Assembly (NCBI RefSeq): GCF_001182745.1
Contig: NZ_LN868938.1
Coordinates: forward strand, 248,001 to 312,000
DNA from: Nocardia farcinica
GTDB lineage: Bacteria > Actinomycetota > Actinomycetes > Mycobacteriales > Mycobacteriaceae
Length of the DNA: 64,000 bases
Direction of reading: 5' to 3'
Made by a program: the position numbers and the translations under genes. How positions within the stretch are numbered: position 1 is the first letter of the stretch; each line of letters opens with the position of its first letter. The notes under the pieces are model-generated. The model saw only the letters and a list, made by a program, of their open reading frames with translations. It was not told where the DNA came from and ran no database searches. Shown piece by piece: positions 1-64,000 of this stretch.

Positions 1-2
1 AG

Positions 3-443
3 CATGCGGCCGGGCTGATGGGTGCGGTCCGACAGGTGTGGGAGCCGCTCGGTGAGTACCCCGGAGGTTTCGAGTTGCGCAACTGGAGTGATCGCACCGC
101 GCGGGAATGCCGGGCGGTGCTGGGGGACAGGGTATTCGAGGCGGCTTTCGCCGACGGCCGTCGGCTCGGAACCGAGCGAGCGGTCGATTTCGCCCTGGGT
201 GTGCCGCCGCGGGGCGACGAGCCCGGGGCGCCGCGCGCCGCGGATCCGGTGACGGCCCTGCTGACTCCGCGCGAGTTGGAAGTCGGCAGGCTGCTCGCCG
301 AGGGAATGACCAACAAGCAGATCGCGCAGGCGTTGGTGGTCGCGCTGCGGACCGTGGACAGCCACGTCGAACACATCTTCGCGAAGCTGGGGGTGAACTC
401 GCGCACGCAGGCGGCGTTGTTGCTGTCAGAGCGTGGACGGTGA
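3..443 (+). CDS. LuxR-family transcriptional regulator, C-terminal part (5' end outside window)
   Basis: DNA-binding end of a LuxR-type regulator. The frame is open to the left edge, so the true start is outside; the first ATG inside is at 18. The last 60 residues form a GerE-type helix-turn-helix (LTPRELEVGRLLAEG, then TVDSHVEHIFAKLGV). The stretch before it (WSDRTARECRAVLG, AAFADGRRLGTERAVDFAL) looks like the segment that precedes the HTH in large ATP-binding MalT/LAL regulators, so the whole protein is probably a big ATPase regulator; that part is inference from the tail alone. It converges on the OYE-type gene, with a strong hairpin between them. Its link to the catabolic island is unknown. 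Confidence 0.8.
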   Translation, partial: HAAGLMGAVRQVWEPLGEYPGGFELRNWSDRTARECRAVLGDRVFEAAFADGRRLGTERAVDFALGVPPRGDEPGAPRAADPVTALLTPRELEVGRLLAEGMTNKQIAQALVVALRTVDSHVEHIFAKLGVNSRTQAALLLSERGR

Positions 444-506
444 CGACGACGGCGCAGGCCGTGCTGCGGCGGGCAGGGTGAGGCACCCTGGTGACCCGGG
501 AGCATT

Positions 507-539
507 CCCGCCCGGACGCCGGTGCGACGTCCGGGCGGG
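507..539. terminator. Bidirectional hairpin terminator between convergent genes
   Basis: Perfect 12-bp arms (cccgcccggacg at 507-518 and its complement at 528-539) with a 9-base loop. It lies in the 99-base gap between the converging LuxR and OYE genes, where an intrinsic-type terminator serving both strands is expected. There is no clear U tract, as is usual in high-GC actinomycetes. Confidence 0.6.
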
Positions 540-542
540 CGC

Positions 543-1703
543 TCACGACCGGACGTCCTGGCCCGCGCGTGGGATCCAGCCCGGCCGGCTGAGCAGGTAG
601 CGGACCATGCGGGGTGGAATCGTCAAGGCAGCCGCGATCTCGTCGTGATCGGCCGGCAACTGCGTCCGGATGCTGTGGTGTGCACCGGATTTCACCTTGT
701 CGACCCATTCGGGGTCGATGAGCGCGGCGCGTCCGACGGCGACCAGATCCGCACCCGCCGCCATCGCGTCCTCGGCGTCGTCGAGAGTCCGTATCCCCCC
801 GCTGGCGACCACGGCGCTCCGTCCGCCGACGGCCGCCGCGATGGCGGGAATCGGGTTGCGGGATTCCACCGCCGCTCGGGGCTTCGTCCAGTCCCGGTCC
901 TCCGGCTGTGGGGAGTTCCTGCGAAAGTCGTCCATGGAGATGTGCACGTAGTCCACATCCTCGGCCAGGCGGTGGGCCAGGTGCGCGGCGTCGTCCAGCG
1001 TGTACCCGCCGGGTTCGGACTCGAACGGCGTGACCCGAAAACCCAGGGTGATTTCGCGCCCGATCGCCGCGCGCACCGTTCGAGCCACCGCGAGCGGAAA
1101 GCGCATGCGCTCGTCGAGCCCGCCGCCCCACTGATCGGTGCGCCGGTTGGCGCGCGGGGAGAAGAACTGGTGGATCAGATAGTGATTCGCGCCGTGGATC
1201 TCGATGCCGTCGAATCCTGCTGCCACACCGAGCGCTGCGGCGCGGCCGAATGCCTCGAGCAGTTCGGGGATCTCGTCGCCGGCCAGTTCTCTCGGCACCG
1301 TGGCATCGGGGCGCAGGGAGGGAACCGCCGACGGGCCGCGGATTCCCGCGGGGCCGACGAGATCCGGGATCGCGATGCGGCCGCCGTCGTAGATCTGCAG
1401 GATGCCGAGCCCGCCGGTGCCCCGCATCGCGCGGGCGACGGCGGTGAGACTGGTGAGATGTTCCGCGCCGGTGGCGCCGATGCCCTGCCACGCCCGGCCG
1501 TCCTCGTGTATGTACGCGCACGAGGTGATGGCGGCACCGAACTCGGTGGCGCCCCGCCGGGCCAGATAGCTCAATTCGTCGTCGGTGACCGAGCCGTCGG
1601 GATTGGAGGCGTTGGTGGTCATCGGTGCGAGGACGAATCTGTTTCGCAGTATCGCGCCGGATCGGAGGCGGAGGGGCGCCCAGGGGTCTGGGTGATCGCG
1701 CAC
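543..1703 (-). CDS. NADH:flavin oxidoreductase, old yellow enzyme family
   Basis: FMN-dependent ene-reductase of the OYE family (386 aa, the usual length for the single-domain type). The TIM-barrel signature GIEIHGANHYLIHQFFSP carries the substrate-binding His-x-x-Asn pair, followed by the typical RANRRTDQWGG phosphate-side loop; the C-terminal SGGIRTLDDAEDAMAAGADLVAVGRA segment binds FMN phosphate. The start is GTG, chosen because AGGAG lies 8 bases upstream. OYE enzymes reduce activated C=C bonds, for example of unsaturated ring-cleavage acids or enones. It is the last gene of a leftward run with DUF2848 and IclR, which suggests shared control by IclR. The exact substrate cannot be read from sequence. 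Confidence 0.88.
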   Translation of the reverse strand: MRDHPDPWAPLRLRSGAILRNRFVLAPMTTNASNPDGSVTDDELSYLARRGATEFGAAITSCAYIHEDGRAWQGIGATGAEHLTSLTAVARAMRGTGGLGILQIYDGGRIAIPDLVGPAGIRGPSAVPSLRPDATVPRELAGDEIPELLEAFGRAAALGVAAGFDGIEIHGANHYLIHQFFSPRANRRTDQWGGGLDERMRFPLAVARTVRAAIGREITLGFRVTPFESEPGGYTLDDAAHLAHRLAEDVDYVHISMDDFRRNSPQPEDRDWTKPRAAVESRNPIPAIAAAVGGRSAVVASGGIRTLDDAEDAMAAGADLVAVGRAALIDPEWVDKVKSGAHHSIRTQLPADHDEIAAALTIPPRMVRYLLSRPGWIPRAGQDVRS

Positions 1704-1739
1704 GGTGACAACTCCTGTGGGTAGGGGACGAGACGATGG

Positions 1740-2432
1740 TCAGGCCAGCGGCGGTGGCGTCGGGCGGACCGCGTAGGACAGGGCGATCGATCGACCTGTC
1801 CGCGGATCGCCCAGTTCCACGCTCCAGCCGGCGCTGAACTGGTCGACCTCGGGCCGCATCGGGATGGTGCCGGACATCAGCACGGTCCCGGGTTCGAACA
1901 AGCCACGCGAACGCAGGTCCTCGATCCAGTACTGGGGCGTCAGCAACTCGGCGAGGGTCCCCTGTTGAATGACGGTCGGCTCCCCGTCGACCAGCACCGA
2001 CCCCGTGAGCGTGAGCTCATCGATGTGGTCGGCGACGTCGTCGAGATGCCAGGCCGTGCGGGCGAGTACATCGGGCGCCGCCTGCTTGCTCCAGCCCACG
2101 CCATGCTGTTCCAGGAGCCGGTCGGTGTGATCGCAGGCCGCGGTGATCAGCAGGTCACCGGGTTCGTCGCCTGCCACCACCAGCGCCCATTCGGCCTCGC
2201 CGGACGTGCGCTCGTGCTGCACGGGCACCTCATCGATCTGCATCGCCAGATACGGGGCCAGGGGGAAGAAGCAGGGGGTACGGCTGGGGCCCGGCACACC
2301 GAGTTCGGCGAGCTCGGCGATGTGCGCGGCGACGTCGGCCTGGCTGCGTCCGGCATAGCCGGCGTTGAGCAGGGTCCGAACCGGGACGGTGCGCTGTCGC
2401 CCGTCGGGCAGCTCGAAGATCAAAGAAGACAT
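1740..2432 (-). CDS. DUF2848 family protein
   Basis: 230-aa protein recognised as DUF2848 from the N-terminal SSLIFELPDGRQRTVPV and the central segment TPCFFPLAPYLAMQ. Its late LMSGTIPM motif and FSAGWSVELGDP resemble the fold of fumarylacetoacetate hydrolase/hydratase-like proteins, which act on 2-oxo acids from ring cleavage; a similar role is inference. It lies between the OYE gene (gap 36 bases) and the IclR gene (gap 40 bases), all on the minus strand, so it is probably cotranscribed. No signal peptide or membrane segment is visible. The biochemical function of this family is not established. Confidence 0.7.
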   Translation of the reverse strand: MSSLIFELPDGRQRTVPVRTLLNAGYAGRSQADVAAHIAELAELGVPGPSRTPCFFPLAPYLAMQIDEVPVQHERTSGEAEWALVVAGDEPGDLLITAACDHTDRLLEQHGVGWSKQAAPDVLARTAWHLDDVADHIDELTLTGSVLVDGEPTVIQQGTLAELLTPQYWIEDLRSRGLFEPGTVLMSGTIPMRPEVDQFSAGWSVELGDPRTGRSIALSYAVRPTPPPLA

Positions 2433-2472
2433 GGGGTTCGAGGTTCCTTACTCTGGTGGACGATGCCGGCGG

Positions 2473-3333
2473 TCAGCGGGGCAGATGCCGTTGCCACCGG
2501 GCTTCCTGGGTCAGCTTGGCCACGCTCGCGGCGACCGCGCGGATGGCGGGAGCGGCATCGGCAGGCCGGAAACGGTGGACAGGACCGGAGATCGACAGGG
2601 CCGCGACCACGCCTCCCGACCAACTCCGGATCGGGGCCGCGACGCAGGTGAGCCCGGGCTTGGTCTCCTGCCGGTCGTAGGCGATGCCGGTGTGGCGGAT
2701 CGCGGCGAGTTCCCGGGCCAACTGGGTCGGCGAGGCGACGCTGGAGGAGGTGGCGGGGCGCAACCGGTCAGAGGCCCTGGCCACCACCTCGTCCCCGCTG
2801 AACGCCAGCAGCGCCTTGCCGACCGCGGTGTTGGCCGCGGGCAGCCGGGCGCCCACACAGGCCGGCGAGCTGACGGCCTGGTGACCGTGGATCTGGTCGA
2901 CATACCGCACGTCGTTGCCGACGAGCACGCACAGGTTCACGGTTTCGTGGGTCATCTCGTACAGATCCAGCAGATGGGGCAGCGCGATGCGGCGCAGATC
3001 TTGACTGTCGGGCTGGGCGGTGAGCGCGGCGAGTTCCGTCAACCGGGCACCCGGTGAGTACTCGGTGCCGCGTTTGGTGACCATTTCCCAGTCGACCAGC
3101 ACCGCCAGCAAGCGGTGAGCGGTGGATTTGGGCAGCTGGGCGCGCCGTGCGATCTCCGAGACGCCCATGGCGGGGTGGTGTGGGGAGAAGCAGCTCAACA
3201 GCGCCAATGCTTTGGCTGCCGAGCTGGACGAGTCCGGCTCGGGCTGGTGACGGACTGCGGTCGAGGGCACGCGGGTTCCGGTGTGGGCGGCGCCTCCGGT
3301 GCGGGCCGATACGCCCGTGGTGCTCATGGTCAT
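2473..3333 (-). CDS. IclR family transcriptional regulator
   Basis: 286-aa IclR-type regulator. A winged helix-turn-helix occupies about residues 40-100 (ALALLSCFSPH, GVSEIARRAQLPKSTAHRLLAVL), and the effector-binding IclR domain follows (LYEMTHETVNLCVLVGNDV, LPAANTAVGKALLAF, PGLTCVAAPIRSW). The start at 3333 is preferred over one 40 codons upstream because GAGAGG precedes it by 5 bases and the upstream extension is arginine/proline rich without homology. IclR proteins commonly regulate aromatic-acid operons and bind palindromes near their own promoter; one such palindrome lies at 3479-3498. It likely controls the flanking reductase, DUF2848 and hydratase genes. Confidence 0.88.
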   Translation of the reverse strand: MTMSTTGVSARTGGAAHTGTRVPSTAVRHQPEPDSSSSAAKALALLSCFSPHHPAMGVSEIARRAQLPKSTAHRLLAVLVDWEMVTKRGTEYSPGARLTELAALTAQPDSQDLRRIALPHLLDLYEMTHETVNLCVLVGNDVRYVDQIHGHQAVSSPACVGARLPAANTAVGKALLAFSGDEVVARASDRLRPATSSSVASPTQLARELAAIRHTGIAYDRQETKPGLTCVAAPIRSWSGGVVAALSISGPVHRFRPADAAPAIRAVAASVAKLTQEARWQRHLPR

Positions 3334-3646
3334 GGTTACCTCTCGATGACCGACGCGGGCCACGACGCGGCCCGCGGTGGGCGGAAGGGGGACCGGGGTC
3401 GTCGCCGCACGGGAGACCGCCGTGCCCGCCGGGGGCGCCGCCCGGCGGAACACGACCCACTCCGGAGTCCCGCGGGGCTGAACTGGGCTGACAGTTCACG
3501 GGAGACCGGTGCTCCGGGTGTGCGGGGTGCGGATCGCGACCCGTGCACGACGCTATCGGCCGTATGTGCCGGGTCACCACGGGAGAACTACCGAGTGACT
3601 ACCTATTCACGAACAGATGAACACCGCGCGGCACGTCGGCCCGGCG
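3334..3646. other. Intergenic region between IclR and hydratase genes
   Basis: About 310 bases without a convincing gene. It carries the candidate IclR operator (3479-3498) and presumably the leftward promoter for the IclR-DUF2848-OYE run. I see no convincing -35/-10 pair. Open frames here lack a ribosome site or recognisable protein sequence. Confidence 0.5.
3479..3498. promoter_or_regulatory. Candidate IclR operator (palindrome)
   Basis: Inverted repeat TGAACTG-N6-CAGTTCA, 146 bases upstream of the iclR start. A second palindrome with GAAC...GTTC ends (4549-4565) sits between the divergent hydratase and hydrolase genes, which suggests a shared regulator. The assignment to IclR is inference. 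Confidence 0.4.
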
Positions 3647-4462
3647 TCAGCACGTCAGGCCGACCGAGCCGAGATGGGTGAAGTGGGCGCCGAGGGTGGA
3701 TCCCCGTGGCGCCGCGAAGGCGTCGGTCATCCCGCCGGTCATCACGATCCAGCCCGCCTCGATGGCGTGACCCCGCTCGGCCAGGACGTTCGCGGCCATG
3801 GCCAGCGCCTCGGCCGGGTGCCCCTGGACAGCCGCACCGACTCCGGTCGCCACCACACCGCCGTCGACCTCGAGCAGGCACGCCTCCAGCGGCAGATTCA
3901 GCGCCGTCGGGTCCGCGCCGACCGCCCCCGTGACGAAGTACGCGGCCGACGCGTTGTCGGCGATCACCTCCGGCAGTGTGAATCGGAAATCGCGGTACCT
4001 GCTGTCGATGATCTCGACACTGGCGAACACACGGTCGACGGCCGCCAGCGCCGTGGCCGCCGTGACCCCCGGCCCGGCGAGCCTGCGGCCCATGACGAAG
4101 GTGATCTCGGGTTCTACGCGGGGGTGGATCAAGAGGTCCTGGGGGAGCGGCGTGCCGGTCGGTAACACCATGGCGTCGGTGAGCCAGGCGGTCAGCGGCG
4201 CGGAGACCCCCATCTGACGTTGTTTGGCCGCGGAGGTGAGTCCGAGTTTGATGCCGACGATGGATTCGCCGCGCTCGATCCGTCGACTGAGCGCCTCGTC
4301 CTGGACGCGGTAGGCCATCGCGGTGTCCAGCGCCGGGTACTCGTCGACGAGTGGACTGAGCGCGGTGCGTTCGGCCTGTGCGCGCAGCAGTCGGCTCGCC
4401 AGTGTGTCCACCGTCGACGCGGTGTCGTCGCTGCGGTCGGCGACCGCGGGTTGTCCGGTCAT
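3647..4462 (-). CDS. 2-oxopent-4-enoate hydratase (2-keto-4-pentenoate hydratase) family
   Basis: 271-aa enzyme of the MhpD/XylJ/TesE hydratase group, which adds water to 2-hydroxypenta-2,4-dienoate to give 4-hydroxy-2-oxovalerate after meta cleavage. Family signatures: AYRVQDEALSRRI near the start, GIKLGLTSAAKQRQMGV, then the metal-binding HPRVEPEITFVMGRRL with paired acidic residues, EIIDSRYRDFRF, and a C-terminal GGMTDAF...GAHFTHLGSVGL. The start at 4462 is supported by GAGGAG 6 bases upstream; a longer frame to 4693 has no such support. It is divergent from an alpha/beta hydrolase that could supply its substrate. The usual partner aldolase and acylating aldehyde dehydrogenase are not in this window. 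Confidence 0.87.
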   Translation of the reverse strand: MTGQPAVADRSDDTASTVDTLASRLLRAQAERTALSPLVDEYPALDTAMAYRVQDEALSRRIERGESIVGIKLGLTSAAKQRQMGVSAPLTAWLTDAMVLPTGTPLPQDLLIHPRVEPEITFVMGRRLAGPGVTAATALAAVDRVFASVEIIDSRYRDFRFTLPEVIADNASAAYFVTGAVGADPTALNLPLEACLLEVDGGVVATGVGAAVQGHPAEALAMAANVLAERGHAIEAGWIVMTGGMTDAFAAPRGSTLGAHFTHLGSVGLTC

Positions 4463-4548
4463 TGTCGGCTCCTCACGCCTGTGTTCTCGGTCGTGTTCAC
4501 CCTGACCGCGCCCATGGCGCGGGAGGAACGTTCGCGGTCCGGCCTGCG

Positions 4549-4565
4549 GAACGGCCCGGCCGTTC
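4549..4565. promoter_or_regulatory. Palindrome in divergent hydratase/hydrolase promoter region
   Basis: GAACGGCC-C-GGCCGTTC, a perfect 8-bp inverted repeat with one central base, midway in the 217-base gap between divergent genes. It shares GAAC/GTTC ends with the palindrome upstream of iclR. Possible operator; not proven. Confidence 0.35.
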
Positions 4566-4679
4566 GCTCGTGTGCCGGGCGGCGGTTTGCCGACCAGTGG
4601 AACGACGAGATTGCCGTGTTCGCGTCGCAGCGCCGAATGTGCTCTCCCGAGAACAGCTCGAGGGAAAGGGAATCCGTTC

Positions 4680-5441
4680 ATGGCCACACTCACGATCGAT
4701 GGTGTCGAGGTCTACTACGAGCAGCACGGGACGGGGGAGGAGGTGTTGCTGGTCCACGGCGCCGCGGCGTCCGGGCGCTGGTTCGGCGATCTGATCCCGC
4801 GACTGGCCGCGGAATACCGTGTGATCGTGCCCGATCTCCGGGGACTGGGGCGTAGTCAGCGGGTCGCGCCACTGGAACGCCCGCAGGTGTGGGTGGAGGA
4901 CATGTGGCGGCTGCTCGACGAGCTGGGGCTCGACCGCGTCCACGTCTGCGGTGTCTCACTCGGGTCGCGTATCGCCGGTCGCCTGGCACTCGATCATCCG
5001 GCCCGGGTCCGAACCCTGACCGTGGATGCCCCCATCGTCGGGTTGAGCAGTAGCGGGAACGCTTCTCTCAACACGGTTTTCACCGCGGTCGACCCCGAGA
5101 GCGCGCAAGCGAGGGAATGGCGGGAACTGCACGGCGAGGATTGGCGGGCGGCCGTGGACTTCTATGCCGAGACCCGCCGCACCCCGGCCTTCCAGGATTT
5201 CTACACGTTGCGCCCCCGGTTGTCCGAGATCACCGTGCCCACCTTGGTGTGCCGTGGTGATCTCGACGACGAGATCCATCCCGTGGATGACGCCTTCGTC
5301 TGGCACAAGCAGGCGCCGCACACCCAGCTGTTCATCGCGCCCGGGCTGACACAGTCGTCGGTCATGCTCGAGCGTGCCGAACAGTTTGTCACCGAGTTCG
5401 TGGCGTTCCAACAGCGGTGCGCCGTGGATGCCGCGGCATGA
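4680..5441 (+). CDS. Alpha/beta hydrolase, meta-cleavage-product-hydrolase-like
   Basis: 253-aa alpha/beta hydrolase. The oxyanion-hole region reads LLVHGAAASGRWF, the nucleophile elbow is GVSLGS (Ser in the G-x-S-x-G position), and an acid loop follows in TLVCRGDLDDEI. The canonical C-terminal catalytic His is not obvious (LTQSSVMLERAEQFVTEFV lacks the usual GH), which is odd and may mean divergence. The start is at ATG 4680 behind GAGGGAAAGG; a longer frame from 4572 is not supported. It opens a rightward operon, overlapping the next gene by 4 bases (ATGA). In this setting a role in hydrolysing ring-cleavage products is likely, but esterase or lactonase activity is possible. Confidence 0.8.
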   Translation: MATLTIDGVEVYYEQHGTGEEVLLVHGAAASGRWFGDLIPRLAAEYRVIVPDLRGLGRSQRVAPLERPQVWVEDMWRLLDELGLDRVHVCGVSLGSRIAGRLALDHPARVRTLTVDAPIVGLSSSGNASLNTVFTAVDPESAQAREWRELHGEDWRAAVDFYAETRRTPAFQDFYTLRPRLSEITVPTLVCRGDLDDEIHPVDDAFVWHKQAPHTQLFIAPGLTQSSVMLERAEQFVTEFVAFQQRCAVDAAA

Positions 5442-6079
5442 GCCGGGTACTGCTCACCGGCTTCGGCGCGTACGGCGAGGAGCGCGACAACCCGAGCGGC
5501 TGGATCGCACGGCGGCTCGATGGCATCCGGGTGGACGGCGCGCGGGTCGCCGGACGTGTGCTTCCGGTCGACACCGAAGGTGTTCGGTCCGCGCTGGTCG
5601 CGGCGATCGACGAGGTGGGGCCGGAGATCGTGCTCGTGACCGGCGTCGCGCCGGGGCGCCCGAGCCCCGCGGTCGAGCGGGTGGCGATCAACGTGCGCGA
5701 CTTCCCGGTGCCGGACATCAACGGACACACCCCGATCGACCTGCCTGTCGAACCCGGCGGGCCGGAGGCGTACCTGAGCACCCTGCCGATCAAGGCGATT
5801 GTGGACGGCTGGCGCGCGGCGGGCATCCCCTCCTACGTCTCGAACACGGCGGGCACCTACCTGTGCAACCAGACCTTCTACCTCGCCAGGCATCTGTGTG
5901 CCGCCCGCGCGGGCATGGTGCACATCCCCGCGACCCCGGCGCGGGCGGCCGTCGCCGGCACGCCTCCGCCGCCGTCGATGTCACCGGCCGATCTCGAGGA
6001 GGCGGTGCGGCTGGCGATCGCGATCACGGTCGGCCATCGCGGGCCGGATCTCCCGGTCGCCGGTGGTGCCATCAGTTGA
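5438..6079 (+). CDS. pcp: Pyroglutamyl-peptidase I (peptidase C15) family protein
   Basis: 213-aa cysteine peptidase of family C15, which normally removes N-terminal pyroglutamate from peptides. Seen: the N-terminal VLLTGFGAYGEERDNPSGW, the Glu-bearing region near ERVAINVRDF, the active-site segment SNTAGTYLCNQTFYLAR with its Cys, and the His in MVHIPATP. The start overlaps the preceding hydrolase stop as ATGA, so it belongs to the catabolic operon. Its presence among ring-cleavage genes is unusual: family members may also hydrolyse other 5-oxopyrrolidine-like or amide bonds, and a 5-oxoprolinase gene set lies 18 kb downstream. Substrate in this pathway is unknown. Confidence 0.85.
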   Translation: MSRVLLTGFGAYGEERDNPSGWIARRLDGIRVDGARVAGRVLPVDTEGVRSALVAAIDEVGPEIVLVTGVAPGRPSPAVERVAINVRDFPVPDINGHTPIDLPVEPGGPEAYLSTLPIKAIVDGWRAAGIPSYVSNTAGTYLCNQTFYLARHLCAARAGMVHIPATPARAAVAGTPPPPSMSPADLEEAVRLAIAITVGHRGPDLPVAGGAIS

Positions 6080-6095
6080 TCCCGAGGACACCGAT

Positions 6096-6989
6096 ATGAC
6101 CATCCCGACAGAGCAATCCACCAGCCGGACAGTGGAGGTAGACGGGGCCACTGTCCACTACCACGACCTCGGGTCCGGCCCGCCGCTGGTCCTTCAGCCG
6201 GCGTTCGGGCCACTGCCCGGTACGACGGCGTGGCTCACCTACCACCGGGTGCTCCCGGCACTTGCCGCCCGGCACCGCTGCATCCTGGTGGACTATCCGA
6301 ATTTCGGCCGGAGCGCGCCGCGGGAGTTCCACGAGCCGGTGCACGACCTCTACGTCCGCAACACCCTTGCGTTGCTGGACGAGCTGGCGCTGGATGCGGT
6401 GACGGTGGTCGGTGTGTCCACCGGAGGCACGGTGGCACTGGATCTGGCGATCACCGCGCCCGACCGCGTCGAGCGGCTCGTGGTCGGTGGATGCAGCGCG
6501 TCGACGGGCGGCGATCCGTTCCTGCTCACCCCGGCGCCGACAGAGGTCGGTCGACTGTTCGACGAATGTCAGACGGGACCGGCCGACCCGGACCGCATCG
6601 CGCGGCTGTTGCGCGCCATCGTCCACGACCCCGGACACATCGACGCGGCACTCGTCGAGCGGATGTACCGGTGGCGGCTGCGCGAACCCGTGCACGCGGA
6701 CACGTGGGCGCGGTCGACAATCGTGCCGCGCAGCAACCTCGCCGCGCTGGCCGCGATCACCGTTCCGACGTTGATCGTGCATGGACGTTCCGACCGGATG
6801 GTTCCGCTCGAAGGGGCGCTGATGTTGTTGGGCCGGCTGTCCGACGCCGACCTCGTCGTGCTGAACAACTGCGGACATTGGCCGCCGTTCGAGCGCCCGG
6901 GAGCGTTCGTCGCCGCGGTGCGCGCGTTCCTGGGCGACGAGGCCGGCAACGTTCCGGCAGATGGATCGGCGTCGTTGTCCGGGCCGTGA
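6096..6989 (+). CDS. Alpha/beta hydrolase
   Basis: 297-aa alpha/beta hydrolase with a clear triad: nucleophile elbow GVSTGG (Ser), Asp in LIVHGRSDRMVPLEGA, and His in NNCGHWPPFERPGAF. The core starts VHYHDLGSGPPLVLQPAFG, where the oxyanion-hole HG of most relatives is replaced by QPAFG. The start at ATG 6096 follows GAGGA; a frame from 5799 overlaps pcp and is rejected. It follows pcp by 16 bases and precedes the first extradiol dioxygenase, so it is a strong candidate for the C-C hydrolase or a lactone/ester hydrolase of the same pathway. Confidence 0.83.
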   Translation: MTIPTEQSTSRTVEVDGATVHYHDLGSGPPLVLQPAFGPLPGTTAWLTYHRVLPALAARHRCILVDYPNFGRSAPREFHEPVHDLYVRNTLALLDELALDAVTVVGVSTGGTVALDLAITAPDRVERLVVGGCSASTGGDPFLLTPAPTEVGRLFDECQTGPADPDRIARLLRAIVHDPGHIDAALVERMYRWRLREPVHADTWARSTIVPRSNLAALAAITVPTLIVHGRSDRMVPLEGALMLLGRLSDADLVVLNNCGHWPPFERPGAFVAAVRAFLGDEAGNVPADGSASLSGP

Positions 6990-7069
6990 ACGACCGCCAA
7001 GCTGCTCACACCATTGCCGGAATCGGCATCTCGATCTCCGGTCGATTCACCAGGAAGGCAACACCGAAC

Positions 7070-7936
7070 ATGACTGAAGTTGTCGGGCTCGGCTACGTGG
7101 GCCTACGCGCGACGGACCTGGACGCGTGGCGCACCTACGGCACCGAGATCCTCGGCCTGCAGGACGTCTCCGGCGTCGAGGGAGCCGATGAGGAGACAGT
7201 GCTGCTGCGGGCCGACGAGCGCGGTTGGCGGTTCGCCATCCACCGCGGGGAGTCGGGCGGGGCGGCCTACATCGGGTGGGAGGTTCCCGATCGAAGGGCG
7301 CTGGATGCCTTGGCGGCGCGATTGGCCGCGGCGGGCGTCGCCGTCGAGGAGGACAGCCGGTGCGCCGCCGCGCGTGGGGTCGAGGGGCTGCTGCGCGGTA
7401 CGGACCCCGACGGCCACCGGCTAGAGTTCTTCTACGGCGCGCGCGTGCCGAAGCGCCCGTTCCTCTCGCCGCGCGGAGTCCGCTTCGTCACCGGTGATCT
7501 CGGCCTGGGGCATGTGTTCTTCTTCGTCACCGATCTGGCCGCGGCCAAACGGTTCTATCTCGACGTGCTGGGGTTCCGTCTCAGCGACACCATCGAATTC
7601 CACGGCAGGAAGGTCCATTTCCTGCACGTCAACCCCCGTCACCACAGCCTCGCCTTCGTGGAGAACCCGGACTTCGCCCCAGCCCTGGGGCATTTCATGC
7701 TCGAGGTGGACGACATCGACGACGTCGGTCGGGCGCTGGACGAGGTGCACGCCCACGAGGTCACGCTGACCGAGACGCTCGGTCGGCACACCAACGACCT
7801 GGCGATCTCGTTCTTCATGAAGAACCCGTCCGGTTCCGAGGTCGAGTACGGATACGACGGCAGGCTCGTCGACGACGCCACCTGGCGTGTGTCCAATTAC
7901 GACGCGACCAGTCTGTGGGGCCACCATCGTGATTGA
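7070..7936 (+). CDS. Type I extradiol (VOC) dioxygenase, BphC/2,3-dihydroxybiphenyl dioxygenase-like
   Basis: 288-aa two-domain extradiol ring-cleavage enzyme. The Fe(II) ligands are expected at His148 (GLGHVFFFV), His208 (ALGHFMLEV) and Glu259 (VEYGYDG), with the conserved NPRHHSLAF and RHTNDLAISFFMKNPSG segments between them. Length matches BphC-type enzymes (about 290 aa). It cleaves a catechol next to the hydroxyls to give a 2-hydroxy-6-oxo-dienoate. The start at ATG 7070 follows AGGAAGG. It sits upstream of ferredoxin reductase, ferredoxin and Rieske oxygenase genes. The alpha/beta hydrolases upstream could act next. Ring substrate (mono- or bicyclic) cannot be fixed from sequence. Confidence 0.88.
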   Translation: MTEVVGLGYVGLRATDLDAWRTYGTEILGLQDVSGVEGADEETVLLRADERGWRFAIHRGESGGAAYIGWEVPDRRALDALAARLAAAGVAVEEDSRCAAARGVEGLLRGTDPDGHRLEFFYGARVPKRPFLSPRGVRFVTGDLGLGHVFFFVTDLAAAKRFYLDVLGFRLSDTIEFHGRKVHFLHVNPRHHSLAFVENPDFAPALGHFMLEVDDIDDVGRALDEVHAHEVTLTETLGRHTNDLAISFFMKNPSGSEVEYGYDGRLVDDATWRVSNYDATSLWGHHRD

Positions 7937-7987
7937 TCGCCACCCGCCCCGCCGCATCCCGCTCGCCACGACCTCGGAGGCGGTCCG

Positions 7988-9229
7988 ATGACCGAAACCT
8001 ATGTGGTGGTCGGCGCGAGCCTGGCCGGCGCCCGCGCCGCCGAGACGCTGCGGTCCGAGGGCTTCGACGGACGGATCGTCCTCGTCGGCGGTGAGCATCA
8101 CCTGCCCTACGACCGCCCGCCGCTGTCGAAGGAGGTGCTGTTGGGCCGGAAGGAAGCGGACGACACGCGCATTCACCCCGCGGGGTTCTACTCCGAGAAC
8201 GACATCGAGCTGCTGCTCGGTGTCAGGATGACACGACTCGACCCGGGGGAGCGCCGCGTCGAGTTGGACGGCGGAGCCGCGATCCGTGCCGACAAGGTGC
8301 TGCTGTGCACCGGCACGACACCGCGCCGGCCGGACATCCCTGGGCTCGAACTCGACGGCGTCCATTTCCTGCGCACCGTCGGAGATGCGCTCGCCATCCG
8401 CGAGGGGCTGCGCGTGGGTGGATCGGTCGTCGTCATCGGGGGTGGCCTGATCGGCATGGAGCTCGCCGCGTCCGCCGTGGCGATGGGCAACGAGGTGACG
8501 GTGCTGGAACGGGAGTCCGGCCTGCTGCGCCGAGTGCTCGGTGTGCGGATCGGAGATCGCCTGGCACGCTGGCACTCCGAACGGGGGGTGCACATCCGCG
8601 CCGGCGCCGAGGTGGTCGAGTTGTCCGGCCGGGACCGGGTGCGCCGGGTTCATACGTCCGACGGTGACAGCATCGCCGCCGATCTCGTCGTCATCGGCAT
8701 CGGGGTGGTGCCCGCCGTCGCCGCGGTCGCCGACTCCGGCCTCCGGATCGACAACGGAATCGTCGTCGACGGGTACTGCCGGACATCGATCCCCGAGGTC
8801 TACGCCGCGGGCGATGTCGCCTGTCGGGTCGGCGAGCGTGCCGGTCGTCCGGTCCGGGTCGAGCATTGGCAGAACGCCCAGAACCAGGGCATGGCCGCCG
8901 CCCGCGCGATGCTCGGCAACCGGGAGCCCTATCACGAGGTGCCGTGGTTCTGGTCCGACCAGGGCGAGACGAACATCCAAGTCGCCGGGCACACCGACCC
9001 GGGCGACGAGGTGGTGTGGCGCGGTGACCCGGAATCGATGGAGTTCACGGCGTTCCACCTACGCGACGGCGTGCTCACCGGCGTGATCGGCGTGAATCGC
9101 CGTCGCGAGGTGCGCATGGCCATGACCCTGATCGACCAACAGGTACGCGCCGATCCGGCGTTGCTCGCCGACACGTCGGTGGACCTGCGCGGCGTCGGCG
9201 CGGCCGCGGCGCGTGCGCACGGCACGTAG
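7988..9229 (+). CDS. Ferredoxin--NAD(P)+ reductase, FAD-dependent
   Basis: 413-aa flavoprotein that passes electrons from NADH to the Rieske ferredoxin encoded next door. Two Rossmann motifs are visible: VVVGASLAGARAAETLR at the N terminus for FAD and VVIGGGLIGMELAASA near residue 155 for NAD(P)H. YAAGDVA at about residue 275 closes the second FAD contact, followed by RVEHWQNAQNQG. This is the BphA4/ThcD/RhdA4 pattern at the usual 400-420 aa. It lies 51 bases after the extradiol gene and 19 bases before the ferredoxin. Confidence 0.92.
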   Translation: MTETYVVVGASLAGARAAETLRSEGFDGRIVLVGGEHHLPYDRPPLSKEVLLGRKEADDTRIHPAGFYSENDIELLLGVRMTRLDPGERRVELDGGAAIRADKVLLCTGTTPRRPDIPGLELDGVHFLRTVGDALAIREGLRVGGSVVVIGGGLIGMELAASAVAMGNEVTVLERESGLLRRVLGVRIGDRLARWHSERGVHIRAGAEVVELSGRDRVRRVHTSDGDSIAADLVVIGIGVVPAVAAVADSGLRIDNGIVVDGYCRTSIPEVYAAGDVACRVGERAGRPVRVEHWQNAQNQGMAAARAMLGNREPYHEVPWFWSDQGETNIQVAGHTDPGDEVVWRGDPESMEFTAFHLRDGVLTGVIGVNRRREVRMAMTLIDQQVRADPALLADTSVDLRGVGAAAARAHGT

Positions 9230-9248
9230 CGATCGAGAGGAAAGACGA

Positions 9249-9581
9249 ATGACAACGACAGAGCAGTCGGAGAATCTGGTCCGCGTGTGTGCGGTCGACG
9301 AGCTGGCCCCGGGGAATGTCACCCGGGTCGACACCAATCCGCCGATCGCGGTCTACAACATCGACGGCGAGTTCTACGCGACAGCGGACTGGTGCTCGCA
9401 CGACAAATCATCGTTGGCGGACGAAGGTTTCATCGAGAACGGCCAGATCGAATGCGGCTGGCATTTCGCGAAATTCTGTATCAAGACCGGTGCGGTGACG
9501 GCGCCGCCGGCAACCGAGCCGCTTGCCAAATACGCTGTGCGGGTGGTCGACGGCGCGGTGTTCGTCGCCGTCACCGGCTGA
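9249..9581 (+). CDS. Rieske [2Fe-2S] ferredoxin of ring-hydroxylating dioxygenase
   Basis: 110-aa Rieske ferredoxin (BphA3 type) carrying electrons from the FAD reductase to the terminal oxygenase. The cluster ligands are seen as C-x-H in DWCSHDKSSLAD and C-x2-H in IECGWHFAKF. A third Cys follows (AKFCIKTG). The start at ATG 9249 has AGAGGAAAG upstream; a longer frame from 9213 overlaps the reductase. Together with the reductase and the alpha/beta genes downstream it forms a complete three-component dioxygenase. Confidence 0.92.
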   Translation: MTTTEQSENLVRVCAVDELAPGNVTRVDTNPPIAVYNIDGEFYATADWCSHDKSSLADEGFIENGQIECGWHFAKFCIKTGAVTAPPATEPLAKYAVRVVDGAVFVAVTG

Positions 9582-9683
9582 TCCACGTTCCGACGCACAG
9601 AACATCCGCGTCGACAGTGCGCGGACCCGCTGCTTAGCTGGATACACAAAAACTTTCGAGAATTCGAGCAAAAACGGAGGGAG

Positions 9684-11012
9684 ATGATCGTGTCCGTCGA
9701 CGCTGATTATCTGCGATCATTGGTGAATTGGGAGGAAGGCAGAATCGGTCCCGAGATCTTCGTCAGCGACGAGATCTACAAGGTGGAGCAGGAGCGAATC
9801 TTCGGTCGCAGCTGGCTGTTCCTCGCCCACGACAGCATGATTCCCGACCCACACGACTTCTTTGCGACCTACATGGGCGGCGACCCGGTCCTGGTGGTCC
9901 GGCAGCCCGACGGCAGCGTGCGCGCCTTCCTGAATGTCTGCAGGCATCGGGGCATGCGTGTGTGCCGGGCCGAGGAGGGCAACACCCGCTCGTTCATGTG
10001 TACCTACCACGGCTGGACCTACGACAGCGCGGGCAGGCTGGTGGGCGTCCCGAACCTGGAGGACGCCTACTACGACAAGCTGTCGCTGGCCGACAACGGG
10101 CTGATCCAGGTCGCGCAGGTCGACTCCTACAAGGGCCTGATCTTCGGGAACTTCGATCCGACCGCACCGCCGCTGCACGAATATCTCGGAGCCCTGAAGT
10201 TCTACATCGACGGGTGGGTCGATCACGCCGAAGGTGGAATCGAAGTGCTGCCCGGCGCCATCAAGTGGACGATCAACGCGAACTGGAAGCTGGCCGCCGA
10301 GCAGTTCGCGGGCGACACCTACCACGCCACCACGAGCCACCTGTCGTCGCTGTTGTCGTTCGGTCCCGGCTTCGACGCCAAGGACGGCGCGCACGTGTCC
10401 CTGCGTGAGGGCCACGGTGAGAGCTTCCTGTTCGAGCGGCACACCCGTTTCGCCGACGATCCCCTCGGCCAGTACAACGAGCGAAATCGCCGGATCGCAC
10501 GCGAGCGGGTGGGTGACCGAGCCGACATGGTCGCCAATTTCAACGCCTTCCCGAACTTCGCCGGGCTGCCCGGCTCGGCCAACCTGCGGGTGTGGCATCC
10601 GAAGGGGCCGACCAAATTCGAGATCTGGTCGTTCACGGTGGTCGAGAAGGACGCGCCGGAGGAAGCGAAACGCGCGCAACAGATCTCGGCATCGTTCACC
10701 GAAGGCGCCGCCGGAGTCGTCGAGACCGACGACGGGGAGAACTGGGGCATGATCGGTGGCGTCCTCGAGCAGGGTTACCAGGCACGCAAGATGGCGTGGA
10801 ACTACGAGATGGGACTGGGTACCGGGCGCGAGCACCCGGATTTCCCCGGCGAGTACTACGACTCGTTCTTCGGTGAAGCGGGCCAGCGTGGCTTCTATCG
10901 GCGGTGGTTGGAATTCATGACCACCGAGGCGTGGCCCGAGATTCCACCGGAGGAGCGAAGTGGCGAGACGCCCGCCACCGCCGCGGTGAACGAGGCGGGG
11001 GTGGCACGGTGA
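9684..11012 (+). CDS. Rieske aromatic ring-hydroxylating dioxygenase, alpha subunit (system 1)
   Basis: 442-aa catalytic subunit. Rieske ligands: Cys86/His88 (NVCRHRG) and Cys106/His109 (MCTYHGW). Mononuclear iron site: His214 and His219 in GDTYHATTSH, with the Asp in ETDDGENW (about 349-350). These are the residues of BphA1/NDO-type oxygenases, which insert both O atoms of O2 into an aromatic ring to give a cis-dihydrodiol. ATG 9684 has GGAGGGAG upstream; the 102-base gap before it may carry its own promoter. The stop overlaps the beta-subunit GTG by 4 bases. The hydrophobic pocket fits a biphenyl/ethylbenzene/naphthalene-like group but substrate is not assignable. Confidence 0.92.
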   Translation: MIVSVDADYLRSLVNWEEGRIGPEIFVSDEIYKVEQERIFGRSWLFLAHDSMIPDPHDFFATYMGGDPVLVVRQPDGSVRAFLNVCRHRGMRVCRAEEGNTRSFMCTYHGWTYDSAGRLVGVPNLEDAYYDKLSLADNGLIQVAQVDSYKGLIFGNFDPTAPPLHEYLGALKFYIDGWVDHAEGGIEVLPGAIKWTINANWKLAAEQFAGDTYHATTSHLSSLLSFGPGFDAKDGAHVSLREGHGESFLFERHTRFADDPLGQYNERNRRIARERVGDRADMVANFNAFPNFAGLPGSANLRVWHPKGPTKFEIWSFTVVEKDAPEEAKRAQQISASFTEGAAGVVETDDGENWGMIGGVLEQGYQARKMAWNYEMGLGTGREHPDFPGEYYDSFFGEAGQRGFYRRWLEFMTTEAWPEIPPEERSGETPATAAVNEAGVAR

Positions 11013-11577
11013 CCGTCGATCAGATCCTCGCGCCGGACGCCGCCGTGGAACTCGAGAAGGTGCTGTTGCAACACCGCGTCGAGCAGTTCCTCTACCACGA
11101 GGCGCTGCTGCTGGACCGGTGGCGATGGAGCAGCTGGCTGGAACTGTTCACCGAAGACGTCCTGTACTGGATGCCGGTGCGCAAGAACCGGTTGCGCCGC
11201 CAGCGCGATCAGGACGAGGTGCCCGAAGGCATTGAAATGGCGCATTTCTACGATGATTTCGAGTCGCTGCGGATGCGGGTGAACCAGATGCACTCGGGAA
11301 CCCACTGGGCCGAGGATCCGCCCTCGCGATGCCGGCACCTGGTGACCAACGTGATCGTCACCCCCGCACCGACGACGGGGCGCGGTCGGCCGCGGAGCTC
11401 GACGTCTCGTGCAACTTCGTGCTCTACCGCAACCGGCTCGAGACCGAGACCGACATCTGGGCGGGCGAGCGGCGTGACGTCCTACGCGTCGACGGAACGA
11501 GTTTCAAGATTGCCAAGCGCACGATCCTGCTGGATCAGAACGTCGTGCAGTCGAAGAACCTGAGCGTGCTGTTCTAG
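11009..11577 (+). pseudogene. Ring-hydroxylating dioxygenase beta subunit (system 1), interrupted by a -1 frameshift
   Basis: Small subunit of the dioxygenase, starting at GTG 11009 (GTGA overlap with the alpha stop). The first frame gives a typical beta N terminus (VEQFLYHEALLLDRWRWSSW, FTEDVLYWMPVRKNR) up to LVTNVIVTP near 11360; after that, homology continues in another frame (AAELDVSCNFVLYRNRLE, ILLDQNVVQSKNLSVLF) to the stop at 11577. Adding one C to the five-C run at 11361-11365 restores one frame of about 189 aa, the normal length. Read as given, the product would be truncated with an unrelated tail ending at 11563. Two other genes in the window break the same way, so a base-calling error is likely. 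Confidence 0.8.
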
Positions 11578-11603
11578 CGCGTCGGAGAGGGAGATGGATT
11601 GCC

Positions 11604-12776
11604 ATGGTAGCAACCGATACGGATCGCTCCGCCGACCTGGCGCTGCATGACGTACTGATCGACCGCGCTCGCGAATTGGCACCGAGGATCCGTGAGCGGG
11701 CCGCTCGCACCGAAGCCGAACGTGCGGTCCCCCGCGAATCGATCGAGGAGATCATCACGGCCGGGCTGGGTGGTCGCATCCTGGCACCACGCCGCTACGG
11801 CGGGGACGAACTGTCGCTCGACACCATGTACGCGGTGGCCGTCGAGATCGGGCGGGCGTGCGCCTCGACCGCCTGGTGTGCGGCGTTGCTACCGCACGAC
11901 GCGCATATGGTCGGTTTCTTCCCCAGGGTCGCCCAGGAAGCGGTGTGGGCGGACGGGCCCGATACCTGTATCGCCGCCTCGCTCGCGCCCGCGGCTCAGG
12001 TCCAGAAGGTGGACGGCGGGTACCGGCTCACGGGCAGGCACGGCTTCGCCAGCGGTGTCGATCACGCCTCGTGGGTGATCGTCAGCGGGCTCATCAAGGA
12101 CGGCGGGCGCGCGTCGAACCATCATTTCCTGGTGCGCCCGGGCGACTACCTCGTGGAGGACGACTGGTACGCGGCAGGTATGCGGGGAACGGGCAGCAAG
12201 ACGATCGTCGTCGAGGACATCTTCGTGCCCGACGGATTTGTAGTGCCCGCCGCGGCCCTGGTCGCCGGGGAAGGGCCGGGCAGCGAGATCAATCAGGGTC
12301 CGCTCTACAGTCAGCCGCTGGCGCTGCACGCCGGGCTCACCTTCCTCGGCCCGATGATGGGCACCGCCTGCGACGCCTACGAGCATTTCGTGGCCTGGGC
12401 CCGCGGCCGGGCGCAGACCGCCGGTTCGGAGGTCGTCCAAGAGGCCGTCGCGCGGTCCTCCGCGGACCTGGAACTGGCTGAGCTTGCCATCCAGCAGGTC
12501 TTGGACGCCGCTCGGGCACCCGGACGGTTGGAACTGGCCGACCGAGCCCAGATCCTGCGCGACTACAACCGCGCCGCGGAACTGCTGACGGCCTCGGTCG
12601 ACCGGCTCTTCGCGCTGAGCGGGACGTCCGGGTTCAAGGACAGCAGCCCGATGCAGCAGAAGTGGCGCGACATCCACATGATGGCCAGCCACGTTTCCTT
12701 CACCCGCGCGAACTTCCAGCACTACGGCAGGATCGCGCTCGGTCTGGAGCGCGACCCGAAGCTGGTCGTCTACTGA
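11604..12776 (+). CDS. Acyl-CoA dehydrogenase-fold flavin-dependent monooxygenase (HsaA/HpaB-like oxygenase)
   Basis: 390-aa protein of the acyl-CoA dehydrogenase fold that belongs to the group D flavin hydroxylases such as HsaA. Seen: ESIEEIITAGLGGRILAPRRYGG, the TAWCAALLPHDAHM segment, GYRLTGRHGFASGVDHASWV, and MRGTGSKTIVVEDIFVPDG, all typical of that group; the C terminus carries YNRAAELLTASVDRLFALSGTSG. These enzymes ortho-hydroxylate phenols using FADH2/FMNH2 from a separate reductase; a flavin reductase gene lies 0.9 kb downstream. Paired with the next-door extradiol gene it would make and cleave a catechol. A true acyl-CoA dehydrogenase is less likely because the catalytic Glu region is not recognisable. 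Confidence 0.82.
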   Translation: MVATDTDRSADLALHDVLIDRARELAPRIRERAARTEAERAVPRESIEEIITAGLGGRILAPRRYGGDELSLDTMYAVAVEIGRACASTAWCAALLPHDAHMVGFFPRVAQEAVWADGPDTCIAASLAPAAQVQKVDGGYRLTGRHGFASGVDHASWVIVSGLIKDGGRASNHHFLVRPGDYLVEDDWYAAGMRGTGSKTIVVEDIFVPDGFVVPAAALVAGEGPGSEINQGPLYSQPLALHAGLTFLGPMMGTACDAYEHFVAWARGRAQTAGSEVVQEAVARSSADLELAELAIQQVLDAARAPGRLELADRAQILRDYNRAAELLTASVDRLFALSGTSGFKDSSPMQQKWRDIHMMASHVSFTRANFQHYGRIALGLERDPKLVVY

Positions 12777-12826
12777 GGACGGGCACGTCCTCGAATCACC
12801 CTTGTCTCCCGGAAAGTAGTGGATCC

Positions 12827-13717
12827 ATGGCGGCTGTCAGCCAACTCAGTTATGTCGTCGGGACGTCCAGCGATGTCTCGGCATGGAAACAATATGCGAC
12901 GGAGGTGCTCGGACTGGAGGTTTCGCGCGACAGTTCTGACAGCCTGCTCTACATCCGAGCCGATGACCGGCACCACCGACTCGGTGTTCGGGCCGGCCAT
13001 GACGACGATGTCGCCTACGTGGGCTGGGACGTGGCTTCCAAGAGCGCTCTCGACGCTGCGGCGGCACGACTGGATGCCGCGGGCGTCGCGGTCACCGCGG
13101 GCTCGGCCGCTGAGGCGGCCGACCGTCGGGTGATGGAGTTCGTCTACTTCATCTGCCCCTATTCCGGGGTGCGGATGGAGCTGGTGCTCGGGCACGAGAA
13201 ACTGTTCCTGCCGAAATTCCGGCCCACGCGCGACATCGCCGGGTTCAACACCGGTGACATGGGAATGGGGCACGTCGTCCTCTATGCCTCCGACATCGCT
13301 GGTGCAGCCGAATTCTATTCGCACGTACTGGGTTTCGGTGTCAGCGACTTCGCGCACATTCCCGAGGTCGGGCCGTTCGCGGTGTTCCTGCACTGCAACG
13401 CGCGGCACCACTCGCTGGCGTTCATGAACATCCCCACGGCTACCCGCCGCATCCAGCACGTGATGTTCGAGACGGTCAGCATCGACGACGTCGGGGTCAG
13501 CTACGACCTGTGCGCCGAGCGTGGCATCACCTCGACCTCGACCGGGCGTCATCAGAACGACCACGTCTTCTCGTTCTACTTCGGCAACCCCTCGGGGTGG
13601 CATTTCGAGTACGGCTGGGGACCGCGGATGGTCGACCCCGAGACGTGGACGACCGAGAACTACGTTCTCGGATCGGGTTTCGCCTGGGGTCATCACGGCC
13701 TGATGAAGATGGTGTGA
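12827..13717 (+). CDS. Type I extradiol (VOC) dioxygenase, second copy
   Basis: 296-aa extradiol ring-cleavage enzyme, clearly diverged from the copy at 7070. Iron ligands are His149 (GMGHVVLYA), His211 (RIQHVMFET) and Glu261 (FEYGWGPRM), with NARHHSLAFM and RHQNDHVFSFYFGNPSG conserved. Start ATG 12827 was chosen because the protein alignment with other extradiol enzymes begins there; the ribosome site (GGAAAG) is modest. It lies between the flavin hydroxylase and the FMN reductase, so this trio probably acts as a unit: hydroxylate a phenol, then cleave it. Two extradiol enzymes in one island suggest two successive ring cleavages or two substrates. Confidence 0.88.
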   Translation: MAAVSQLSYVVGTSSDVSAWKQYATEVLGLEVSRDSSDSLLYIRADDRHHRLGVRAGHDDDVAYVGWDVASKSALDAAAARLDAAGVAVTAGSAAEAADRRVMEFVYFICPYSGVRMELVLGHEKLFLPKFRPTRDIAGFNTGDMGMGHVVLYASDIAGAAEFYSHVLGFGVSDFAHIPEVGPFAVFLHCNARHHSLAFMNIPTATRRIQHVMFETVSIDDVGVSYDLCAERGITSTSTGRHQNDHVFSFYFGNPSGWHFEYGWGPRMVDPETWTTENYVLGSGFAWGHHGLMKMV

Positions 13718-13722
13718 GGACG

Positions 13723-14319
13723 ATGCCGACCACCTCACCGTTCGTCGTCGGACTCGGCGGAACGTTGCGGCCGGCGTCGTCGACCGAAACCGCGCTACGC
13801 CTGGCTCTCGACGCGGCGCAGGCCAACGGCGCCCGCACCGCCGTGTTCGGCGGCGGAGCGCTCGCGCGCCTGCCGATGTACGACCCGGACCGGCCGCCGG
13901 GTGACGAGGCGCGACAGTTGATCGAGGCGTTGCGCAGGGCGGACGGAGTGATCATCGCCTCGCCCGGATACCACGGCTCGGTCTCCGGTCTCGTGAAGAA
14001 CGCACTGGACTACGTCGAGGAACTGCGGGACGACGGTAAACCGTATCTGTCGGGTCGCGCGGTCGGCTGTGTCAGCACGGCGTACGGCTGGCAGGCGGCG
14101 GTGACCACACTCCAGACGTTGCGCAGCATCGTGCATGCCCTGCGCGGCTGGCCCACACCACTGGGTGCCGCGATCAATTCCGCGGCGACCCGGATCACCT
14201 ACGGGCAGCCGCCGGCGGAGCCTGTCGCCTTCCAACTGCGCACGGTCGGCCGAGAGGTATGCGCCATGAGCGCCGCGTATTCGACCGCCGAAGCCGGCAC
14301 GATCGGGAATCCGGAATAG
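13723..14319 (+). CDS. NAD(P)H-dependent FMN reductase (SsuE-like)
   Basis: 198-aa flavodoxin-fold reductase. The flavin-phosphate loop GLGGTLRPASSTETALR lies at the N terminus, and the family signature IIASPGYHGSVSGLVKNALDYVEEL is intact. It gives reduced FMN to a partner oxygenase; the HsaA-like protein 0.9 kb upstream is the obvious client. Unlike HsaB it is not of the flavin-reductase (FlaRed) fold, so the pair is of mixed origin. It starts 5 bases after the extradiol stop (AGGACG before ATG), so it is translationally close. Confidence 0.87.
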   Translation: MPTTSPFVVGLGGTLRPASSTETALRLALDAAQANGARTAVFGGGALARLPMYDPDRPPGDEARQLIEALRRADGVIIASPGYHGSVSGLVKNALDYVEELRDDGKPYLSGRAVGCVSTAYGWQAAVTTLQTLRSIVHALRGWPTPLGAAINSAATRITYGQPPAEPVAFQLRTVGREVCAMSAAYSTAEAGTIGNPE

Positions 14320-14337
14320 CGGTCCGGCCCGGAAGAT

Positions 14338-14370
14338 CGCCTCGGCCCCGAGAAATCGGATGCCGAGGCG
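14338..14370. terminator. Hairpin terminator between convergent FMN reductase and SDR genes
   Basis: Arms CGCCTCGGC (14338-14346) and GCCGAGGCG (14362-14370) pair perfectly around a 15-base loop, in the 61-base gap between converging genes. The sequence after it (aattctgctg) is comparatively T-rich. Likely shared terminator. Confidence 0.5.
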
Positions 14371-14380
14371 AATTCTGCTG

Positions 14381-15181
14381 TCAGGCATCCTCGAATATCG
14401 CGAAGTGTTTTCCCGCGGTGAGCCCGCCGTCGACTGCGAGAACCGCGCCGGTGATATAACTCGCGTCGTCGGAGGCCAGGAAAACCGCCGGTCGTGCGAT
14501 TTCCTCGGGTTCGGCGAAACGTCGCATGGGGCAGAGTTCGTCGATCATCGCCTCGTGGCCGGGGACCCGTTCGAGGTAGTCGCGTATGCGGGGCGTCATC
14601 GTGCTCCCGGGGCATACGGCGTTGACGCGGATACGGTCCGCCGCGTAGTCCATCGCCATGTTCTTCGTGAGCAGCAGCACCCCTCCTTTCGCCGCGCTGT
14701 AGGCCGCGCAGCGGTTCTCGGCGAGCAGGCCCGCGGTGGAGGAGATGTTGACGATGCTGCCGCCGCCGGCCCGGCGGAGCTCGGGAACGACCAGCTTGGA
14801 ACAGCGATACACCGAGGTCATGTTGAGGTCGATCATCCGGTACCAATCGCTGTCGGTCATCTCGTCCACGCGCCGGGGCAGACTGCCGCCCGCCACGTTG
14901 AACAGCGCATCCACCCGCCCGAACGCGTCGAGGGCGGTGCTGAGCATCGCGGGAATCGCATCCGGATCGGTGACGTCGACGCCGACCGCGGCTGCTCGGC
15001 CACCGAGCAGGCCGACTCGCCGAGCCGTCGCCTCGGCGGCCGCCGGGTCGAGGTCCACCGCCACCACCGTGCCGCCCCGGCCCGCCCATTCGAGGGCGAT
15101 CGCGCTGCCGATTCCCGCGCCCGCGGCCGTGATCAATGCGGTGCGCCCCGCCAAGGGCGAACCAGTAGTCGTGGATTTCAT
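14381..15181 (-). CDS. SDR family oxidoreductase (dihydrodiol-dehydrogenase-like)
   Basis: 266-aa short-chain dehydrogenase/reductase. Cofactor loop TAAGAGIGSAIALEWAGRGG, Asp after the second strand (VVAVDLDPAAA) indicating NAD(H) preference, NVAGG, active Ser in VNISSTAG, Tyr-x3-Lys as YSAAKGG, and C-terminal AVLAVDGGLTAG. Start ATG 15181 has GAAAGG upstream; an extension to 15277 would run into the divergent promoter region. It is divergent from the second Rieske oxygenase, so oxidation of its cis-dihydrodiol product to a catechol is a reasonable role, although SDR substrate cannot be read from sequence. Confidence 0.86.
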   Translation of the reverse strand: MKSTTTGSPLAGRTALITAAGAGIGSAIALEWAGRGGTVVAVDLDPAAAEATARRVGLLGGRAAAVGVDVTDPDAIPAMLSTALDAFGRVDALFNVAGGSLPRRVDEMTDSDWYRMIDLNMTSVYRCSKLVVPELRRAGGGSIVNISSTAGLLAENRCAAYSAAKGGVLLLTKNMAMDYAADRIRVNAVCPGSTMTPRIRDYLERVPGHEAMIDELCPMRRFAEPEEIARPAVFLASDDASYITGAVLAVDGGLTAGKHFAIFEDA

Positions 15182-15233
15182 GTCAATCGAACCTTTCCGG
15201 CATGCGGCACAATATATTTCGGACCATTCGGGG

Positions 15234-15262
15234 TTGACCCGGACGGAATAGAACCATAGAAT
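15234..15262 (+). promoter_or_regulatory. Promoter for second Rieske dioxygenase (-35 TTGACC, -10 TAGAAT)
   Basis: TTGACC at 15234-15239 and TAGAAT at 15257-15262 are separated by exactly 17 bases, a near-consensus housekeeping-type promoter. It reads toward the oxygenase gene at 15376. The -10 box touches the repeat at 15262, which fits repression at this site. Confidence 0.55.
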
Positions 15263-15300
15263 TTCCGGCATCGGCACCGAAATGTTCCGTGTGCCGGAAT
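15262..15300. promoter_or_regulatory. Candidate operator: TTCCGGCA repeats downstream of the -10 box
   Basis: TTTCCGGCATCGGCAC at 15262-15277 and the inverted copy TGCCGGAAT at 15292-15300 flank the expected transcription start. A further direct copy, TTTCCGGCATGCGGCAC, lies at 15194-15210 beside the SDR start. Repeated half-sites at both ends of a divergent region suggest a regulator site; its protein is unknown. Confidence 0.45.
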
Positions 15301-15375
15301 CATCAGGGCGGCTTCGTTCGTGGTCTCCGCACCCGACCTGCGGCGCCCGTCAGCACATCGATGTGGAGGCCACGC

Positions 15376-16572
15376 ATGGCGCACGTCACCGAAATGGCAG
15401 AAGCAGTCGAGTACGAAAGGGTGCGTGCGGCGATCGCCGCGAAATTCACCAATCCGCTCGATCTGCCGAAAGAGATATTCTCCGACGAACTCGTCTATCG
15501 GCAGGAGTTGGAGCGGATCTTCTACGGTCCCTACTGGCACCCGGTCGCCCACCGCGCCGAACTGCCCGAGGCCAACAGCTTCAAGACGACCTGGCTCGGT
15601 GAGATACCCGTGATCGTCAGCCGCGGGGCTCAGGACCGGATCAGGGCGTTCGTGAACACGTGCACCCACCGTGGCACGCTGCTCGAGCAGCGTGCGACCG
15701 GCGTGGCGACCGAGTTCCAGTGCCCGTACCACCGGTGGCTGTTCAACAGCGACGGCGAGTTCTGCGGCGCGCCCGGCGAGCGGGAGTTCCGGTCGGATTT
15801 CGACCGGAAGGACTACGGGCTGCCGGAACTGCGGGTCGCCGAACTGGCGGGGCTGATCTTCGTGACCCGGCACCCGGACACCCCGCTGCTGGAGGCATTC
15901 CTCGGTGAGTGCGCCGAGCCGGTCCGCGACTGCCTGCTCGACGACGGCAACCTCACCCTGCTGGGGTACCAGAAGGTCGTCTACCAGGCGAACTGGAAGA
16001 CCTACTTCGACAATGACTTCTACCACGCGCCGTTGTTGCACACCGGGTTCCGCATCCTCGGATGGCAGGGCGGTAAAGGCGATGTGCGGATCACCCAGCC
16101 GGTCGGACACTTCTCGGTGGGGTATCAGAGCACGCCGTACGTCGACAACGGCTACCTCGCGGATCCCAGCGTCGTGCAGTTCCGCGGCGACGACGACCGC
16201 GCCAGAGTCGTCGCGCTACGACCGGTCACGGTGATGACCAAGCACGTCGACACCATCAATGTGCGTTTCGCGCGGCCACGCGGCGTCGATCGGACCGAGG
16301 TCGACTACGCGTTCTTCGGCCATGTCGACGACACCGAGGAGTATCGCGAGCACCGGGTTCGCCAGGCTTCGAACCTCCTGGGGCCCAGCGGATTCATCAC
16401 CATCGAGGATGCCGCGGTCTTCAACCGACAGCAGCGGACGGCACGTGACGGCACGCTGGCGCGTTTCGTCAAAGGCGTGGACGGCCGCCCCGAGGACGCC
16501 ACCCAGAACGACGAGATCGGCAACACCGTCGGCTGGGCCTACTACCGGAAGGTGATGGGTTTTGATCACTGA
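15376..16572 (+). CDS. Rieske ring-hydroxylating oxygenase, alpha subunit (system 2)
   Basis: 398-aa catalytic subunit, distinct from system 1. Rieske ligands Cys96/His98 (NTCTHRG) and Cys116/His119 (FQCPYHRW); mononuclear iron ligands His217 and His222 in NDFYHAPLLH, with a likely Asp in TIEDAAVF. It is shorter than BphA1 types and closer to oxygenases acting on aromatic acids or more polar substrates; that is an impression, not a firm call. Start ATG 15376 follows GGAGG by 7 bases; the frame from 15289 is unsupported. The beta subunit overlaps its 3' end. No second ferredoxin or reductase is adjacent, so it may borrow those at 7988-9581. Confidence 0.9.
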   Translation: MAHVTEMAEAVEYERVRAAIAAKFTNPLDLPKEIFSDELVYRQELERIFYGPYWHPVAHRAELPEANSFKTTWLGEIPVIVSRGAQDRIRAFVNTCTHRGTLLEQRATGVATEFQCPYHRWLFNSDGEFCGAPGEREFRSDFDRKDYGLPELRVAELAGLIFVTRHPDTPLLEAFLGECAEPVRDCLLDDGNLTLLGYQKVVYQANWKTYFDNDFYHAPLLHTGFRILGWQGGKGDVRITQPVGHFSVGYQSTPYVDNGYLADPSVVQFRGDDDRARVVALRPVTVMTKHVDTINVRFARPRGVDRTEVDYAFFGHVDDTEEYREHRVRQASNLLGPSGFITIEDAAVFNRQQRTARDGTLARFVKGVDGRPEDATQNDEIGNTVGWAYYRKVMGFDH

Positions 16573-17044
16573 GACCGACCAGGAGATCCGGGCCGTCGAC
16601 GAGTTGCTCGGCCGGTACAACGACGTGCTGGACGAACAGGACTGGGAGCAGTGGCCGGACCTGTTCGCCACCGAATGCTCCTACACCGTGCACACTCTCG
16701 ACAATCTGCGTCGCGGACTACCACTGGCGTATATGTACGACGACAACCGCGCTCGCGTGCTCGACCGGGTGAAGTTCATCACCGAGGTCTGGGCCGGGAC
16801 GATCGAGCCGTACCGTACCCGCCACGTCACCCAGCGGACCCGGGCGATCCGCCTCGACGCCGACAGGTGGAGCGTCCGGGCGAACTTCCAGGTGAGCTAT
16901 ACCGAAAACGACGCTCTCGCGGGGCTGCTCGCCGCCGGCTATTACGAGGACGTCATCGATCTGTCGGCCGGCCGGGCGCTCTTCGCCGAGCGGTCGGTTC
17001 GCCTGGACAGTATGCCGGCGCGATACCTGGTCTATCCGCTGTAG
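16562..17044 (+). CDS. Ring-hydroxylating dioxygenase beta subunit (system 2)
   Basis: 160-aa small subunit of the NTF2-like fold (VDELLGRYNDVLDEQDWEQW, FATECSYTVHTLDN, then VRLDSMPARYLVYPL). It shapes and stabilises the alpha3beta3 hexamer. The start is TTG at 16562, overlapping the alpha stop by 11 bases with AAGGTGA upstream; no ATG or GTG is available in frame nearby. Intact, in contrast to the broken beta gene of system 1, so it could even serve both; that is speculation. Confidence 0.87.
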   Translation: MITETDQEIRAVDELLGRYNDVLDEQDWEQWPDLFATECSYTVHTLDNLRRGLPLAYMYDDNRARVLDRVKFITEVWAGTIEPYRTRHVTQRTRAIRLDADRWSVRANFQVSYTENDALAGLLAAGYYEDVIDLSAGRALFAERSVRLDSMPARYLVYPL

Positions 17045-17506
17045 GTTCCCCCCGCGATCGCGGGGTCCTCCTTCCCCGGCGGCTGCGGGGCGTTCGTCCA
17101 GCGCCCCGCAGCCGACCCCCGGAACTCCCCGTCGGCGCCGATCCGAACGCCGCTCCTTCTGCACTGATCCGACGGACGGGGGCGTCGATCCGCGCCCCGG
17201 TACGGACGGGCTCCCGTGCGACCCACCGGTACGGGTCGCAGCGGAACTCGCGACCCCGCGGCGATGTGCGCCGCGGCTTCCGTGGCCCCGCCGAGCAGGC
17301 GGTATCCGGCGTACGCCACCGCGGTCAAGCCGAGCACCGACGCGGCCGGAACCGCCGTCGCACCATCCCTCGCGGGCCTCTTGACCTGCCCTTTCGCCGA
17401 CTTGTCCAAGTCGTGCAGTGAAGTTGTCCACGATGCGCACATACGGCGCAGTGGCTCGTGACACATTCTTTGCCCACCGTGATCCACCGCACAGGCAGGA
17501 ATGTTC
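17045..17506. other. Intergenic region between dioxygenase 2 and the diiron monooxygenase cluster
   Basis: About 460 bases. A hairpin follows the beta stop at once (17050-17065). The rest probably holds the promoter of the gene at 17507, but no convincing -35/-10 pair stands out. A 176-codon frame runs leftward across it (17562-17032), with one hydrophobic helix (ASVLGLTAVAYAGYRLLGG), but it lacks a ribosome site and overlaps both neighbours, so it is not called. Confidence 0.5.
17050..17065. terminator. Hairpin after dioxygenase 2 beta subunit
   Basis: Perfect palindrome ccccgcgatcgcgggg beginning 6 bases after the stop codon; as RNA a 6-bp GC stem with a GATC loop, followed by tcctcctt. 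Likely terminator of the dioxygenase 2 unit. Confidence 0.5.
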
Positions 17507-18238
17507 ATGAACAGCGCTTCACCTGCTGGTTCGACCAGTGCTCTGCACGCTCCCCAGCTCATCGCGAACAGCCGGATGCTCTACCTGGTGTGGCTGCCGG
17601 CCGACCCGGAGGCCGTGGCGAAGCTGGTGCCCGCCGGGCTGACGCCGCGCGAGGACCGGGCCTGCTATCTCAACCAGTACGTCGTCGACGACCCGATGCA
17701 GACCTCCAACGGCGCGGCCGCGGTCGACTCCTTCGGGGCCTATTCGCTCACCTATCTCGGGGTCGACCTGGCCGATCTCGACACCGAGGCGGGTGTGCCC
17801 GCGCGCTGGTGGACGCACTACTTCAACAGTTCCGAGGCGATGAACCGCTATGCCGCCGAACGCGGCGTGCCGGCCTCGGGTGGGCACACCGAGCTGACGG
17901 TGACCGAGACGGGGGTCGTGGCCACCACCTTCCTGGACGGCACGCCGACCATTCGCACGACCGCGCGGTTCGACGCGGGTCCGACGGTCCGGTCGACGGG
18001 GCAGTTGCGCTACGTCACCCGCGATGCGGAGGGCTTCGTCAGCGGGCGGTATCCGTTCGTCGCGCAGATGATGCCCGGTTTCACCGTCGAATCGCTCGAG
18101 TTCCTCGACCCCACCCACGACGTCTACGCGTTGCGTCCGGCCGATCCGCTGACCGTGACATTCGGCTTCTACTCGCCCGACATCACCTTCTGCTACCCGG
18201 GCGGGGAAGGTCCGCTGGGTAGCAGGCACGGCCGCTGA
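17507..18238 (+). CDS. Acetoacetate decarboxylase (ADC) family protein
   Basis: 243-aa protein of the acetoacetate decarboxylase superfamily, judged from LYLVWLPADPEAVAKLVPAGLTP, YLNQYVVDDP, TYLGVDLADL and the C-terminal half. The Schiff-base Lys of true ADC is not obvious, so the activity may differ (aldolase-dehydratase or binding of a 2-oxo acid are known in the superfamily). The start at ATG 17507 has GCAGGA at a proper distance; ATG 17501 sits too close to it. It precedes the diiron monooxygenase operon by 47 bases and is probably cotranscribed. The role in that pathway is not known. Confidence 0.7.
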   Translation: MNSASPAGSTSALHAPQLIANSRMLYLVWLPADPEAVAKLVPAGLTPREDRACYLNQYVVDDPMQTSNGAAAVDSFGAYSLTYLGVDLADLDTEAGVPARWWTHYFNSSEAMNRYAAERGVPASGGHTELTVTETGVVATTFLDGTPTIRTTARFDAGPTVRSTGQLRYVTRDAEGFVSGRYPFVAQMMPGFTVESLEFLDPTHDVYALRPADPLTVTFGFYSPDITFCYPGGEGPLGSRHGR

Positions 18239-18285
18239 GACCGCGAATCCGTTTCCACCCCCGAGTATTTCGAGAGGACAACCCG

Positions 18286-19782
18286 ATGGCACTACTCGAT
18301 CGCAGCGCCTGGTACGACCTGGCCAGGACCACGGAATGGACCCCGACCTACATCTCGGCCGAGGAGCTGTTCCCGCCGGAGATGAGCGGCGGTGCGGGGA
18401 TTCCGGACGAGGCCTGGGCCACCTACGACGAGCCCTACAAGGTCTCCTACCGCGAGTACGTCGACGTCCAGCGGCAGAAGGACGCCGGGGCGTACTCGGT
18501 GAAGGCGGCGCTCGAGCGCAACGACCTGTACAACAAGGCCGACGCGGGCTGGATCTCCATCCTCAAAGAGCATTACGCGGCGGTCGCGCTCGTGGAATAC
18601 GGTGCGGCACTCCAGGAATCGCGGTTCGTGCGCTGGTCGAAGGCGCCCGGCATGCGCAACATGGCCACCTTCGGGATGTTGGACGAGATGCGGCACGGCC
18701 AGATCCAGCTGTACTTCCCGCACGAGTACATCAACAAGGATCGCCAGTTCGACTGGTCGCACCAGACGATGTGGACCAACAACTGGGTGGCCCTGGGCGC
18801 CCGGCACTACTTCGACGACATCATGATGACCCGCGACGCGGTGGAGACCTCGATCTACGCCAACTTCGCGTTCGAGACCGGTTTCACCAACCTGCAGTTC
18901 ATCGGCCTGTCCGGTGACGCGGCCAACGCGGGCGACTACACCTTCTCGAAGCTGATCCAGAGCATCCAGTCCGACGAGGCCAGGCATGCCCAGCTGGGCA
19001 CGCCGCTGTTGCAGATGCTGATCGAGCACGGCCAGGTGGAGAAGGCGCAGAACCACATCGACGTCTCGTTCTGGCGGTCCTACCGACTGTTCACCATCCT
19101 GTCGGGCATCCCGATGGACTACTACGTGCCGCTGGACGTGCGCGAGAGCTCCTTCAAGGAGTTCATGCAGGAGTGGATCGTCACCCAGTTCATCAAGTCG
19201 ATCGAGGATCTCGGCCTGCGTAAGCCGTGGTACTGGGACATCTTCCTGCGCGATCTCGACGAGCACCATCACGGCCAGCACCTGGGCACCTACTCGTGGC
19301 GGCCCACGCTGTGGTGGCATCCGGCCGCCGGGGTGAGCCCGGAGGAGCGAGACTGGCTGGAGGAGAAGTACCCCGGCTGGAACGACACGTTCGGCAAGGT
19401 GTGGGACGTCATGATCGACAACTTCGTCAGCGGCCGCACGGACAAGACGATTCCCGGCACGTTGCCGATCACCTGCAACGTCTCCCAGCTGCCGATCGTG
19501 GGCACCCCGGGCAAGAGCCTGCGCGACCACAGCATCGTGTACGAGGGCCGCAAGTACCACTTCGCCTCCGAGGTGGACAAGTGGATCTTCGAGCAGGACC
19601 CGAATCGCTACAAGCACCACAAGAGCCTCATCGACCGGTTCCTCGGCGGCGAGATCCAGCCCGCCACGCTCGAGGGCGTCCTGGAGTACATGGGCCTCGG
19701 GGTGGTGAGCGAGGGCGGCGAGGACGCCCACGGCTACGCCTGGCTCGACCACTACCGCACCAGCCTGCCCGCGGCCGGCTGA
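18286..19782 (+). CDS. Soluble diiron monooxygenase hydroxylase alpha subunit (TmoA-like)
   Basis: 498-aa catalytic subunit of a toluene-monooxygenase-type enzyme. Numbering matches TmoA exactly: diiron ligands Glu104 (ALVEYG), Glu134 and His137 (LDEMRHG), Glu197 (AFETGF), Glu231 and His234 (SDEARHA), and the gate Thr201 are all present. The C-terminal part keeps TLWWHPAAGVSPEERDWLEEKYPGW-type sequence and YHFASEVDKWIFEQDP. The enzyme uses O2 and electrons from the Rieske ferredoxin to hydroxylate aromatics or epoxidise alkenes. Start ATG 18286 follows GAGAGGA. First gene of a six-component operon. Substrate (aromatic, alkene, isoprene-like) cannot be fixed from sequence. Confidence 0.95.
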   Translation: MALLDRSAWYDLARTTEWTPTYISAEELFPPEMSGGAGIPDEAWATYDEPYKVSYREYVDVQRQKDAGAYSVKAALERNDLYNKADAGWISILKEHYAAVALVEYGAALQESRFVRWSKAPGMRNMATFGMLDEMRHGQIQLYFPHEYINKDRQFDWSHQTMWTNNWVALGARHYFDDIMMTRDAVETSIYANFAFETGFTNLQFIGLSGDAANAGDYTFSKLIQSIQSDEARHAQLGTPLLQMLIEHGQVEKAQNHIDVSFWRSYRLFTILSGIPMDYYVPLDVRESSFKEFMQEWIVTQFIKSIEDLGLRKPWYWDIFLRDLDEHHHGQHLGTYSWRPTLWWHPAAGVSPEERDWLEEKYPGWNDTFGKVWDVMIDNFVSGRTDKTIPGTLPITCNVSQLPIVGTPGKSLRDHSIVYEGRKYHFASEVDKWIFEQDPNRYKHHKSLIDRFLGGEIQPATLEGVLEYMGLGVVSEGGEDAHGYAWLDHYRTSLPAAG

Positions 19783-19808
19783 GCAGACCGATCGCCCAAG
19801 GAGAACCC

Positions 19809-20069
19809 ATGGCCCTGTTTCCCATTTCCTCGAAGTTCGACGGCGATTTCGTGCTGAAGCTCGTCGCCGTGGACAGCGAGAACACCATCGACGAAGTCGC
19901 CGCGGCCGCCGCCGAGCATTCGGTGGGCATCCACGTCGCCGACCAGCCGGGCAAGGTCATCCGCGCCCGCGCCGAAGGCGCCACCGAGCCGTTTCCCCGG
20001 GACATGAAGCTGTCCGAGACCGGGCTCGAACCGACCGACACCGTCGAGTTCTACTTCAGCGAGGTTTAG
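19809..20069 (+). CDS. Diiron monooxygenase hydroxylase gamma subunit (TmoB-like)
   Basis: 86-aa small hydroxylase subunit with a ubiquitin-like fold. It matches TmoB in length and in the pattern FPISSKFDGDFVLKLVAVD...FPRDMKLSETGLEPTDTVEF. It holds the outer face of the alpha subunit in the (alpha-beta-gamma)2 hydroxylase. Start ATG 19809 follows AAGGAGA. It ends one base before the effector gene. Confidence 0.9.
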   Translation: MALFPISSKFDGDFVLKLVAVDSENTIDEVAAAAAEHSVGIHVADQPGKVIRARAEGATEPFPRDMKLSETGLEPTDTVEFYFSEV

Positions 20070-20411
20070 ATGACCACCGAATCCACCGCCGCGGGCCCCA
20101 TCGCCGACCCGGTCGGCCCGGTCGTGCAGGCGGGCGAGATCGCCGAGGCCGTCGCCGAGGCCGCCCGCATCGACAACGAGGGCAAACGCGTCGACATCCG
20201 CAACCGCGGCTCGTATGTGCGGGTCGAGGTCGACGGCGGCGAGTGCGTGCTGCACCGGGCCACGATCGAGGAACAGCTCGGGCGGCCGTTCCAGATGCGT
20301 GAGCTCGAAGTGAGCATGCCGTCCTTCGTCGGACGTATCGAAACCGGCACCGAGCGGGTCCGGTTCTATCTCGCCACCCACGCCACCGCCCGCAAGGAGG
20401 AATCCGCATGA
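20070..20411 (+). CDS. Diiron monooxygenase effector (coupling) protein, MmoB/DmpM/TmoD family
   Basis: 113-aa cofactorless regulatory protein that docks on the hydroxylase and couples NADH use to oxygenation. Family signatures: NRGSYVRVEVDGGECVLHRATIEEQLGRPFQMRELEVSMPSFVGRI, seen here in consecutive blocks. The longer N terminus (TESTAAGPIADPVGPVVQAGEIAEAV) includes the GPV-AGE motif of TmoD. It follows the gamma gene without a gap and overlaps the beta gene by 4 bases. In the toluene monooxygenases the ferredoxin lies between gamma and effector; here it has moved to the end. Confidence 0.92.
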   Translation: MTTESTAAGPIADPVGPVVQAGEIAEAVAEAARIDNEGKRVDIRNRGSYVRVEVDGGECVLHRATIEEQLGRPFQMRELEVSMPSFVGRIETGTERVRFYLATHATARKEESA

Positions 20412-21394
20412 CCACCTCGATGCGCCCGCTGAAGACCTGGAGCCATCTGGCCGCGCGCAGGCGGCGCCCCAGCGAATACGAGATCGTCTCCACCAAGCTG
20501 CACTGGCACCTGCGCGACAAGGAACAGCCCTGGGACGTCGCGCACGAAGGGCACATGGCCGAGTGGTACCGGCGCTACCGCAACGGCAGCCCCATCCAGC
20601 ACTCGGACTGGGACGCCTTCCGCGATCCCGACGAGCTCGTCTACCGCTCCTACAACATCCTGCAGGACGGCCAGGAGAACTACGTCGAGGGTCTGCTGGA
20701 CCAGCACAACAAGGAGGAACACGACAAGAGCCTCGACACCGAGTGGGTGATGTGCCTGGCCAAGCTGTACGCGCCGGGCCGGTATCTGCTGCACACGGTC
20801 CAGATGGCCAGCGCGTACCTGGTGCACATGGCCCCGGCCAGCACGATCAGCAACTGCGCGGCGTTCCAGGCCGCCGACCAGCTGCGCTGGCTCTCGCACA
20901 CCGCCTACCGCACCGCCGAACTGGCCCAATCGCATCCCTCGCTCGGGCTCGGCGCCGCCGAACGGGCGCACTGGGAGGAGCTGCCCGCCTGGCAGCGGTT
21001 CCGGGAGCTGACCGAGTGCGTGCTCGCCACCCGGGACTGGGCGGAGTCGTTCGTCGCGCTCAACCTGGTCACCAAGCCCGCCATCGACGAGGCGTTCTAC
21101 CGGCAGCAGGCGATCAGCGCCCGCCGCCACGGCGACACCCTGTTCGCGCTGCTGGCCGAGGCGGCGCTGCGCGACAGCGAGCGGTCCCGGCGCTGGTCGA
21201 TCGAACTGGTCCGGCACATGGCCGAGAACCCGGACAACGTTCCGGTGCTGCACAAGTGGCTGGACCGGTGGGTGCCGCTCGGCGATGCCGCCATCGACGC
21301 CTTCTGCAGCGAGCTGCCGGACAACCCGGAGGCCACCGCGACCGCGATCGCCGCCTGCCGCGCCTTCCGCAACCAGCTGCCGCTCGGGGGCTGA
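20408..21394 (+). CDS. Diiron monooxygenase hydroxylase beta subunit (TmoE-like)
   Basis: 328-aa structural hydroxylase subunit, of the alpha fold but without diiron ligands. It matches TmoE in length and features: TWSHLAARRRRPSEYEIVS at the start, YVEGLLDQHNKEEHD, ARRHGDTLFALLAEAA, and the late WSIELVRHMAENP. The ATG overlaps the effector stop as ATGA, and the stop lies one base before the reductase ATG, so the operon is tightly coupled. Confidence 0.92.
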   Translation: MTTSMRPLKTWSHLAARRRRPSEYEIVSTKLHWHLRDKEQPWDVAHEGHMAEWYRRYRNGSPIQHSDWDAFRDPDELVYRSYNILQDGQENYVEGLLDQHNKEEHDKSLDTEWVMCLAKLYAPGRYLLHTVQMASAYLVHMAPASTISNCAAFQAADQLRWLSHTAYRTAELAQSHPSLGLGAAERAHWEELPAWQRFRELTECVLATRDWAESFVALNLVTKPAIDEAFYRQQAISARRHGDTLFALLAEAALRDSERSRRWSIELVRHMAENPDNVPVLHKWLDRWVPLGDAAIDAFCSELPDNPEATATAIAACRAFRNQLPLGG

Positions 21395-21395
21395 G

Positions 21396-22469
21396 ATGCG
21401 CTGTTCGGAGCAGACCGCGGGCGTGGCGGCCGTGCCCGGTGACGGCCTGCCCGTCACCGTGCGTACCGCCGCGGGTGCGGAGTTCCCGTGCCCGGAGGGC
21501 GACACCGTGCTGCGTGCCGCGCTCCGGGCGGGCGTCGCGGCCGGCTACGAGTGCAACAGCGGTGGCTGCGGCACCTGCAAGTTCGTGCTCCGCGACGGAG
21601 AGGTCGAGCAGCTGGACCCGAACCCGCCCGGATTGAGCGAACGCGATCGCCGCAAGGGCAAGTTGCTCGCCTGCCGGTCCGTGCCGCGCACCGACTGCGT
21701 GGTCGACCTGCCCGCTCGCGGCGACTGGCCCGCCGGGCACGCGCGGCCGCGCCGGCGCACCGTCGTGGTGACCGCGGTGCGGGAGCTGACCCACGACCTG
21801 CGCGAGATCACCTTCCTGGCCGACGATCCCGCCGATTTCCTGCCGGGGCAGTTCGCCATGCTGGCCCCGGAGACCGGTGCCGGCGCGGGAGCACCCCGGG
21901 AACGGGCCTACTCGATGTCGAATCTGCCGAATCCGCACGGGCTCTGGCAGTTCCAGATCAAGCGGGTGCCGGGCGGGCGGGTCTCGCCGCAGCTGGTGGA
22001 CCGGCTCGGCGTGGGCGACCGCATCAGCCTGGACGGGCCGTACGGGCACGCGCACCTGCGGCCGACCGAGCGCGACGTGGTCTGCATCGCCGGCGGATCG
22101 GGGCTGGCGCCGATGGTGTCGATCGCGCGGGGGCTGGCCGCCCGCCCGGACGCCGCCGATCGCCGCCTGCACTTCTTCTACGGCGGGCGTCGGGAAATCG
22201 ACCTGTGCGCCGGGGAATTCGTCGACGAGGTGGCCGCGCGACTGCGGCATGCCGCGCTGGCGGAGGCGATCTCCGAGGAGCCCACCGCGGGCTGGTCGGG
22301 GTCGCGGGGATTCGTCCACGAACTCGTCGCGGCCTACGACCTGCCGACCCTGGCCGAGCACGAGATCTACGTGGCGGGACCGCCGGTGATGACCGACGCG
22401 GTCGTCCGCCACCTCGTCCTGGAACGGCGGGTTCCCGCCGAACGCGTTCATTTCGATCGATTCTTCTGA
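21396..22469 (+). CDS. Monooxygenase NADH:ferredoxin oxidoreductase (TmoF-like)
   Basis: 357-aa modular reductase. N-terminal plant-type [2Fe-2S] domain with CNSGGCGTC and a later Cys (LLACRS); FAD domain with RAYSMSN; NAD domain with GGSGLAPMVSIARGLA and a C-terminal GPPVMTDAVV. It takes electrons from NADH and passes them to the Rieske ferredoxin at 22496. Start ATG 21396 was chosen over an upstream start inside the beta gene. Length and order fit TmoF/TouF. Confidence 0.92.
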   Translation: MRCSEQTAGVAAVPGDGLPVTVRTAAGAEFPCPEGDTVLRAALRAGVAAGYECNSGGCGTCKFVLRDGEVEQLDPNPPGLSERDRRKGKLLACRSVPRTDCVVDLPARGDWPAGHARPRRRTVVVTAVRELTHDLREITFLADDPADFLPGQFAMLAPETGAGAGAPRERAYSMSNLPNPHGLWQFQIKRVPGGRVSPQLVDRLGVGDRISLDGPYGHAHLRPTERDVVCIAGGSGLAPMVSIARGLAARPDAADRRLHFFYGGRREIDLCAGEFVDEVAARLRHAALAEAISEEPTAGWSGSRGFVHELVAAYDLPTLAEHEIYVAGPPVMTDAVVRHLVLERRVPAERVHFDRFF

Positions 22470-22495
22470 GGATCGGATTCAACCGAGGATCACCG

Positions 22496-22831
22496 ATGGC
22501 ATTCGAACACGTGACGACATTCGACGATCTGTGGGAGGGCGAGATGGAGTCCTTCACGGTCGGCGACAAGGAAATCCTGCTCGCTCATCTGGCGGGCGGC
22601 GAAGTGATCGCCACCCAGGCGATCTGTCCGCATCAGCAGGTGGAGCTGGTCGAGGGCGAACTCGACGGCAACACCCTGACCTGCAAGGCGCATCTGTGGC
22701 AGTTCGATCTGCCGACCTGCAAGGGGGTGAATCCGGGCCATGCCGAGCTGGCGAAGTTCCCGGTGAAGATCGACGGCGACGACATCTACGTCGACCCGGC
22801 GGGTGACACGCCGAAAGTCGCCCACTCCTGA
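22496..22831 (+). CDS. Monooxygenase Rieske ferredoxin (TmoC-like)
   Basis: 111-aa Rieske protein closely matching TmoC. Ligands are in ICPHQQVEL (C-x-H) and TCKAHLWQFDL (C-x2-H), and the end DDIYVDPAGDTPKVAHS mirrors the TmoC terminus. It delivers electrons from the reductase to the diiron hydroxylase. Placed last in the operon instead of third as in tmoABCDEF. The ATG lies 27 bases after the reductase stop, behind CCGAGGA. Confidence 0.93.
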   Translation: MAFEHVTTFDDLWEGEMESFTVGDKEILLAHLAGGEVIATQAICPHQQVELVEGELDGNTLTCKAHLWQFDLPTCKGVNPGHAELAKFPVKIDGDDIYVDPAGDTPKVAHS

Positions 22832-22860
22832 CCCCGTCCCCGCAGCGAGGAGAAGCCCCA

Positions 22861-23069
22861 TGCCCTTCGTCCGCATCGACTGGTTCCCCGGGCGCACCCT
22901 GGAGCAGAAACGCGAGATGGTCGCGACGCTGACGCCGGAGATCGCGCGCATCGCCAAGTGCAAGCCGGAGACCATCCAGTTCATCTTCACCGACGTGACC
23001 CGCGAGGACTGGGGCCGAAACGGCCGATTGTTCTGCGATCACTACGAATACGAAAACGACCCAGAATAA
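22861..23069 (+). CDS. 4-oxalocrotonate tautomerase family protein
   Basis: 69-aa tautomerase with Pro next to the initiator Met (PFVRIDWFPGRTLEQKREMV), so Pro1 becomes the catalytic base after Met removal. Arg residues at about positions 11 and 39 of the 4-OT family are only partly recognisable, so the substrate may differ. 4-OT enzymes isomerise 2-hydroxymuconate in meta cleavage. GAGGAG precedes the ATG. It is the last gene of the monooxygenase unit, 46 bases before pxpA. Confidence 0.8.
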
Positions 23070-23115
23070 CGCCGCGCCACCGTCGCGCGGGCGTCACACA
23101 GCGAAAGAGAACACC

Positions 23116-23832
23116 ATGGTCACACTCAATTCGGATATGGGCGAGTCGTTCGGTATCCACACCTTCGGCAACGACGACCGGCTCGTCGGCCTCGTCGACA
23201 CCGTCAACGTCGCCTGTGGATTCCACGCCGGTGATCCGGTCGGCATCCACGAGACCGTCGCCAAGGCGCTGGCGGGCGGCGTCACCGTCGGCGCCCATCC
23301 CGGCCTGCCCGATCTGGTCGGCTTCGGCCGCCGCGAGATGAAGCTGTTCCCCGACGAGGCCGCCGACATCGTGCGATACCAGGTCGGCGCGCTGGTCGCC
23401 TTCCTCAAGGCCGAGGGCGGCACGCTCGACCACATCAAAGCGCACGGCTCGCTGTACGGGATGTCTTCGCGTGATCCCGAACTGGCCGAGGCGATCGCCA
23501 CCGTCGCCGCCGAATACGAGGTCCCGATCTTCGGCATCGCCGACAGCGAGCACGAGAAGGCCGCGCAGAAACTGGGTGTCCCGTTCGTGGCCGAGTTCTA
23601 CGTCGATCTGGGCTACCGGGCCGACGGCAGCCTCATCGTCGCGCGCCGGCCGCACGCGACCCCCGTGGCCGAAGCCACCGAACGAGCTCGCAAGGCACTG
23701 GTCGACGGCATCGCGACCGCCGTGACCGGCGAAGAGTTCGCGATGCGCGTCGATTCCATCTGCGTCCACTCCGACACCCCGAACGCCGTCGAGATCGCCC
23801 AGGCCGTTCGCGATGTGCTGTCCGCTGTGTGA
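23116..23832 (+). CDS. pxpA: 5-oxoprolinase subunit A, LamB/YcsF family
   Basis: 238-aa LamB/YcsF protein. Signatures: TLNSDMGESFGIHTFGND, VNVACGFHAGDPVGIHETV, VGAHPGLPDLVGFGRREM, and IKAHGSLYG. In PxpABC this subunit acts with PxpB and PxpC in ATP-dependent opening of 5-oxoproline to glutamate. GAAAGAGA precedes the ATG. It leads a unit with a biotin carrier, biotin carboxylase, pxpB and pxpC. Because GABA-pathway genes follow, a related lactam such as 2-pyrrolidone could be the substrate; that is inference. It is the only PxpA for two PxpB-PxpC pairs in this window. Confidence 0.9.
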   Translation: MVTLNSDMGESFGIHTFGNDDRLVGLVDTVNVACGFHAGDPVGIHETVAKALAGGVTVGAHPGLPDLVGFGRREMKLFPDEAADIVRYQVGALVAFLKAEGGTLDHIKAHGSLYGMSSRDPELAEAIATVAAEYEVPIFGIADSEHEKAAQKLGVPFVAEFYVDLGYRADGSLIVARRPHATPVAEATERARKALVDGIATAVTGEEFAMRVDSICVHSDTPNAVEIAQAVRDVLSAV

Positions 23833-23871
23833 CATTCCGGAGCCCACCGTCCCGACTCGAAAGGCACTCCC

Positions 23872-24117
23872 GTGAGCGAGCATCACGTCCTCTCGCCGTT
23901 GCCCGGCATCTTCTACCGTTCGCCCGCACCCGGCCAGCCCCGGTTCGTCGAGCCGGGCGCACCGGTCGAGGCCGACCAGACCGTCGGACTGGTCGAGATC
24001 ATGAAGCAGTTCACCGAGATCAAGGCGGGCGCCGCGGGGGTGCTCACGTCGTTCACGGTGGAAGACAACGGAACTCTCTCGCCCGGCGATGTCATCGCCG
24101 TCATCGAAACGAAGTGA
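23872..24117 (+). CDS. Biotin carboxyl carrier protein (biotinyl domain)
   Basis: 81-aa single biotinyl domain. The biotinylation site reads VEIMKQFTEIKAG; the Lys after Met is the expected target, although the usual AMKM is changed to IMKQ, as in carriers other than the main AccB. The domain opens with SPLPGIFYRSPAPGQP and closes with GDVIAVIET. The start is GTG 23872. It lies between pxpA and the biotin carboxylase, a pairing common in LamB/KipI/KipA clusters. It suggests that carboxylation takes part in this pathway, or that the set forms a distinct carboxylase. Confidence 0.87.
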   Translation: MSEHHVLSPLPGIFYRSPAPGQPRFVEPGAPVEADQTVGLVEIMKQFTEIKAGAAGVLTSFTVEDNGTLSPGDVIAVIETK

Positions 24118-24123
24118 CCAGCC

Positions 24124-25497
24124 ATGCGTAAGCTACTCATCGCCAACCGCGGCGAGATCGCGGTCCGGATCGCCCGGGCGGCCCGGGAACAGGGCATCGC
24201 CACCGTGGCCGTCTACAGCGCGGCCGACAAGGACGCCGAACACGTCCGTGCCGCCGACGAGTGTGTGCTCGTCGGACCGGCGCCGGCCACGGCGAGCTAC
24301 CTCAACGTGGCCGCGATCATGGACGCCGTGCGGGAAAGCGGCGCCGACGCGGTCCATCCCGGCTACGGATTTCTTTCCGAGAACGCCGATTTCGCGCAGG
24401 CCGTGCTCGACGCGGGCGCGCTGTGGGTGGGCCCGAGCCCCACCGCGATCCGGGAGATGGGCGACAAGGTCGCCGCCCGCAAGTCCGCCGAGGCGGCGGG
24501 CGTGCCCACCGTCCCCGGCTCGCCGGGCGAGGTACACGACGCGGCCGAAGCCGAGCAGATCGCCCAGCGCACCGGCTTCCCGCTGGCCATCAAGGCGGCC
24601 GCGGGCGGCGGCGGCCGCGGCATCCGCATCGTCGAACGGCAGGAGGATCTGGCCGCGGCGATCAGCACCGCCCAGGCCGAGGCACGCGCGGCCTTCGGCA
24701 GCGACGCGGTGTACGTGGAACGGTTCATCCCGCGTGCCAGGCACATCGAGGTGCAGATCTTCGGCGACGGCACGAACTTCGTCCATCTGGGCCTGCGGGA
24801 CTGCTCCATGCAGCGGCGGCGGCAGAAGGTCATCGAGGAGGCCGGCGAGCTGGGGTTGCCTGCGGCGGCGAGCACGGGCATGGCCGAGTCGGCCGTGCAG
24901 CTGGCCGCCAGCGTCGGCTACACCGGTGCGGGCACCGTCGAGTTCCTCTACGACGAGATGCGCGGCGAGTTCTACTTCATCGAGATGAACACCCGCATCC
25001 AGGTCGAGCACCCGGTCACCGAGATGATCTACCAGCGCGACCTGGTCGGGGAACAGCTGCGGGTGGCCGCCGGGGCGCCGCTGTCGTTCCGGCAGGAGGA
25101 GCTGGTGCCCGCCGGGCACGCGATCGAGGTGCGGATCAACGCCGAGAACCCGGCGCAGAGCTTCCTGCCCAGTCCGGGCGCGATCACCCGCTTCGATCTG
25201 CCCGCCGGGCCGTTCGTCCGGGTGGACAGCGGTTTCAAGGCCGGGTCGGTGGTGGCGCCGTTCTACGACTCGATGCTGGCCAAGGTGATCGTCTGGGGCG
25301 AGGACCGGCCGCGCGCCCTGGCCCGCCTGGGCCGCGCACTCGACGAGCTGGTGATCGAAGGGGTCACCACCACAGCCGATTTCGTGGCCGCCGTGCTCGC
25401 CACCGACGAGTTCCGGACCGGCCGTTACCACACCACGTGGCTGGAGGGGCGGCTGACCGCGCGGGAACAGGCACGGACGGAGACCGCCGATGCCTAG
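24124..25497 (+). CDS. accC: Biotin carboxylase (AccC-type)
   Basis: 457-aa biotin carboxylase subunit, a member of the ATP-grasp superfamily. Seen: KLLIANRGEIAVRIARAAREQ at the N terminus, the glycine-rich ATP loop KAAAGGGGRGIRIV, RDCSMQRRRQKVIEEAG, and the catalytic FIEMNTRIQVEHPVTEMI. It carboxylates biotin on the 81-aa carrier using ATP and bicarbonate. It starts 6 bases after the carrier stop and overlaps pxpB by 8 bases. Full length for a free-standing subunit; no carboxyltransferase of the usual AccA/AccD type is nearby, so the PxpB-PxpC pair may fill that role. Confidence 0.92.
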   Translation: MRKLLIANRGEIAVRIARAAREQGIATVAVYSAADKDAEHVRAADECVLVGPAPATASYLNVAAIMDAVRESGADAVHPGYGFLSENADFAQAVLDAGALWVGPSPTAIREMGDKVAARKSAEAAGVPTVPGSPGEVHDAAEAEQIAQRTGFPLAIKAAAGGGGRGIRIVERQEDLAAAISTAQAEARAAFGSDAVYVERFIPRARHIEVQIFGDGTNFVHLGLRDCSMQRRRQKVIEEAGELGLPAAASTGMAESAVQLAASVGYTGAGTVEFLYDEMRGEFYFIEMNTRIQVEHPVTEMIYQRDLVGEQLRVAAGAPLSFRQEELVPAGHAIEVRINAENPAQSFLPSPGAITRFDLPAGPFVRVDSGFKAGSVVAPFYDSMLAKVIVWGEDRPRALARLGRALDELVIEGVTTTADFVAAVLATDEFRTGRYHTTWLEGRLTAREQARTETADA

Positions 25498-26368
25498 CCG
25501 CTACTCCTGGGGCGCCGACGAGCACCTGGTCGTGCAGATCGCCGAGGAGATGACGCCGGCCGCGAACTTCACGGCGATGGCGATCAGCAACCGGCTGGCC
25601 GAACGTGACCTCGACGGCATCCTCGACATCTGTCCGGCGAACGCCTCGCTGCTGATCCGGTTCGACCCGGACCGGCTCGAGCCCGCGACGCTGGAAGCCG
25701 TGGTGCGCGCGATCGAGGAGGAGGTCGCGCGCCAGACCCATCCGGCCATCCGTACCCGGCTGCTCGAGATCCCGGTCTGGTACGACGATCCGATGACCCG
25801 CGAGGTCGGCGCGAAGTTCCGCGACCGACACCAGCGCCCCGAGGGCACCGATGTCGAGTACGCGATGGCCGAACTGGGCCTGGGATCGGTGGCGGAGTTC
25901 GTCGACCGTCATTCCTCGGCGCCGTGGCTGGTGTCGATGGTCGGGTTCGTGGCCGGTCTGCCGTTCATGTTCCAGATGGTCGAGCGGGAGCAGCAGATCG
26001 AGCTGCCGAAGTATCTGCGGCCGCGCACCGAGACACCGAAACTCACGGTGGGGCATGGCGGTTGCTTCGCCTGCATCTATTCGGTGAAGGGCGCGGGCGG
26101 GTACCAGATGTTCGGGGTGACCCCGCTGCCGATCTTCGACCCCGAGCAGCGCCATGCCGTCTTCCGCGAGTCGATGGTGCTGTTCCGGCCGGGTGACATC
26201 GTGAAGTTCCGGCCCGTCGACGAGGCCGAGTACCGGCGCCTGGCGGAGGCGGTGGACCGCGGCGAGAACGTCTATCGGACGGTCCCCGTCGATTTCGAGC
26301 TCAACGAATTCCTCGCCGACCCCGTCGCCTACAACAAACACCTCCTGGGAGCTCTCGATGCACGTTGA
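25490..26368 (+). CDS. pxpB: 5-oxoprolinase subunit B / KipI-like carboxyltransferase domain protein (copy 1)
   Basis: 292-aa KipI/PxpB-type protein (allophanate hydrolase subunit 1 domain). The core runs from LLIRFDPDRLEPATLEAVV through IPVWYDD, VSMVGFVAGLPFMFQM and CIYSVKGAGGYQMFGVTPLPIFDP. It is longer than typical KipI (about 240 aa) because of extra C-terminal sequence. It forms a complex with PxpC. ATG 25490 overlaps the biotin carboxylase end. A diverged second copy lies at 28358. Confidence 0.87.
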   Translation: MPSRYSWGADEHLVVQIAEEMTPAANFTAMAISNRLAERDLDGILDICPANASLLIRFDPDRLEPATLEAVVRAIEEEVARQTHPAIRTRLLEIPVWYDDPMTREVGAKFRDRHQRPEGTDVEYAMAELGLGSVAEFVDRHSSAPWLVSMVGFVAGLPFMFQMVEREQQIELPKYLRPRTETPKLTVGHGGCFACIYSVKGAGGYQMFGVTPLPIFDPEQRHAVFRESMVLFRPGDIVKFRPVDEAEYRRLAEAVDRGENVYRTVPVDFELNEFLADPVAYNKHLLGALDAR

Positions 26369-27326
26369 GATCATGGAGCCCGGCCTGGCCACCACCGTGC
26401 AGGACCTGGGCCGAAGCGGGGGGTACAACGTGGGGATCCCGCCGTCGGGCGCGCTCGACCAGACCTCGGCCAAGCTCGCCAACCTGCTGGTGGGCAATCC
26501 GGTGGACGCGGCCGTGCTGGAGGCGCCCTATCTCGGCCCGAAGCTGGCCTTCGACGGGCCCGGCGTCGTCGCCGTCACGGGCGGACAGGCACCGGTGTTG
26601 CTGAACGGCGTCGAGGTCGACGCCTGGGAGGCGTTCCCGGTCGTCGAGGGCGATGTGCTGTCGTTCGGCTACATCCAGCAGGGCGCGCGGCTCTACATCG
26701 CGGTCGCGGGCGGTTTCGACGTGCCCGAAGTACTCGGGTCGCGGTCGACCTACGGTCTCGGCGCACTGGGCGGGTATCAGGGCAGGCCGTTGCGCGCCGG
26801 GGACCGGCTGCCGGTCGGCGCGGCGGCGGGGCCGTTCGTACCCCGCCGCGTCCCCGAGCGGTCCCGTCCGGCCTGGTCGCGGGAGGTGGAGTTGCGGGTG
26901 GTCCTGGGGCTCTACGACTACCGGTTGACCGAGGAGGCCACGGAGGCGTTGCTCGGCACCGTCTGGACGCTGACGCCGGTCGCGGATCGCACCGGCTTCC
27001 GGTACTCGGGCGCGAAACTGACGTTCACCGACCGTACGCAACCTTTCGGTGCCGGATCGGATCCCTCGAACATCGTCGACGCGGGCTACCCCATCGGTTC
27101 GATCCAGGTGCCCAGCGGATCCGAGCCCATCATCCTGCACCGCGACGCGGTCTCCGGCGGTGGCTACGCGATGGTCGGCACCGTCATCAGCGTCGACATG
27201 GACATCGTCGGGCAGTCGGCGCCGGGCACGAACACCCGGCTGCGGGCGGTCTCGCTCGACGAGGCACTACGGGCCCGGCGGCACGCGCAGGGCCGCTTCG
27301 CCGACCTGGCCCAGGCGCTGGCCTGA
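26358..27326 (+). CDS. pxpC: 5-oxoprolinase subunit C / KipA-like protein (copy 1)
   Basis: 322-aa KipA/PxpC-type protein (allophanate hydrolase subunit 2, biotin-dependent carboxyltransferase fold). Signatures: EIMEPGLATTVQDLGRSGG near the start, PPSGALDQTSAKLANLLVG, VTGGQAPVLLNG, ARLYIAVAGGFDVPEVLGSRSTYGLG-like block, and GSIQVPSGSEPIIL. It overlaps pxpB by 11 bases. Normal family length. The gene converges with a second pxpC, with a strong hairpin between. Confidence 0.88.
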   Translation: MHVEIMEPGLATTVQDLGRSGGYNVGIPPSGALDQTSAKLANLLVGNPVDAAVLEAPYLGPKLAFDGPGVVAVTGGQAPVLLNGVEVDAWEAFPVVEGDVLSFGYIQQGARLYIAVAGGFDVPEVLGSRSTYGLGALGGYQGRPLRAGDRLPVGAAAGPFVPRRVPERSRPAWSREVELRVVLGLYDYRLTEEATEALLGTVWTLTPVADRTGFRYSGAKLTFTDRTQPFGAGSDPSNIVDAGYPIGSIQVPSGSEPIILHRDAVSGGGYAMVGTVISVDMDIVGQSAPGTNTRLRAVSLDEALRARRHAQGRFADLAQALA

Positions 27327-27330
27327 CCGG

Positions 27331-27361
27331 CTGCCCGCGCCGCGAGTCGCGGCGCGGGCAG
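27331..27361. terminator. Bidirectional terminator between convergent pxpC copies
   Basis: Perfect 15-bp inverted repeat (ctgcccgcgccgcga and its complement) around one central base, 4 bases after the stop of the rightward pxpC. It fills the 42-base gap between the two converging pxpC genes and is the strongest hairpin noticed in the window. Confidence 0.7.
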
Positions 27362-27368
27362 CGCACCG

Positions 27369-28361
27369 TCACTGCACGCGGACCGTGCGGCGCGGGTCGA
27401 CCGTGAAGTCGACCCGCTGGTTCAGCGCGAGCGCTTCCTCGTAGTCCACCTCCCGGAAGCGGATCGTGTCGCGGCCCGGCCGCATCTGTCCGACCTTCCA
27501 CAGCGCGCAGTGCGGCACGGTCGCCACCACCGCGAAGCCACCGGAGGTGTTGCCGTCCATGCCGAGGATGGTGAGCACGTCGCCGTTGGCGAGCACGCCG
27601 CCCACCGGGTAGGCGTCGTCGAGCACGTTCGACGGATGCCCGCCCGCGCTGCCGCCGTCCGGGCGCGCCCAGGTGAACCGGTACGGGTTGAGCCGGGTGG
27701 CGATCCGGTCGGAGTTCAGGTCCACCCGCCACTGCCTGCCGAGCAGCTCGGCCCAGTCGTCGGGGGTGAGGTAGTCCGGGCAGGCGTGCGGACCCTGGAT
27801 GATCTCGATCTCCCACTCGGTGCCGAACCGCGGCCGCATCGCCTCGGGCAGCCTGCGCCGGGGGATCGGCGCCGCGCCGTTGATCGCGAGCAGATCGCTG
27901 CGGACCAGGGCCCGGCCCTCGACCCCGCCGATGCCCGCCACCAGCGAGGTCGCCGCCGAACCGTAGACCTCGGGCACCGCGATCCCGCCGCGCACGGCCA
28001 GGTAGAGCCGGAAACCGGGGCCACCCGCGCCGATGGTGCGCAGCACGTCGCCTGCCCGCACGTCCACCGTCTCCCACGCGGCGGCGGGAACGTCGTTGAG
28101 CAGGACGGCGGCACCGTCCGGGGCGGCGACCGCGATCTGTGTGTCGATCAGGAACGCCACCGAGATCCCGATCTTGGGCACCTCCAGCGCAGGCGCCCCC
28201 GCCGGATTGCCGACGAGGACGTTGGCCGCGCGCAGCGACAGGTGATCCATGGGGCCCGCGGGGAAGTAGCCGAGCGAGGTGAGTCCCTGGCGTCCCGGCC
28301 ACGCCTGCACGGTGGTCTGCAGGCCGGGGTCGATGATCTCGAGCGCGGTGCGGGCGCTCAC
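27369..28361 (-). CDS. KipA/PxpC-like carboxyltransferase protein (copy 2)
   Basis: 330-aa relative of PxpC, diverged from copy 1 but with the same landmarks: LEIIDPGLQTTVQAWPGRQG, GYFPAGPMDHLSLRAANVLVG, FRLYLAVRGGIAVPEVYGSAATS, and GVLANGDVLTILGMDGNTSGGF. The start is GTG 28361 overlapping the pxpB-2 stop (GTGA); the longer frame to 28625 runs through that gene and is rejected. No PxpA accompanies this pair, so it may share the one at 23116 or have a different partner and substrate. Confidence 0.86.
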   Translation of the reverse strand: MSARTALEIIDPGLQTTVQAWPGRQGLTSLGYFPAGPMDHLSLRAANVLVGNPAGAPALEVPKIGISVAFLIDTQIAVAAPDGAAVLLNDVPAAAWETVDVRAGDVLRTIGAGGPGFRLYLAVRGGIAVPEVYGSAATSLVAGIGGVEGRALVRSDLLAINGAAPIPRRRLPEAMRPRFGTEWEIEIIQGPHACPDYLTPDDWAELLGRQWRVDLNSDRIATRLNPYRFTWARPDGGSAGGHPSNVLDDAYPVGGVLANGDVLTILGMDGNTSGGFAVVATVPHCALWKVGQMRPGRDTIRFREVDYEEALALNQRVDFTVDPRRTVRVQ

Positions 28362-29359
28362 GGCACCGTCACCCGGCTCGCGGCCGCCCTGCGCTCGGCG
28401 GCGACGGCGGCGGCCGCTCCGGCCAGCCGCCCGACCTGGTCGAGATAGTCCGCGACCACGAATTCGTCCTCCTCGATCCGGTATTCGTAAGTGCCTTCGA
28501 ACACCCGCAGGCGCTCGGTGAGCAGTTCCTTCTCGGTGACCCGCGTGAACGTCACCCGGTCGCCCACCTGGAACAGATTCGACCGGGCCGCGACCGTGGC
28601 CGGTGCGGAATCGGCGGTGCGGCAATCACTTCCGGTGAAATCGTGGTTCCACAGCGGCAGCGTCCGGCCGAACAGCTGGTACGAGCCGGGCGACTCGACC
28701 GGATACAGCACCACACAGGGCCCGCCGATCCCCACGGCGCCCTCGGCGGTCCACATCCGGGCCGGGTTGTACTTGGGCACCGAGATCTGGGTGAGCGGGT
28801 CGAGGGCGAACAGCGACGGCAGGCCGGGAAAGTAGCCGATGAAGGCGTTCCACCAGGTGGTGGCCAGGAAGCGCGCGAAGAACTCCTCCCGGTTGGTGAA
28901 GCCGTTGTAGCGCACGATGTAGTCGATGTTGTCGCCGTCGGCGACGTTGGGCGCATCGTTGCGGGTGGTGATCCGGTAGCGCTTGACCGCCTCGCGCGTC
29001 ATCTCGTCGTCGAAGGCGATCGGCATGGTCAGCCGCCGGCTCGGCAGTACCAGCGAATCCAGGTCGGGCGCGGCCCGCTCGCGCGCGATCACCTCCTCGA
29101 GCAGGCGGGTCCGCGGGATCCGGGCCGGGTCGAAGGTCACCATCATCGAGCGGAAGCCTGGGGCGGTCTCGAGCACCCCGTCGACGGGGTCGTTCGCCAG
29201 CGCCTGCCGCAGCGCGTGCACGCGGAAGTTCAGGCGCAGGTCCACCTCCATCTCCCCGTACTCGACGAGGATCTGATGGTCTCCGGCTTGGCGTACCTGC
29301 ACCGCGGGCCGCTCGGGTCCGGCGGGGAGCGTGTGCAGGATCGTGGGAGACGAGGGCAT
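28358..29359 (-). CDS. KipI/PxpB-like carboxyltransferase protein (copy 2)
   Basis: 333-aa PxpB relative. Landmarks: ILVEYGEMEVDLRLNFRVHAL, RSMMVTFDPARIPRTRLLEEV, MPIAFDDEMTREAVKRY, FIGYFPGLPSLFALDPL, and CVVLYPVESPGSYQLFGRTLPLW. It is longer than KipI, like copy 1. The start at ATG 29359 is chosen because the family homology begins just after it; the ribosome site is weak. The gene is divergent from a PucR-like regulator, with a palindrome between them, and is coupled to pxpC-2. Confidence 0.85.
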   Translation of the reverse strand: MPSSPTILHTLPAGPERPAVQVRQAGDHQILVEYGEMEVDLRLNFRVHALRQALANDPVDGVLETAPGFRSMMVTFDPARIPRTRLLEEVIARERAAPDLDSLVLPSRRLTMPIAFDDEMTREAVKRYRITTRNDAPNVADGDNIDYIVRYNGFTNREEFFARFLATTWWNAFIGYFPGLPSLFALDPLTQISVPKYNPARMWTAEGAVGIGGPCVVLYPVESPGSYQLFGRTLPLWNHDFTGSDCRTADSAPATVAARSNLFQVGDRVTFTRVTEKELLTERLRVFEGTYEYRIEEDEFVVADYLDQVGRLAGAAAAVAAERRAAASRVTVP

Positions 29360-29435
29360 GGGCTGTCCGATCTGTCCGGTCGGGGGCGGGTCGCTGCCTC
29401 GAATGATGGCCGCTACCCGCCGTCGTGCAATGCTC

Positions 29436-29452
29436 CCCGGTGTACAACACCG
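29436..29452. promoter_or_regulatory. Palindrome in the pxpB-2 / regulator divergent region
   Basis: CCGGTGT-ACA-ACACCGG, a 7-bp inverted repeat around three bases, 77 bases upstream of pxpB-2 and 94 bases upstream of the regulator. More CCGGTG copies follow at about 29488-29502. A likely operator for the divergent PucR-type regulator; inferred. Confidence 0.45.
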
Positions 29453-29545
29453 GACGAGCAGCCTGCCACACCGGCCAGCACGAACCGGTGCGCCGGTGCC
29501 CCATGCTGGGAGACCCCCGAATTCGGAAAGGAGTTGCCGCCGCAG

Positions 29546-30681
29546 ATGTCGGACTCCGCTGACGCGGTCGCCCGCGCCCACCGCGAACTGGTGCGCGCCT
29601 CGGTCGCGGCCCAGGGCACCCGAGGCATCGCCGAGCGCATCGCCGGTCTGGTCGGCGGGTGGTTGCTGGTCCTGGACGGGTCGGGCGCCCCGCTGGCTTC
29701 GATTCCGGAGGGGGCGCGCGCGCATCTGGCATTGGTGCAGACCGAACTGTCCCGGTTCACCGCGGGCGCGCGCCCGACCACGATGTCGCTGGTCATTCCC
29801 GGTGAGTCCGTCTCGATCCGGCCGGTCGGGTGGCCGGGCGCATCCGCGGGTTCATCGCCATCGGCCGCGCGAACCCGCTCGACGCGATCGAACGCTCGCT
29901 GGTCGATACCGCCACCTACCTGCTGGCCGAGGACCTGCATCGCAGCGACGAACTGCGCCGAGCCGCCCGCAACAACCGCTCGGCGGTGCTGCATCTGCTG
30001 CTCGGCGGGCACGCCGAGGTGGCCCGCAGCACCAGTGAGATCCTGCGGGTGCCGATCCCGGACGGGCCGGTGCGCGCCGCCCTGCTCGGCGTGCCCCGCC
30101 GATACGCGCTGGAACTGCTCGAAGCGGCCGAGGAGGACCAGGCGCTGCGCCGGATCGAGACGGTCATCGCGGAGCTGCGACCGGGCCGGATCGGCATCGT
30201 CCTGCCGACCGCCGAGGGTGACGTGCGCACGCTGGAGGCCATCCTGCGCCGGGTGCCGCACGGACGGGGCGCCGTCACCGATCCGGTGGAGGTGACCGAC
30301 CTTCCCGCGGCCTGGCGGCGCGTGCGCGGGGTGTTCGAGGCGGCCTCGGACCAGCCCGGCAAGCTGTACATGGCCCGCGACGTCTCCGAGGCGGGCCTGC
30401 TGCGCCATCTCACCGGTCCCGACGCACGGGCCTGGGCGCAGGCGGCGCTGGCGCCGCTCACCGCACTCGACAAGGGATCCAAGGTCGATTTCGCGCAGAC
30501 GTTGCGGGCGTTTCTCGCCCACAACGGGCAGGCCGACGCCTCCGCGGGATCGCTGGGCATCCACCGGCACACCTTGCGCTACCGGATGACCCGGATCGCC
30601 GATGCGCTCGGGCGCGACCTCGACGACCCGACCGTGCGCGCGGAACTCTGGTTCGCGCTGCAGCTGTACCCGGACGAGTGA
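29546..30681 (+). pseudogene. PucR/CdaR-type transcriptional regulator, interrupted by a -1 frameshift
   Basis: Regulator with the PucR C-terminal helix-turn-helix (VDFAQTLRAFLAHNGQ, then LGIHRHTLRYRMTRIADALG). The N terminus from ATG 29546 (DAVARAHRELVRASVAAQG, IAGLVGGWLLVLDGSG) is in one frame to about 29827; homology resumes in another frame (GRIRGFIAIGRANPLDAIER) to the stop at 30681. Adding one G to the GGG run at 29828-29830 makes a single protein of about 378 aa (PVGVAGRIRGF), so the gene is either recently broken or misread here. It is divergent from pxpB-2 and probably controls it and the GABA genes nearby. Confidence 0.8.
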
Positions 30682-30694
30682 CCCGCCCGCGAAC

Positions 30695-31084
30695 TCAGGA
30701 CACCGCCGCCCGCAGCCCCGCAAGGCCCTCCGCACAGGCCGGGCCGAACGCGGCCGCCAGCTCCGCCGGCTCGATCTCGGTGCTGTAGACCACCAGCGAG
30801 CGATCCGCGTCCAGCGCGAGCACGTCGACCGTGCCCAGATGGGCGGTCACCGGGAGGTCGCCGCCGATCACCCGGTATTGCAGCCTGCGCAGGTCGTCGT
30901 CGAGGGTGACCACCTGCTCGTCCAGCGTGCTGCCGTCGGCCAGCGTCACCGAGCGCCGCTGCTGGTCCCCGCTGGACGCGGTGATCGCGGGGAACCAGCG
31001 GCTGATGCCGGGGACGTCGCGCACCACCTGCCACACCGTGTCGGCGCTGCGGTCGATCAGCACGTGCGAGCGAAGCGTTGCCAT
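30695..31084 (-). CDS. SRPBCC/polyketide-cyclase-type protein
   Basis: 129-aa START/Bet v1-like fold protein: SHVLIDRSADTVWQVVRDVPGISRWFPAI at the N terminus followed by alternating strands and a C-terminal helix (FGPACAEGLAGLRAAVS). Such proteins bind or convert small hydrophobic molecules; no function can be assigned. ATG 31084 has AAAGGA 7 bases upstream, whereas the frame to 31234 is unsupported. It is divergent from the aldehyde dehydrogenase. Confidence 0.75.
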   Translation of the reverse strand: MATLRSHVLIDRSADTVWQVVRDVPGISRWFPAITASSGDQQRRSVTLADGSTLDEQVVTLDDDLRRLQYRVIGGDLPVTAHLGTVDVLALDADRSLVVYSTEIEPAELAAAFGPACAEGLAGLRAAVS

Positions 31085-31100
31085 GGAGATTCCTTTGCTG

Positions 31101-31130
31101 TCGAAGGGGCGAATGCTCTCGAAGGGGCGA
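31101..31130. repeat. Two 12-bp direct repeats in the SRPBCC/aldehyde dehydrogenase promoter region
   Basis: tcgaaggggcga occurs at 31101-31112 and again at 31119-31130, an 18-base period. It sits within the 230-base divergent region; it may be a regulator site, but also overlaps the 5' leader of the leftward gene. Confidence 0.3.
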
Positions 31131-31314
31131 TCCGGGGTGTCAGCCTGCCGCAGTTCCGAGGCGGCGCGAGTGCGCGAGTTGGACACCTCGGACGCGATCT
31201 TTGCGACAGAAGGGGGATGTTCCGGGCGACGCACGGCCGGGCACGCTGCTGCGAACGCGCGGCGGCGGCCTGCTGTCCGCCGCCGCGGAGCAGCGGAAGG
31301 AAGGCGGAGCGGAA

Positions 31315-32766
31315 GTGCGCGACAGGGATGTGCTCGACAGGGTGCCCACCGGCCTGTTCATCGGCGGCGGCTGGCGGGAGGCCGACGACGGGGCCCGGTT
31401 CCCCGTCGAGGATCCGGCCACCGGTGCGCGGTTGGCCGACGTGGCCGACGGCGGCCCGGCGGAAATGGCGGCCGCGCTGGACGCGGCCGCCGAAGCGCAG
31501 CGGTCGTGGGCGACGACCCCGCCCCGGCAGCGCTCGGACCTGCTGCGTGCCGCCTACGAGGAGGTGCTGCGGCGCCTGGACGAGTTCGCACTGCTGATCA
31601 CCCTGGAGATGGGCAAGCCGCTCGCCGAGTCGCGCGGCGAGGTGCGCTACGGCGCGGAATTCCTGCGGTGGTTCGCCGAGGAAGCGGTGCGTGTCGGCGG
31701 CCGGTGGGGACGCTCGCCCGAGGGCGCCACCCGCATGCTCACCATGAAGGAGCCGGTGGGGCCGACGCTGATGATCACGCCGTGGAACTTCCCGCTGGCG
31801 ATGGCCACCCGCAAGATCGCCCCCGCCGTGGCCGCCGGATGCACGATGGTGCTCAAACCGGCCGAGCAGACCCCGCTCACCGCGCTGGCCTTCGCCGAGC
31901 TGCTGCGGACCGCGGGCCTGCCCGACGGGGTGCTCAACGTCGTCACCACCACCCGTGCGCCGGAGACGATCGCGCCGCTGCTGCGCGACCAGCGACTGCG
32001 CAAACTCACCTTCACCGGGTCCACGGCGGTGGGCAAACGGCTGCTGGCACAGGCCGCCGACCAGGTGTTGCGGGTGTCGATGGAACTGGGTGGCAACGCG
32101 CCGTTCCTGGTGTTCGAGGACGCCGACCTGGACCGCGCGATCGAGGGCGCGATGGTGGCGAAGATGCGCAATGTCGGGCAGGCCTGTACCGCGGCCAACC
32201 GGCTGCTGGTGCACGAGGCGGTGGCCGAGAAGTTCGCGGCCGGTTTCGCCGCGGCGATGGCCGCGCAGAAGATCGGCCGTGGCACCGAGCCCGGCGTGCA
32301 GGTCGGGCCGCTGATCGACGCCCGGGCACGCGACAAGGTGGCGCGCCTGGTGGCCGACGCCGCCGGGGACGGTGCGCGGGTGCTCACCGGCGGTTCGGCC
32401 GTCGACGGACCGGGCTACTTCTACGCACCCACCGTGCTGACCGATATCGGTGACCACCCGGTCGCGCGGGAGGAACTGTTCGGTCCGGTGGCGCCGATCG
32501 CGACGTTCGGCTCCGTCGAGGAGGCCGTCGCGATGGCCAACGCGACCGAGTACGGCCTGGCTTCCTACGTCTTCTCGGAGAACCTCTCGCGCGTGCTGGA
32601 GGTGGTGGAGAACCTCCAGTTCGGAATGGTCGGGGTCAACCAGGGCGTGGTATCGAACGCGGCGGCGCCGTTCGGCGGGATCAAGCACTCGGGCTTCGGG
32701 CGCGAAGGCGGGATCGAGGGCATCGAGGAGTATCTGGCCACCAAGTACGTGGGGATCGCGTCGTGA
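31315..32766 (+). CDS. NAD(P)-dependent succinate-semialdehyde dehydrogenase-like aldehyde dehydrogenase
   Basis: 483-aa aldehyde dehydrogenase of the GabD group. Seen: MITPWNFPLAMATRKIAPA, TFTGSTAVGKRL (cofactor loop), catalytic Glu in ELGGNAPFLVFEDADLDRA, catalytic Cys in NVGQACTAANR, and the C-terminal EELFGPVAPI and GGIKHSGFGREGG. It would oxidise succinic semialdehyde to succinate, fitting gabT 4 kb downstream. The GTG start at 31315 is chosen from the family alignment and AAGGCGGAG upstream; ATG 31330 is an alternative. It overlaps the CitE-like gene as GTGA. Confidence 0.87.
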   Translation: MRDRDVLDRVPTGLFIGGGWREADDGARFPVEDPATGARLADVADGGPAEMAAALDAAAEAQRSWATTPPRQRSDLLRAAYEEVLRRLDEFALLITLEMGKPLAESRGEVRYGAEFLRWFAEEAVRVGGRWGRSPEGATRMLTMKEPVGPTLMITPWNFPLAMATRKIAPAVAAGCTMVLKPAEQTPLTALAFAELLRTAGLPDGVLNVVTTTRAPETIAPLLRDQRLRKLTFTGSTAVGKRLLAQAADQVLRVSMELGGNAPFLVFEDADLDRAIEGAMVAKMRNVGQACTAANRLLVHEAVAEKFAAGFAAAMAAQKIGRGTEPGVQVGPLIDARARDKVARLVADAAGDGARVLTGGSAVDGPGYFYAPTVLTDIGDHPVAREELFGPVAPIATFGSVEEAVAMANATEYGLASYVFSENLSRVLEVVENLQFGMVGVNQGVVSNAAAPFGGIKHSGFGREGGIEGIEEYLATKYVGIAS

Positions 32767-33620
32767 CGGCCGCCGGACCCGCCGCATCCGCGCGGCGGGT
32801 GCCCGCCACCCACGCACGCTCGTGGCTGCTGGTGCCCGCCGACGACGCCGACCGGTATGCCACCGCCGCCGCCTCCGCGGCCGATGCGGTGGTACTCGAC
32901 CTCGAGGACGGTGTGGCCGCCGACCGGAAGGCCGATGCCAGGGCCGAGGTCGCCCGGCTGCTGCGGTCCGGACACCGGGCGTGGGTGCGGATCAACGACG
33001 CCGACTCCGTCCACTGGTCCGACGACCTCGCCGCGCTCGCCGAGCTGCCGGGTCTGGCCGGCGTGGTACTCGCCAAGACCGAGCACGGCGAGCAGGTGGA
33101 CGCCACCGCCGCGAGGCTGCCGGGCGGGCTGCCGATCGTCGCGCTCGTCGAGTCCGCCGCGGGACTCGAGGCGAGCGGCGAGATCGCCGGGCGCCCGGCC
33201 ACGACCCGATTGGCTTTCGGCAGTGGCGATTTCCGGCGGGACACCGGTATCGCGCGGGATCCGGCGGTGCTGGCGTATCCGCGATGCCGGTTGACCGTGG
33301 CCAGCCGGGCGGCCGGTCTGCCAGGACCCGTCGACGGTCCGACGGTGGGGGCGGACCCGGCCCTGCTCCGGTCGGAGACGGCCGACGCCGCGGCGGCGGG
33401 CATGACCGGGCGGTTGTGCCTGCGCGCCGAGCACACCGCCGTGGTGAACGACCTGCTGTCCCCGTCGCCCGACGAAATCGCCTCGGCCACCGCACTTCTC
33501 CGGCGATACCGGGCGGGCGGTCCGCGCGACGGCTCCGATGCGCCCCGGCTGGCCCGCGCCGAACAGGTCGTGGCATTGGCTCGCGTCTTCGACCGCGACG
33601 CCGTCACGGCCAGGCGGTGA
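32763..33620 (+). CDS. HpcH/HpaI aldolase/CitE-like lyase
   Basis: 285-aa TIM-barrel protein of the citrate lyase beta/HpcH group. Features: SWLLVPADDADRYATAA, VVLDLEDGVAADRKADAR (the metal/substrate segment), GVVLAKTEHGEQVD, and IVALVESAAGLEAS with a metal-binding Glu. Family members cleave or make C-C bonds of acyl-CoAs such as malyl- or citramalyl-CoA. It is coupled to the GabD-like dehydrogenase (GTGA overlap). It overlaps the converging sigma-factor gene by 17 bases. Its part in the pathway is unclear. Confidence 0.82.
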   Translation: MTAAGPAASARRVPATHARSWLLVPADDADRYATAAASAADAVVLDLEDGVAADRKADARAEVARLLRSGHRAWVRINDADSVHWSDDLAALAELPGLAGVVLAKTEHGEQVDATAARLPGGLPIVALVESAAGLEASGEIAGRPATTRLAFGSGDFRRDTGIARDPAVLAYPRCRLTVASRAAGLPGPVDGPTVGADPALLRSETADAAAAGMTGRLCLRAEHTAVVNDLLSPSPDEIASATALLRRYRAGGPRDGSDAPRLARAEQVVALARVFDRDAVTARR

Positions 33621-34524
33621 GCTTGTCCGGATTGCGGACGACCCACAGGTGATCGATGCGGTCGTCGGTGATGCCGAGGGCGATGACGGCCAGGGTGGTG
33701 CCGTCGGTGTGCGCGCGCAGGCCGGGCTCGCCGTTGACCGTGGCGGGTTCGACGACGAGGCCGGGGGCGCGCCCGAACACGTCGAGGAGGAACCGGGCGA
33801 CCGGCTCCGCGCCGTGCACGGGTTCCAGTGCCGCGGTGACGAGCCCGCCGCCGTCGGTGACCACGGTGGCGTCCGGGTCGAGCACCCGGAGCAGGGCGGG
33901 GAGGTCGCCGTTGGTCCAGGCGGTGCGCAGGCGCTCGGCGAGGGCGGTGCGGTGGTGGGCCGGGGTCGTGGACTGCCGGGCGGCGACGCGCCGACGCGCG
34001 GAATGGGCGAGTTGGCGGCAGGCGCCGGGGGAGCGGCCGACGATCTCGGCGATCTCGGCGAACGGGTACCGGAACACCTCGTGCAGGACGAAGGTCACGC
34101 GTTCGGCCGGCGTCATGGCCTCCAGCACGAGCAGCAGCGCCATCGTGACCGACTCGTCCACGGTGATGCGGTCCGCGGGATCGGCACCCTGTTCGTGGCC
34201 GGGGCCGGGTAGCGGTTCGGGCAACCACTGGCCGACGTAGCGTTCGCGGCGGGCGCGGGCGGAGCCCAGCATGTCCAGGCAGATTCGCCCGAGCGTCTTC
34301 AACAGCCAGGCGCGCGGCTGGTCGATCGCCGCCTGCCGGGCCGCGTCGAGCCGGTACCAGCGCACATAGGCCTCCTGCACGGCGTCCTCGGCATCGCCCG
34401 CGGTGCCGAGCATCCGGTAGGCCAGGTTCAGCAACGCGCGCCGCTCGGCGGCGACCGCGTGCAGGTCTGCCGGGAGATCCGCGTCGTCCCGCATGGTGGT
34501 GTCGCTCCCGATGTCGGTGCCCAT
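33604..34524 (-). CDS. ECF41-type RNA polymerase sigma factor (SigJ-like)
   Basis: 306-aa ECF sigma factor with a C-terminal SnoaL-like extension. Region 2 reads [28 protein letters not shown], region 4 [28 protein letters not shown]. The ECF41 marks are present: WLPEPL between the regions, a DGGG segment in the extension and the final NPDKL. In this group the extension tunes activity instead of an anti-sigma factor, and the target is usually the adjacent gene. It is divergent from an ABM-cytochrome b unit, with a 9-bp inverted repeat between. ATG 34524 is used; ATG 34494 behind GGGAG is a good alternative. Confidence 0.9.
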
Positions 34525-34550
34525 ACCCAGTAGACGACACGGCGCCGCGA

Positions 34551-34591
34551 AATGTCAGGACCGGCCGCTGTCACGCGGATCACCTGACATT
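34551..34591. promoter_or_regulatory. Inverted repeat between the ECF sigma gene and the ABM-qcrB unit
   Basis: AATGTCAGG (34551-34559) and CCTGACATT (34583-34591) are perfect inverted copies 23 bases apart; a TGTCAC lies between them. TGTCA-type -35 elements are typical of ECF41 promoters, so each arm may be the -35 of one divergent promoter, or the pair a repressor site. No fitting CGTC -10 element at the usual spacing was found, so this stays tentative. Confidence 0.45.
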
Positions 34592-34667
34592 CCGGCGTCG
34601 CCGGTCGTCCTGATCGATGAGGGCCCCGGTGCAGGACCGTGGGCCACCGACAGGAAGGAGGCCGGCC

Positions 34668-34979
34668 GTGACCGCCACGTTCGTCAACATCATCTCGGTC
34701 GATCCCGCCAGGCAGCAGGAGCTGATCGAGGTCCTGACCGAAGGCACCGAGCAGGTGATCCGGCACCGGCCCGGGTTCGTGTCGGTGACCCTGCTGGCCG
34801 CGGTGGACGGTTCGCGGGTGATCACCATCGCCCAGTGGGACGGTCCCGACGATGCCGAGGCCACCCTCGCCGACCCCCGCGCGCAGGAATTCGCGGCGCG
34901 GATCGCCGAACTGGGTGTGCCCGAAGCCGGTGTCTATCGGCCCGCCGGACAGTTCACGCCGCCGGCACGCACCCGATGA
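34668..34979 (+). CDS. Antibiotic biosynthesis monooxygenase (ABM) domain protein
   Basis: 103-aa dimeric alpha/beta-barrel protein ([54 protein letters not shown]). ABM proteins include quinone-forming cofactorless oxygenases and heme-handling proteins. The start is GTG 34668 with AAGGAG 7 bases upstream. It is divergent from the ECF41 sigma gene, the position normally held by that sigma factor's oxidoreductase target, and overlaps the cytochrome b start by 4 bases (ATGA), which ties the two together. Confidence 0.82.
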
Positions 34980-36622
34980 GTGCCGCATCGGCGGGCGGGG
35001 CCTCCCGGGTGGCGCACGCCGCGCGGGAGGCCGACGCGCGCTACCGGATGGCGGGCTTCGCCAGGAGTGCGGTCAACAAGGTCTTCCCGACGCACTGGTC
35101 GTTCCTGCTGGGCGAGATAGCCCTGTACAGCTTCGTCATCCTGTTGGTGAGCGGGGTGTATCTGACCCTGTACTTCGATCCGTCGATGAGCGAGGTCGTC
35201 TACGACGGCGCCTACCAGCCGTTGCGCGGGGTCACCATGTCGCGCGCCTACGAGTCCTCGCTGAACATCTCCTTCGAGGTCAGGGGCGGGCTGTTCGTCC
35301 GGCAGGTGCATCACTGGGCGGCACTGCTGTTCGCGGCCTCGATGATCCTGCACATGCTGCGGATCTTCTTCACCGGTGCGTTCCGCAAGCCGCGCGACGG
35401 GAACTGGATCATCGGCTCGATCCTGCTGATCCTGGCCATGTTCGAAGGATTCTTCGGCTACAGTCTGCCCGACGACCTGCTCTCCGGCACCGGCCTGCGG
35501 TCACCGTTGGGCGGCATCACGATGAGCATCCCGGTGATCGGTACCTGGCTGCACTGGCTGCTGTTCGGCGGGGAATTCCCCGGCGACATCATCATTCCGC
35601 GCCTCTACATCGCCCATGTGCTACTGCTGCCCGGGGTGATGCTGGCGCTCATCGCCGCCCACATCGCGCTGGTGTGGTACCAGAAACACACCCAGTTCCC
35701 CGGCCACGGCCGCACCGAGCAGAACGTGGTCGGCGCACGGATCGTGCCGGTCTTCGCCGTCGATCAGGGCGCGTTCTTCGCGTTCACGCTGGGCACGATC
35801 GCCGTGCTGGCCGGGCTGCTGCAGATCAACCCGGTCTGGAATCTCGGTCCCTACAACCCCGCCCAGGTGTCGGCCGGTTCCCAGCCGGACTTCTACATGA
35901 TGTGGACCGATGGGCTGGCGCGATTGCTGCCCGCCTGGGAGATCTATCTGGGCGACTACACGATCCCGGCCGCGTTCTGGGTCGCGGTCGTGATGGCCCT
36001 GGTGTTGATCGTGATGGTGCTGTACCCCTCGATCGAGCGGCGTCTGACCGGCGACACCGCTGCGCACAATCTGCTGCAACGCCCGCGCGACGCGCCCGTG
36101 CGCACCGGTATCGGGGCGATGGCCATCGCCTTCTACGTGGTGCTCACCCTGTCGTGCGTCAACGACATTCTCGCCGTGCGATTCGATCTGTCGCTCAACG
36201 CGCTCACCTGGGCGGGGCGGATCGGATTGCTGATCGTTCCGCCGTCGGCCTACTTCCTGACCTACCGGTTCTGCCTCGGGCTGCAACGCAGCGACCGCGA
36301 CGTGCTCGCGCACGGCATCGAGACCGGGCTGATCGTCCGGCTGCCGCACGGGGAGTACATCGAGGTGCACCAGTCGCTGGCGCCGGTGGACGACCACGGC
36401 CGTCCCGCCATCCTGGACTACGCGGGCGCGCCGGTGCCGAAGACGTTGAACGCGGTGGGCGCGGCGGGATCTCCGGGTCCGGGCTCGTTCCTGCGCCCGG
36501 ACCCGCCCGAGGAGGCCGAGGCGCTGGTCCGGCACGCCCACGCGGGCGAACGCGGGCAGCGGGCGGCCCTGCAGGCCGTTCAGGACCGCCGGCTCGGGGG
36601 CCGTTCCGGTGACGTGTCGTGA
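34976..36622 (+). CDS. qcrB: Cytochrome b subunit of the bc1 complex (orphan QcrB paralogue)
   Basis: 548-aa cytochrome b, full length for actinobacterial QcrB. Heme-ligand histidines are seen in [21 protein letters not shown] and in [21 protein letters not shown] with a further IAAHIALVW. The quinol-site block [20 protein letters not shown] and a C-terminal hydrophilic tail are present. About eight membrane helices. No qcrC or qcrA is adjacent, so it is a second copy apart from the main qcrCAB operon. Location next to an ECF41 sigma factor suggests use under a particular stress. Could exchange for the housekeeping QcrB, or act alone; not known. Confidence 0.9.
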
Positions 36623-36830
36623 AACGGAGTACGGGTTGTTGGTGCCCGCCGCGACCGTCACCGACCACGAGACGGCACAGCTGGTCCGTACGGTGCTGCG
36701 CGACAACGGCATCCGCGCCACCGCCGGACCCGCGGCGAGAGCGCGTCGCTGGGGTGGCCGGGTCGTGGTCCTGGTGTTCCCCGAAGACGCCCGCCGCGCC
36801 TACGAGGTGTTGTGCAGGCACACCCGGTGA
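36609..36830 (+). CDS. Small protein resembling DUF2007 signal-transducing proteins
   Basis: 73 aa when read from GTG 36609, which overlaps the qcrB end by 14 bases; TTG 36636 behind ACGGAG is an alternative. The pattern [18 protein letters not shown]...[19 protein letters not shown] is like the short DUF2007 fold (beta-alpha-beta plus helix). Function unknown. Most likely cotranscribed with qcrB. Confidence 0.5.
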
Positions 36831-36845
36831 GCCCGGCACCGCAGC

Positions 36846-36977
36846 TCAGGCGACGCCGAGGTACATCGTGTCCAGGAGCACCTCGCCGGTGGCGGGGCCG
36901 GGTATCGGGACGGTGGCGCCGCGGAACGCCTCGGTGGACCGGCCGCCGCGCCGCCGACCGGCGGGGACATCGATCAT
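36846..36977 (-). pseudogene. N-terminal remnant of an NADP-dependent (MDR) oxidoreductase
   Basis: 43-codon frame whose ATG overlaps the gabT stop (ATGA). Its sequence STEAFRGATVPIPGPATGE then VLLDTMYLGVA resembles the N terminus of CurA/YncB-type medium-chain reductases (…EVLLRTLYLSLDPYMRG…), but a stop follows where the fold should continue, and no remainder is seen. It looks like a truncated gene once downstream of gabT in the same operon. As the match is by eye over about 35 residues, it could also be a small unrelated coupled protein. Confidence 0.4.
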
Positions 36978-38338
36978 CGGGTCCGCTCCGCTCGGTTCCG
37001 GGCGGCGGCGCGCACGACGTCGTCGAGCACGTCGAGCGCGTCGGTGAGCAGCTCGTCGCCGATGACCAGCGGCGGCAGCAGCCGCACCACGTTGCCGTCC
37101 GTGCCGCAGGTCAACAGGATCACGCCCTGCTCGAGCGCGCCGGCGGCGACCGCGCGCGTGAGTGCGGCATCCGGCTCCGTGGTGCCGGGCACCACGAACT
37201 CCATCGCCAGCATCGCGCCGCGCCCGCGCACGTCGCCGATCGCCGGAATCTCCGCGGCCAGCGCCCGCAGGCGGCCGGTCACGATCCGCTCGATGTGCCG
37301 GGCGCGCGCGGGCAGATCCAGCTCGCGCATGGTCGCGATGGTGGCGAGCGCCGCCGCGCACGCGATCGGGTTGCCGCCGTAGGTGCCGCCCAGGCCGCCG
37401 GGATGGACGCGGTCGAGCAGCTCGGCGCGCCCGGTGATCGCCGCCAGCGGCAGCCCGCCCGCGATGCCCTTGGCCAGGGCGATGATGTCGGGCACGACCT
37501 GTTCGTGGTCGCAGGCGAACCACGCGCCGGTGCGGGCGAAGCCGGTCTGCACCTCGTCGGCGATGAACACGACGCCGTTCGCGCGCGCCCAGGCGGCCAG
37601 GGCGGGCAGGAAACCCGGTGCGGGAACGATGAATCCGCCCTCGCCCTGAATCGGTTCGAGCACGATCGCGGCGACCGCGTCGGCACCGATCTGTTTCTCG
37701 ATCCGGTCGATCACCCGCTGGGCGGCCGCCGGACCGTCCAGGGCCGCGCCGTCGCGGAACGGATACGACATCGGCATCCGGTAGATCTCCGGGGCGAACG
37801 GTCCGAAGTGCGCCTTGTACGGCATGGACTTGGCGGTCAGCGCCATCGTCAGGTTGGTGCGCCCGTGGTAGGCGTGGTCGAAGACGACCACGGCGGTGCG
37901 CCCGGTGGCCAGCCGCGCCACCTTGATCGCGTTCTCCACCGCCTCGGCGCCGGAGTTGAACAGCACGGTGCGCTTGTCGTGCGTGCCGGGCGTGAGCGCC
38001 GCGAGTTCCTCGGCGACCCGCACGTACCCCTCGTACGGGGTGACCATGAAGCACGTGTGGGTGAAGTGCCCGGCCTGGGCGCGTACCGCCTCGACGACGG
38101 CGGGATGGGCCGCGCCCACCGAGGTGACCGCGATGCCCGAGCCCAGATCGACGAGCGAGTTGCCGTCGACGTCGACCACCACACCGCCGTCGGCGTCGGC
38201 GGCGTAGACCGGAAGGCTGGACCCGACACCGGCCGCGACGCTGGCGCGGCGGCGTTCGGCGATGGCCCGCGATGCCGGGCCGGGCAGGTCGGTGATCAGC
38301 TTGCGCTGCTGCGGAAGCCGGTAGTCGAGGACTGTCAT
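36974..38338 (-). CDS. gabT: 4-aminobutyrate--2-oxoglutarate transaminase
   Basis: 454-aa class III PLP aminotransferase (usual length 420-460). It moves the amino group of GABA to 2-oxoglutarate, giving succinic semialdehyde and glutamate. Seen: [60 protein letters not shown], and the PLP lysine in [16 protein letters not shown]. The start at ATG 38338 is the one that fits the family; the frame to 39346 runs antisense into the next gene. It is divergent from a PucR-type regulator. With the GabD-like enzyme at 31315 it completes the GABA shunt. Confidence 0.9.
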
Positions 38339-38403
38339 CTGGTGGGACCCCTGTCGGTACTGGTCGGAGGACCCCAGTGTGGGCCGCCCGAGCCCACCGC
38401 GGA

Positions 38404-38425
38404 CCTGCCATAGTGGAGTGGCAGG
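38404..38425. promoter_or_regulatory. Palindrome in the gabT / PucR divergent region
   Basis: CCTGCCA-N8-TGGCAGG, 7-bp arms, 46 bases before the regulator start and 66 bases before gabT. The middle contains catagt, a possible -10 box. Probable operator for the divergent PucR-type regulator. Confidence 0.4.
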
Positions 38426-38470
38426 GCGGCGCCGACGCGCCGTTTCGTCGCGTGCCGGCAGGAGATGACG

Positions 38471-39994
38471 ATGAGCGTGACCGTCGGCTGGGTGCTGGCG
38501 CAGCCGAATCTGTTCCTGCGGCTGCGCGGGGGCGCGGCCGGGCTCGACCGCGCCATCGAATTCGCCATCACCACCGAGCTGCCGGATCCCTCGCCGTGGC
38601 TCTCCGGCGGCGAACTGCTGCTCACGACCGGGCTGGGGGTTCCTGCCGGGGCGGACGGCTGCCGGGAGTACGTGCGTCGGCTGCGCGACGCGGGTGTCGC
38701 GGCCGTCGGCTTCGGTGTCGGGCTGACGCACGCGGAGGTCCCCGCGGAGCTGATCGCGGCCGCCGACGAGATCGGTCTCCCGCTGCTCGAGGTCCCGTTG
38801 CCGACCCCGTTCGCCGCGGTCACCAAACGGGTCATGGACAGCCTCGCCGAACAGCGCTACGACGCGCTGGTCCGGGCCTCGCGCGCGCAGCCGCGGATGA
38901 CTCGCGCCGTGGTGCGGGGCGGCGCCCGCGCGATCGTGCGCGAGCTGGCGGTGGCGACCGGGGCGACCGCGCTGTTGTTCGACCGCCGCGGCCGGCTCCT
39001 CGAACACCATCCGGCGCGGGTCGCCGCGGCGACCCGCGTGGAGATGTCCGCGCTGATCGGGTCGGTGACCCGGGCCGCGGCGAGCATCGCCGCGCAGGCG
39101 GAGTCGGGGCAGGCGGTGACGGTGCATCGCGTCGGCCTCGGCGGCGTCGTGCACGGGTGCCTCGCCGTGGTCTCGGCCGCGCCGCTCGGCTCGGTCGATC
39201 AGGTGCTGCTCGGTCACGCCACGTCGCTGCTCGCCCTGGACTTCGCGAAACCGGCGCGCCTTCGGTCGGCGCAGAACCGGCTCAACTCGCAGGTCCTCGG
39301 ACTGCTGCTCGCCGAGACCGGGGAACTCCCGTCCGCCGCCGAGCACCTGGCCCCGGCGGCCGACGACGACGGCGAGATCCGCGCGCTCGTCGCCGACTGC
39401 GGATCATCCGAGCACGCGGCGGCGGTGGCGCGGGCCGTCGAAGCTGCGGCCGATGCCGCCGCCCGCCCGCTCTACCTGCGCCGCACCGATCACCGGGTGA
39501 CGGTGCTGCTGCGCGGAACCGACGACGCCGCGTTCGCGCGCGCCCTGCTCGCCGGTGCCGACGCGGCCGCACGCCGGGCGGCGCGCCTCGGCCTGAGCGA
39601 ACCGCTGCCGGTCGAGCGCTTCGCGGCGGCGATCGACCGGGCGCGCCTGGCCGCCGCCGCGGCCGAGGCGGGAACGGTGCAGGAGTTCGCGGCGCTGGCC
39701 GGCCGCACCCTGCTGACCGTCGACGCCGCCCGGCAGGTGCTGCGCTCGGTGGCCGACGCCACCATCGCCCCGCTCGCCGCACACGACCGCGACCACGGCA
39801 CCGACCTGGTCGCCTCGCTGCGCGCCTTCCTCGAGGCCAACGGCCACTGGGAGTCCGCGGCCCACGCCCTCGGCGTACACCGGCACACGCTGCGCAGCCG
39901 GATCGCCCGGATCGAAGCCCTGCTCGGCTGCCGCCTCGACGTCGCCCGCGTACGGGCGGAACTGCTGTTGGCCCTCATCGCCGCCGACACCTGA
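38471..39994 (+). CDS. PucR family transcriptional regulator
   Basis: 507-aa regulator with the PucR layout: an N-terminal purine-catabolism-regulator-like domain (VGWVLAQPNLFLRLRGG, LLLTTGLGVPAGADG, GVGLTHAEVPAELIAAADEIGLPLLEVP), a middle GGDEF-like/CdaR part, and a C-terminal HTH (LVASLRAFLEANGHWESAA, LGVHRHTLRSRIARIEALLG). ATG 38471 is preferred to 38465 because GGAG then lies 6 bases upstream. Divergent from gabT, which it likely controls, with GABA or a related compound as inducer by analogy. Confidence 0.87.
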   Translation: MSVTVGWVLAQPNLFLRLRGGAAGLDRAIEFAITTELPDPSPWLSGGELLLTTGLGVPAGADGCREYVRRLRDAGVAAVGFGVGLTHAEVPAELIAAADEIGLPLLEVPLPTPFAAVTKRVMDSLAEQRYDALVRASRAQPRMTRAVVRGGARAIVRELAVATGATALLFDRRGRLLEHHPARVAAATRVEMSALIGSVTRAAASIAAQAESGQAVTVHRVGLGGVVHGCLAVVSAAPLGSVDQVLLGHATSLLALDFAKPARLRSAQNRLNSQVLGLLLAETGELPSAAEHLAPAADDDGEIRALVADCGSSEHAAAVARAVEAAADAAARPLYLRRTDHRVTVLLRGTDDAAFARALLAGADAAARRAARLGLSEPLPVERFAAAIDRARLAAAAAEAGTVQEFAALAGRTLLTVDAARQVLRSVADATIAPLAAHDRDHGTDLVASLRAFLEANGHWESAAHALGVHRHTLRSRIARIEALLGCRLDVARVRAELLLALIAADT

Positions 39995-40049
39995 GCGCTC
40001 GCCTGCCGACTCGGGCGACCGTGCTCCCGATCCGGTGCTGCTGCTGTGA

Positions 40050-40135
40050 TGGCGGGCCGCGCGCGAGGAGCGCATCCGCGAGCAGGCCGAGCACCGGCGT
40101 GAGGCGGGTGGCGGGCCGCGCGCGAGGAGCGCATC
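40050..40135. repeat. 27-bp direct repeat at the edge of a TetR remnant
   Basis: Identical 27-base copies (beginning tggcgggccgcg, ending aggagcgcatc) at 40050-40076 and 40109-40135, a 59-base period. As 59 is not a multiple of three, the duplication breaks the reading frame of the TetR-like sequence at its N terminus. Confidence 0.75.
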
Positions 40136-40342
40136 GACCACGCGGTGCTGGCGGCGGCTCGGGACCTGCTGGATCGGCACGGGTACGCGGACGTGTCGAT
40201 CGGGCAGGCCGCCTCGCGCCGGTGTACCCCGGCCGGCCATTACCGGCGCCGGCCCTCGAAGCGGAATCTGGTGGTCGACGTGGTCGCCCACCTGCTCGGT
40301 ACGGAACCGGCCACATATGTGACGCCCATCACATTTCCGTAG
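40100..40342 (+). pseudogene. TetR-family regulator remnant (N-terminal HTH only)
   Basis: The frame ...AAREERIDHAVLAAARDLL, then DRHGYADVSIGQAA and YRRRPSKRNLVVDVVAHLLG is the start of a TetR repressor (helix-turn-helix, with the YRRWPSK-like end of the recognition helix). It has no clear start and ends at 40342 without the ligand domain. Part of the recognition helix (SRRCTPAGHYRR) is degenerate. A decayed gene. Confidence 0.6.
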
Positions 40343-40373
40343 CGATTCCCGCTTCGCGTCCCGGAGGTCTTTC

Positions 40374-40390
40374 ACTCCCCTTGGGGGAGT
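40374..40390. terminator. Short hairpin ACTCCCC-TTG-GGGGAGT
   Basis: Perfect 7-bp stem with a 3-base loop, followed by ctttactatt. It lies 30 bases after the stop of the TetR remnant, where its terminator would be expected. Confidence 0.45.
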
Positions 40391-40648
40391 CTTTACTATT
40401 GAGGCGGCCCGTGGGCGAACGGGTCGCGGCTCGCCGAAGTGCCCTGGTCAATGCCTTGCGCGCACGCCACATCTCCACCGACATCCCACGCCCGTGCATG
40501 TTCCACCGATGGACCGTCCGGACCGCGCGGCTCCGGCGGCGAAGGAGAAATATGTTCACCGAGCAGAGTGAAACGCCAACGCTGCGAACATGTTCCGTGT
40601 TCGAAGTGGGCTGGGTCACCCGGTGTCGATCGTTATGACTGATCACAC

Positions 40649-40676
40649 TTGACGTCCACTTCTCAGGTTTTACTAA
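40649..40676 (+). promoter_or_regulatory. Candidate promoter for the SulP-carbonic anhydrase gene
   Basis: TTGACG at 40649-40654, a 16-base spacer, then TACTAA at 40671-40676. It is within the most AT-rich stretch of the region and reads toward the gene at 40848, leaving a leader of about 165 bases. The -10 match is imperfect. Confidence 0.35.
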
Positions 40677-40847
40677 GCCTTTGCCAATAGCGTTGCCTGC
40701 GTTTACTTCCCGGCCCATCGCCGTGTCGGGAACTGCTTCACCGCGAGATGCCGGTTCGCGGTCAATTGCCCTGCTGGACAAGTCGATCGTCAACCGACCT
40801 CGGCCGGCGCGTCACCTGGCGCCGGGCGAGTCGGCGAAGGAGAAATC

Positions 40848-43094
40848 ATGGCTGTACTGAGCGATCACGCGCCCCCCTCGTCCCCGGCCCCCGCGGAAGG
40901 AGGTCCGGCGGCAGGCCGCGGAAGACTGGCTTCGATTGTGCGCCACGATCTTTCGGCCTCCATCGTGGTCTTCCTCGTCGCATTGCCGCTCTCGCTCGGC
41001 ATCGCGCTGGCCTCCGGCGCCCCGGTCGCGGCCGGACTCATCGCCGCCGTCGTCGGCGGCATCGTGGTGGGCTGCCTGGGCGGCTCCGTCCTGCAGGTGA
41101 GCGGCCCCGCGGCCGGGCTCACCGTCGTCGTCGCCGAGTCGATCGCCCAATTCGGCTGGCGCGTCACCTGTTTCATCGTCGTCGCGGCCGGTGCGCTGCA
41201 GATCCTGTTCGGGCTGAGTCGGATCGCGCGCGCCGCGCTCGCCGTGGCGCCGGTGGTGGTGCACGCGATGCTGGCGGGCATCGGCGTCACGATCGCCCTG
41301 CAGCAGGTGCACGTGTTGCTCGGCGGGTCGTCACACAGTTCGGCGTGGCACAACATCACCGCGCTGCCCGGCCGGCTCACGTCGATGAACACCGGCGCCG
41401 CACTGGTGGGCGTGCTGGTCGTGGCGGTGATGCTGGGCTGGAAGTACCTGCCGGAGAAGGTCCGGGTGGTGCCCGGCCCGCTGGTGGCCGTGGTCGCGGC
41501 CACCGTGCTGTCGCTGGTGCTGCCGCTGGACGTGGAGCGGATCGTGCTGAGCAGCTCGCTGTTCGAGGCGATCGAACTGCCGCAGATCCCCGACGGCGGC
41601 TGGGCCCCGGTGGCGCTGATGGTGCTGACCATCGCGCTGATCGCCAGCGTGGAGAGCCTGCTCTCGGCGGTGGCCGTGGACAAGATGCACTCCGGGCCGC
41701 GTACGAACTTCGACCGGGAGCTGGTCGGCCAAGGCTCGGCCAACATGCTCTCGGGCATGCTCGGCGGCCTGCCGGTGACCGGTGTGATCGTGCGGAGCGC
41801 GACCAACGTGCAGGCCGGGGCGCGCAGCCGGGCCTCAGCGGTGCTGCACGGGGTGTGGTTGCTGTTGTTCTCGGTGGCGCTGGTCGGGGTGGTCGAGCAG
41901 ATCCCCAAGGCCGCACTGGCCGGTCTGCTCATCGTCATCGGCATCCAGCTGGTCAAGATCGCCCACATCAAGCTCGCCAGCCGCACCGGCGATCTGCTCG
42001 TCTACGCCGTCACGATCCTCGGCGTGGTCTTCCTCAACCTGCTCGAGGGCGTGATCATCGGCCTGGTGCTGGCCTTCGCGCTGCTGCTGTGGCGGGTGGT
42101 GCGGGTGACGATCGTGGCCGAGCAGATACCGCAGTCGCAGCGCTGGCTGGTGCGCATCGACGGCTCGTGCACCTTCCTCGCCCTGCCGCGACTGTCCGGC
42201 GAACTGGCGAAGGTGCCTGCCGGCGCCGACGTGACCGTGGAGATGACCGTCGACTTCCTCGATCACGCCGCGCTCGAGGCGTTGCAGGACTGGGTGCGCC
42301 AGCAGGAAAGCGGCGGCGGCAGCGTCGAATTCGTCGAGATCGGCAGCGTGCGCATGGCCGACGCGCTGGCCGGACCGCCCGCACGCGGATTCGGCAGGGC
42401 GATGTGGGAGGAGATCCTCGGGCCCTGGCGGCGCGACGAGAAGCACCTGGACCCGGTGACCGCGGGGGTGGCGGCCTACCACCGCAGCCACGCGCACGTC
42501 GTCCGCCGCCACCTGGACGAGCTCGTCCACCGGCAGGACCCGGACTCGTTCTTCCTCACCTGCTCGGACTCGCGCATCGTCCCGAACGTCATCACCAACA
42601 GCGGACCCGGCGACCTGTTCACCGTGCGCAACGTCGGCAATCTGGTCCCCGCCACCGGCGACGCCTCGGTGGAGGCGGCGCTGGTCTTCGCCCTGGAGGA
42701 GCTGAACGTGCGCTGCGTGGTGGTGTGCGGGCACTCCAGCTGCGGAGCCATGGGCGCGCTGTACGGCGGCGGCGACGCCGCACCGGGCATCGAGTCGTGG
42801 CTGGCGCACGCGCGACCGAGCCTGGAACGCTTCCGGGCCGGGCATCCGGTGGCCGAGGCGGCGCGTGCGGCCGGATTCGGTGAGGTCGACCAGTTGAGCA
42901 TGGTGAACGTCGCGGTGCAGTTGGAGACGTTGCAGCGCCATCCCGCCGTGCGGCGCGCGGTCGCCGAACGCGGGGTCACCGTCGCCGGGCTGTTCTTCGA
43001 CATCGCCAGCGCGCGGGTCGTGGAGATCACCGCCGACGGGATCGTCCACATCGACGAGGCTCGCGGGCGTCGTCAGGTGCCGGAGCCGGTCTGA
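40848..43094 (+). CDS. SulP-family bicarbonate transporter fused to beta-carbonic anhydrase
   Basis: 748-aa membrane protein. The first 420 residues form a SulP/SLC26 transporter (DLSASIVVFLVALPLSLGIALASGAPV-type first helix, SGPAAGLTVVV, ESLLSAVAVDKM, GGLPVTGVIVRSATN), with about 10-12 membrane helices; a STAS-like segment follows; the last 200 residues are a beta-carbonic anhydrase with zinc ligands in TCSDSRIVPN and GHSSCGAMGALY. Such fusions probably import bicarbonate and interconvert it with CO2 at the membrane. Bicarbonate supply would suit the biotin carboxylase upstream, but also general anaplerosis. ATG 40848 follows GAAGGAG. Confidence 0.92.
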   Translation: MAVLSDHAPPSSPAPAEGGPAAGRGRLASIVRHDLSASIVVFLVALPLSLGIALASGAPVAAGLIAAVVGGIVVGCLGGSVLQVSGPAAGLTVVVAESIAQFGWRVTCFIVVAAGALQILFGLSRIARAALAVAPVVVHAMLAGIGVTIALQQVHVLLGGSSHSSAWHNITALPGRLTSMNTGAALVGVLVVAVMLGWKYLPEKVRVVPGPLVAVVAATVLSLVLPLDVERIVLSSSLFEAIELPQIPDGGWAPVALMVLTIALIASVESLLSAVAVDKMHSGPRTNFDRELVGQGSANMLSGMLGGLPVTGVIVRSATNVQAGARSRASAVLHGVWLLLFSVALVGVVEQIPKAALAGLLIVIGIQLVKIAHIKLASRTGDLLVYAVTILGVVFLNLLEGVIIGLVLAFALLLWRVVRVTIVAEQIPQSQRWLVRIDGSCTFLALPRLSGELAKVPAGADVTVEMTVDFLDHAALEALQDWVRQQESGGGSVEFVEIGSVRMADALAGPPARGFGRAMWEEILGPWRRDEKHLDPVTAGVAAYHRSHAHVVRRHLDELVHRQDPDSFFLTCSDSRIVPNVITNSGPGDLFTVRNVGNLVPATGDASVEAALVFALEELNVRCVVVCGHSSCGAMGALYGGGDAAPGIESWLAHARPSLERFRAGHPVAEAARAAGFGEVDQLSMVNVAVQLETLQRHPAVRRAVAERGVTVAGLFFDIASARVVEITADGIVHIDEARGRRQVPEPV

Positions 43095-43111
43095 ATCTCT
43101 AGGCTGGCGCT

Positions 43112-43546
43112 GTGAGCAGCGAGCTGGACCAGCAGACCGGGTCGGCGCCGATGGGCCGCCTGCGCGCCTTCCGCGCGCGGGTGGCCGCCCGGCCGACGCT
43201 GAATCTCGCCTATCGGATCGGTGTCGGTGTGGTCGGCGCGGTCGTGCTGGCCATCGGCATCATCGCCATCCCGTATCCCGGCCCGGGCTGGGCGATGGTC
43301 TTCGCCGGCCTGGGCATCCTGGCCAGCGAGTTCGCCTGGGCCCAGCGCGCGTTGCGCTGGCTGCGCGATCGCTATCGCCAGGTCATGGCGTGGTACTCGG
43401 CGCGCGGCCTCGGCATCCGGATCCTTGGGGCGGTGGGTACCGCGGCGGTCGTGGTCGCGACGCTGTGGGTGCTCGGCACCTTCGGGCTGGTCGGCGGCTG
43501 GTTCGGCCTCGAGTGGGAGTGGTTGCGCGGGCCACTGCAGCGATGA
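43112..43546 (+). CDS. TIGR02611 (PGPGW) family membrane protein
   Basis: 144-aa protein with two membrane segments at its N-terminal half around the family motif PYPGPGWAMVFAGLGILASEF, and one more near the C terminus (AVVVATLWVLGTFGLVGGW). Function unknown; widespread in actinomycetes. The GTG start has TAGGCT 6 bases upstream and no ribosome site, so the mRNA is probably leaderless. It overlaps the next gene by 4 bases. Confidence 0.85.
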   Translation: MSSELDQQTGSAPMGRLRAFRARVAARPTLNLAYRIGVGVVGAVVLAIGIIAIPYPGPGWAMVFAGLGILASEFAWAQRALRWLRDRYRQVMAWYSARGLGIRILGAVGTAAVVVATLWVLGTFGLVGGWFGLEWEWLRGPLQR

Positions 43547-44265
43547 ACACGGCGCCCGGCACCGCGCTCACCGACCCGGCCTGGGTGCGTGCGCACATCA
43601 CCGCGCTCGGCCGCTCCTGGGGCGCCTCGACACCCCGCGCCGCGGGCACCCTCTGGTGGTCGATGGTCGCCTCCGCGCTGGTCGAGCCGCTCGTCACGGC
43701 GACGGCCGCGGGCCGGACACCGCCCGCGCTCGGCCTCGGTCGCCTCGTCTGCGTGGTGCGGCCCGACGGCGGTGTCGACCGCGTCCTCGACCAGGCCGCG
43801 ACCCCCGAAACCGCGCCGCCGCCGGTCGGGGCCCGGACCGGTGTCGTATCCGGTGGTGGCGCATCGGCGGGCGACGCTGCCACCGATACCGCGTCCCCCG
43901 GGGGCGCGCCCACCGCACCCGATGACGCGACGACCGCTCTCCACGACGCCCTCGCCGCCGTCGTCCCCGTCGTGGCGGACAGCTGCGGCGCGGGCATCCC
44001 GGCCCTCTGGGCGATCGTCGCCGACGCGCTCGGCAACCGCGCCGTCGACGCGGGAGCGCCCGCGGTCGCGGTCGAGCTGGCCGCGCGCCTCGGCCCGCCC
44101 CTGCCCACCCCACGCTTCGTCGAGGTCGGTGGCCGGACCTTCGTGCACCGCGTCTCCTGCTGTCTGGTCTACGAACTGCCCGGTAGCGGGCTGTGCACCA
44201 GCTGCCCGAAACGGCCCGCCGCCGAACGGGCCGCGCTGCTCGCCGAGCACGCCGCACGCCGGTGA
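43543..44265 (+). CDS. FhuF-like (2Fe-2S)-binding protein
   Basis: 240-aa protein ending in a FhuF-type cluster site: CCLVYELPGSGLCTSCPKR, the C-C-x10-C-x2-C pattern of ferric-siderophore reductases. The middle (about residues 80-135) is a low-complexity Ala/Gly/Pro linker. It may reduce iron bound to a siderophore in the cytoplasm. The ATG overlaps the PGPGW gene stop as ATGA. The match rests mainly on the C-terminal 30 residues. Confidence 0.75.
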   Translation: MNTAPGTALTDPAWVRAHITALGRSWGASTPRAAGTLWWSMVASALVEPLVTATAAGRTPPALGLGRLVCVVRPDGGVDRVLDQAATPETAPPPVGARTGVVSGGGASAGDAATDTASPGGAPTAPDDATTALHDALAAVVPVVADSCGAGIPALWAIVADALGNRAVDAGAPAVAVELAARLGPPLPTPRFVEVGGRTFVHRVSCCLVYELPGSGLCTSCPKRPAAERAALLAEHAARR

Positions 44266-44440
44266 GCGGATTCGCCCGCGACCCGGCGGAGCAGCGGTGG
44301 CGGGGCGAGCACCGATCACCCGGTCCATCGGCGCGCCGGGGTGCCGGTGCCGATAGCATGGTCGCGCCGGAGCGGATACGCCGCCGGTGATGCCGCGCGG
44401 GAACCTGCCCGCCCACGAGAACGCCAAGGAGAGCGCCGCC

Positions 44441-46501
<2,061 letters not shown>

Positions 46502-47074
46502 ATGAGCGCTGCGGAGGAGACGACGGACCGCGGCGGTGACATCGTGGACATCGGTGCGGGCGAACCCGATCGGCTGCAACGGCTCTGGACGCCGTACCGG
46601 ATGTCCTACATCACCGAGGCGGCGGGCTCGCGGCCGACCGATGCCACCGGCCACCCGTTCACCGACATCCCCAAGATGTCCGACGAGGACGGGCTGATCA
46701 TCGCCCGCGGCGAGCTGGTGTACGCCGTGCTGAATCTGTACCCGTACAACCCGGGACACATGATGGTGGTGCCCTACCGCCGCGTCGCCGATCTCGAGGA
46801 CCTCACCGAGGCCGAGAGCGCCGAGCTGATGGCGTTCACCCAGCGGGCGATCCGGGTGATGAAGAGCGTGTCGCGGCCGCACGGTTTCAACGTCGGCCTG
46901 AATCTGGGCGGGGTGGCGGGCGGTTCGCTGGCCGACCACCTGCATCAGCACATCGTGCCGCGCTGGGGCGGGGACGCGAACTTCATCACCGTCGTGGGCG
47001 GGGTGAAGGTGATGCCGCAGCTGCTGCGCGAGACCAGGGCACTGCTCGCGCAGGCGTGGAAGGAATCGGAGTAG
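46502..47074 (+). CDS. HIT family protein (AP4A hydrolase/phosphorylase-like)
   Basis: 190-aa histidine-triad protein with the active-site motif HLHQHIVPRWGG. The N-terminal RLQRLWTPYRMSYI and LYPYNPGHMMVVPYR match the mycobacterial Ap4A-phosphorylase-type HIT protein located next to pgsA. It probably degrades dinucleoside polyphosphates. Its ATG follows the thrS stop directly and its stop directly precedes the pgsA GTG. Confidence 0.9.
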   Translation: MSAAEETTDRGGDIVDIGAGEPDRLQRLWTPYRMSYITEAAGSRPTDATGHPFTDIPKMSDEDGLIIARGELVYAVLNLYPYNPGHMMVVPYRRVADLEDLTEAESAELMAFTQRAIRVMKSVSRPHGFNVGLNLGGVAGGSLADHLHQHIVPRWGGDANFITVVGGVKVMPQLLRETRALLAQAWKESE

Positions 47075-47740
47075 GTGCTCAGCTTCTTCGGCCGCGAGAC
47101 CTTCGCCAAGGCCACCGCGCCACTGGGCAGGGCGCTCGTCGGCACCGGGCTCACCCCCGACGCCGTCACCCTGATCGGCACGGCGGCCTCGATCGCGGCC
47201 GCCGTGACCTTGTTCCCGACCGGGCATCTGTTCTGGGGCACGATGGTCATCTGGCTGTTCGTGATGTTCGACATGCTCGACGGGGCGATGGCCAGGGCAC
47301 GCGGGGGCGGCACCCGTTACGGCGCGGTGCTCGACGCCACCTGCGACCGGGTGGCCGACGGCGCCATCTTCGGCGGTCTGGCCTGGTGGGCCGTCTACCA
47401 CGAGAACAACAAGTGGTTGCTGGCCGCGACGCTGGTGGTGCTGGTGACCTCGCAGGTCATCTCCTATGCCAAGGCCCGCGCGGAGGCGAGCGGCCTGTCC
47501 GCCGACGGCGGCCTGATCGAGCGGCCCGACCGGCTGATCATCGTGCTCGTCGGCGCGGGCTTCACCGGGATCGGCGGCTACTGGGGGATCGAGTGGCTGA
47601 CCTGGGCCGTGCACGTCGCCATGTGGATCCTGGCGGTGCTGAGCATCATCACGGTGTTCCAGCGGGTGCTCGCCGTGCGCAATTCGCCCGGCGCGCGCGA
47701 GGTGATCCCGCCCGCCCCGGCCGCCGGGGAGGCCCGATGA
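47075..47740 (+). CDS. pgsA: Phosphatidylinositol phosphate synthase (CDP-alcohol phosphotransferase)
   Basis: 221-aa integral membrane enzyme joining CDP-diacylglycerol to inositol 3-phosphate, the first lipid step toward PIMs, LM and LAM. The CDP-alcohol phosphotransferase motif is complete: DGAMARARGGGTRYGAVLD then ATCDR (D-G-x2-A-R-x8-G-x3-D-x3-D). About six membrane helices. Start GTG 47075 directly after the HIT gene. Synteny with mycobacterial pgsA supports PI-phosphate rather than PG synthesis. Confidence 0.92.
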   Translation: MLSFFGRETFAKATAPLGRALVGTGLTPDAVTLIGTAASIAAAVTLFPTGHLFWGTMVIWLFVMFDMLDGAMARARGGGTRYGAVLDATCDRVADGAIFGGLAWWAVYHENNKWLLAATLVVLVTSQVISYAKARAEASGLSADGGLIERPDRLIIVLVGAGFTGIGGYWGIEWLTWAVHVAMWILAVLSIITVFQRVLAVRNSPGAREVIPPAPAAGEAR

Positions 47741-47765
47741 CCGCTCGGAGCCGGGAGTGTCGCGG

Positions 47766-48725
47766 ATGAGCGTCGGCGAACGGCTCGGCGCGCTCGGCTA
47801 CGTGGCGGGGTGGCGGTTGGTGCGCGCCCTGCCCGAGCGCACCGCGCGCCGCGCCTTCGACTGGGGCGGCGCGCGCGCCGCCCGCAACGGCGGCCCGATC
47901 CAATTGCGGCGCAATCTCGCTCGTGTCCTCGGCGTGCCCCCCGACCAGGTGCCCGACGAGCTGATCCTGGCCGCCATGCGTTCCTACGCCCGCTACTGGC
48001 GCGAGGCGTTCCGCCTGCCGACCATGGATCACGCGGCGCTCGGCCGCTCGCCGCGGCTGCCCGTGCAGGGGATCCCGTACCTGGACGCCGCGCTGGAGCG
48101 GGGCCGCGGTGTGGTGTTCGTGCTGCCGCATTCGGGCAACTGGGACATGGCCGGGGTGTGGCTGGTGCAGAACTACGGCACCTTCGCCACCGTGGCCGAG
48201 CGGCTGAAACCGGAGTCGCTGTTCGAGCGGTTCGTCGCCTACCGGGAGAGCCTGGGGTTCGAGGTGTTCCCGCTCACCGGCGGTGAGCAGCCGCCCTTCG
48301 CCCAGCTGGCGCAGCGGCTGCGCGAGAACAAGATCGTGTGCCTGATGGGGGAGCGCGACCTGACCGGGCGCGGGGTGCCGGTGGAGTTCTTCGGTGAACG
48401 CACCTGGATGCCCGCGGGGGCGGCGAAGCTGGCGATCGAGACCGGCGCGGCGCTCATGCCGGTGCACGCCTGGTTCACCGTCGACGACGACGGCGTCGAA
48501 GGCTGGGGCCTGAAAACCGAAGCGCCGCTGGATGTCTCCGGCGGCGTCGCGGCGGCCACCCAGGCCCTCGCCGATCGGTTCGCGGCCAACATCGCCGAGC
48601 ATCCGGCCGACTGGCACATGCTGCAGCCGCTGTGGGAGAGCGACCTGTCGCCGCAGCGGCTCGCCAGGATCGCCGAGGCGCAGGCGCGCCTGGCCGGACC
48701 GGTGGGGAGGGACGAGTCCGCGTGA
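47766..48725 (+). CDS. patA: Phosphatidylinositol mannoside acyltransferase (PatA-like)
   Basis: 319-aa member of the LpxL/HtrB-type acyltransferases, with the H-x4-D motif in LPHSGNWDMAGVW. It acylates the 6-position of the mannose on PIM1/PIM2 at the cytoplasmic face. ATG 47766 with GGGAG 8 bases upstream is chosen over GTG 47757, which abuts that site. It lies between pgsA and pimA as in mycobacteria (gap 25 bases, then a GTGA overlap). Confidence 0.9.
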   Translation: MSVGERLGALGYVAGWRLVRALPERTARRAFDWGGARAARNGGPIQLRRNLARVLGVPPDQVPDELILAAMRSYARYWREAFRLPTMDHAALGRSPRLPVQGIPYLDAALERGRGVVFVLPHSGNWDMAGVWLVQNYGTFATVAERLKPESLFERFVAYRESLGFEVFPLTGGEQPPFAQLAQRLRENKIVCLMGERDLTGRGVPVEFFGERTWMPAGAAKLAIETGAALMPVHAWFTVDDDGVEGWGLKTEAPLDVSGGVAAATQALADRFAANIAEHPADWHMLQPLWESDLSPQRLARIAEAQARLAGPVGRDESA

Positions 48726-49846
48726 AGATCGGCATGGTCTGCCCCTACTCGTTCGACGTCCCCGGCGGCGTGCAGGCCCACGTGGTCGAGCTCGCGCGGG
48801 TGTTCCTCGAGCGCGGCCACAAGGTGAGCGTGCTCGCCCCCGCCTCGGAGGGCACCCCGCTGCCGGACTTCGTGGTCTCGGCCGGGCGCGCCGTCGCCAT
48901 CCCGTACAACGGCTCGGTGGCCCGGCTGTCGTTCGGGCCGATGGCCTACACCCGGATCCGGCGCTGGATCGACGGCAACGACTTCGACGTGCTGCACATC
49001 CACGAGCCGAACGCACCGAGCCTGTCGATGCTCGCGCTCAAGATCGCCGAAGGTCCCATCGTGGCGACCTTCCACACCTCCACCACCCGGTCGCTGGTGC
49101 TGAGCACCTTCCAGGGCGTGCTGCGGCCGTACCACGAGAAGATCAGCGGCCGCATCGCCGTGTCCGAGCTGGCGCGGCGCTGGCAGGTGGAGGCGCTGGG
49201 CTCGGACGCGGTGGAGATCCCCAACGGCGTGGACGTGCCCGCCTTCGCCCGGGCACCGATGCTGCCCGGCTATCCGCGGCCCGGCGGCACCGTGCTGTTC
49301 CTCGGCCGCTACGACGAGCCCCGCAAGGGCATGCAGGTGTTGCTGGCGGCGCTGCCCGAGCTGGTCGCCCGGCACCCGGACGTGGAGATCCTGGTGGTCG
49401 GCCGCGGTGACGAGCAGCGACTGCGCCGGGAGGCGGGCAGGCACGCCCGGCATCTGCGGTTCCTCGGCCAGGTCTCCGACGCGGAGAAGGCCTCGGCCAT
49501 GCGCAGCGCCGACGTGTACGTCGCGCCGAATCTCGGCGGGGAGAGCTTCGGCATCATCCTCATCGAGGCGATGGCCGCGGGCACGGCGGTGGTCGCCAGC
49601 GAACTCGACGCGTTCCGCCGGGTGTTGCGCGACGGCACCGCGGGCATGCTGGTGCCGGTGGGCGACGATGTCGCGCTGGCCGGTGCGCTCGACACCCTGC
49701 TCACCGACACCGAACGGCGGGAAGCCTTGGTGCGCAGGGCGAACCAGGTGGTGGGCGAATACGACTGGCCGGTGGTGGCCGAGCAGATCCTGCGCGTCTA
49801 CGAAACCGTGACGGTCGGCGACACCCGGGTACGGGCGGCCGGATGA
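48722..49846 (+). CDS. pimA: Phosphatidylinositol alpha-mannosyltransferase
   Basis: 374-aa GT4 glycosyltransferase that moves mannose from GDP-mannose to phosphatidylinositol. Seen: CPYSFDVPGGVQAHVVELA at the N terminus, HIHEPNAPSLSMLAL, FHTSTTRSLV, FLGRYDEPRKGMQVLL, and the sugar-nucleotide EX7E site GGESFGIILIEAMAAGTAVV. GTG 48722 overlaps the patA stop. Length agrees with mycobacterial PimA (about 378 aa). Confidence 0.95.
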   Translation: MKIGMVCPYSFDVPGGVQAHVVELARVFLERGHKVSVLAPASEGTPLPDFVVSAGRAVAIPYNGSVARLSFGPMAYTRIRRWIDGNDFDVLHIHEPNAPSLSMLALKIAEGPIVATFHTSTTRSLVLSTFQGVLRPYHEKISGRIAVSELARRWQVEALGSDAVEIPNGVDVPAFARAPMLPGYPRPGGTVLFLGRYDEPRKGMQVLLAALPELVARHPDVEILVVGRGDEQRLRREAGRHARHLRFLGQVSDAEKASAMRSADVYVAPNLGGESFGIILIEAMAAGTAVVASELDAFRRVLRDGTAGMLVPVGDDVALAGALDTLLTDTERREALVRRANQVVGEYDWPVVAEQILRVYETVTVGDTRVRAAG

Positions 49847-50889
49847 TCACCTTCTCCGCGACCACGGTTCTCGTCCTGGCGCTGATCGCGGCCGTCGTGC
49901 TGGCCGTCGGCGTGTGGGCCTACTCCACGGCCAATCGGCTCGACCGGCTGCACGTGCGCTCGGACCTGTCCTGGCAGGCGCTGGAAGCCGCGCTGGCACG
50001 GCGGGCGGTGGTGGCGCGCTCGGTGGCCATGGCGATCGCGGGACCGGTCTCCGATCCCGCCCTCGCCGATCAGGCCCGCCGACTGGCGGCCCTGGCGGAC
50101 CGCGCCGAGCGTGCCGGCCGGGCCGAGCGGGAGACCGTGGAGAACCAGCTCGCCGCGGCCCTGTCGACCGTGGACATCGGATTGCTCCGCCCGCAGCTGG
50201 TCGCCGAACTCGCCGACGCGGAGGCGCGGGTGCTGATCGCGCGGCGCTTCCACAACGACGCCGTGCGCGACACGCTCGCGCTGCGCACCCGCCGCCCGGT
50301 GCGGTGGCTGCACCTGGGCGGCACCGCACCGTTGCCCACCTACTTCGAGATCGCCGAGCGCGCCACCCCCGCCGCGTCGACCGGGCTGGCCGTCGACACC
50401 ATCCGCACCTCGTCGCGGGTGGTGCTGCTCGACGAACGCGACCGCGTGCTGCTCATGCGCGGCAACGACCCCAAGACCCCGGACGTCTCGTTCTGGTTCA
50501 CCATCGGCGGCGGCGTGGAGCCGGGGGAGAGCCTGCGCGAGGCCGCGGTGCGGGAGCTGTGGGAGGAGACCGGCTACACCGCCGACCCGGCCGCGCTGCG
50601 CGGGCCGATCTGGCGGCGGGTGGCGGTGTTCCCCTTCGACGGCGAGCTGATCCGCGCCGAGGAACTGTTCTTCACCCTGCGGGTGCCCGCGTACGAACCG
50701 AAACCGGGCAACCTCACCGCGGTCGAGCGCCGCAGCATCACCGGACACAAGTGGTGCACGTCCGCCGACATCCTCGCCCTGGACGCCGCGGGGGAGACGG
50801 TCTACCCCTACCACCTCGACGAGCTGCTGCCCGAGGCGGCCGAAGTCGCTTCCGGCACTACGGATCCCGAGGTTCGCTCGATCCGCTGA
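49843..50889 (+). CDS. Membrane-anchored NUDIX hydrolase with LemA-like N-terminal region
   Basis: 348-aa protein. One membrane helix at residues 5-27 is followed by a helical segment ([47 protein letters not shown]) that resembles LemA proteins; the C-terminal half is a NUDIX domain with the full box [19 protein letters not shown] then EETG. It probably hydrolyses a nucleoside-diphosphate compound near the membrane. It ends the PIM operon, overlapping pimA by 4 bases. Substrate unknown. Confidence 0.85.
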
Positions 50890-51304
50890 CCGCGCCCTCG
50901 CCGGTGTGATCCGGCTCACGATCTTGCTGGGTTCGGACTGGAATGCGGCACGGACGGGTAGCCCTCCCGAACGTGCCCGCGCAATCCGCGCGGGGTGCCC
51001 GCGAGGAGGCCGGGTGCTCGCGCCCGGCGAGTGTGGAGGTGGCCGTTACCCATGTCGTACCTGCTCTACGACTTCCTGTTGCCCATCGTCGGCCCGTCGA
51101 TCGCCGAGTACTGGGCGCACCTGCTCGTCGTCGCACCGCTGTGAGCCGGGGCCGGGCGGCAGCGACGCCCGGCTTTCGGTAGTGGCCTGCGACACCAGGC
51201 CAGTGGTGCTCGACTGGCTATCAAGTGGCATTCCGGCCGCGCCTAGAATTGTGTCGTTTCCCGACCGAGCGACCCGATTGGCGCACATGACTCAGGAGTT
51301 TGCC
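50890..51304. other. Intergenic region upstream of pdxS
   Basis: About 415 bases. A TAGAAT at 51244-51249 is a likely -10 box for pdxS, with no good -35. A 30-codon frame at 51052-51144 ([20 protein letters not shown]...) encodes a hydrophobic peptide behind GGAGG and might be a small membrane protein. No pdxR regulator gene is present. Confidence 0.45.
51052..51144 (+). CDS. Possible 30-aa hydrophobic peptide
   Basis: Short frame encoding a mainly hydrophobic peptide ([15 protein letters not shown], then ending LLVVAPL), long enough for one membrane span. GGAGG lies 12 bases upstream, a little far. It is in the pdxS leader region. Could be chance; listed because composition and ribosome site are better than those of other short frames here. 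Confidence 0.25.
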
Positions 51305-52207
51305 GTGACCACGCCCGAGACCACCCAGACCGTCGGCACCGCCCGCGTGAAGCGCGGCATGGCCGAGATGCTCAAGGGTGGGGTGATCATGGATGTCGTC
51401 ACCCCGGAGCAGGCCAAGATCGCCGAGGACGCAGGCGCGGTCGCGGTGATGGCGCTCGAGCGCGTGCCCGCCGACATCCGCGCGCAGGGCGGCGTGTCGC
51501 GGATGAGCGATCCGGACATGATCGACGGCATCATCAACGCCGTCTCGATTCCGGTCATGGCCAAGGCCCGCATCGGTCACTTCGTGGAGGCGCAGATCCT
51601 GCAGAGCCTCGGCGTCGACTACATCGACGAGTCCGAGGTGCTCACCCCCGCCGACTACACCAACCACATCGACAAGTGGCAGTTCACCGTGCCGTTCGTG
51701 TGCGGCGCCACCAACCTGGGCGAGGCGCTGCGCCGCATCACCGAGGGTGCGGCGATGATCCGCTCCAAGGGCGAGGCGGGCACCGGTGACGTCTCCAACG
51801 CCACCACCCACATGCGCAAGATCCGCCAGGAGATCCGCAAGCTGGCCGCGCTGCCCGAGGACGAGCTGTACGTGGCCGCCAAGGAGCTCCAGGCGCCCTA
51901 CGAACTGGTCCGCGAGGTCGCCGAGACCGGCAAACTGCCGGTCGTGCTGTTCACCGCCGGCGGTATCGCCACCCCCGCCGACGCGGCGATGATGATGCAG
52001 CTCGGCGCCGAGGGCGTGTTCGTCGGCTCCGGCATCTTCAAGTCCGGCAACCCGGCCCAGCGCGCCGAGGCCATCGTCAAGGCCACCACCTTCTACGACG
52101 ACCCGGACGTGCTCGCCAAGGTGTCGCGTGGCCTGGGCGAGGCGATGGTCGGCATCAACGTGGAGGAGATCCCGCAGCCGCACCGGCTCGCCGAGCGCGG
52201 CTGGTGA
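51305..52207 (+). CDS. pdxS: Pyridoxal 5'-phosphate synthase subunit PdxS
   Basis: 300-aa TIM-barrel synthase making PLP from ribose 5-phosphate, glyceraldehyde 3-phosphate and ammonia from PdxT. Highly conserved: [39 protein letters not shown], the catalytic Lys regions [13 protein letters not shown] and [11 protein letters not shown], and [22 protein letters not shown] 51305 behind CAGGAG is chosen; ATG 51287 in frame is an alternative. tesB separates it from pdxT, as in mycobacteria. Confidence 0.96.
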
Positions 52208-52257
52208 TCGGGACCGGGATGAACGGGCCCGGGCATCGCACGGGCTAATCTCAGCGC

Positions 52258-53076
52258 ATGGCGACCATCGAAGAGGCACTGGAGATCGAACGCCTCGAGC
52301 GGGACATCTTCCGTGGCGCGTCCACGAAGACGCAGCTGGAGCGAACGTTCGGCGGCCAGGTGGCGGGTCAGGCACTGGTGTCCGCGGTGCGCACCGTGGA
52401 ACCCCGGTTCCAGGTGCACTCGCTGCACGGCTATTTCCTGCGCCCGGGCAATCCGCAGCAGCCCACCGTGTACCTGGTGGAACGCATCCGCGACGGGCGT
52501 TCGTTCTGCACCCGCCGGGTCACCGGTGTGCAGGACGGCGCCGCCATCTTCACCATGTCGGCCTCGTTCCACATCGGTGACACCGGCCCCGCCCACCAGG
52601 ACGAGATGCCCGAGGTCGCCGCCCCCGACGACCTGCCCGACGCGCAGACCTCCATGAGTCCCGAGCGGTTGTGGGCGATGCGCGAGTGGGAGCACTGGGA
52701 CATCAGGATGGTCCCGCAGGAGTCGGTGGTGCGCAGGCCGGGGGTGGTCGCCCAGCAGCAGGTGTGGTTCCGCTACCGGCAGCCGCTGCCCGACGATCCG
52801 CTGTTCCACGTCTGCACGCTGGCCTACATGAGCGACATGACGCTGCTCGGCTCGTCCAAGGTGATCCACCCCGACGAGCCGACCCAGAACGCCTCGCTCG
52901 ACCACGCCATGTGGTTCCTGCGTCCGTTCCGCGCGGACGACTGGCTGCTCTACGACCAGGCCTCGCCCTCGGCGGGTTTCGGCCGCGGTTTGACCTCCGG
53001 CAAGATCTACAACCGGGCCGGTGAACTGGTCGCCGCGGTGATGCAGGAGGGCCTGATCCGCACGTTGCGCTCGTGA
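52258..53076 (+). CDS. tesB: Acyl-CoA thioesterase II
   Basis: 272-aa double-hotdog thioesterase releasing fatty acids from acyl-CoAs. Features: [52 protein letters not shown] block, and C-terminal [21 protein letters not shown] with the Asp-Thr/Gln triad region. TAATCT ends 6 bases before the ATG and there is no ribosome site, so translation is probably leaderless. It overlaps the longer pdxT frame by 4 bases. Confidence 0.93.
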
Positions 53077-53123
53077 CCGGGCGTGAGCCGGGCCACAGCG
53101 CGGCCGCTCGTAAGCTGGGCCGG

Positions 53124-53819
53124 GTGAACCAGACCTCGGTGTCCGCACCCGCCGCCGAGCCGCAGGCGGCCCCGTCCCGGCCCACCATCGGCGTGCTCGC
53201 CCTGCAGGGCGATGTCCGCGAACACCTCGCCGCGCTGCGCGCGTGCGGTGCCGAACCCGTGCTGGTGCGCCGGGTCGGCGAACTCGAGGCCGTGGACGGG
53301 CTGGTGCTGCCGGGCGGGGAGTCCACCGCGATCAGCAAACTGCTGCAGGTCTTCGACCTGCTCGATCCGCTGCGCGCGCGGCTGCGGGACGGTATGCCCG
53401 CCTTCGGCTCCTGTGCCGGGATGATCCTGTTGGCCTCGGAGGTGCTCGACACCCGGCCCGACGCCCAGCACCTGTCGGGCATCGATATGACGGTGCGCCG
53501 CAACGCGTTCGGACGTCAGGTCGACTCCTTCGAGACCGACCTGGATTTCGCGGGCCTCGACGACGGCCCGGTGCGCGCGGTCTTCATCCGAGCGCCGTGG
53601 GTCGAGCGCGCGGGCGACGGTGTGCAGGTGCTGGCCACCGTGCCCGACGGCCCGTCGCGGGGCCGGATCGTGGCCGTGCGCCAGGGCAACGTGCTGGCCA
53701 CGTCGTTCCATCCGGAGGTCACCGGTGACCTGCGGGTACACCGGATGTTCGTCGACATCGTGCGGGCCGCCGGAGACCGAGCGGGTAACGTACACACTCC
53801 AGACGTGCAACCGACCTGA
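53124..53819 (+). CDS. pdxT: Pyridoxal 5'-phosphate synthase glutaminase subunit PdxT
   Basis: 231-aa class I glutaminase supplying ammonia to PdxS. Signatures: [34 protein letters not shown], nucleophile Cys in [23 protein letters not shown], and the His/Glu pair in [16 protein letters not shown] box ends 7 bases before GTG 53124, indicating a leaderless start; GTG 53073 (GTGA overlap with tesB) is possible. The protein is some 30 aa longer than average, with N- and C-terminal extensions. Confidence 0.93.
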
Positions 53820-53832
53820 AGGAAGTAGGGGA

Positions 53833-54585
53833 ATGAGCGGCCACTCCAAATGGGCCACCACCAAGCACAAGAAGGCCGCGATCGACGCGAAGCGGGGGAA
53901 GCTCTTCGCGAAGTTGATCAAGAACATCGAGGTGGCGGCACGTACGGGTGGCGGTGATCCCGAAGGCAACCCCACGCTGTACGACGCCATCCAGAAGGCG
54001 AAGAAGTCCTCGGTCCCCAACGACAACATCGAGCGCGCGCGCAAGCGCGGCGCCGGTGAGGAGGCGGGCGGCGCCGACTGGCAGACGATCATGTACGAGG
54101 GCTACGGCCCCAACGGCGTCGCGGTCCTCATCGAGTGCCTCACCGACAACCGCAACCGGGCGGCGGGCGAGGTGCGGGTGGCCATGACCCGCAACGGCGG
54201 CAACATGGCCGACCCGGGCTCGGTCGCCTACCTGTTCCACCGCAAGGGCATCGTCACCCTGGAGAAGAACGGCCTGTCCGAGGACGACGTGCTGATGGCC
54301 GTGCTCGACGCCGGCGCCGAGGAGGTCAACGATCTCGGCGAGTCCTTCGAGATCATCAGCGAGCCGGGCGATCTGGTCGCGGTGCGGTCGGCACTGCAGT
54401 CGGCGGGCATCGACTACGAGTCGGCCGAGTCGGGCTTCCAGCCCTCGGTCAGCGTCGCGGTGGACGCCGAGGGCGCGCGCAAGGTGTTCAAGCTGATCGA
54501 TGCCCTCGAGGACAGCGACGACGTGCAGAACGTCTACACCAACGTCGACGTCTCCGACGAGGTCCTCGCCCAGCTCGACGACTGA
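53833..54585 (+). CDS. YebC/PmpR family transcription/translation factor
   Basis: 250-aa protein with the invariant start [21 protein letters not shown], then [34 protein letters not shown] and [10 protein letters not shown] at the end. YebC proteins were long viewed as transcription regulators; some are now known to relieve ribosome stalling. It lies between pdxT and ruvCAB as in many actinomycetes, although here five other genes precede ruvC. Usual length. Confidence 0.94.
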
Positions 54586-54590
54586 GCGGC

Positions 54591-54706
54591 AGGCCGTCCC
54601 GCTCAGGCGCAGGTAGGCACCGACTGAGCGGGTCAGCGGCCGGAGTCGGCAGCGGAGCGTGACCACGGAGGCCGTCCCGCTCAGGCGCAGTAGACACCGA
54701 CTGAGC
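54591..54706. repeat. Two 38-39-bp imperfect direct repeats, each with a hairpin
   Basis: Copies at 54591-54629 and 54669-54706 share all but two positions (one insertion, one substitution). Each includes GCTCAG...CTGAGC arms, and the first extends to an 8-bp stem (ccgctcag/ctgagcgg). They follow the yebC stop by 5 bases. They could be tandem terminators or a short interspersed palindromic element. Confidence 0.65.
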
Positions 54707-54743
54707 TGGTGGACGGGCGCGGCGGTGGCCGCGCCCGCCGCCG

Positions 54744-55250
54744 TCACCGCGCCAGCTGGTCGCGGTAGTGGTCGCGCAGCGCCGGGTAGTAGTCGGCGAA
54801 GTCGGGCAGCGGCCTGCCCTCGTGCGCGGCGGTGAGCATGTCCAGGTAGTACTCCCACCCCGGCCCGGATTCCGGCGCCTGGTCGATCTCGCGCCGGGTG
54901 CGCAGGTGCTGGGTGAACCGCAGCTCGGTGCCGCCGTCGGTCTCGGTGAGCACCGCCTCGAGATACCAGGCGCCCGCCTCGTCGACGGCCGAGAGCGCCA
55001 GGTGGTGCGGCGGCTCGCAGGCGTCGATGGTCATCTCCATCCAGGGCCGGTCCTGTTCGTGCACCATCTGGACCTTGATGGTGCGGCCCGGCCCGGCCTG
55101 CCCCTCCCACGGGCCGAACCAGCGCGCGGTGCGGTCGGATTCGGTGATACTCGCCCAGACGTCCGCGGCGGGCGCCCGGAAGCGGCGGGTCAGTACGAGG
55201 TCGCGGCCTTCGTCGGCGGGCAGGATGCGCCCGGTCGGTGTGCTGCTCAC
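54744..55250 (-). CDS. SRPBCC (AHSA1-like) domain protein
   Basis: 168-aa Bet v1-like protein: LVLTRRFRAPAADVWASITESDRTARWFGPWEG at the N terminus, GTELRFTQHL, then a C-terminal helix (GWEYYLDMLTAAHEG) typical of AHSA1-type SRPBCC proteins. The GTG start overlaps the stop of the ArsR gene (GTGA). ArsR-SRPBCC pairs are common and usually autoregulated; the ligand is unknown. Confidence 0.87.
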   Translation of the reverse strand: MSSTPTGRILPADEGRDLVLTRRFRAPAADVWASITESDRTARWFGPWEGQAGPGRTIKVQMVHEQDRPWMEMTIDACEPPHHLALSAVDEAGAWYLEAVLTETDGGTELRFTQHLRTRREIDQAPESGPGWEYYLDMLTAAHEGRPLPDFADYYPALRDHYRDQLAR

Positions 55251-55609
55251 GCGGTGCCTTCTCTCGGTGTCGGCCGGGATCGCGCGGTGCGGCGGTGCTC
55301 CCGGCGGGTGCGGTAGACCTCGGTCTCCAGCGCGTCGAACCGCTGTTCCCAGCCCGACGCGGTGAAGCGGGCCAGCCAGCCCGACAACTCGGTGAGCGGG
55401 CCGGTGTCGAGGACGTAGTAGCGGTGGCGCCCCTCGGTCTCGTCGCGTACCAGGCCGCTCTCCCGCAGCACCCGCAGGTGCCTGCTGATCGCGGGCCTGC
55501 TGATCGGGAACGCCGCCGCGATCTCACCGGCGGTCAGCCGCGCCCCGTGCAGCATCTGCAGGATCTCGCGCCGTACCGGATCGGCGATCGCGCCGGCCAC
55601 CTCGTCCAC
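55247..55609 (-). CDS. ArsR family transcriptional regulator
   Basis: 120-aa winged-helix repressor: ADPVRREILQMLHGARLTAGEIAAAFPISRPAISRHLRVLRESGLV is the full DNA-binding domain, followed by RHRYYVLD. No metal-binding Cys motif (ELCVCDL) is present, so it probably senses something other than a metal. Start GTG 55609. A perfect palindrome lies 7 bases upstream, over the likely promoter. Confidence 0.9.
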   Translation of the reverse strand: MDEVAGAIADPVRREILQMLHGARLTAGEIAAAFPISRPAISRHLRVLRESGLVRDETEGRHRYYVLDTGPLTELSGWLARFTASGWEQRFDALETEVYRTRREHRRTARSRPTPREGTA

Positions 55610-55616
55610 GCCAAAA

Positions 55617-55636
55617 GCGTAACCACTTGGTTACGC
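55617..55636. promoter_or_regulatory. ArsR-type operator palindrome
   Basis: GCGTAACCA-CT-TGGTTACGC, a perfect 9-bp inverted repeat with two central bases, directly upstream of the arsR GTG. Position and symmetry fit an autoregulatory operator for the ArsR-SRPBCC pair. Confidence 0.65.
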
Positions 55637-55678
55637 GCTGTCGAGACCCGCGCGTGCGGGATGCGGCAGAATCCGGGC

Positions 55679-56182
55679 ATGGTCTCGATCGAACTCGTCC
55701 GCGGGGACATCACCGAACAGCGGGTGGACGCGGTGGTCAACGCCGCCAACTCGTCGCTGTCGGGCGGCGGCGGGGTGGACGGCGCGATCCACCGTCGCGG
55801 CGGCCCGGCCATCCTCGCCGAGTGCCGGGAGCTGCGCGCCACCCGCTATCCGGACGGGCTGCCGACCGGGCAGGCCGTCGCGACCACCGCGGGTGAGCTG
55901 CCCGCGCGCTGGGTGATCCACACGGTCGGACCGGTGTGGTCGGCCCGGCAGGACCGCTCGGACCTGCTGGCCTCCTGCTATCGCGAATCCCTGCGCGTGG
56001 CAGACGAACTCGGCGCGACCACGGTGGCCTTCCCGGCGATCTCCACCGGCATCTACGGCTGGCCGATGGACGACGGCGCCCGCATCGCCGTCGAGACGGT
56101 GCGAGCGACCGCCACCGCGGTCGAGACGGTCCGGTTCGTGCTCTTCGACCGCGCCGCCTACGAGGCCTTCGCCGCCCGCTAG
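55679..56182 (+). CDS. Macro domain protein (O-acetyl-ADP-ribose deacetylase-like)
   Basis: 167-aa macro domain. The ADP-ribose loops are clear: VNAANSSLSGGGGVDGAIHRRGGPAI-type loop 1 and AFPAISTGIYGWPMDDGARIA loop 2. Members remove acetyl or ADP-ribose groups from O-acetyl-ADP-ribose or proteins. CAGAAT ends 6 bases before the ATG with no ribosome site, so it looks leaderless. Its TAG shares the palindrome CTAG with the stop of the converging VOC gene. Confidence 0.92.
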   Translation: MVSIELVRGDITEQRVDAVVNAANSSLSGGGGVDGAIHRRGGPAILAECRELRATRYPDGLPTGQAVATTAGELPARWVIHTVGPVWSARQDRSDLLASCYRESLRVADELGATTVAFPAISTGIYGWPMDDGARIAVETVRATATAVETVRFVLFDRAAYEAFAAR

Positions 56183-56628
56183 CCCGCGCGGTGCCCGCCC
56201 GCGGGGTCGGCCGGCGCGGGCCGGGCCGGGCCGGTCATGCCGAGGATCTCGAGATAGTGCGGGTTGGACATCAGTCCCAGGACGTTGCCGAAGGGGTCGA
56301 CCACCGAGGCGGTGACGAAGCCCGAGTCGCCGCGCGGGGTGATCGGGTCGTAGGTGGTCGCGCCGAGTTCGAGCAACCGGTCCACCGTCGCCCGCAGATC
56401 GTCCACATGCCAGTGCACGATCGCGCCACCGGGCGCGTTGCGCGCGCCTGCCGGGGCGTAGGCGCGGTTCACGAGGCCGAACTCGTGCTGGTAGTCGCCG
56501 ATGCGGAACTCGTAGTAGCCGCCGGGGACGTGGTAGTAGGGCTCGATGCCGAAGAACTCGGCGTACCAGTCCTTGGCCGCTTCCAGATCGTCGGCGTAGA
56601 AGATGCTCGTCGCCATTCCGCGCAACAT
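56179..56628 (-). CDS. VOC family protein (glyoxalase/bleomycin-resistance fold)
   Basis: 149-aa single vicinal-oxygen-chelate domain: SIFYADDLEAAKDWYAEFFGI at the start and SVVDPFGNVLGLMSNPHY at the end. Members include glyoxalases and antibiotic-binding proteins; no function is assignable. ATG 56628 with AAGGAG 7 bases upstream is chosen; the frame to 56694 is unlikely. It is divergent from a WYL-type regulator that may control it. Confidence 0.85.
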   Translation of the reverse strand: MLRGMATSIFYADDLEAAKDWYAEFFGIEPYYHVPGGYYEFRIGDYQHEFGLVNRAYAPAGARNAPGGAIVHWHVDDLRATVDRLLELGATTYDPITPRGDSGFVTASVVDPFGNVLGLMSNPHYLEILGMTGPARPAPADPAGGHRAG

Positions 56629-56722
56629 GATGGTCTCCTTCTCTGTCGGAAATGTCGTTGTCACACCATCGTCCGAGGTGAAGTGCTCATCCACTGATCA
56701 CTTTCTCCGGCAGAATCGAGGA

Positions 56723-57691
56723 GTGCGCGCGGACCGGTTGGTGGCGATCCTGCTGATGATGCAGAGCCGAGGGCGGGTGACGGCCGCCGAGGTGGCGGCG
56801 GAGCTGGAGACCTCGGTGGTGACGGCACGCCGGGATCTCGCGGCGCTGTCCGCCGCGGGCGTGCCGGTGTACCCGCAGCCGGGCCGAGGCGGTGGCTGGC
56901 AGCTGGTGGGTGGTGCCCGCACCGACCTGAGCGGGTTGACGGCCGGGGAGGCGCGGGCGCTGTTCCTGCTGGCCGGGCCGGCGGCGCGGGCGGCGCCGGA
57001 GGTCAAGTCCGCGCTGCGCAAGCTGGTTCGCGCCCTGCCGCAGACCTTCCGGGACGAGGCCCATGCCGCGGCCGAGGCCGTGGTGATCGACCCGGCGCGG
57101 TGGGGCGCGGCCGACCGGGAGGCGCCCCCGGTCGTATCGCTGCTGCAACGGGCGGTGGTGCAGCGCAACAGGGTTCGGCTGCGCTACACCGCCCGCACCG
57201 GCGACCGCTCCGAGCGGCTGGTCGATCCCCTGGGATTGGTGGCCAAGGACGGCATCTGGTATCTGATCGCGGGCACCGAGCGCGGGCGGCGGACCTTCCG
57301 GGTGGACCGGATCGCCGAGGCCACCTGCACCGATGAAATGGCCGACCGCCCCGACGATTTCGAGCTGCCGGCCGAGTGGACGCGGGTGGTGGAGGAGATG
57401 GAGCGGCGGCGCGCCGGCACGGCCGCGACGGTGCTCGTCTCGGAGCGGCTGCTGCCGGTCCTACAGGACCGGCAGGGGCGGCACTGCGTCGTCGACGGGC
57501 CGGTCGCCGACGGGCGGGTCCGCGTCCGGGTCACGGCTCCGACCGCCTGGATGCTCGCCGAGCAGCTGGCGGGATGGGGTGCGGCCATCGAGGTCCTCGG
57601 GCCGCCCGAGGTCCGGCGGGAGCTGGCGCGCCTGGGCGCCGAACTGGTGGACCGGTATGGGCCCATCCCCGGAGCCGGCGCCGGAGACTGA
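56723..57691 (+). CDS. YafY/DeoR-type HTH regulator with WYL domain
   Basis: 322-aa regulator. N-terminal HTH ([38 protein letters not shown]), middle helical part, and WYL domain ([39 protein letters not shown] block, then RTFRVDRI), followed by a WCX region. WYL proteins sense nucleic acid or small ligands. CAGAAT ends 6 bases before GTG 56723; GAGGAG overlapping this could also act as a ribosome site. It probably regulates the divergent VOC gene. Confidence 0.88.
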
Positions 57692-57733
57692 CCGTGTCGC
57701 TGGTAGGGCGGGCCTGCCCCGTCCACTAGACTC

Positions 57734-57749
57734 TCGAACAGTTGTTCGT
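57734..57749. promoter_or_regulatory. LexA (SOS) box upstream of ruvC
   Basis: TCGAAC-AGTT-GTTCGT, 11 of 12 positions of the actinobacterial SOS consensus TCGAAC-N4-GTTCGA. TAGACT, a probable -10 box, ends 2 bases before it (57727-57732). LexA binding here would block transcription of ruvCAB until DNA damage. Confidence 0.8.
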
Positions 57750-57768
57750 GTCCGGGAGAGGGGTTTTC

Positions 57769-58338
57769 GTGCGGGTGATGGGCGTCGACCCCGGGCTCAC
57801 CAGGTGCGGACTCAGCATGGTCGAGGGCGGGCACGGGCGCACCGTCACCGCACTGGACGTCGACGTGGTGCGCACCCCGGCGGACATGGACCTGGCGCAT
57901 CGGCTGATGCTGGTCGCCGACGCCGCCGAGTACTGGATGGACACCCACCGCCCGGGCGCGGTCGCCATCGAGCGCGTCTTCGCCCAGCACAACGTCCGCA
58001 CGGCGATGGGCACCGCGCAGGCGGGCGGGGTGATCGCGCTGGCCGCGGCCCGTCGCGACATCCCGGTGGTGTTCCACACCCCCAGCGAGGTCAAGGCCGC
58101 CGTCACCGGCAACGGCAACGCGGACAAGGCGCAGGTGACCGCGATGGTCACCCGCATCCTCGGGTTGCAGACCGCGCCGAAACCCGCCGACGCGGCGGAT
58201 GCGCTGGCCCTGGCGATCTGTCATTGTTGGCGGGCGCCGCTGCTGGCCAGGATGGCCGCGGCCGAGGCCAAGGCGGCCGAGGCCAAGCGGCGCTACACCG
58301 AACGACTGGCCGAACAACGGAAGGCGGTGCGCGGGTGA
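57769..58338 (+). CDS. ruvC: Holliday junction resolvase RuvC
   Basis: 189-aa endonuclease that cuts Holliday junctions. The four acidic residues are seen in [17 protein letters not shown] and [12 protein letters not shown]. The GTG start at 57769 follows GAGAGGGG. Its promoter carries a LexA box. The stop overlaps the ruvA GTG by 4 bases. The C-terminal 25 residues are an Ala/Lys/Glu-rich tail. Confidence 0.95.
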
Positions 58339-58940
58339 TCGCGTCGGTACGCGGCGAGGTGCTCGAGATCGCGCTGGACCACGTGGTGGTGGAGGCGGCG
58401 GGCGTCGGCTACCGGCTCAACGCCACCCCGTCGACGCTGGCCACCCTCACCCGCGGCGCGGAAGCGCGGCTCTACACGGCGATGATCGTCCGCGAGGACT
58501 CGATGACCCTGTACGGCTTCGCCGACACCGAGGCGCGCGACCTGTTCGGCCTGTTGCAGACCGTCTCCGGCGTCGGGCCGCGCCTGGCGATGGCGGTGCT
58601 GGCCGTGCTCGAGCCCGAGGCGCTGCGCAAGGCCCTGGCCGAGAGCAACGTCGCGGCGCTCACCCGGGTGCCCGGCATCGGCAAACGCGGCGCCGAACGC
58701 ATGGTGGTCGAGCTGCGGGACAAGGTGAACCTGGTGCCGGTGCAGGCGGGCCCGCCCGGCAGCACTCCCGCCGTCGCCGCCACCCCGGTGCGCGAGCAGG
58801 TGGTCGAAGCGCTCACCGGGCTCGGGTTCCCGCTCAAACAGGCCGAACAGGCGCTCGACACGGTGTTGGCCGAGCAGCCCGCCGCCGACACCTCCACCGC
58901 GCTGCGCGCCGCGCTGTCGCTGCTGGGCAAGAACCGGTAG
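58335..58940 (+). CDS. ruvA: Holliday junction branch migration protein RuvA
   Basis: 201-aa junction-binding subunit. OB-fold N terminus ([25 protein letters not shown], [10 protein letters not shown]), two helix-hairpin-helix motifs ([17 protein letters not shown] and [19 protein letters not shown]), and a C-terminal domain ([21 protein letters not shown]) that contacts RuvB. Start GTG 58335. Usual length. Confidence 0.95.
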
Positions 58941-58946
58941 GCCGCG

Positions 58947-60020
58947 ATGGACGACCACGACGATTCCCCGGTCAGCCCGAAATTCCTGAAGTCCGACGGC
59001 GAGATCGAGGCCAGCCTGCGCCCGAAATCCCTGGACGACTTCATCGGGCAGCCGCGCGTGCGCGAACAGCTGGCGCTGGTGCTGCGCGGGGCCAAACAGC
59101 GCGGCAGCACGCCCGATCACGTGCTGCTGTCCGGGCCGCCCGGCCTCGGCAAGACCAGCATGGCGATGATCATCGCCGCCGAACTCGGCACCGCCCTGCG
59201 CATCACCTCCGGCCCGGCCCTGGAGCGGGCGGGCGACCTCGCCGCCATGCTCAGCAACCTGGTCGAGGGCGATGTGCTGTTCATCGACGAGATCCACCGC
59301 ATCGCCCGGCCCGCCGAGGAGATGCTGTACCTGGCGATGGAGGACTTCCGCGTCGACGTCGTGGTCGGCAAGGGCCCCGGTGCCACCTCGATCCCGCTCG
59401 ACATCGCCCCGTTCACGCTGGTCGGGGCGACCACCCGCTCCGGCGCGCTCACCGGGCCGCTGCGTGATCGCTTCGGCTTCACCGGGCACATGGACTTCTA
59501 CGAGCCCGGTGAACTGCTGCGCATTCTGGAACGCTCGGCCCAGATCCTCGGCGTGCGCATCGAGACCGACGCCGCCGCCGAGATCGCCGGCCGCTCCCGG
59601 GGCACGCCGCGCATCGCCAACCGGCTGCTGCGCCGGGTCCGCGACTACGCCGAGGTGCGCGCCGACGGCATCGTCACACTGCCGGTCGCCCGGGCCGCGC
59701 TCGAGGTCTACGACGTGGACACCCTCGGCCTGGACCGCCTCGACCGCGCGGTGCTCGACGCGCTGGTGCGCGGCTTCCACGGTGGCCCGGTCGGGGTGTC
59801 CACGCTGGCGGTGGCGGTGGGGGAGGAGGCCACCACCGTCGAGGAGGTGTGCGAGCCCTTCCTGGTGCGCGCCGGGCTGGTGGCACGCACGCCTCGCGGC
59901 CGGGTGGCGACCGCGGCGGCCTGGGAACACCTCGGCCTGGTCCCACCACCGGACCTGGTGTTCGGCTCGATCGAGGTGCGCGGGAGGACATCCCAGCCCA
60001 CCCTCGACCTGTTCGACTGA
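58947..60020 (+). CDS. ruvB: Holliday junction branch migration ATPase RuvB
   Basis: 357-aa AAA+ motor. [19 protein letters not shown] opens the domain, Walker A is GPPGLGKTS, Walker B LFIDEIHR, sensor 1 [11 protein letters not shown], and the arginine finger lies in [10 protein letters not shown] winged-helix domain closes the protein ([19 protein letters not shown]). ATG 58947 lies 6 bases after ruvA. Confidence 0.96.
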
Positions 60021-60055
60021 CCCCCGCCGCGACGGCACCGGCCCGCGCGCCCGGA

Positions 60056-60061
60056 TAGAGT
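60056..60061 (+). promoter_or_regulatory. -10 box of a leaderless GtrA transcript
   Basis: TAGAGT ends 6 bases before the GtrA ATG (60068) with no Shine-Dalgarno sequence between, the pattern of leaderless mRNAs in actinomycetes. Similar boxes precede tesB, pdxT, the PGPGW gene and the macro-domain gene. Confidence 0.5.
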
Positions 60062-60067
60062 CGGGAC

Positions 60068-60583
60068 ATGACGGTGGTCCAATCCGTGCTCGACCGAATG
60101 CCCGAGCCGCTGCGCAGCAAAGCGATCGAGCACCGCGAACTGCTCAAGTTCGCCACGGTCGGCGCCATCACCTGGTTCATCGATACCGGCGTGGTCTACG
60201 CGGTGAAACTGACGGTGCTGGGCGAGAAGCCGCTGACCGCGCGACTGCTCGGCGTGCTGATCGCGACCATCGCCTCCTACATCCTCAACCGCGAGTGGTC
60301 CTTCCGCACCCGCGGCGGACGGCAGCGCCACCACGAGGCCGCACTGTTCTTCGCGGTCAGCGCGCTGGCCATCGGCGTCACCATGATTCCGCAGGCGATC
60401 TCGCTCTACGTGCTGGACCTGCGGGTGCCGCACGTCGGCCCGGTCACCCAGGCGGTCGCCAACTTCGTCACCGGCCAGATCCTCGGTGTGCTGCTGGCGA
60501 TGGGGTTCCGGTTCTGGGCGCTGCGCCGCTTCGTCTTCCCCGACGACCTGCACCAGGCCGAACTGCACAGCATCCAGGGCTGA
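60068..60583 (+). CDS. GtrA family membrane protein
   Basis: 171-aa protein with four membrane helices: LLKFATVGAITWFIDTGVVYAV, LGVLIATIASYILNREWSF, AALFFAVSALAIGVTMIPQ, and FVTGQILGVLLAMGFRFWAL, each given here in part. GtrA proteins help move or flip lipid-linked sugars, for example in arabinogalactan and PIM-type glycan assembly in mycobacteria. Converges with the DivIVA-repeat gene, 5 bases apart. Confidence 0.9.
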   Translation: MTVVQSVLDRMPEPLRSKAIEHRELLKFATVGAITWFIDTGVVYAVKLTVLGEKPLTARLLGVLIATIASYILNREWSFRTRGGRQRHHEAALFFAVSALAIGVTMIPQAISLYVLDLRVPHVGPVTQAVANFVTGQILGVLLAMGFRFWALRRFVFPDDLHQAELHSIQG

Positions 60584-60588
60584 GCGCG

Positions 60589-61167
60589 TCAGCGCCCCGC
60601 GCGCTCGAGCGCGGTGACCACGAGGTCGACGAAGGCGTCCACCTCGTCGCGCTGATAGCCGCGGGTGCCCAGCCTGGCGTCGGTGAAGCGCACCGAGCGC
60701 GCGTCGGCGACGGTGAGCGAGCCGGGGCCCTCCGGCGTGAGCGAGACGGCCACCAGGTCGAGGAAGGCGTCGACCTCCTCCTCGTGGTAGCCGCGACCGC
60801 TCACCGGCGCCTGGCTGAACCGGACCCGTTGCACGTCGTCGGGGGTCAGCGGGGCCGCGTGCGCCCCGGCGCGGCTGCCCGCCGGGGCCGGTGCGGTGCC
60901 GCGCTGGCGCAGCTCGAGCTCGGCACGCGCCCGGTCGAGGAACTCGTCGACCTGGTCGGCCTGATAGCCCCGGCCGCCGAACCGGGGTGCGGCGAAGCCG
61001 ACCTGCCGGATGTCGTCGGCGGTCAGTGCGCCGTGCCCGGCCAACGTGGCCGCGACCAGATCCAGGAAGGCGTCGACCTCGTCGGCGTGATACCCGCGAT
61101 GCCCGGCCGACGGCATGGCGAAATGGATCCGGCGCACGTCCTCGGGGGTCATCGTCACCCGCGACAT
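60589..61167 (-). CDS. DivIVA-domain protein with four tandem repeats
   Basis: 192-aa protein made of four copies of the short DivIVA N-terminal motif: [14 protein letters not shown]...[28 protein letters not shown]...[27 protein letters not shown]...[28 protein letters not shown]...[14 protein letters not shown]. Only the N-terminal membrane-binding-type motif is repeated; the long coiled coil of DivIVA/Wag31 is missing. It may bind membrane curvature or other DivIVA proteins at the cell pole. ATG 61167 is chosen; ATG 61263 would add 32 residues without homology. Confidence 0.82.
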
Positions 61168-61473
61168 TGTGTCAGGCCGACCGGCGCGTTCCGCTGGAAT
61201 GGCGGTGATTGCCGGTGCCACCGCTGCCGGAGTCCGGTCTTTCCAGAACACGTGCGCCCCCATGCGAACGAGTGTCGGGCTGTGCGGGGGTCACTGTAGC
61301 GGCATCGGCGCCGTGACGCCGCCTGCTCGGCCCGATCCACCGCCCCGCGGACCGCCCCCAGATCGGCCGGACGTGCTTGCCGAGGGTGTGCGGGTGTGGC
61401 GCCCCGGCCCGCAGCTGGCAGACTGTGTGGGTACTTGTCCTTCCCACCCACTAGACAGGGACTGACTTCGACG

Positions 61474-61827
61474 ATGGATTTTCTGTTTCCGCTGCTGCTG
61501 GTAGCCCTGCTCGTGCCGATGTTCCTCGGTATCCGCCGCCAGAAGCGCGAGGCCGAGAAGGTGGCCGCCATGCAGAGCGGCCTGAAGGTCGGCGACCCGG
61601 TGGTCACGACCTCGGGGCTGTGGGGAACCGTCGTCGACCTCGATGACGACACCGTGGACCTGGAGATCGCCGAGGACGTGGTCACCACCTGGCTGCGCAA
61701 GGCGATCCTCGAGGTGCGCACCGTGGACGAGTCCGCGACCGAGGCCGCCGCCGAGCCCGGCGAGGCCCCGGCCGCCGCGGTGGAGGAATCCGCCGAGCAG
61801 CCCGAGACCCGGCTGACCAAGGACTGA
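61474..61827 (+). CDS. yajC: Preprotein translocase subunit YajC
   Basis: 117-aa inner-membrane protein: one N-terminal helix (FLFPLLLVALLVPMFLG), then IRRQKREAEKVAAMQSGLKVGDPVVTTSG-type cytoplasmic domain and an acidic Ala/Glu-rich tail. Part of the SecDF-YajC complex that assists protein export. First of the yajC-secD-secF unit. Start ATG 61474; a longer frame from 61396 is unsupported. Confidence 0.93.
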   Translation: MDFLFPLLLVALLVPMFLGIRRQKREAEKVAAMQSGLKVGDPVVTTSGLWGTVVDLDDDTVDLEIAEDVVTTWLRKAILEVRTVDESATEAAAEPGEAPAAAVEESAEQPETRLTKD

Positions 61828-61925
61828 CCTCCCTACCGCCGCCGCGGCGGGCCGGACGCGTGCGCGCCCGGCGGCCGCGGTGTGCGTCCGTTCCACCCGC
61901 GACTTCCGCCTAGGAGAGACGAACT

Positions 61926-63610
61926 GTGCCACCTTCCCAGGGATCGGCGCATCCGCTGCGGCTGCTCGGTGTCTACGCCGCGCTGCTGGCCGTGATCTAT
62001 GCGCTGGTGTTCTTCACCGGTGACCAATCCCCGACACCCAAGCTCGGCATCGACCTGCAGGGCGGCACCCGCGTCACGCTGACCGCGCGCACCCCGGACG
62101 GCAGCAGGCCGAGCCAGGACAGTCTGCGCAAGGCACAGGAGATCATCGAGAACCGCGTCAACGGTCTCGGCGTCGGTGGCTCCGAGGTGGCGATCGAGGG
62201 TGACAACATCGTCATCACGGTGCCGGGCGACGACGGCCAGCAGGCCCGCGCCCTGGCCACCACCGCCAAGCTCTACATCCGCCCGGTGCTCGCGGCCCAG
62301 CAGGCCGGCGCGGCCGCGCAGCCCACCCCGGCGCCGGCCACCCCGCGCCCGCCGAGCCCGCGCCCGCCACCGCACCGGCACCCGCGCCCGCGGCCCCGGA
62401 GGCCGAGGCGCCGGTGGACACCGTGCCCCAGCAGCGCGTCTTCCCCGCGCAGGCGCCGCCGACCACCGACGACGACAACCTCACCCCGCAGGAACGCGCG
62501 CAGCGCGAGATCACCGCGGCCAAGCAGACCCGGCAGAGCACCGACCCGGCCGTGCAGCAGGCCGCCATGGCGGCGCTGGACTGCTCGAAGCAGGACCCGC
62601 TCGCGGGCAACGACGACCCGAATCTGCCGCTGGTCACCTGCTCGCAGGACGGCACCGAGGTGTTCCTGCTCGACAAGAGCCGCATCGACGGCCAGGAGAT
62701 CAAGGACGCGGTGGCGAACCTCGACCAGCAGCAGTCGCGCTGGGTGGTCGACCTGGAGTTCAAGTCCAGCGGCAGCGACGCCTGGGCGTCGCTGACCGGT
62801 GAGTACCTGTACAAGCGGGTGGCTTTCACCCTCGACTCCGAGGTGGTGAGCGCGCCGCAGGTGCAGGCGGGCCCGCAGCTGGGCGGCCGCACCCAGATCT
62901 CCGGGCAGTTCACCGCCGCCTCGGCCAAGGAACTGGCCAACACCCTCAAGTACGGGTCGCTGCCGCTGTCGTTCCAGACCTCCGAGGCGGAGACCGTCTC
63001 GGCGACGCTCGGCCTGTCCTCGATGCGGGCCGGTCTGATCGCGGGCGCGGTCGGCCTGGCCGTGGTGTTGCTGTACTGCCTGGTCTACTACCGGATGCTC
63101 GGCCTGCTGACCGGCCTGTCGCTGGTCGCCTCCGGCCTGGCCGTCTACGGACTGATGGTCCTGCTCGGCCGCTGGATCGGCTTCACCCTCGACCTGGCGG
63201 GCATCGCCGGTCTGATCATCGGCATCGGCATGACCGCCGACTCCTTCGTGGTGTTCTTCGAACGCATCAAGGACGAGATGCGCGAGGGCCGCAGCTTCCG
63301 GTCGGCGGTGCCGCGCGGCTGGCAGCGGGCGCGACGCACGATCCTGTCCGGCAACGGCGTGAGCTTCATCGCCGCCGCGGTGCTGTACGTGCTGGCGGTG
63401 GGACAGGTCAAGGGCTTCGCCTTCACCCTCGGACTGACCACCATCCTCGACGTGGTGGTGGTGTTCCTGGTGACCGCGCCGCTGGTGCTGCTGGCCTCGC
63501 GCTCGGCGTTCTGGTCGAAACCCTCGGTGAACGGTCTGGGTGCGATCCAGGAGGTCGCCCGTGAGCGCAGGGCCGCCGAGTCGGCCGCGGAAGGCGTGAG
63601 GACGCGATGA
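61926..63610 (+). pseudogene. secD: Protein translocase subunit SecD, interrupted by a -1 frameshift (likely sequence error)
   Basis: SecD uses the proton gradient to pull proteins through the Sec channel. The N terminus from ATG 61926 ([20 protein letters not shown] helix, [33 protein letters not shown]) is in one frame up to a Pro/Ala-rich linker at about 62340. The rest ([53 protein letters not shown], five helices ending at 63610) is in another. One added base in the run at 62341-62346 gives a single 561-aa protein, the normal size. As this is a core export gene, a sequencing slip in the GC-rich linker is the likely cause. Confidence 0.9.
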
Positions 63611-64000
63611 CGAACGGCAACAGCACTCCGTCGCTGCGCAAGGACGGCGGCCGCGACGAGGACCGCGCGCAGAGCGCGGTCGACGACTTCGCCTACGGCT
63701 CGGGCGCGCCCCGGCACGGTTTCTTCAACCGCCTCTACACCGGCACCGGCGCGATCGACGTGATCGGCAAGCGGCGCATGTGGTACGCGATCACCGCGCT
63801 GATCGTGCTGATCTCGCTGGCCTCGATGTTGGTGCGCGGCTTCAACTTCGGCATCGACTTCGAAGGCGGCTCGCGCATCCAGTTCCCGGCGGGGGACGCC
63901 ACCACCAGCGAGGTGGAGACCGTCTATCACAACACCCTCGGCACCGATCCGGTCTCGGTGCAGACCGTCGGCAGCGGCTCCACCGCCACCATGCTGATCC
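63607..64000 (+). CDS. secF: Protein translocase subunit SecF (3' end outside window)
   Basis: N-terminal 131 codons of SecF. The ATG overlaps the secD stop (ATGA). A polar N-terminal extension with [22 protein letters not shown] leads into the first membrane helix ([17 protein letters not shown]) and the SecF signature [16 protein letters not shown]. It partners SecD. The reading frame is open at the right edge, so the remainder lies beyond 64000. Confidence 0.93.

Follow-up and report, generated by a model that had tools for sequence, protein, structure and literature searches.

A putative pyrrole catabolic operon in Nocardia farcinica joins a diiron monooxygenase lineage to biotin-bearing PxpABC-like genes

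Introduction

Which compound is the target of a gene cluster that combines an aromatic-type diiron monooxygenase (SDIMO) with PxpABC-like genes, a biotin carrier and a biotin carboxylase (BC)? The question is raised by a 64,000-nt stretch of the Nocardia farcinica contig NZ_LN868938.1 (hereafter the window, to which all coordinates refer). An initial annotation had read 23116–39994 as a possible pathway from 2-pyrrolidone via GABA to succinate. PxpA, the biotin carrier, BC, two PxpB-PxpC pairs, a GabD-type dehydrogenase, GabT and two PucR-type regulators are all present where it placed them; however, position 23116 lies in the middle of an operon, whose preceding genes encode an ADC-like protein, the six SDIMO components and a tautomerase. 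This monooxygenase, absent from the initial annotation, together with HudA homologues in relatives points to pyrrole. We infer the activities of all cluster enzymes, and in our view the cluster plausibly serves soil bacteria in the catabolism of pyrrole and, where relatives bear HudA, of pyrrole-2-carboxylate as well.

Organization of the operon

Thirteen genes on the forward strand are tightly packed at 17501–27326, with an intergenic spacing of −11 to 47 bp, in the order ADC-like, six SDIMO genes, tautomerase, PxpA, biotin carrier, BC, PxpB and PxpC. The ADC-like gene (17501–18238) is followed by the SDIMO genes for the TmoA-like hydroxylase alpha subunit (18286–19782; Pfam Phenol_Hydrox; ∼714 bits with the T4MO/ToMO structures), the TmoB-like gamma subunit (19809–20069; TmoB), the TmoD/MmoB-like effector protein (20070–20411; MmoB_DmpM), the TmoE-like beta subunit (20408–21394; Phenol_Hydrox), the TmoF-like NAD(P)H reductase (21399–22469; Fer2, FAD_binding_6 and NAD_binding_1) and the TmoC-like Rieske ferredoxin (22496–22831; Rieske). 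Next come a 4-OT-type tautomerase with N-terminal Pro (MPFVRID; 22860–23069; Tautomerase), a predicted lactam hydrolase of the PxpA (LamB/YcsF) type (23116–23832; PF03746), a biotin carboxyl carrier protein (23872–24117; Biotin_lipoyl) whose EIMK lysine is aligned with seven homologues, BC (24124–25497; NF006367, 635 bits, cut-off 597), and the carboxyltransferase halves PxpB (CT_C_D; 25490–26368) and PxpC (CT_A_B; 26358–27326; TIGR00724, 258 bits, cut-off 230). A promoter and terminator scan of 16500–31500 was uninformative, with no sigma-70-like sites (shuffles, mean 1.0) and six terminator-like sites (shuffles, mean 4.3).

Convergent with this operon, the reverse strand carries a second, urea-carboxylase-like pair consisting of PxpC (CT_A_B; 27369–28385; TIGR02712, 289 bits) and PxpB (CT_C_D; 28358 to about 29314, start uncertain; 227 bits with TIGR02712 versus 46 with the PxpB model). 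The first of the two PucR/CdaR-type regulators (29363–30681, forward strand) is present as annotated but broken between two frames at about 29830, where relatives have a single open frame. An SRPBCC protein (30695–31093, reverse strand; Polyketide_cyc2), the GabD-like semialdehyde dehydrogenase (31291–32766, forward strand) and an HpcH/CitE-like protein (32763–33620, forward strand; HpcH_HpaI), which may be accessory or unrelated, complete this part. GabT (36974–38341, reverse strand) and the neighboring second PucR regulator (38465–39994, forward strand) are set apart from the other genes by those for a sigma factor and for cytochrome b.

Fold comparison assigns the acetoacetate-decarboxylase fold to the ADC-like protein, and a PDB sequence search with its alignment gave no match. 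No Lys occupies an invariant or almost invariant alignment position across 14 ADC-like sequences, so that a Schiff-base decarboxylase is not favored.

PxpA accompanies a single SDIMO clade

All six T4MO-type components (alpha, beta, gamma, effector, Rieske and reductase) are encoded, and the alpha subunit can be aligned over its whole length with structures 3dhg and 1t0q. Its residues E104, E134, H137, E197, E231 and H234, which by recall from T4MO we take to be the diiron ligands, are conserved in all 17 members of the clade described below and in all 62 other SDIMOs compared. The window SDIMO thus shares its components, ligands and full-length alpha alignment with T4MO/ToMO, but differs in forming part of its own clade, in having PxpA alongside and at positions 100, 103 and 193, presumably substrate-pocket sites: V100, V103 and N193 occur in 17 of 17 clade members versus 2, 1 and 5 of the 62 others, respectively. 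The gene order alpha-B-D-E-reductase-Rieske also differs from the alpha-B-Rieske-D-E-reductase order of most other loci; the window SDIMO has neither the pocket residues nor the gene order of the toluene enzymes.

Among the best 80 of 88 SDIMO loci, PxpA adjoins the SDIMO in 16, drawn from two phyla, whereas the 64 others have no PxpA there. Carriers of the cluster include the type strains Streptomyces violens NRRL ISP-5597, Saccharopolyspora shandongensis and Gordonia spumicola. A tree built from 56 of these 80 loci plus the window, the 24 omitted loci being without a PxpA match, places the 16 PxpA-linked loci and the window in exactly one clade (support 100/98). As the 16 loci had been selected by gene content and their one-clade status was shown afterwards, a Fisher test of 16/0 versus 0/64 is not counted as evidence. 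The gene grouping is beyond chance, given that the 16 of 80 loci in which PxpA neighbors the SDIMO form a single SDIMO clade and that the other 64 show no such neighbor.

The full five-gene biotin/Pxp set is found in 13 of the 16 loci; locus L034 ends at PxpA, BC was not found in L052 and PxpC was not found in L095. The tautomerase is present in 12 loci and was not found in four, one of them a short contig. Single matches among the 64 controls were tautomerase-like (35%, L093), PucR-like (39%, L097), BC-like (45%, L083) and GabT-like (26%, L098). Flanks reached up to 10 kb, less at contig ends, and were extended in 15 of the 16 loci (not L034) and unextended in the controls. In a survey of 394 genomes of the class, only seven candidates were scored per genome. 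The best matches in a plasmid collection were 62% for the SDIMO alpha subunit and 53% for PxpA, so that the matches listed include no plasmid with a closely similar cluster.

A split urea-carboxylase-like machine with PxpA

Homologues of PxpA, PxpB and PxpC are shared with the 5-oxoprolinase PxpABC of E. coli and C. glutamicum, and PxpA exceeds the cut-off of the NF003814 subunit model (262 versus 226 bits). In contrast to 5-oxoprolinase, which lacks biotin subunits, carrier and BC genes sit between PxpA and PxpB, and PxpB (78 bits, cut-off 146) and PxpC (184 bits, cut-off 500) remain below the equivalog cut-offs. The word "carboxylase" is absent from the consulted parts of an article on C. 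glutamicum pxpTABC (PMC13274462).

The urea-carboxylase model outscores the 5-oxoprolinase models for both PxpB proteins (98 versus 78 bits for the first) and for the second PxpC. BC, PxpB and PxpC all match TIGR02712 (urea carboxylase), at 98 to 517 bits against a cut-off of 1304. The idea of a biotin-assisted, ATP-dependent lactam opening, already proposed in the initial annotation, survives. BC, carrier and CT_A_B/CT_C_D domains are common to the cluster and to urea carboxylase/urea amidolyase, but here they are encoded by separate genes rather than in one multidomain chain, and the predicted substrate is a lactam. Urea amidolyase includes an allophanate hydrolase; the cluster has PxpA in its place, and no allophanate hydrolase partner was found in the part of the window's genes that was scanned. 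ATP-dependent lactam opening, as predicted for the cluster, is also carried out by the CapAB caprolactamase of Pseudomonas jessenii, which is described as dissimilar to PxpABC in the consulted parts of PMC8453981.

The PxpA proteins of the SDIMO-linked loci fall into two clades, and a single-clade topology was rejected (p-AU 0.0004); the test omitted P0012 and P0020 (context unknown) and L001, L120 and L130 (long branches), while nine P rows of unknown context, P0023 among them, were retained. PxpA is the sole window gene found in L130. With one SDIMO clade but PxpAs that are not one clade, the association of SDIMO and PxpA either arose more than once or was formed anew.

The arrangement PxpA-carrier-BC-PxpB-PxpC is also found in Aureimonas, Thioclava and Limosilactobacillus as well as in four actinomycetes (L127, L128, L129 and L131), there with no SDIMO in the surrounding 7 to 10 kb or so. 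We therefore dropped the five-gene set as the new element in itself, and taken alone it is not specific to pyrrole.

GabD, not GabT, is linked to the cluster

Seven of the 16 SDIMO-PxpA loci, the window not counted, have a GabD homologue (50–82%) no more than 10 kb from PxpA, versus an aldehyde dehydrogenase in 13 of the 64 control loci, none above 37%. The window GabD scores 561 bits with the SSADH model TIGR01780, below the cut-off of 646, and a Sneathiellales copy is above it with 731 bits. The semialdehyde dehydrogenase step of the initial annotation holds up, and its pxp-gab linkage recurs in relatives as far as gabD is concerned. In contrast, the window's GabT is linked in none of the 16 loci, and no match at E ≤ 1e-60 was found in two of the five other Nocardia carriers. 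We therefore rejected GabT as a pathway member, and the route from 2-pyrrolidone via GABA is not supported. The apparent GabT of L052 proved to be BioA, with BioB and a BioF-like gene as neighbors.

An observation in favor of the earlier reading comes from the Acidimicrobiia MAG of L034, which carries a second PxpA-carrier-BC set on another contig, where no SDIMO was seen; 3 kb from this set lies a sequence resembling GabT (41%, interrupted by stops).

HudA homologues point to pyrrole

HudA (PA0254) is a characterized pyrrole-2-carboxylate decarboxylase; according to the consulted parts of PMC7976604 it produces pyrrole without opening the ring, and it also accepts thiophene-2-carboxylate weakly and indole-3-carboxylate readily. 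As HudA accepts other acids, its presence does not prove pyrrole. In 3 of the 16 SDIMO-PxpA loci a HudA homologue lies near the cluster together with UbiX and a MarR regulator. This homologue scores 659 bits with PA0254 versus 460 with ferulate decarboxylase, and its pocket conserves N318, E316, Y279, W322 and M434, with F432 replaced by Ile; the best NCBIfam name, BagN/FevL, reaches 387 bits, far below the cut-off of 1000. Of 148 relatives, two have HudA-type genes at E ≤ 1e-150, and both belong to the five carriers (p = 9e-4, uncorrected for kinship). HudA-like genes occur in 5 of the 17 genomes, missing from 11 of the 16 others and from the window's own genome, where HudA is absent at E ≤ 1e-60. 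It is the upstream SDIMO, together with the HudA, UbiX and MarR genes close to the cluster in three relatives, that points to pyrrole. Genes for a pathway leading on from pyrrole were not found among the matches listed in open-licence PMC articles, including the consulted parts of PMC6165268 and PMC12899673.

Alternative explanations

The same logic could serve another ring, with the SDIMO acting on a substituted pyrrole or on an indole-type, imidazole or pyridine-type compound, the biotin/Pxp part opening the resulting lactam and the dehydrogenase taking another semialdehyde. We consider this unlikely, though a serious contender: to our knowledge, sequence does not fix the chain-length preference of the GabD family and the window GabD stays under the SSADH cut-off, HudA-like genes are confined to the few genomes above, and the second carboxyltransferase pair and an HpaB-type flavin monooxygenase set, the latter in 4 of the 16 loci, suggest more than one substrate. 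However, among the recurrent families scanned (a subset) no ring-reduction or pyridine-type genes were recognized, and the three HudA-UbiX-MarR loci speak for pyrrole.

The other readings are far less probable. That the Pxp/biotin genes are a 5-oxoprolinase placed by coincidence after a toluene-type monooxygenase would fit the PxpA model score and the occurrence of the five-gene set without an SDIMO, but is improbable considering the restriction of PxpA to one SDIMO clade in the best 80 of 88 loci, the two PxpA lineages joined to that same clade and the further pxpABC on contig 2 of the window's genome, which no biotin genes adjoin. Opening of 2-pyrrolidone to GABA, with GabT providing succinate semialdehyde for GabD, has every named gene within 17 kb and the MAG arrangement described above on its side; it is very doubtful because GabT is unlinked in the relatives and the operon's six-gene aromatic-type monooxygenase and tautomerase would be superfluous. 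We hold it to be just as improbable that the SDIMO oxidizes hydrocarbons and that the lactam genes, sharing its promoter, are used for some unrelated source of nitrogen: toluene monooxygenases are the nearest solved structures, but the V, V and N residues typical of the clade, the different gene order and the lack of PxpA at the other 64 SDIMO loci argue against it.

A proposed route from pyrrole to succinate

For pyrrole, the T4MO-type monooxygenase would hydroxylate C2, and the 2-hydroxypyrrole would convert to the lactam 3-pyrrolin-2-one. Conversion to the 4-pyrrolin-2-one tautomer could then fall to the tautomerase with its Pro-1, possibly aided by the ADC-like protein or the SRPBCC protein. 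Judging from family chemistry, BC would load the carrier with CO2 at the expense of ATP, PxpB-PxpC would use it to carboxylate the nitrogen of the lactam in the manner of urea carboxylase, and PxpA would hydrolyze the activated amide with release of CO2 and the enamine nitrogen. The products would be succinate semialdehyde and ammonia, so that no transaminase would be needed, and GabD would convert the semialdehyde to succinate. This scheme would draw on the SDIMO, the tautomerase, the first Pxp/biotin set and GabD, and only perhaps on the ADC-like and SRPBCC proteins; it gives no step to the second PxpB/PxpC pair. In its favor are the packing of the 13 genes, the single SDIMO clade with its pocket residues, the two PxpA lineages joined to that clade and the linkage to biotin, carbonic anhydrase, GabD and HudA genes. 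Against it count the genes left without a firm step, the genomes lacking HudA, the loci in which GabD or the tautomerase was not found nearby and the window GabD score below the SSADH cut-off.

It is possible, and we propose it with some reserve, that this represents the first complete genetic route for aerobic pyrrole mineralization, in which an SDIMO dearomatizes the ring to a lactam, a split urea-carboxylase-like machine N-carboxylates it and PxpA hydrolyzes it to succinate semialdehyde and ammonia. If so, genes would be supplied for the whole way from pyrrole to succinate, and the SDIMO family would gain a nitrogen-heterocycle branch. Moreover, biotin-bearing PxpABC sets, annotated in the records examined as acetyl-CoA carboxylase parts, would obtain a substrate and a mechanism; they would represent a lactam amidolyase of general use, which two Pxp lineages have here contributed to a single lineage of monooxygenases.

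Accessory and neighboring genes

Several of the flanking genes recur in the 16 SDIMO-PxpA loci: the second PxpB/PxpC pair, complete or as a single gene, in 11, a PucR/CdaR-type regulator homologue in 12, and an SRPBCC homologue in eight, one with only 31%. The HpcH/CitE-like gene is likewise found 3′ of GabD in L103, L105 and L106, and in L095 a carbonic anhydrase adjoins GabD. Biotin synthesis or uptake genes (BioY; BioB, BioA and BioF-like) adjoin 6 of the 16 loci versus none of the 64 controls, the 16 having had the longer flanks.

An operon joining a diiron monooxygenase to the Pxp/biotin genes

The initial annotation grouped PxpABC, biotin, GabD and GabT genes at 23116–39994 of the window (bases 248001–312000 of contig 1 in a genome of 6.46 Mb). 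Every gene it named is in place, but as an operon boundary the interval fails, as its start falls mid-operon and more genes lie upstream of PxpA on the same strand: an ADC-like gene (17501–18238), six genes of a toluene-4-monooxygenase-type soluble diiron monooxygenase (SDIMO; 18286–22831) and a 4-OT-type tautomerase that starts at 22860, placing a proline at its N terminus. From 17501 to 27326, thirteen genes follow one another at spacings of −11 to 47 bp.

A second PxpC/PxpB pair (27369–29314), more urea-carboxylase-like and without a biotin carboxylase of its own, is convergent to the operon; the pair, or one of its genes, is retained in 11 of 16 loci from other genomes that carry PxpA near an SDIMO, and one biotin carboxylase may be shared by two carboxyltransferases. 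The PucR-type regulator adjoining the cluster (29363–30681) is split into two reading frames with a break at ∼29830, and may be a decayed gene or reflect a sequencing error; in related loci such as L103 and L104 it is a single open frame. GabT belongs to a separate neighbourhood (36974–43094), where it is accompanied by a divergently oriented PucR regulator and by a transporter-plus-carbonic-anhydrase-like gene, the latter read from its ORF and a 32% carbonic anhydrase match. Upstream, 9684–16572 holds two Rieske oxygenase alpha subunits, an acyl-CoA-dehydrogenase-like gene and an SDR gene, for which placement of the window proteins on the loci of relatives revealed no close homologues at the SDIMO.

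Conservation of the SDIMO–PxpA linkage

Using the SDIMO alpha subunit as query in a collection of one genome per species (84,980 species), we placed the window proteins on the best 80 of 88 matching loci. Among these, the nearest named relatives of the window's SDIMO are Nocardia donostiensis and N. sienata (96%), which places the window in Nocardia, and PxpA lies near the SDIMO in 16 loci (L023–L036, L052 and L095; five Nocardia, two Gordonia, two Streptomyces, Amycolatopsis, Saccharopolyspora, Haloechinothrix, two Acidimicrobiia MAGs, a Sneathiellales MAG and an Acidovorax MAG), with no PxpA match in the other 64. The ADC-like gene occurs in 15 of the 16 (absent from L032) versus none of these 64 controls. 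Thirteen loci carry the complete set of PxpA, biotin carrier, biotin carboxylase, PxpB and PxpC; L034 stops at PxpA, the carboxylase was not found in L052, nor PxpC in L095. A phylogeny of 57 alpha subunits unites the 16 with the window in a single group (support 100/98), recovered in all 200 bootstrap trees. The six diiron ligands are all conserved, and positions 100, 103 and 193 read V, V and N in 17/17 clade members, compared to only 2, 1 and 5 of 62 others; from T4MO/ToMO work, we take some of these positions to line the pocket.

PxpA of the Nocardia and Gordonia clusters falls among the PxpAs of actinobacteria, and four of the latter (L127, L128, L129 and L131) reside in complete five-gene sets with no SDIMO match within ∼10 kb. 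PxpA of the remaining clusters groups near Aureimonas and Thioclava, where the five-gene set is present without an SDIMO. Because a constraint of the 17 linked PxpAs to one clade was rejected (p-AU 0.0004), the trees indicate that a single monooxygenase lineage is paired with two Pxp lineages; short of a need of the SDIMO lineage for lactam opening, this is difficult to account for. The tautomerase precedes PxpA in the Nocardia/Gordonia form and follows PxpC in the Streptomyces/Pseudonocardiaceae form. Contig 2 of the window's genome carries a second pxpA followed by pxpB and pxpC homologues, and none of this genome's six biotin-carboxylase-like genes lies near it. The PxpA listed for Nocardioides pyridinolyticus (P0053), a species name that hints at pyridine degradation, is 70% identical to that of the window.

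The biotin carrier conserves an E-[IVA]-M-K motif, and biotin supply genes adjoin the cluster in six of the 16 loci. The Sneathiellales and Haloechinothrix loci have BioY, L052 and the Acidovorax locus have BioB, BioA and BioF-like genes, and both Streptomyces loci have a BioF-like gene. BioA and BioB exceed the NCBIfam cut-offs, while the two BioF-like proteins scanned reach 373 and 401 bits (cut-off 426). The same queries found nothing in the 64 controls except a class III aminotransferase (24–32%, L098), the 16 having been searched over longer flanks. In the Acidovorax locus a carbonic anhydrase adjoins GabD. The first part of the L052 BioB frame (16330–17718) is PxpC-like, matching inside the PxpC of L033, possibly a PxpC-BioB junction or a MAG assembly fault.

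GabD lies near the cluster in some relatives, the window's GabT in none

The proposed link between the GabD-like dehydrogenase and the pxp genes recurs in relatives: homologues (50–82%) are found no more than 10 kb from PxpA in seven of the 16 loci (N. donostiensis, N. sienata, N. aobensis, N. africana, N. coubleae, Acidovorax and Sneathiellales), a count that leaves out Gordonia spumicola, with GabD ∼23 kb from PxpA. Elsewhere, the best GabD is distant or the contig ends too early to judge. Thirteen of the 64 controls have an aldehyde dehydrogenase match, at 37% or less.

The initial annotation further proposed that biotin-linked PxpABC opens 2-pyrrolidone to GABA for GabT. The window's GabT is linked in none of the 16 loci; in six of the genomes its homologue (61–75%) lies either on a separate contig or at a distance of 1.6 Mb. 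Among the five Nocardia carriers, matches in three reach only 36–39%, and two have none at E ≤ 1e-60. Partial support comes from one Acidimicrobiia MAG, that of L034, where a GabT-like sequence (41%, with stops) lies 3 kb from a second PxpA–carrier–carboxylase run (51–57%, cut by the contig end). This 6.6-kb contig (L132), which has no SDIMO match, is the closest approach to a pxp–GabT pairing that we have seen. Ring opening as an enamine would make a transaminase unnecessary.

Neighboring genes point to pyrrole as a probable substrate

In N. aobensis and N. africana, genes for a UbiD decarboxylase, UbiX and MarR adjoin the GabD end, and in G. spumicola they lie ∼18 kb beyond PxpA. Saccharopolyspora lacks such a UbiD yet retains the MarR gene downstream of PxpC; a UbiD homologue is on the cluster's contig in Streptomyces violens (∼65 kb distant) and on a different contig in Streptomyces sp. 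Ru73. Against PA0254/HudA the UbiD of N. aobensis reaches 659 bits, versus 460 against ferulate decarboxylase, and it retains N318, E316, Y279, W322 and M434. HudA interconverts pyrrole-2-carboxylate and pyrrole (PMC7976604). HudA-like genes (E ≤ 1e-150) occur in two of 148 relatives, both among the five SDIMO-Pxp carriers (p 9e-4, uncorrected for kinship). As no HudA-like UbiD was found in the window's genome, the substrate there would be pyrrole itself.

The individual parts are all from known families; their assembly into the predicted pyrrole pathway appears to be new. Among the matches listed in searches of open-licence PMC papers, no gene-level pyrrole route was found. C. glutamicum grows on 5-oxoproline via pxpTABC, described without mention of a carboxylase in the accessible part of that paper (PMC13274462), whereas the window set has a biotin carboxylase and carrier. 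The ATP-dependent caprolactamase is described as not similar to PxpABC (PMC8453981).

In four of the 16 loci, at varying positions (L024 882–8839; L032 965–5578; L107 4273–12258; L109 9067–17706), a conserved set comprising an HpaB-type flavin monooxygenase, flavin reductase, cupin, DUF2848, nitrilase-like hydrolase, amidohydrolase, MFS transporter and GntR recurs near the cluster; the two hydrolases are absent from the stretch covered in L032. HpaB matches in the 64 controls reach only 30–35%, in two loci. One possible role for this set is a two-component pyrrole-2-carboxylate monooxygenase route. Three Nocardia loci (L026 5013–7807; L035 4305–6832; L104 7607–10344) share dehydrogenase E1 and dihydrolipoamide-dehydrogenase-like genes close to the cluster.
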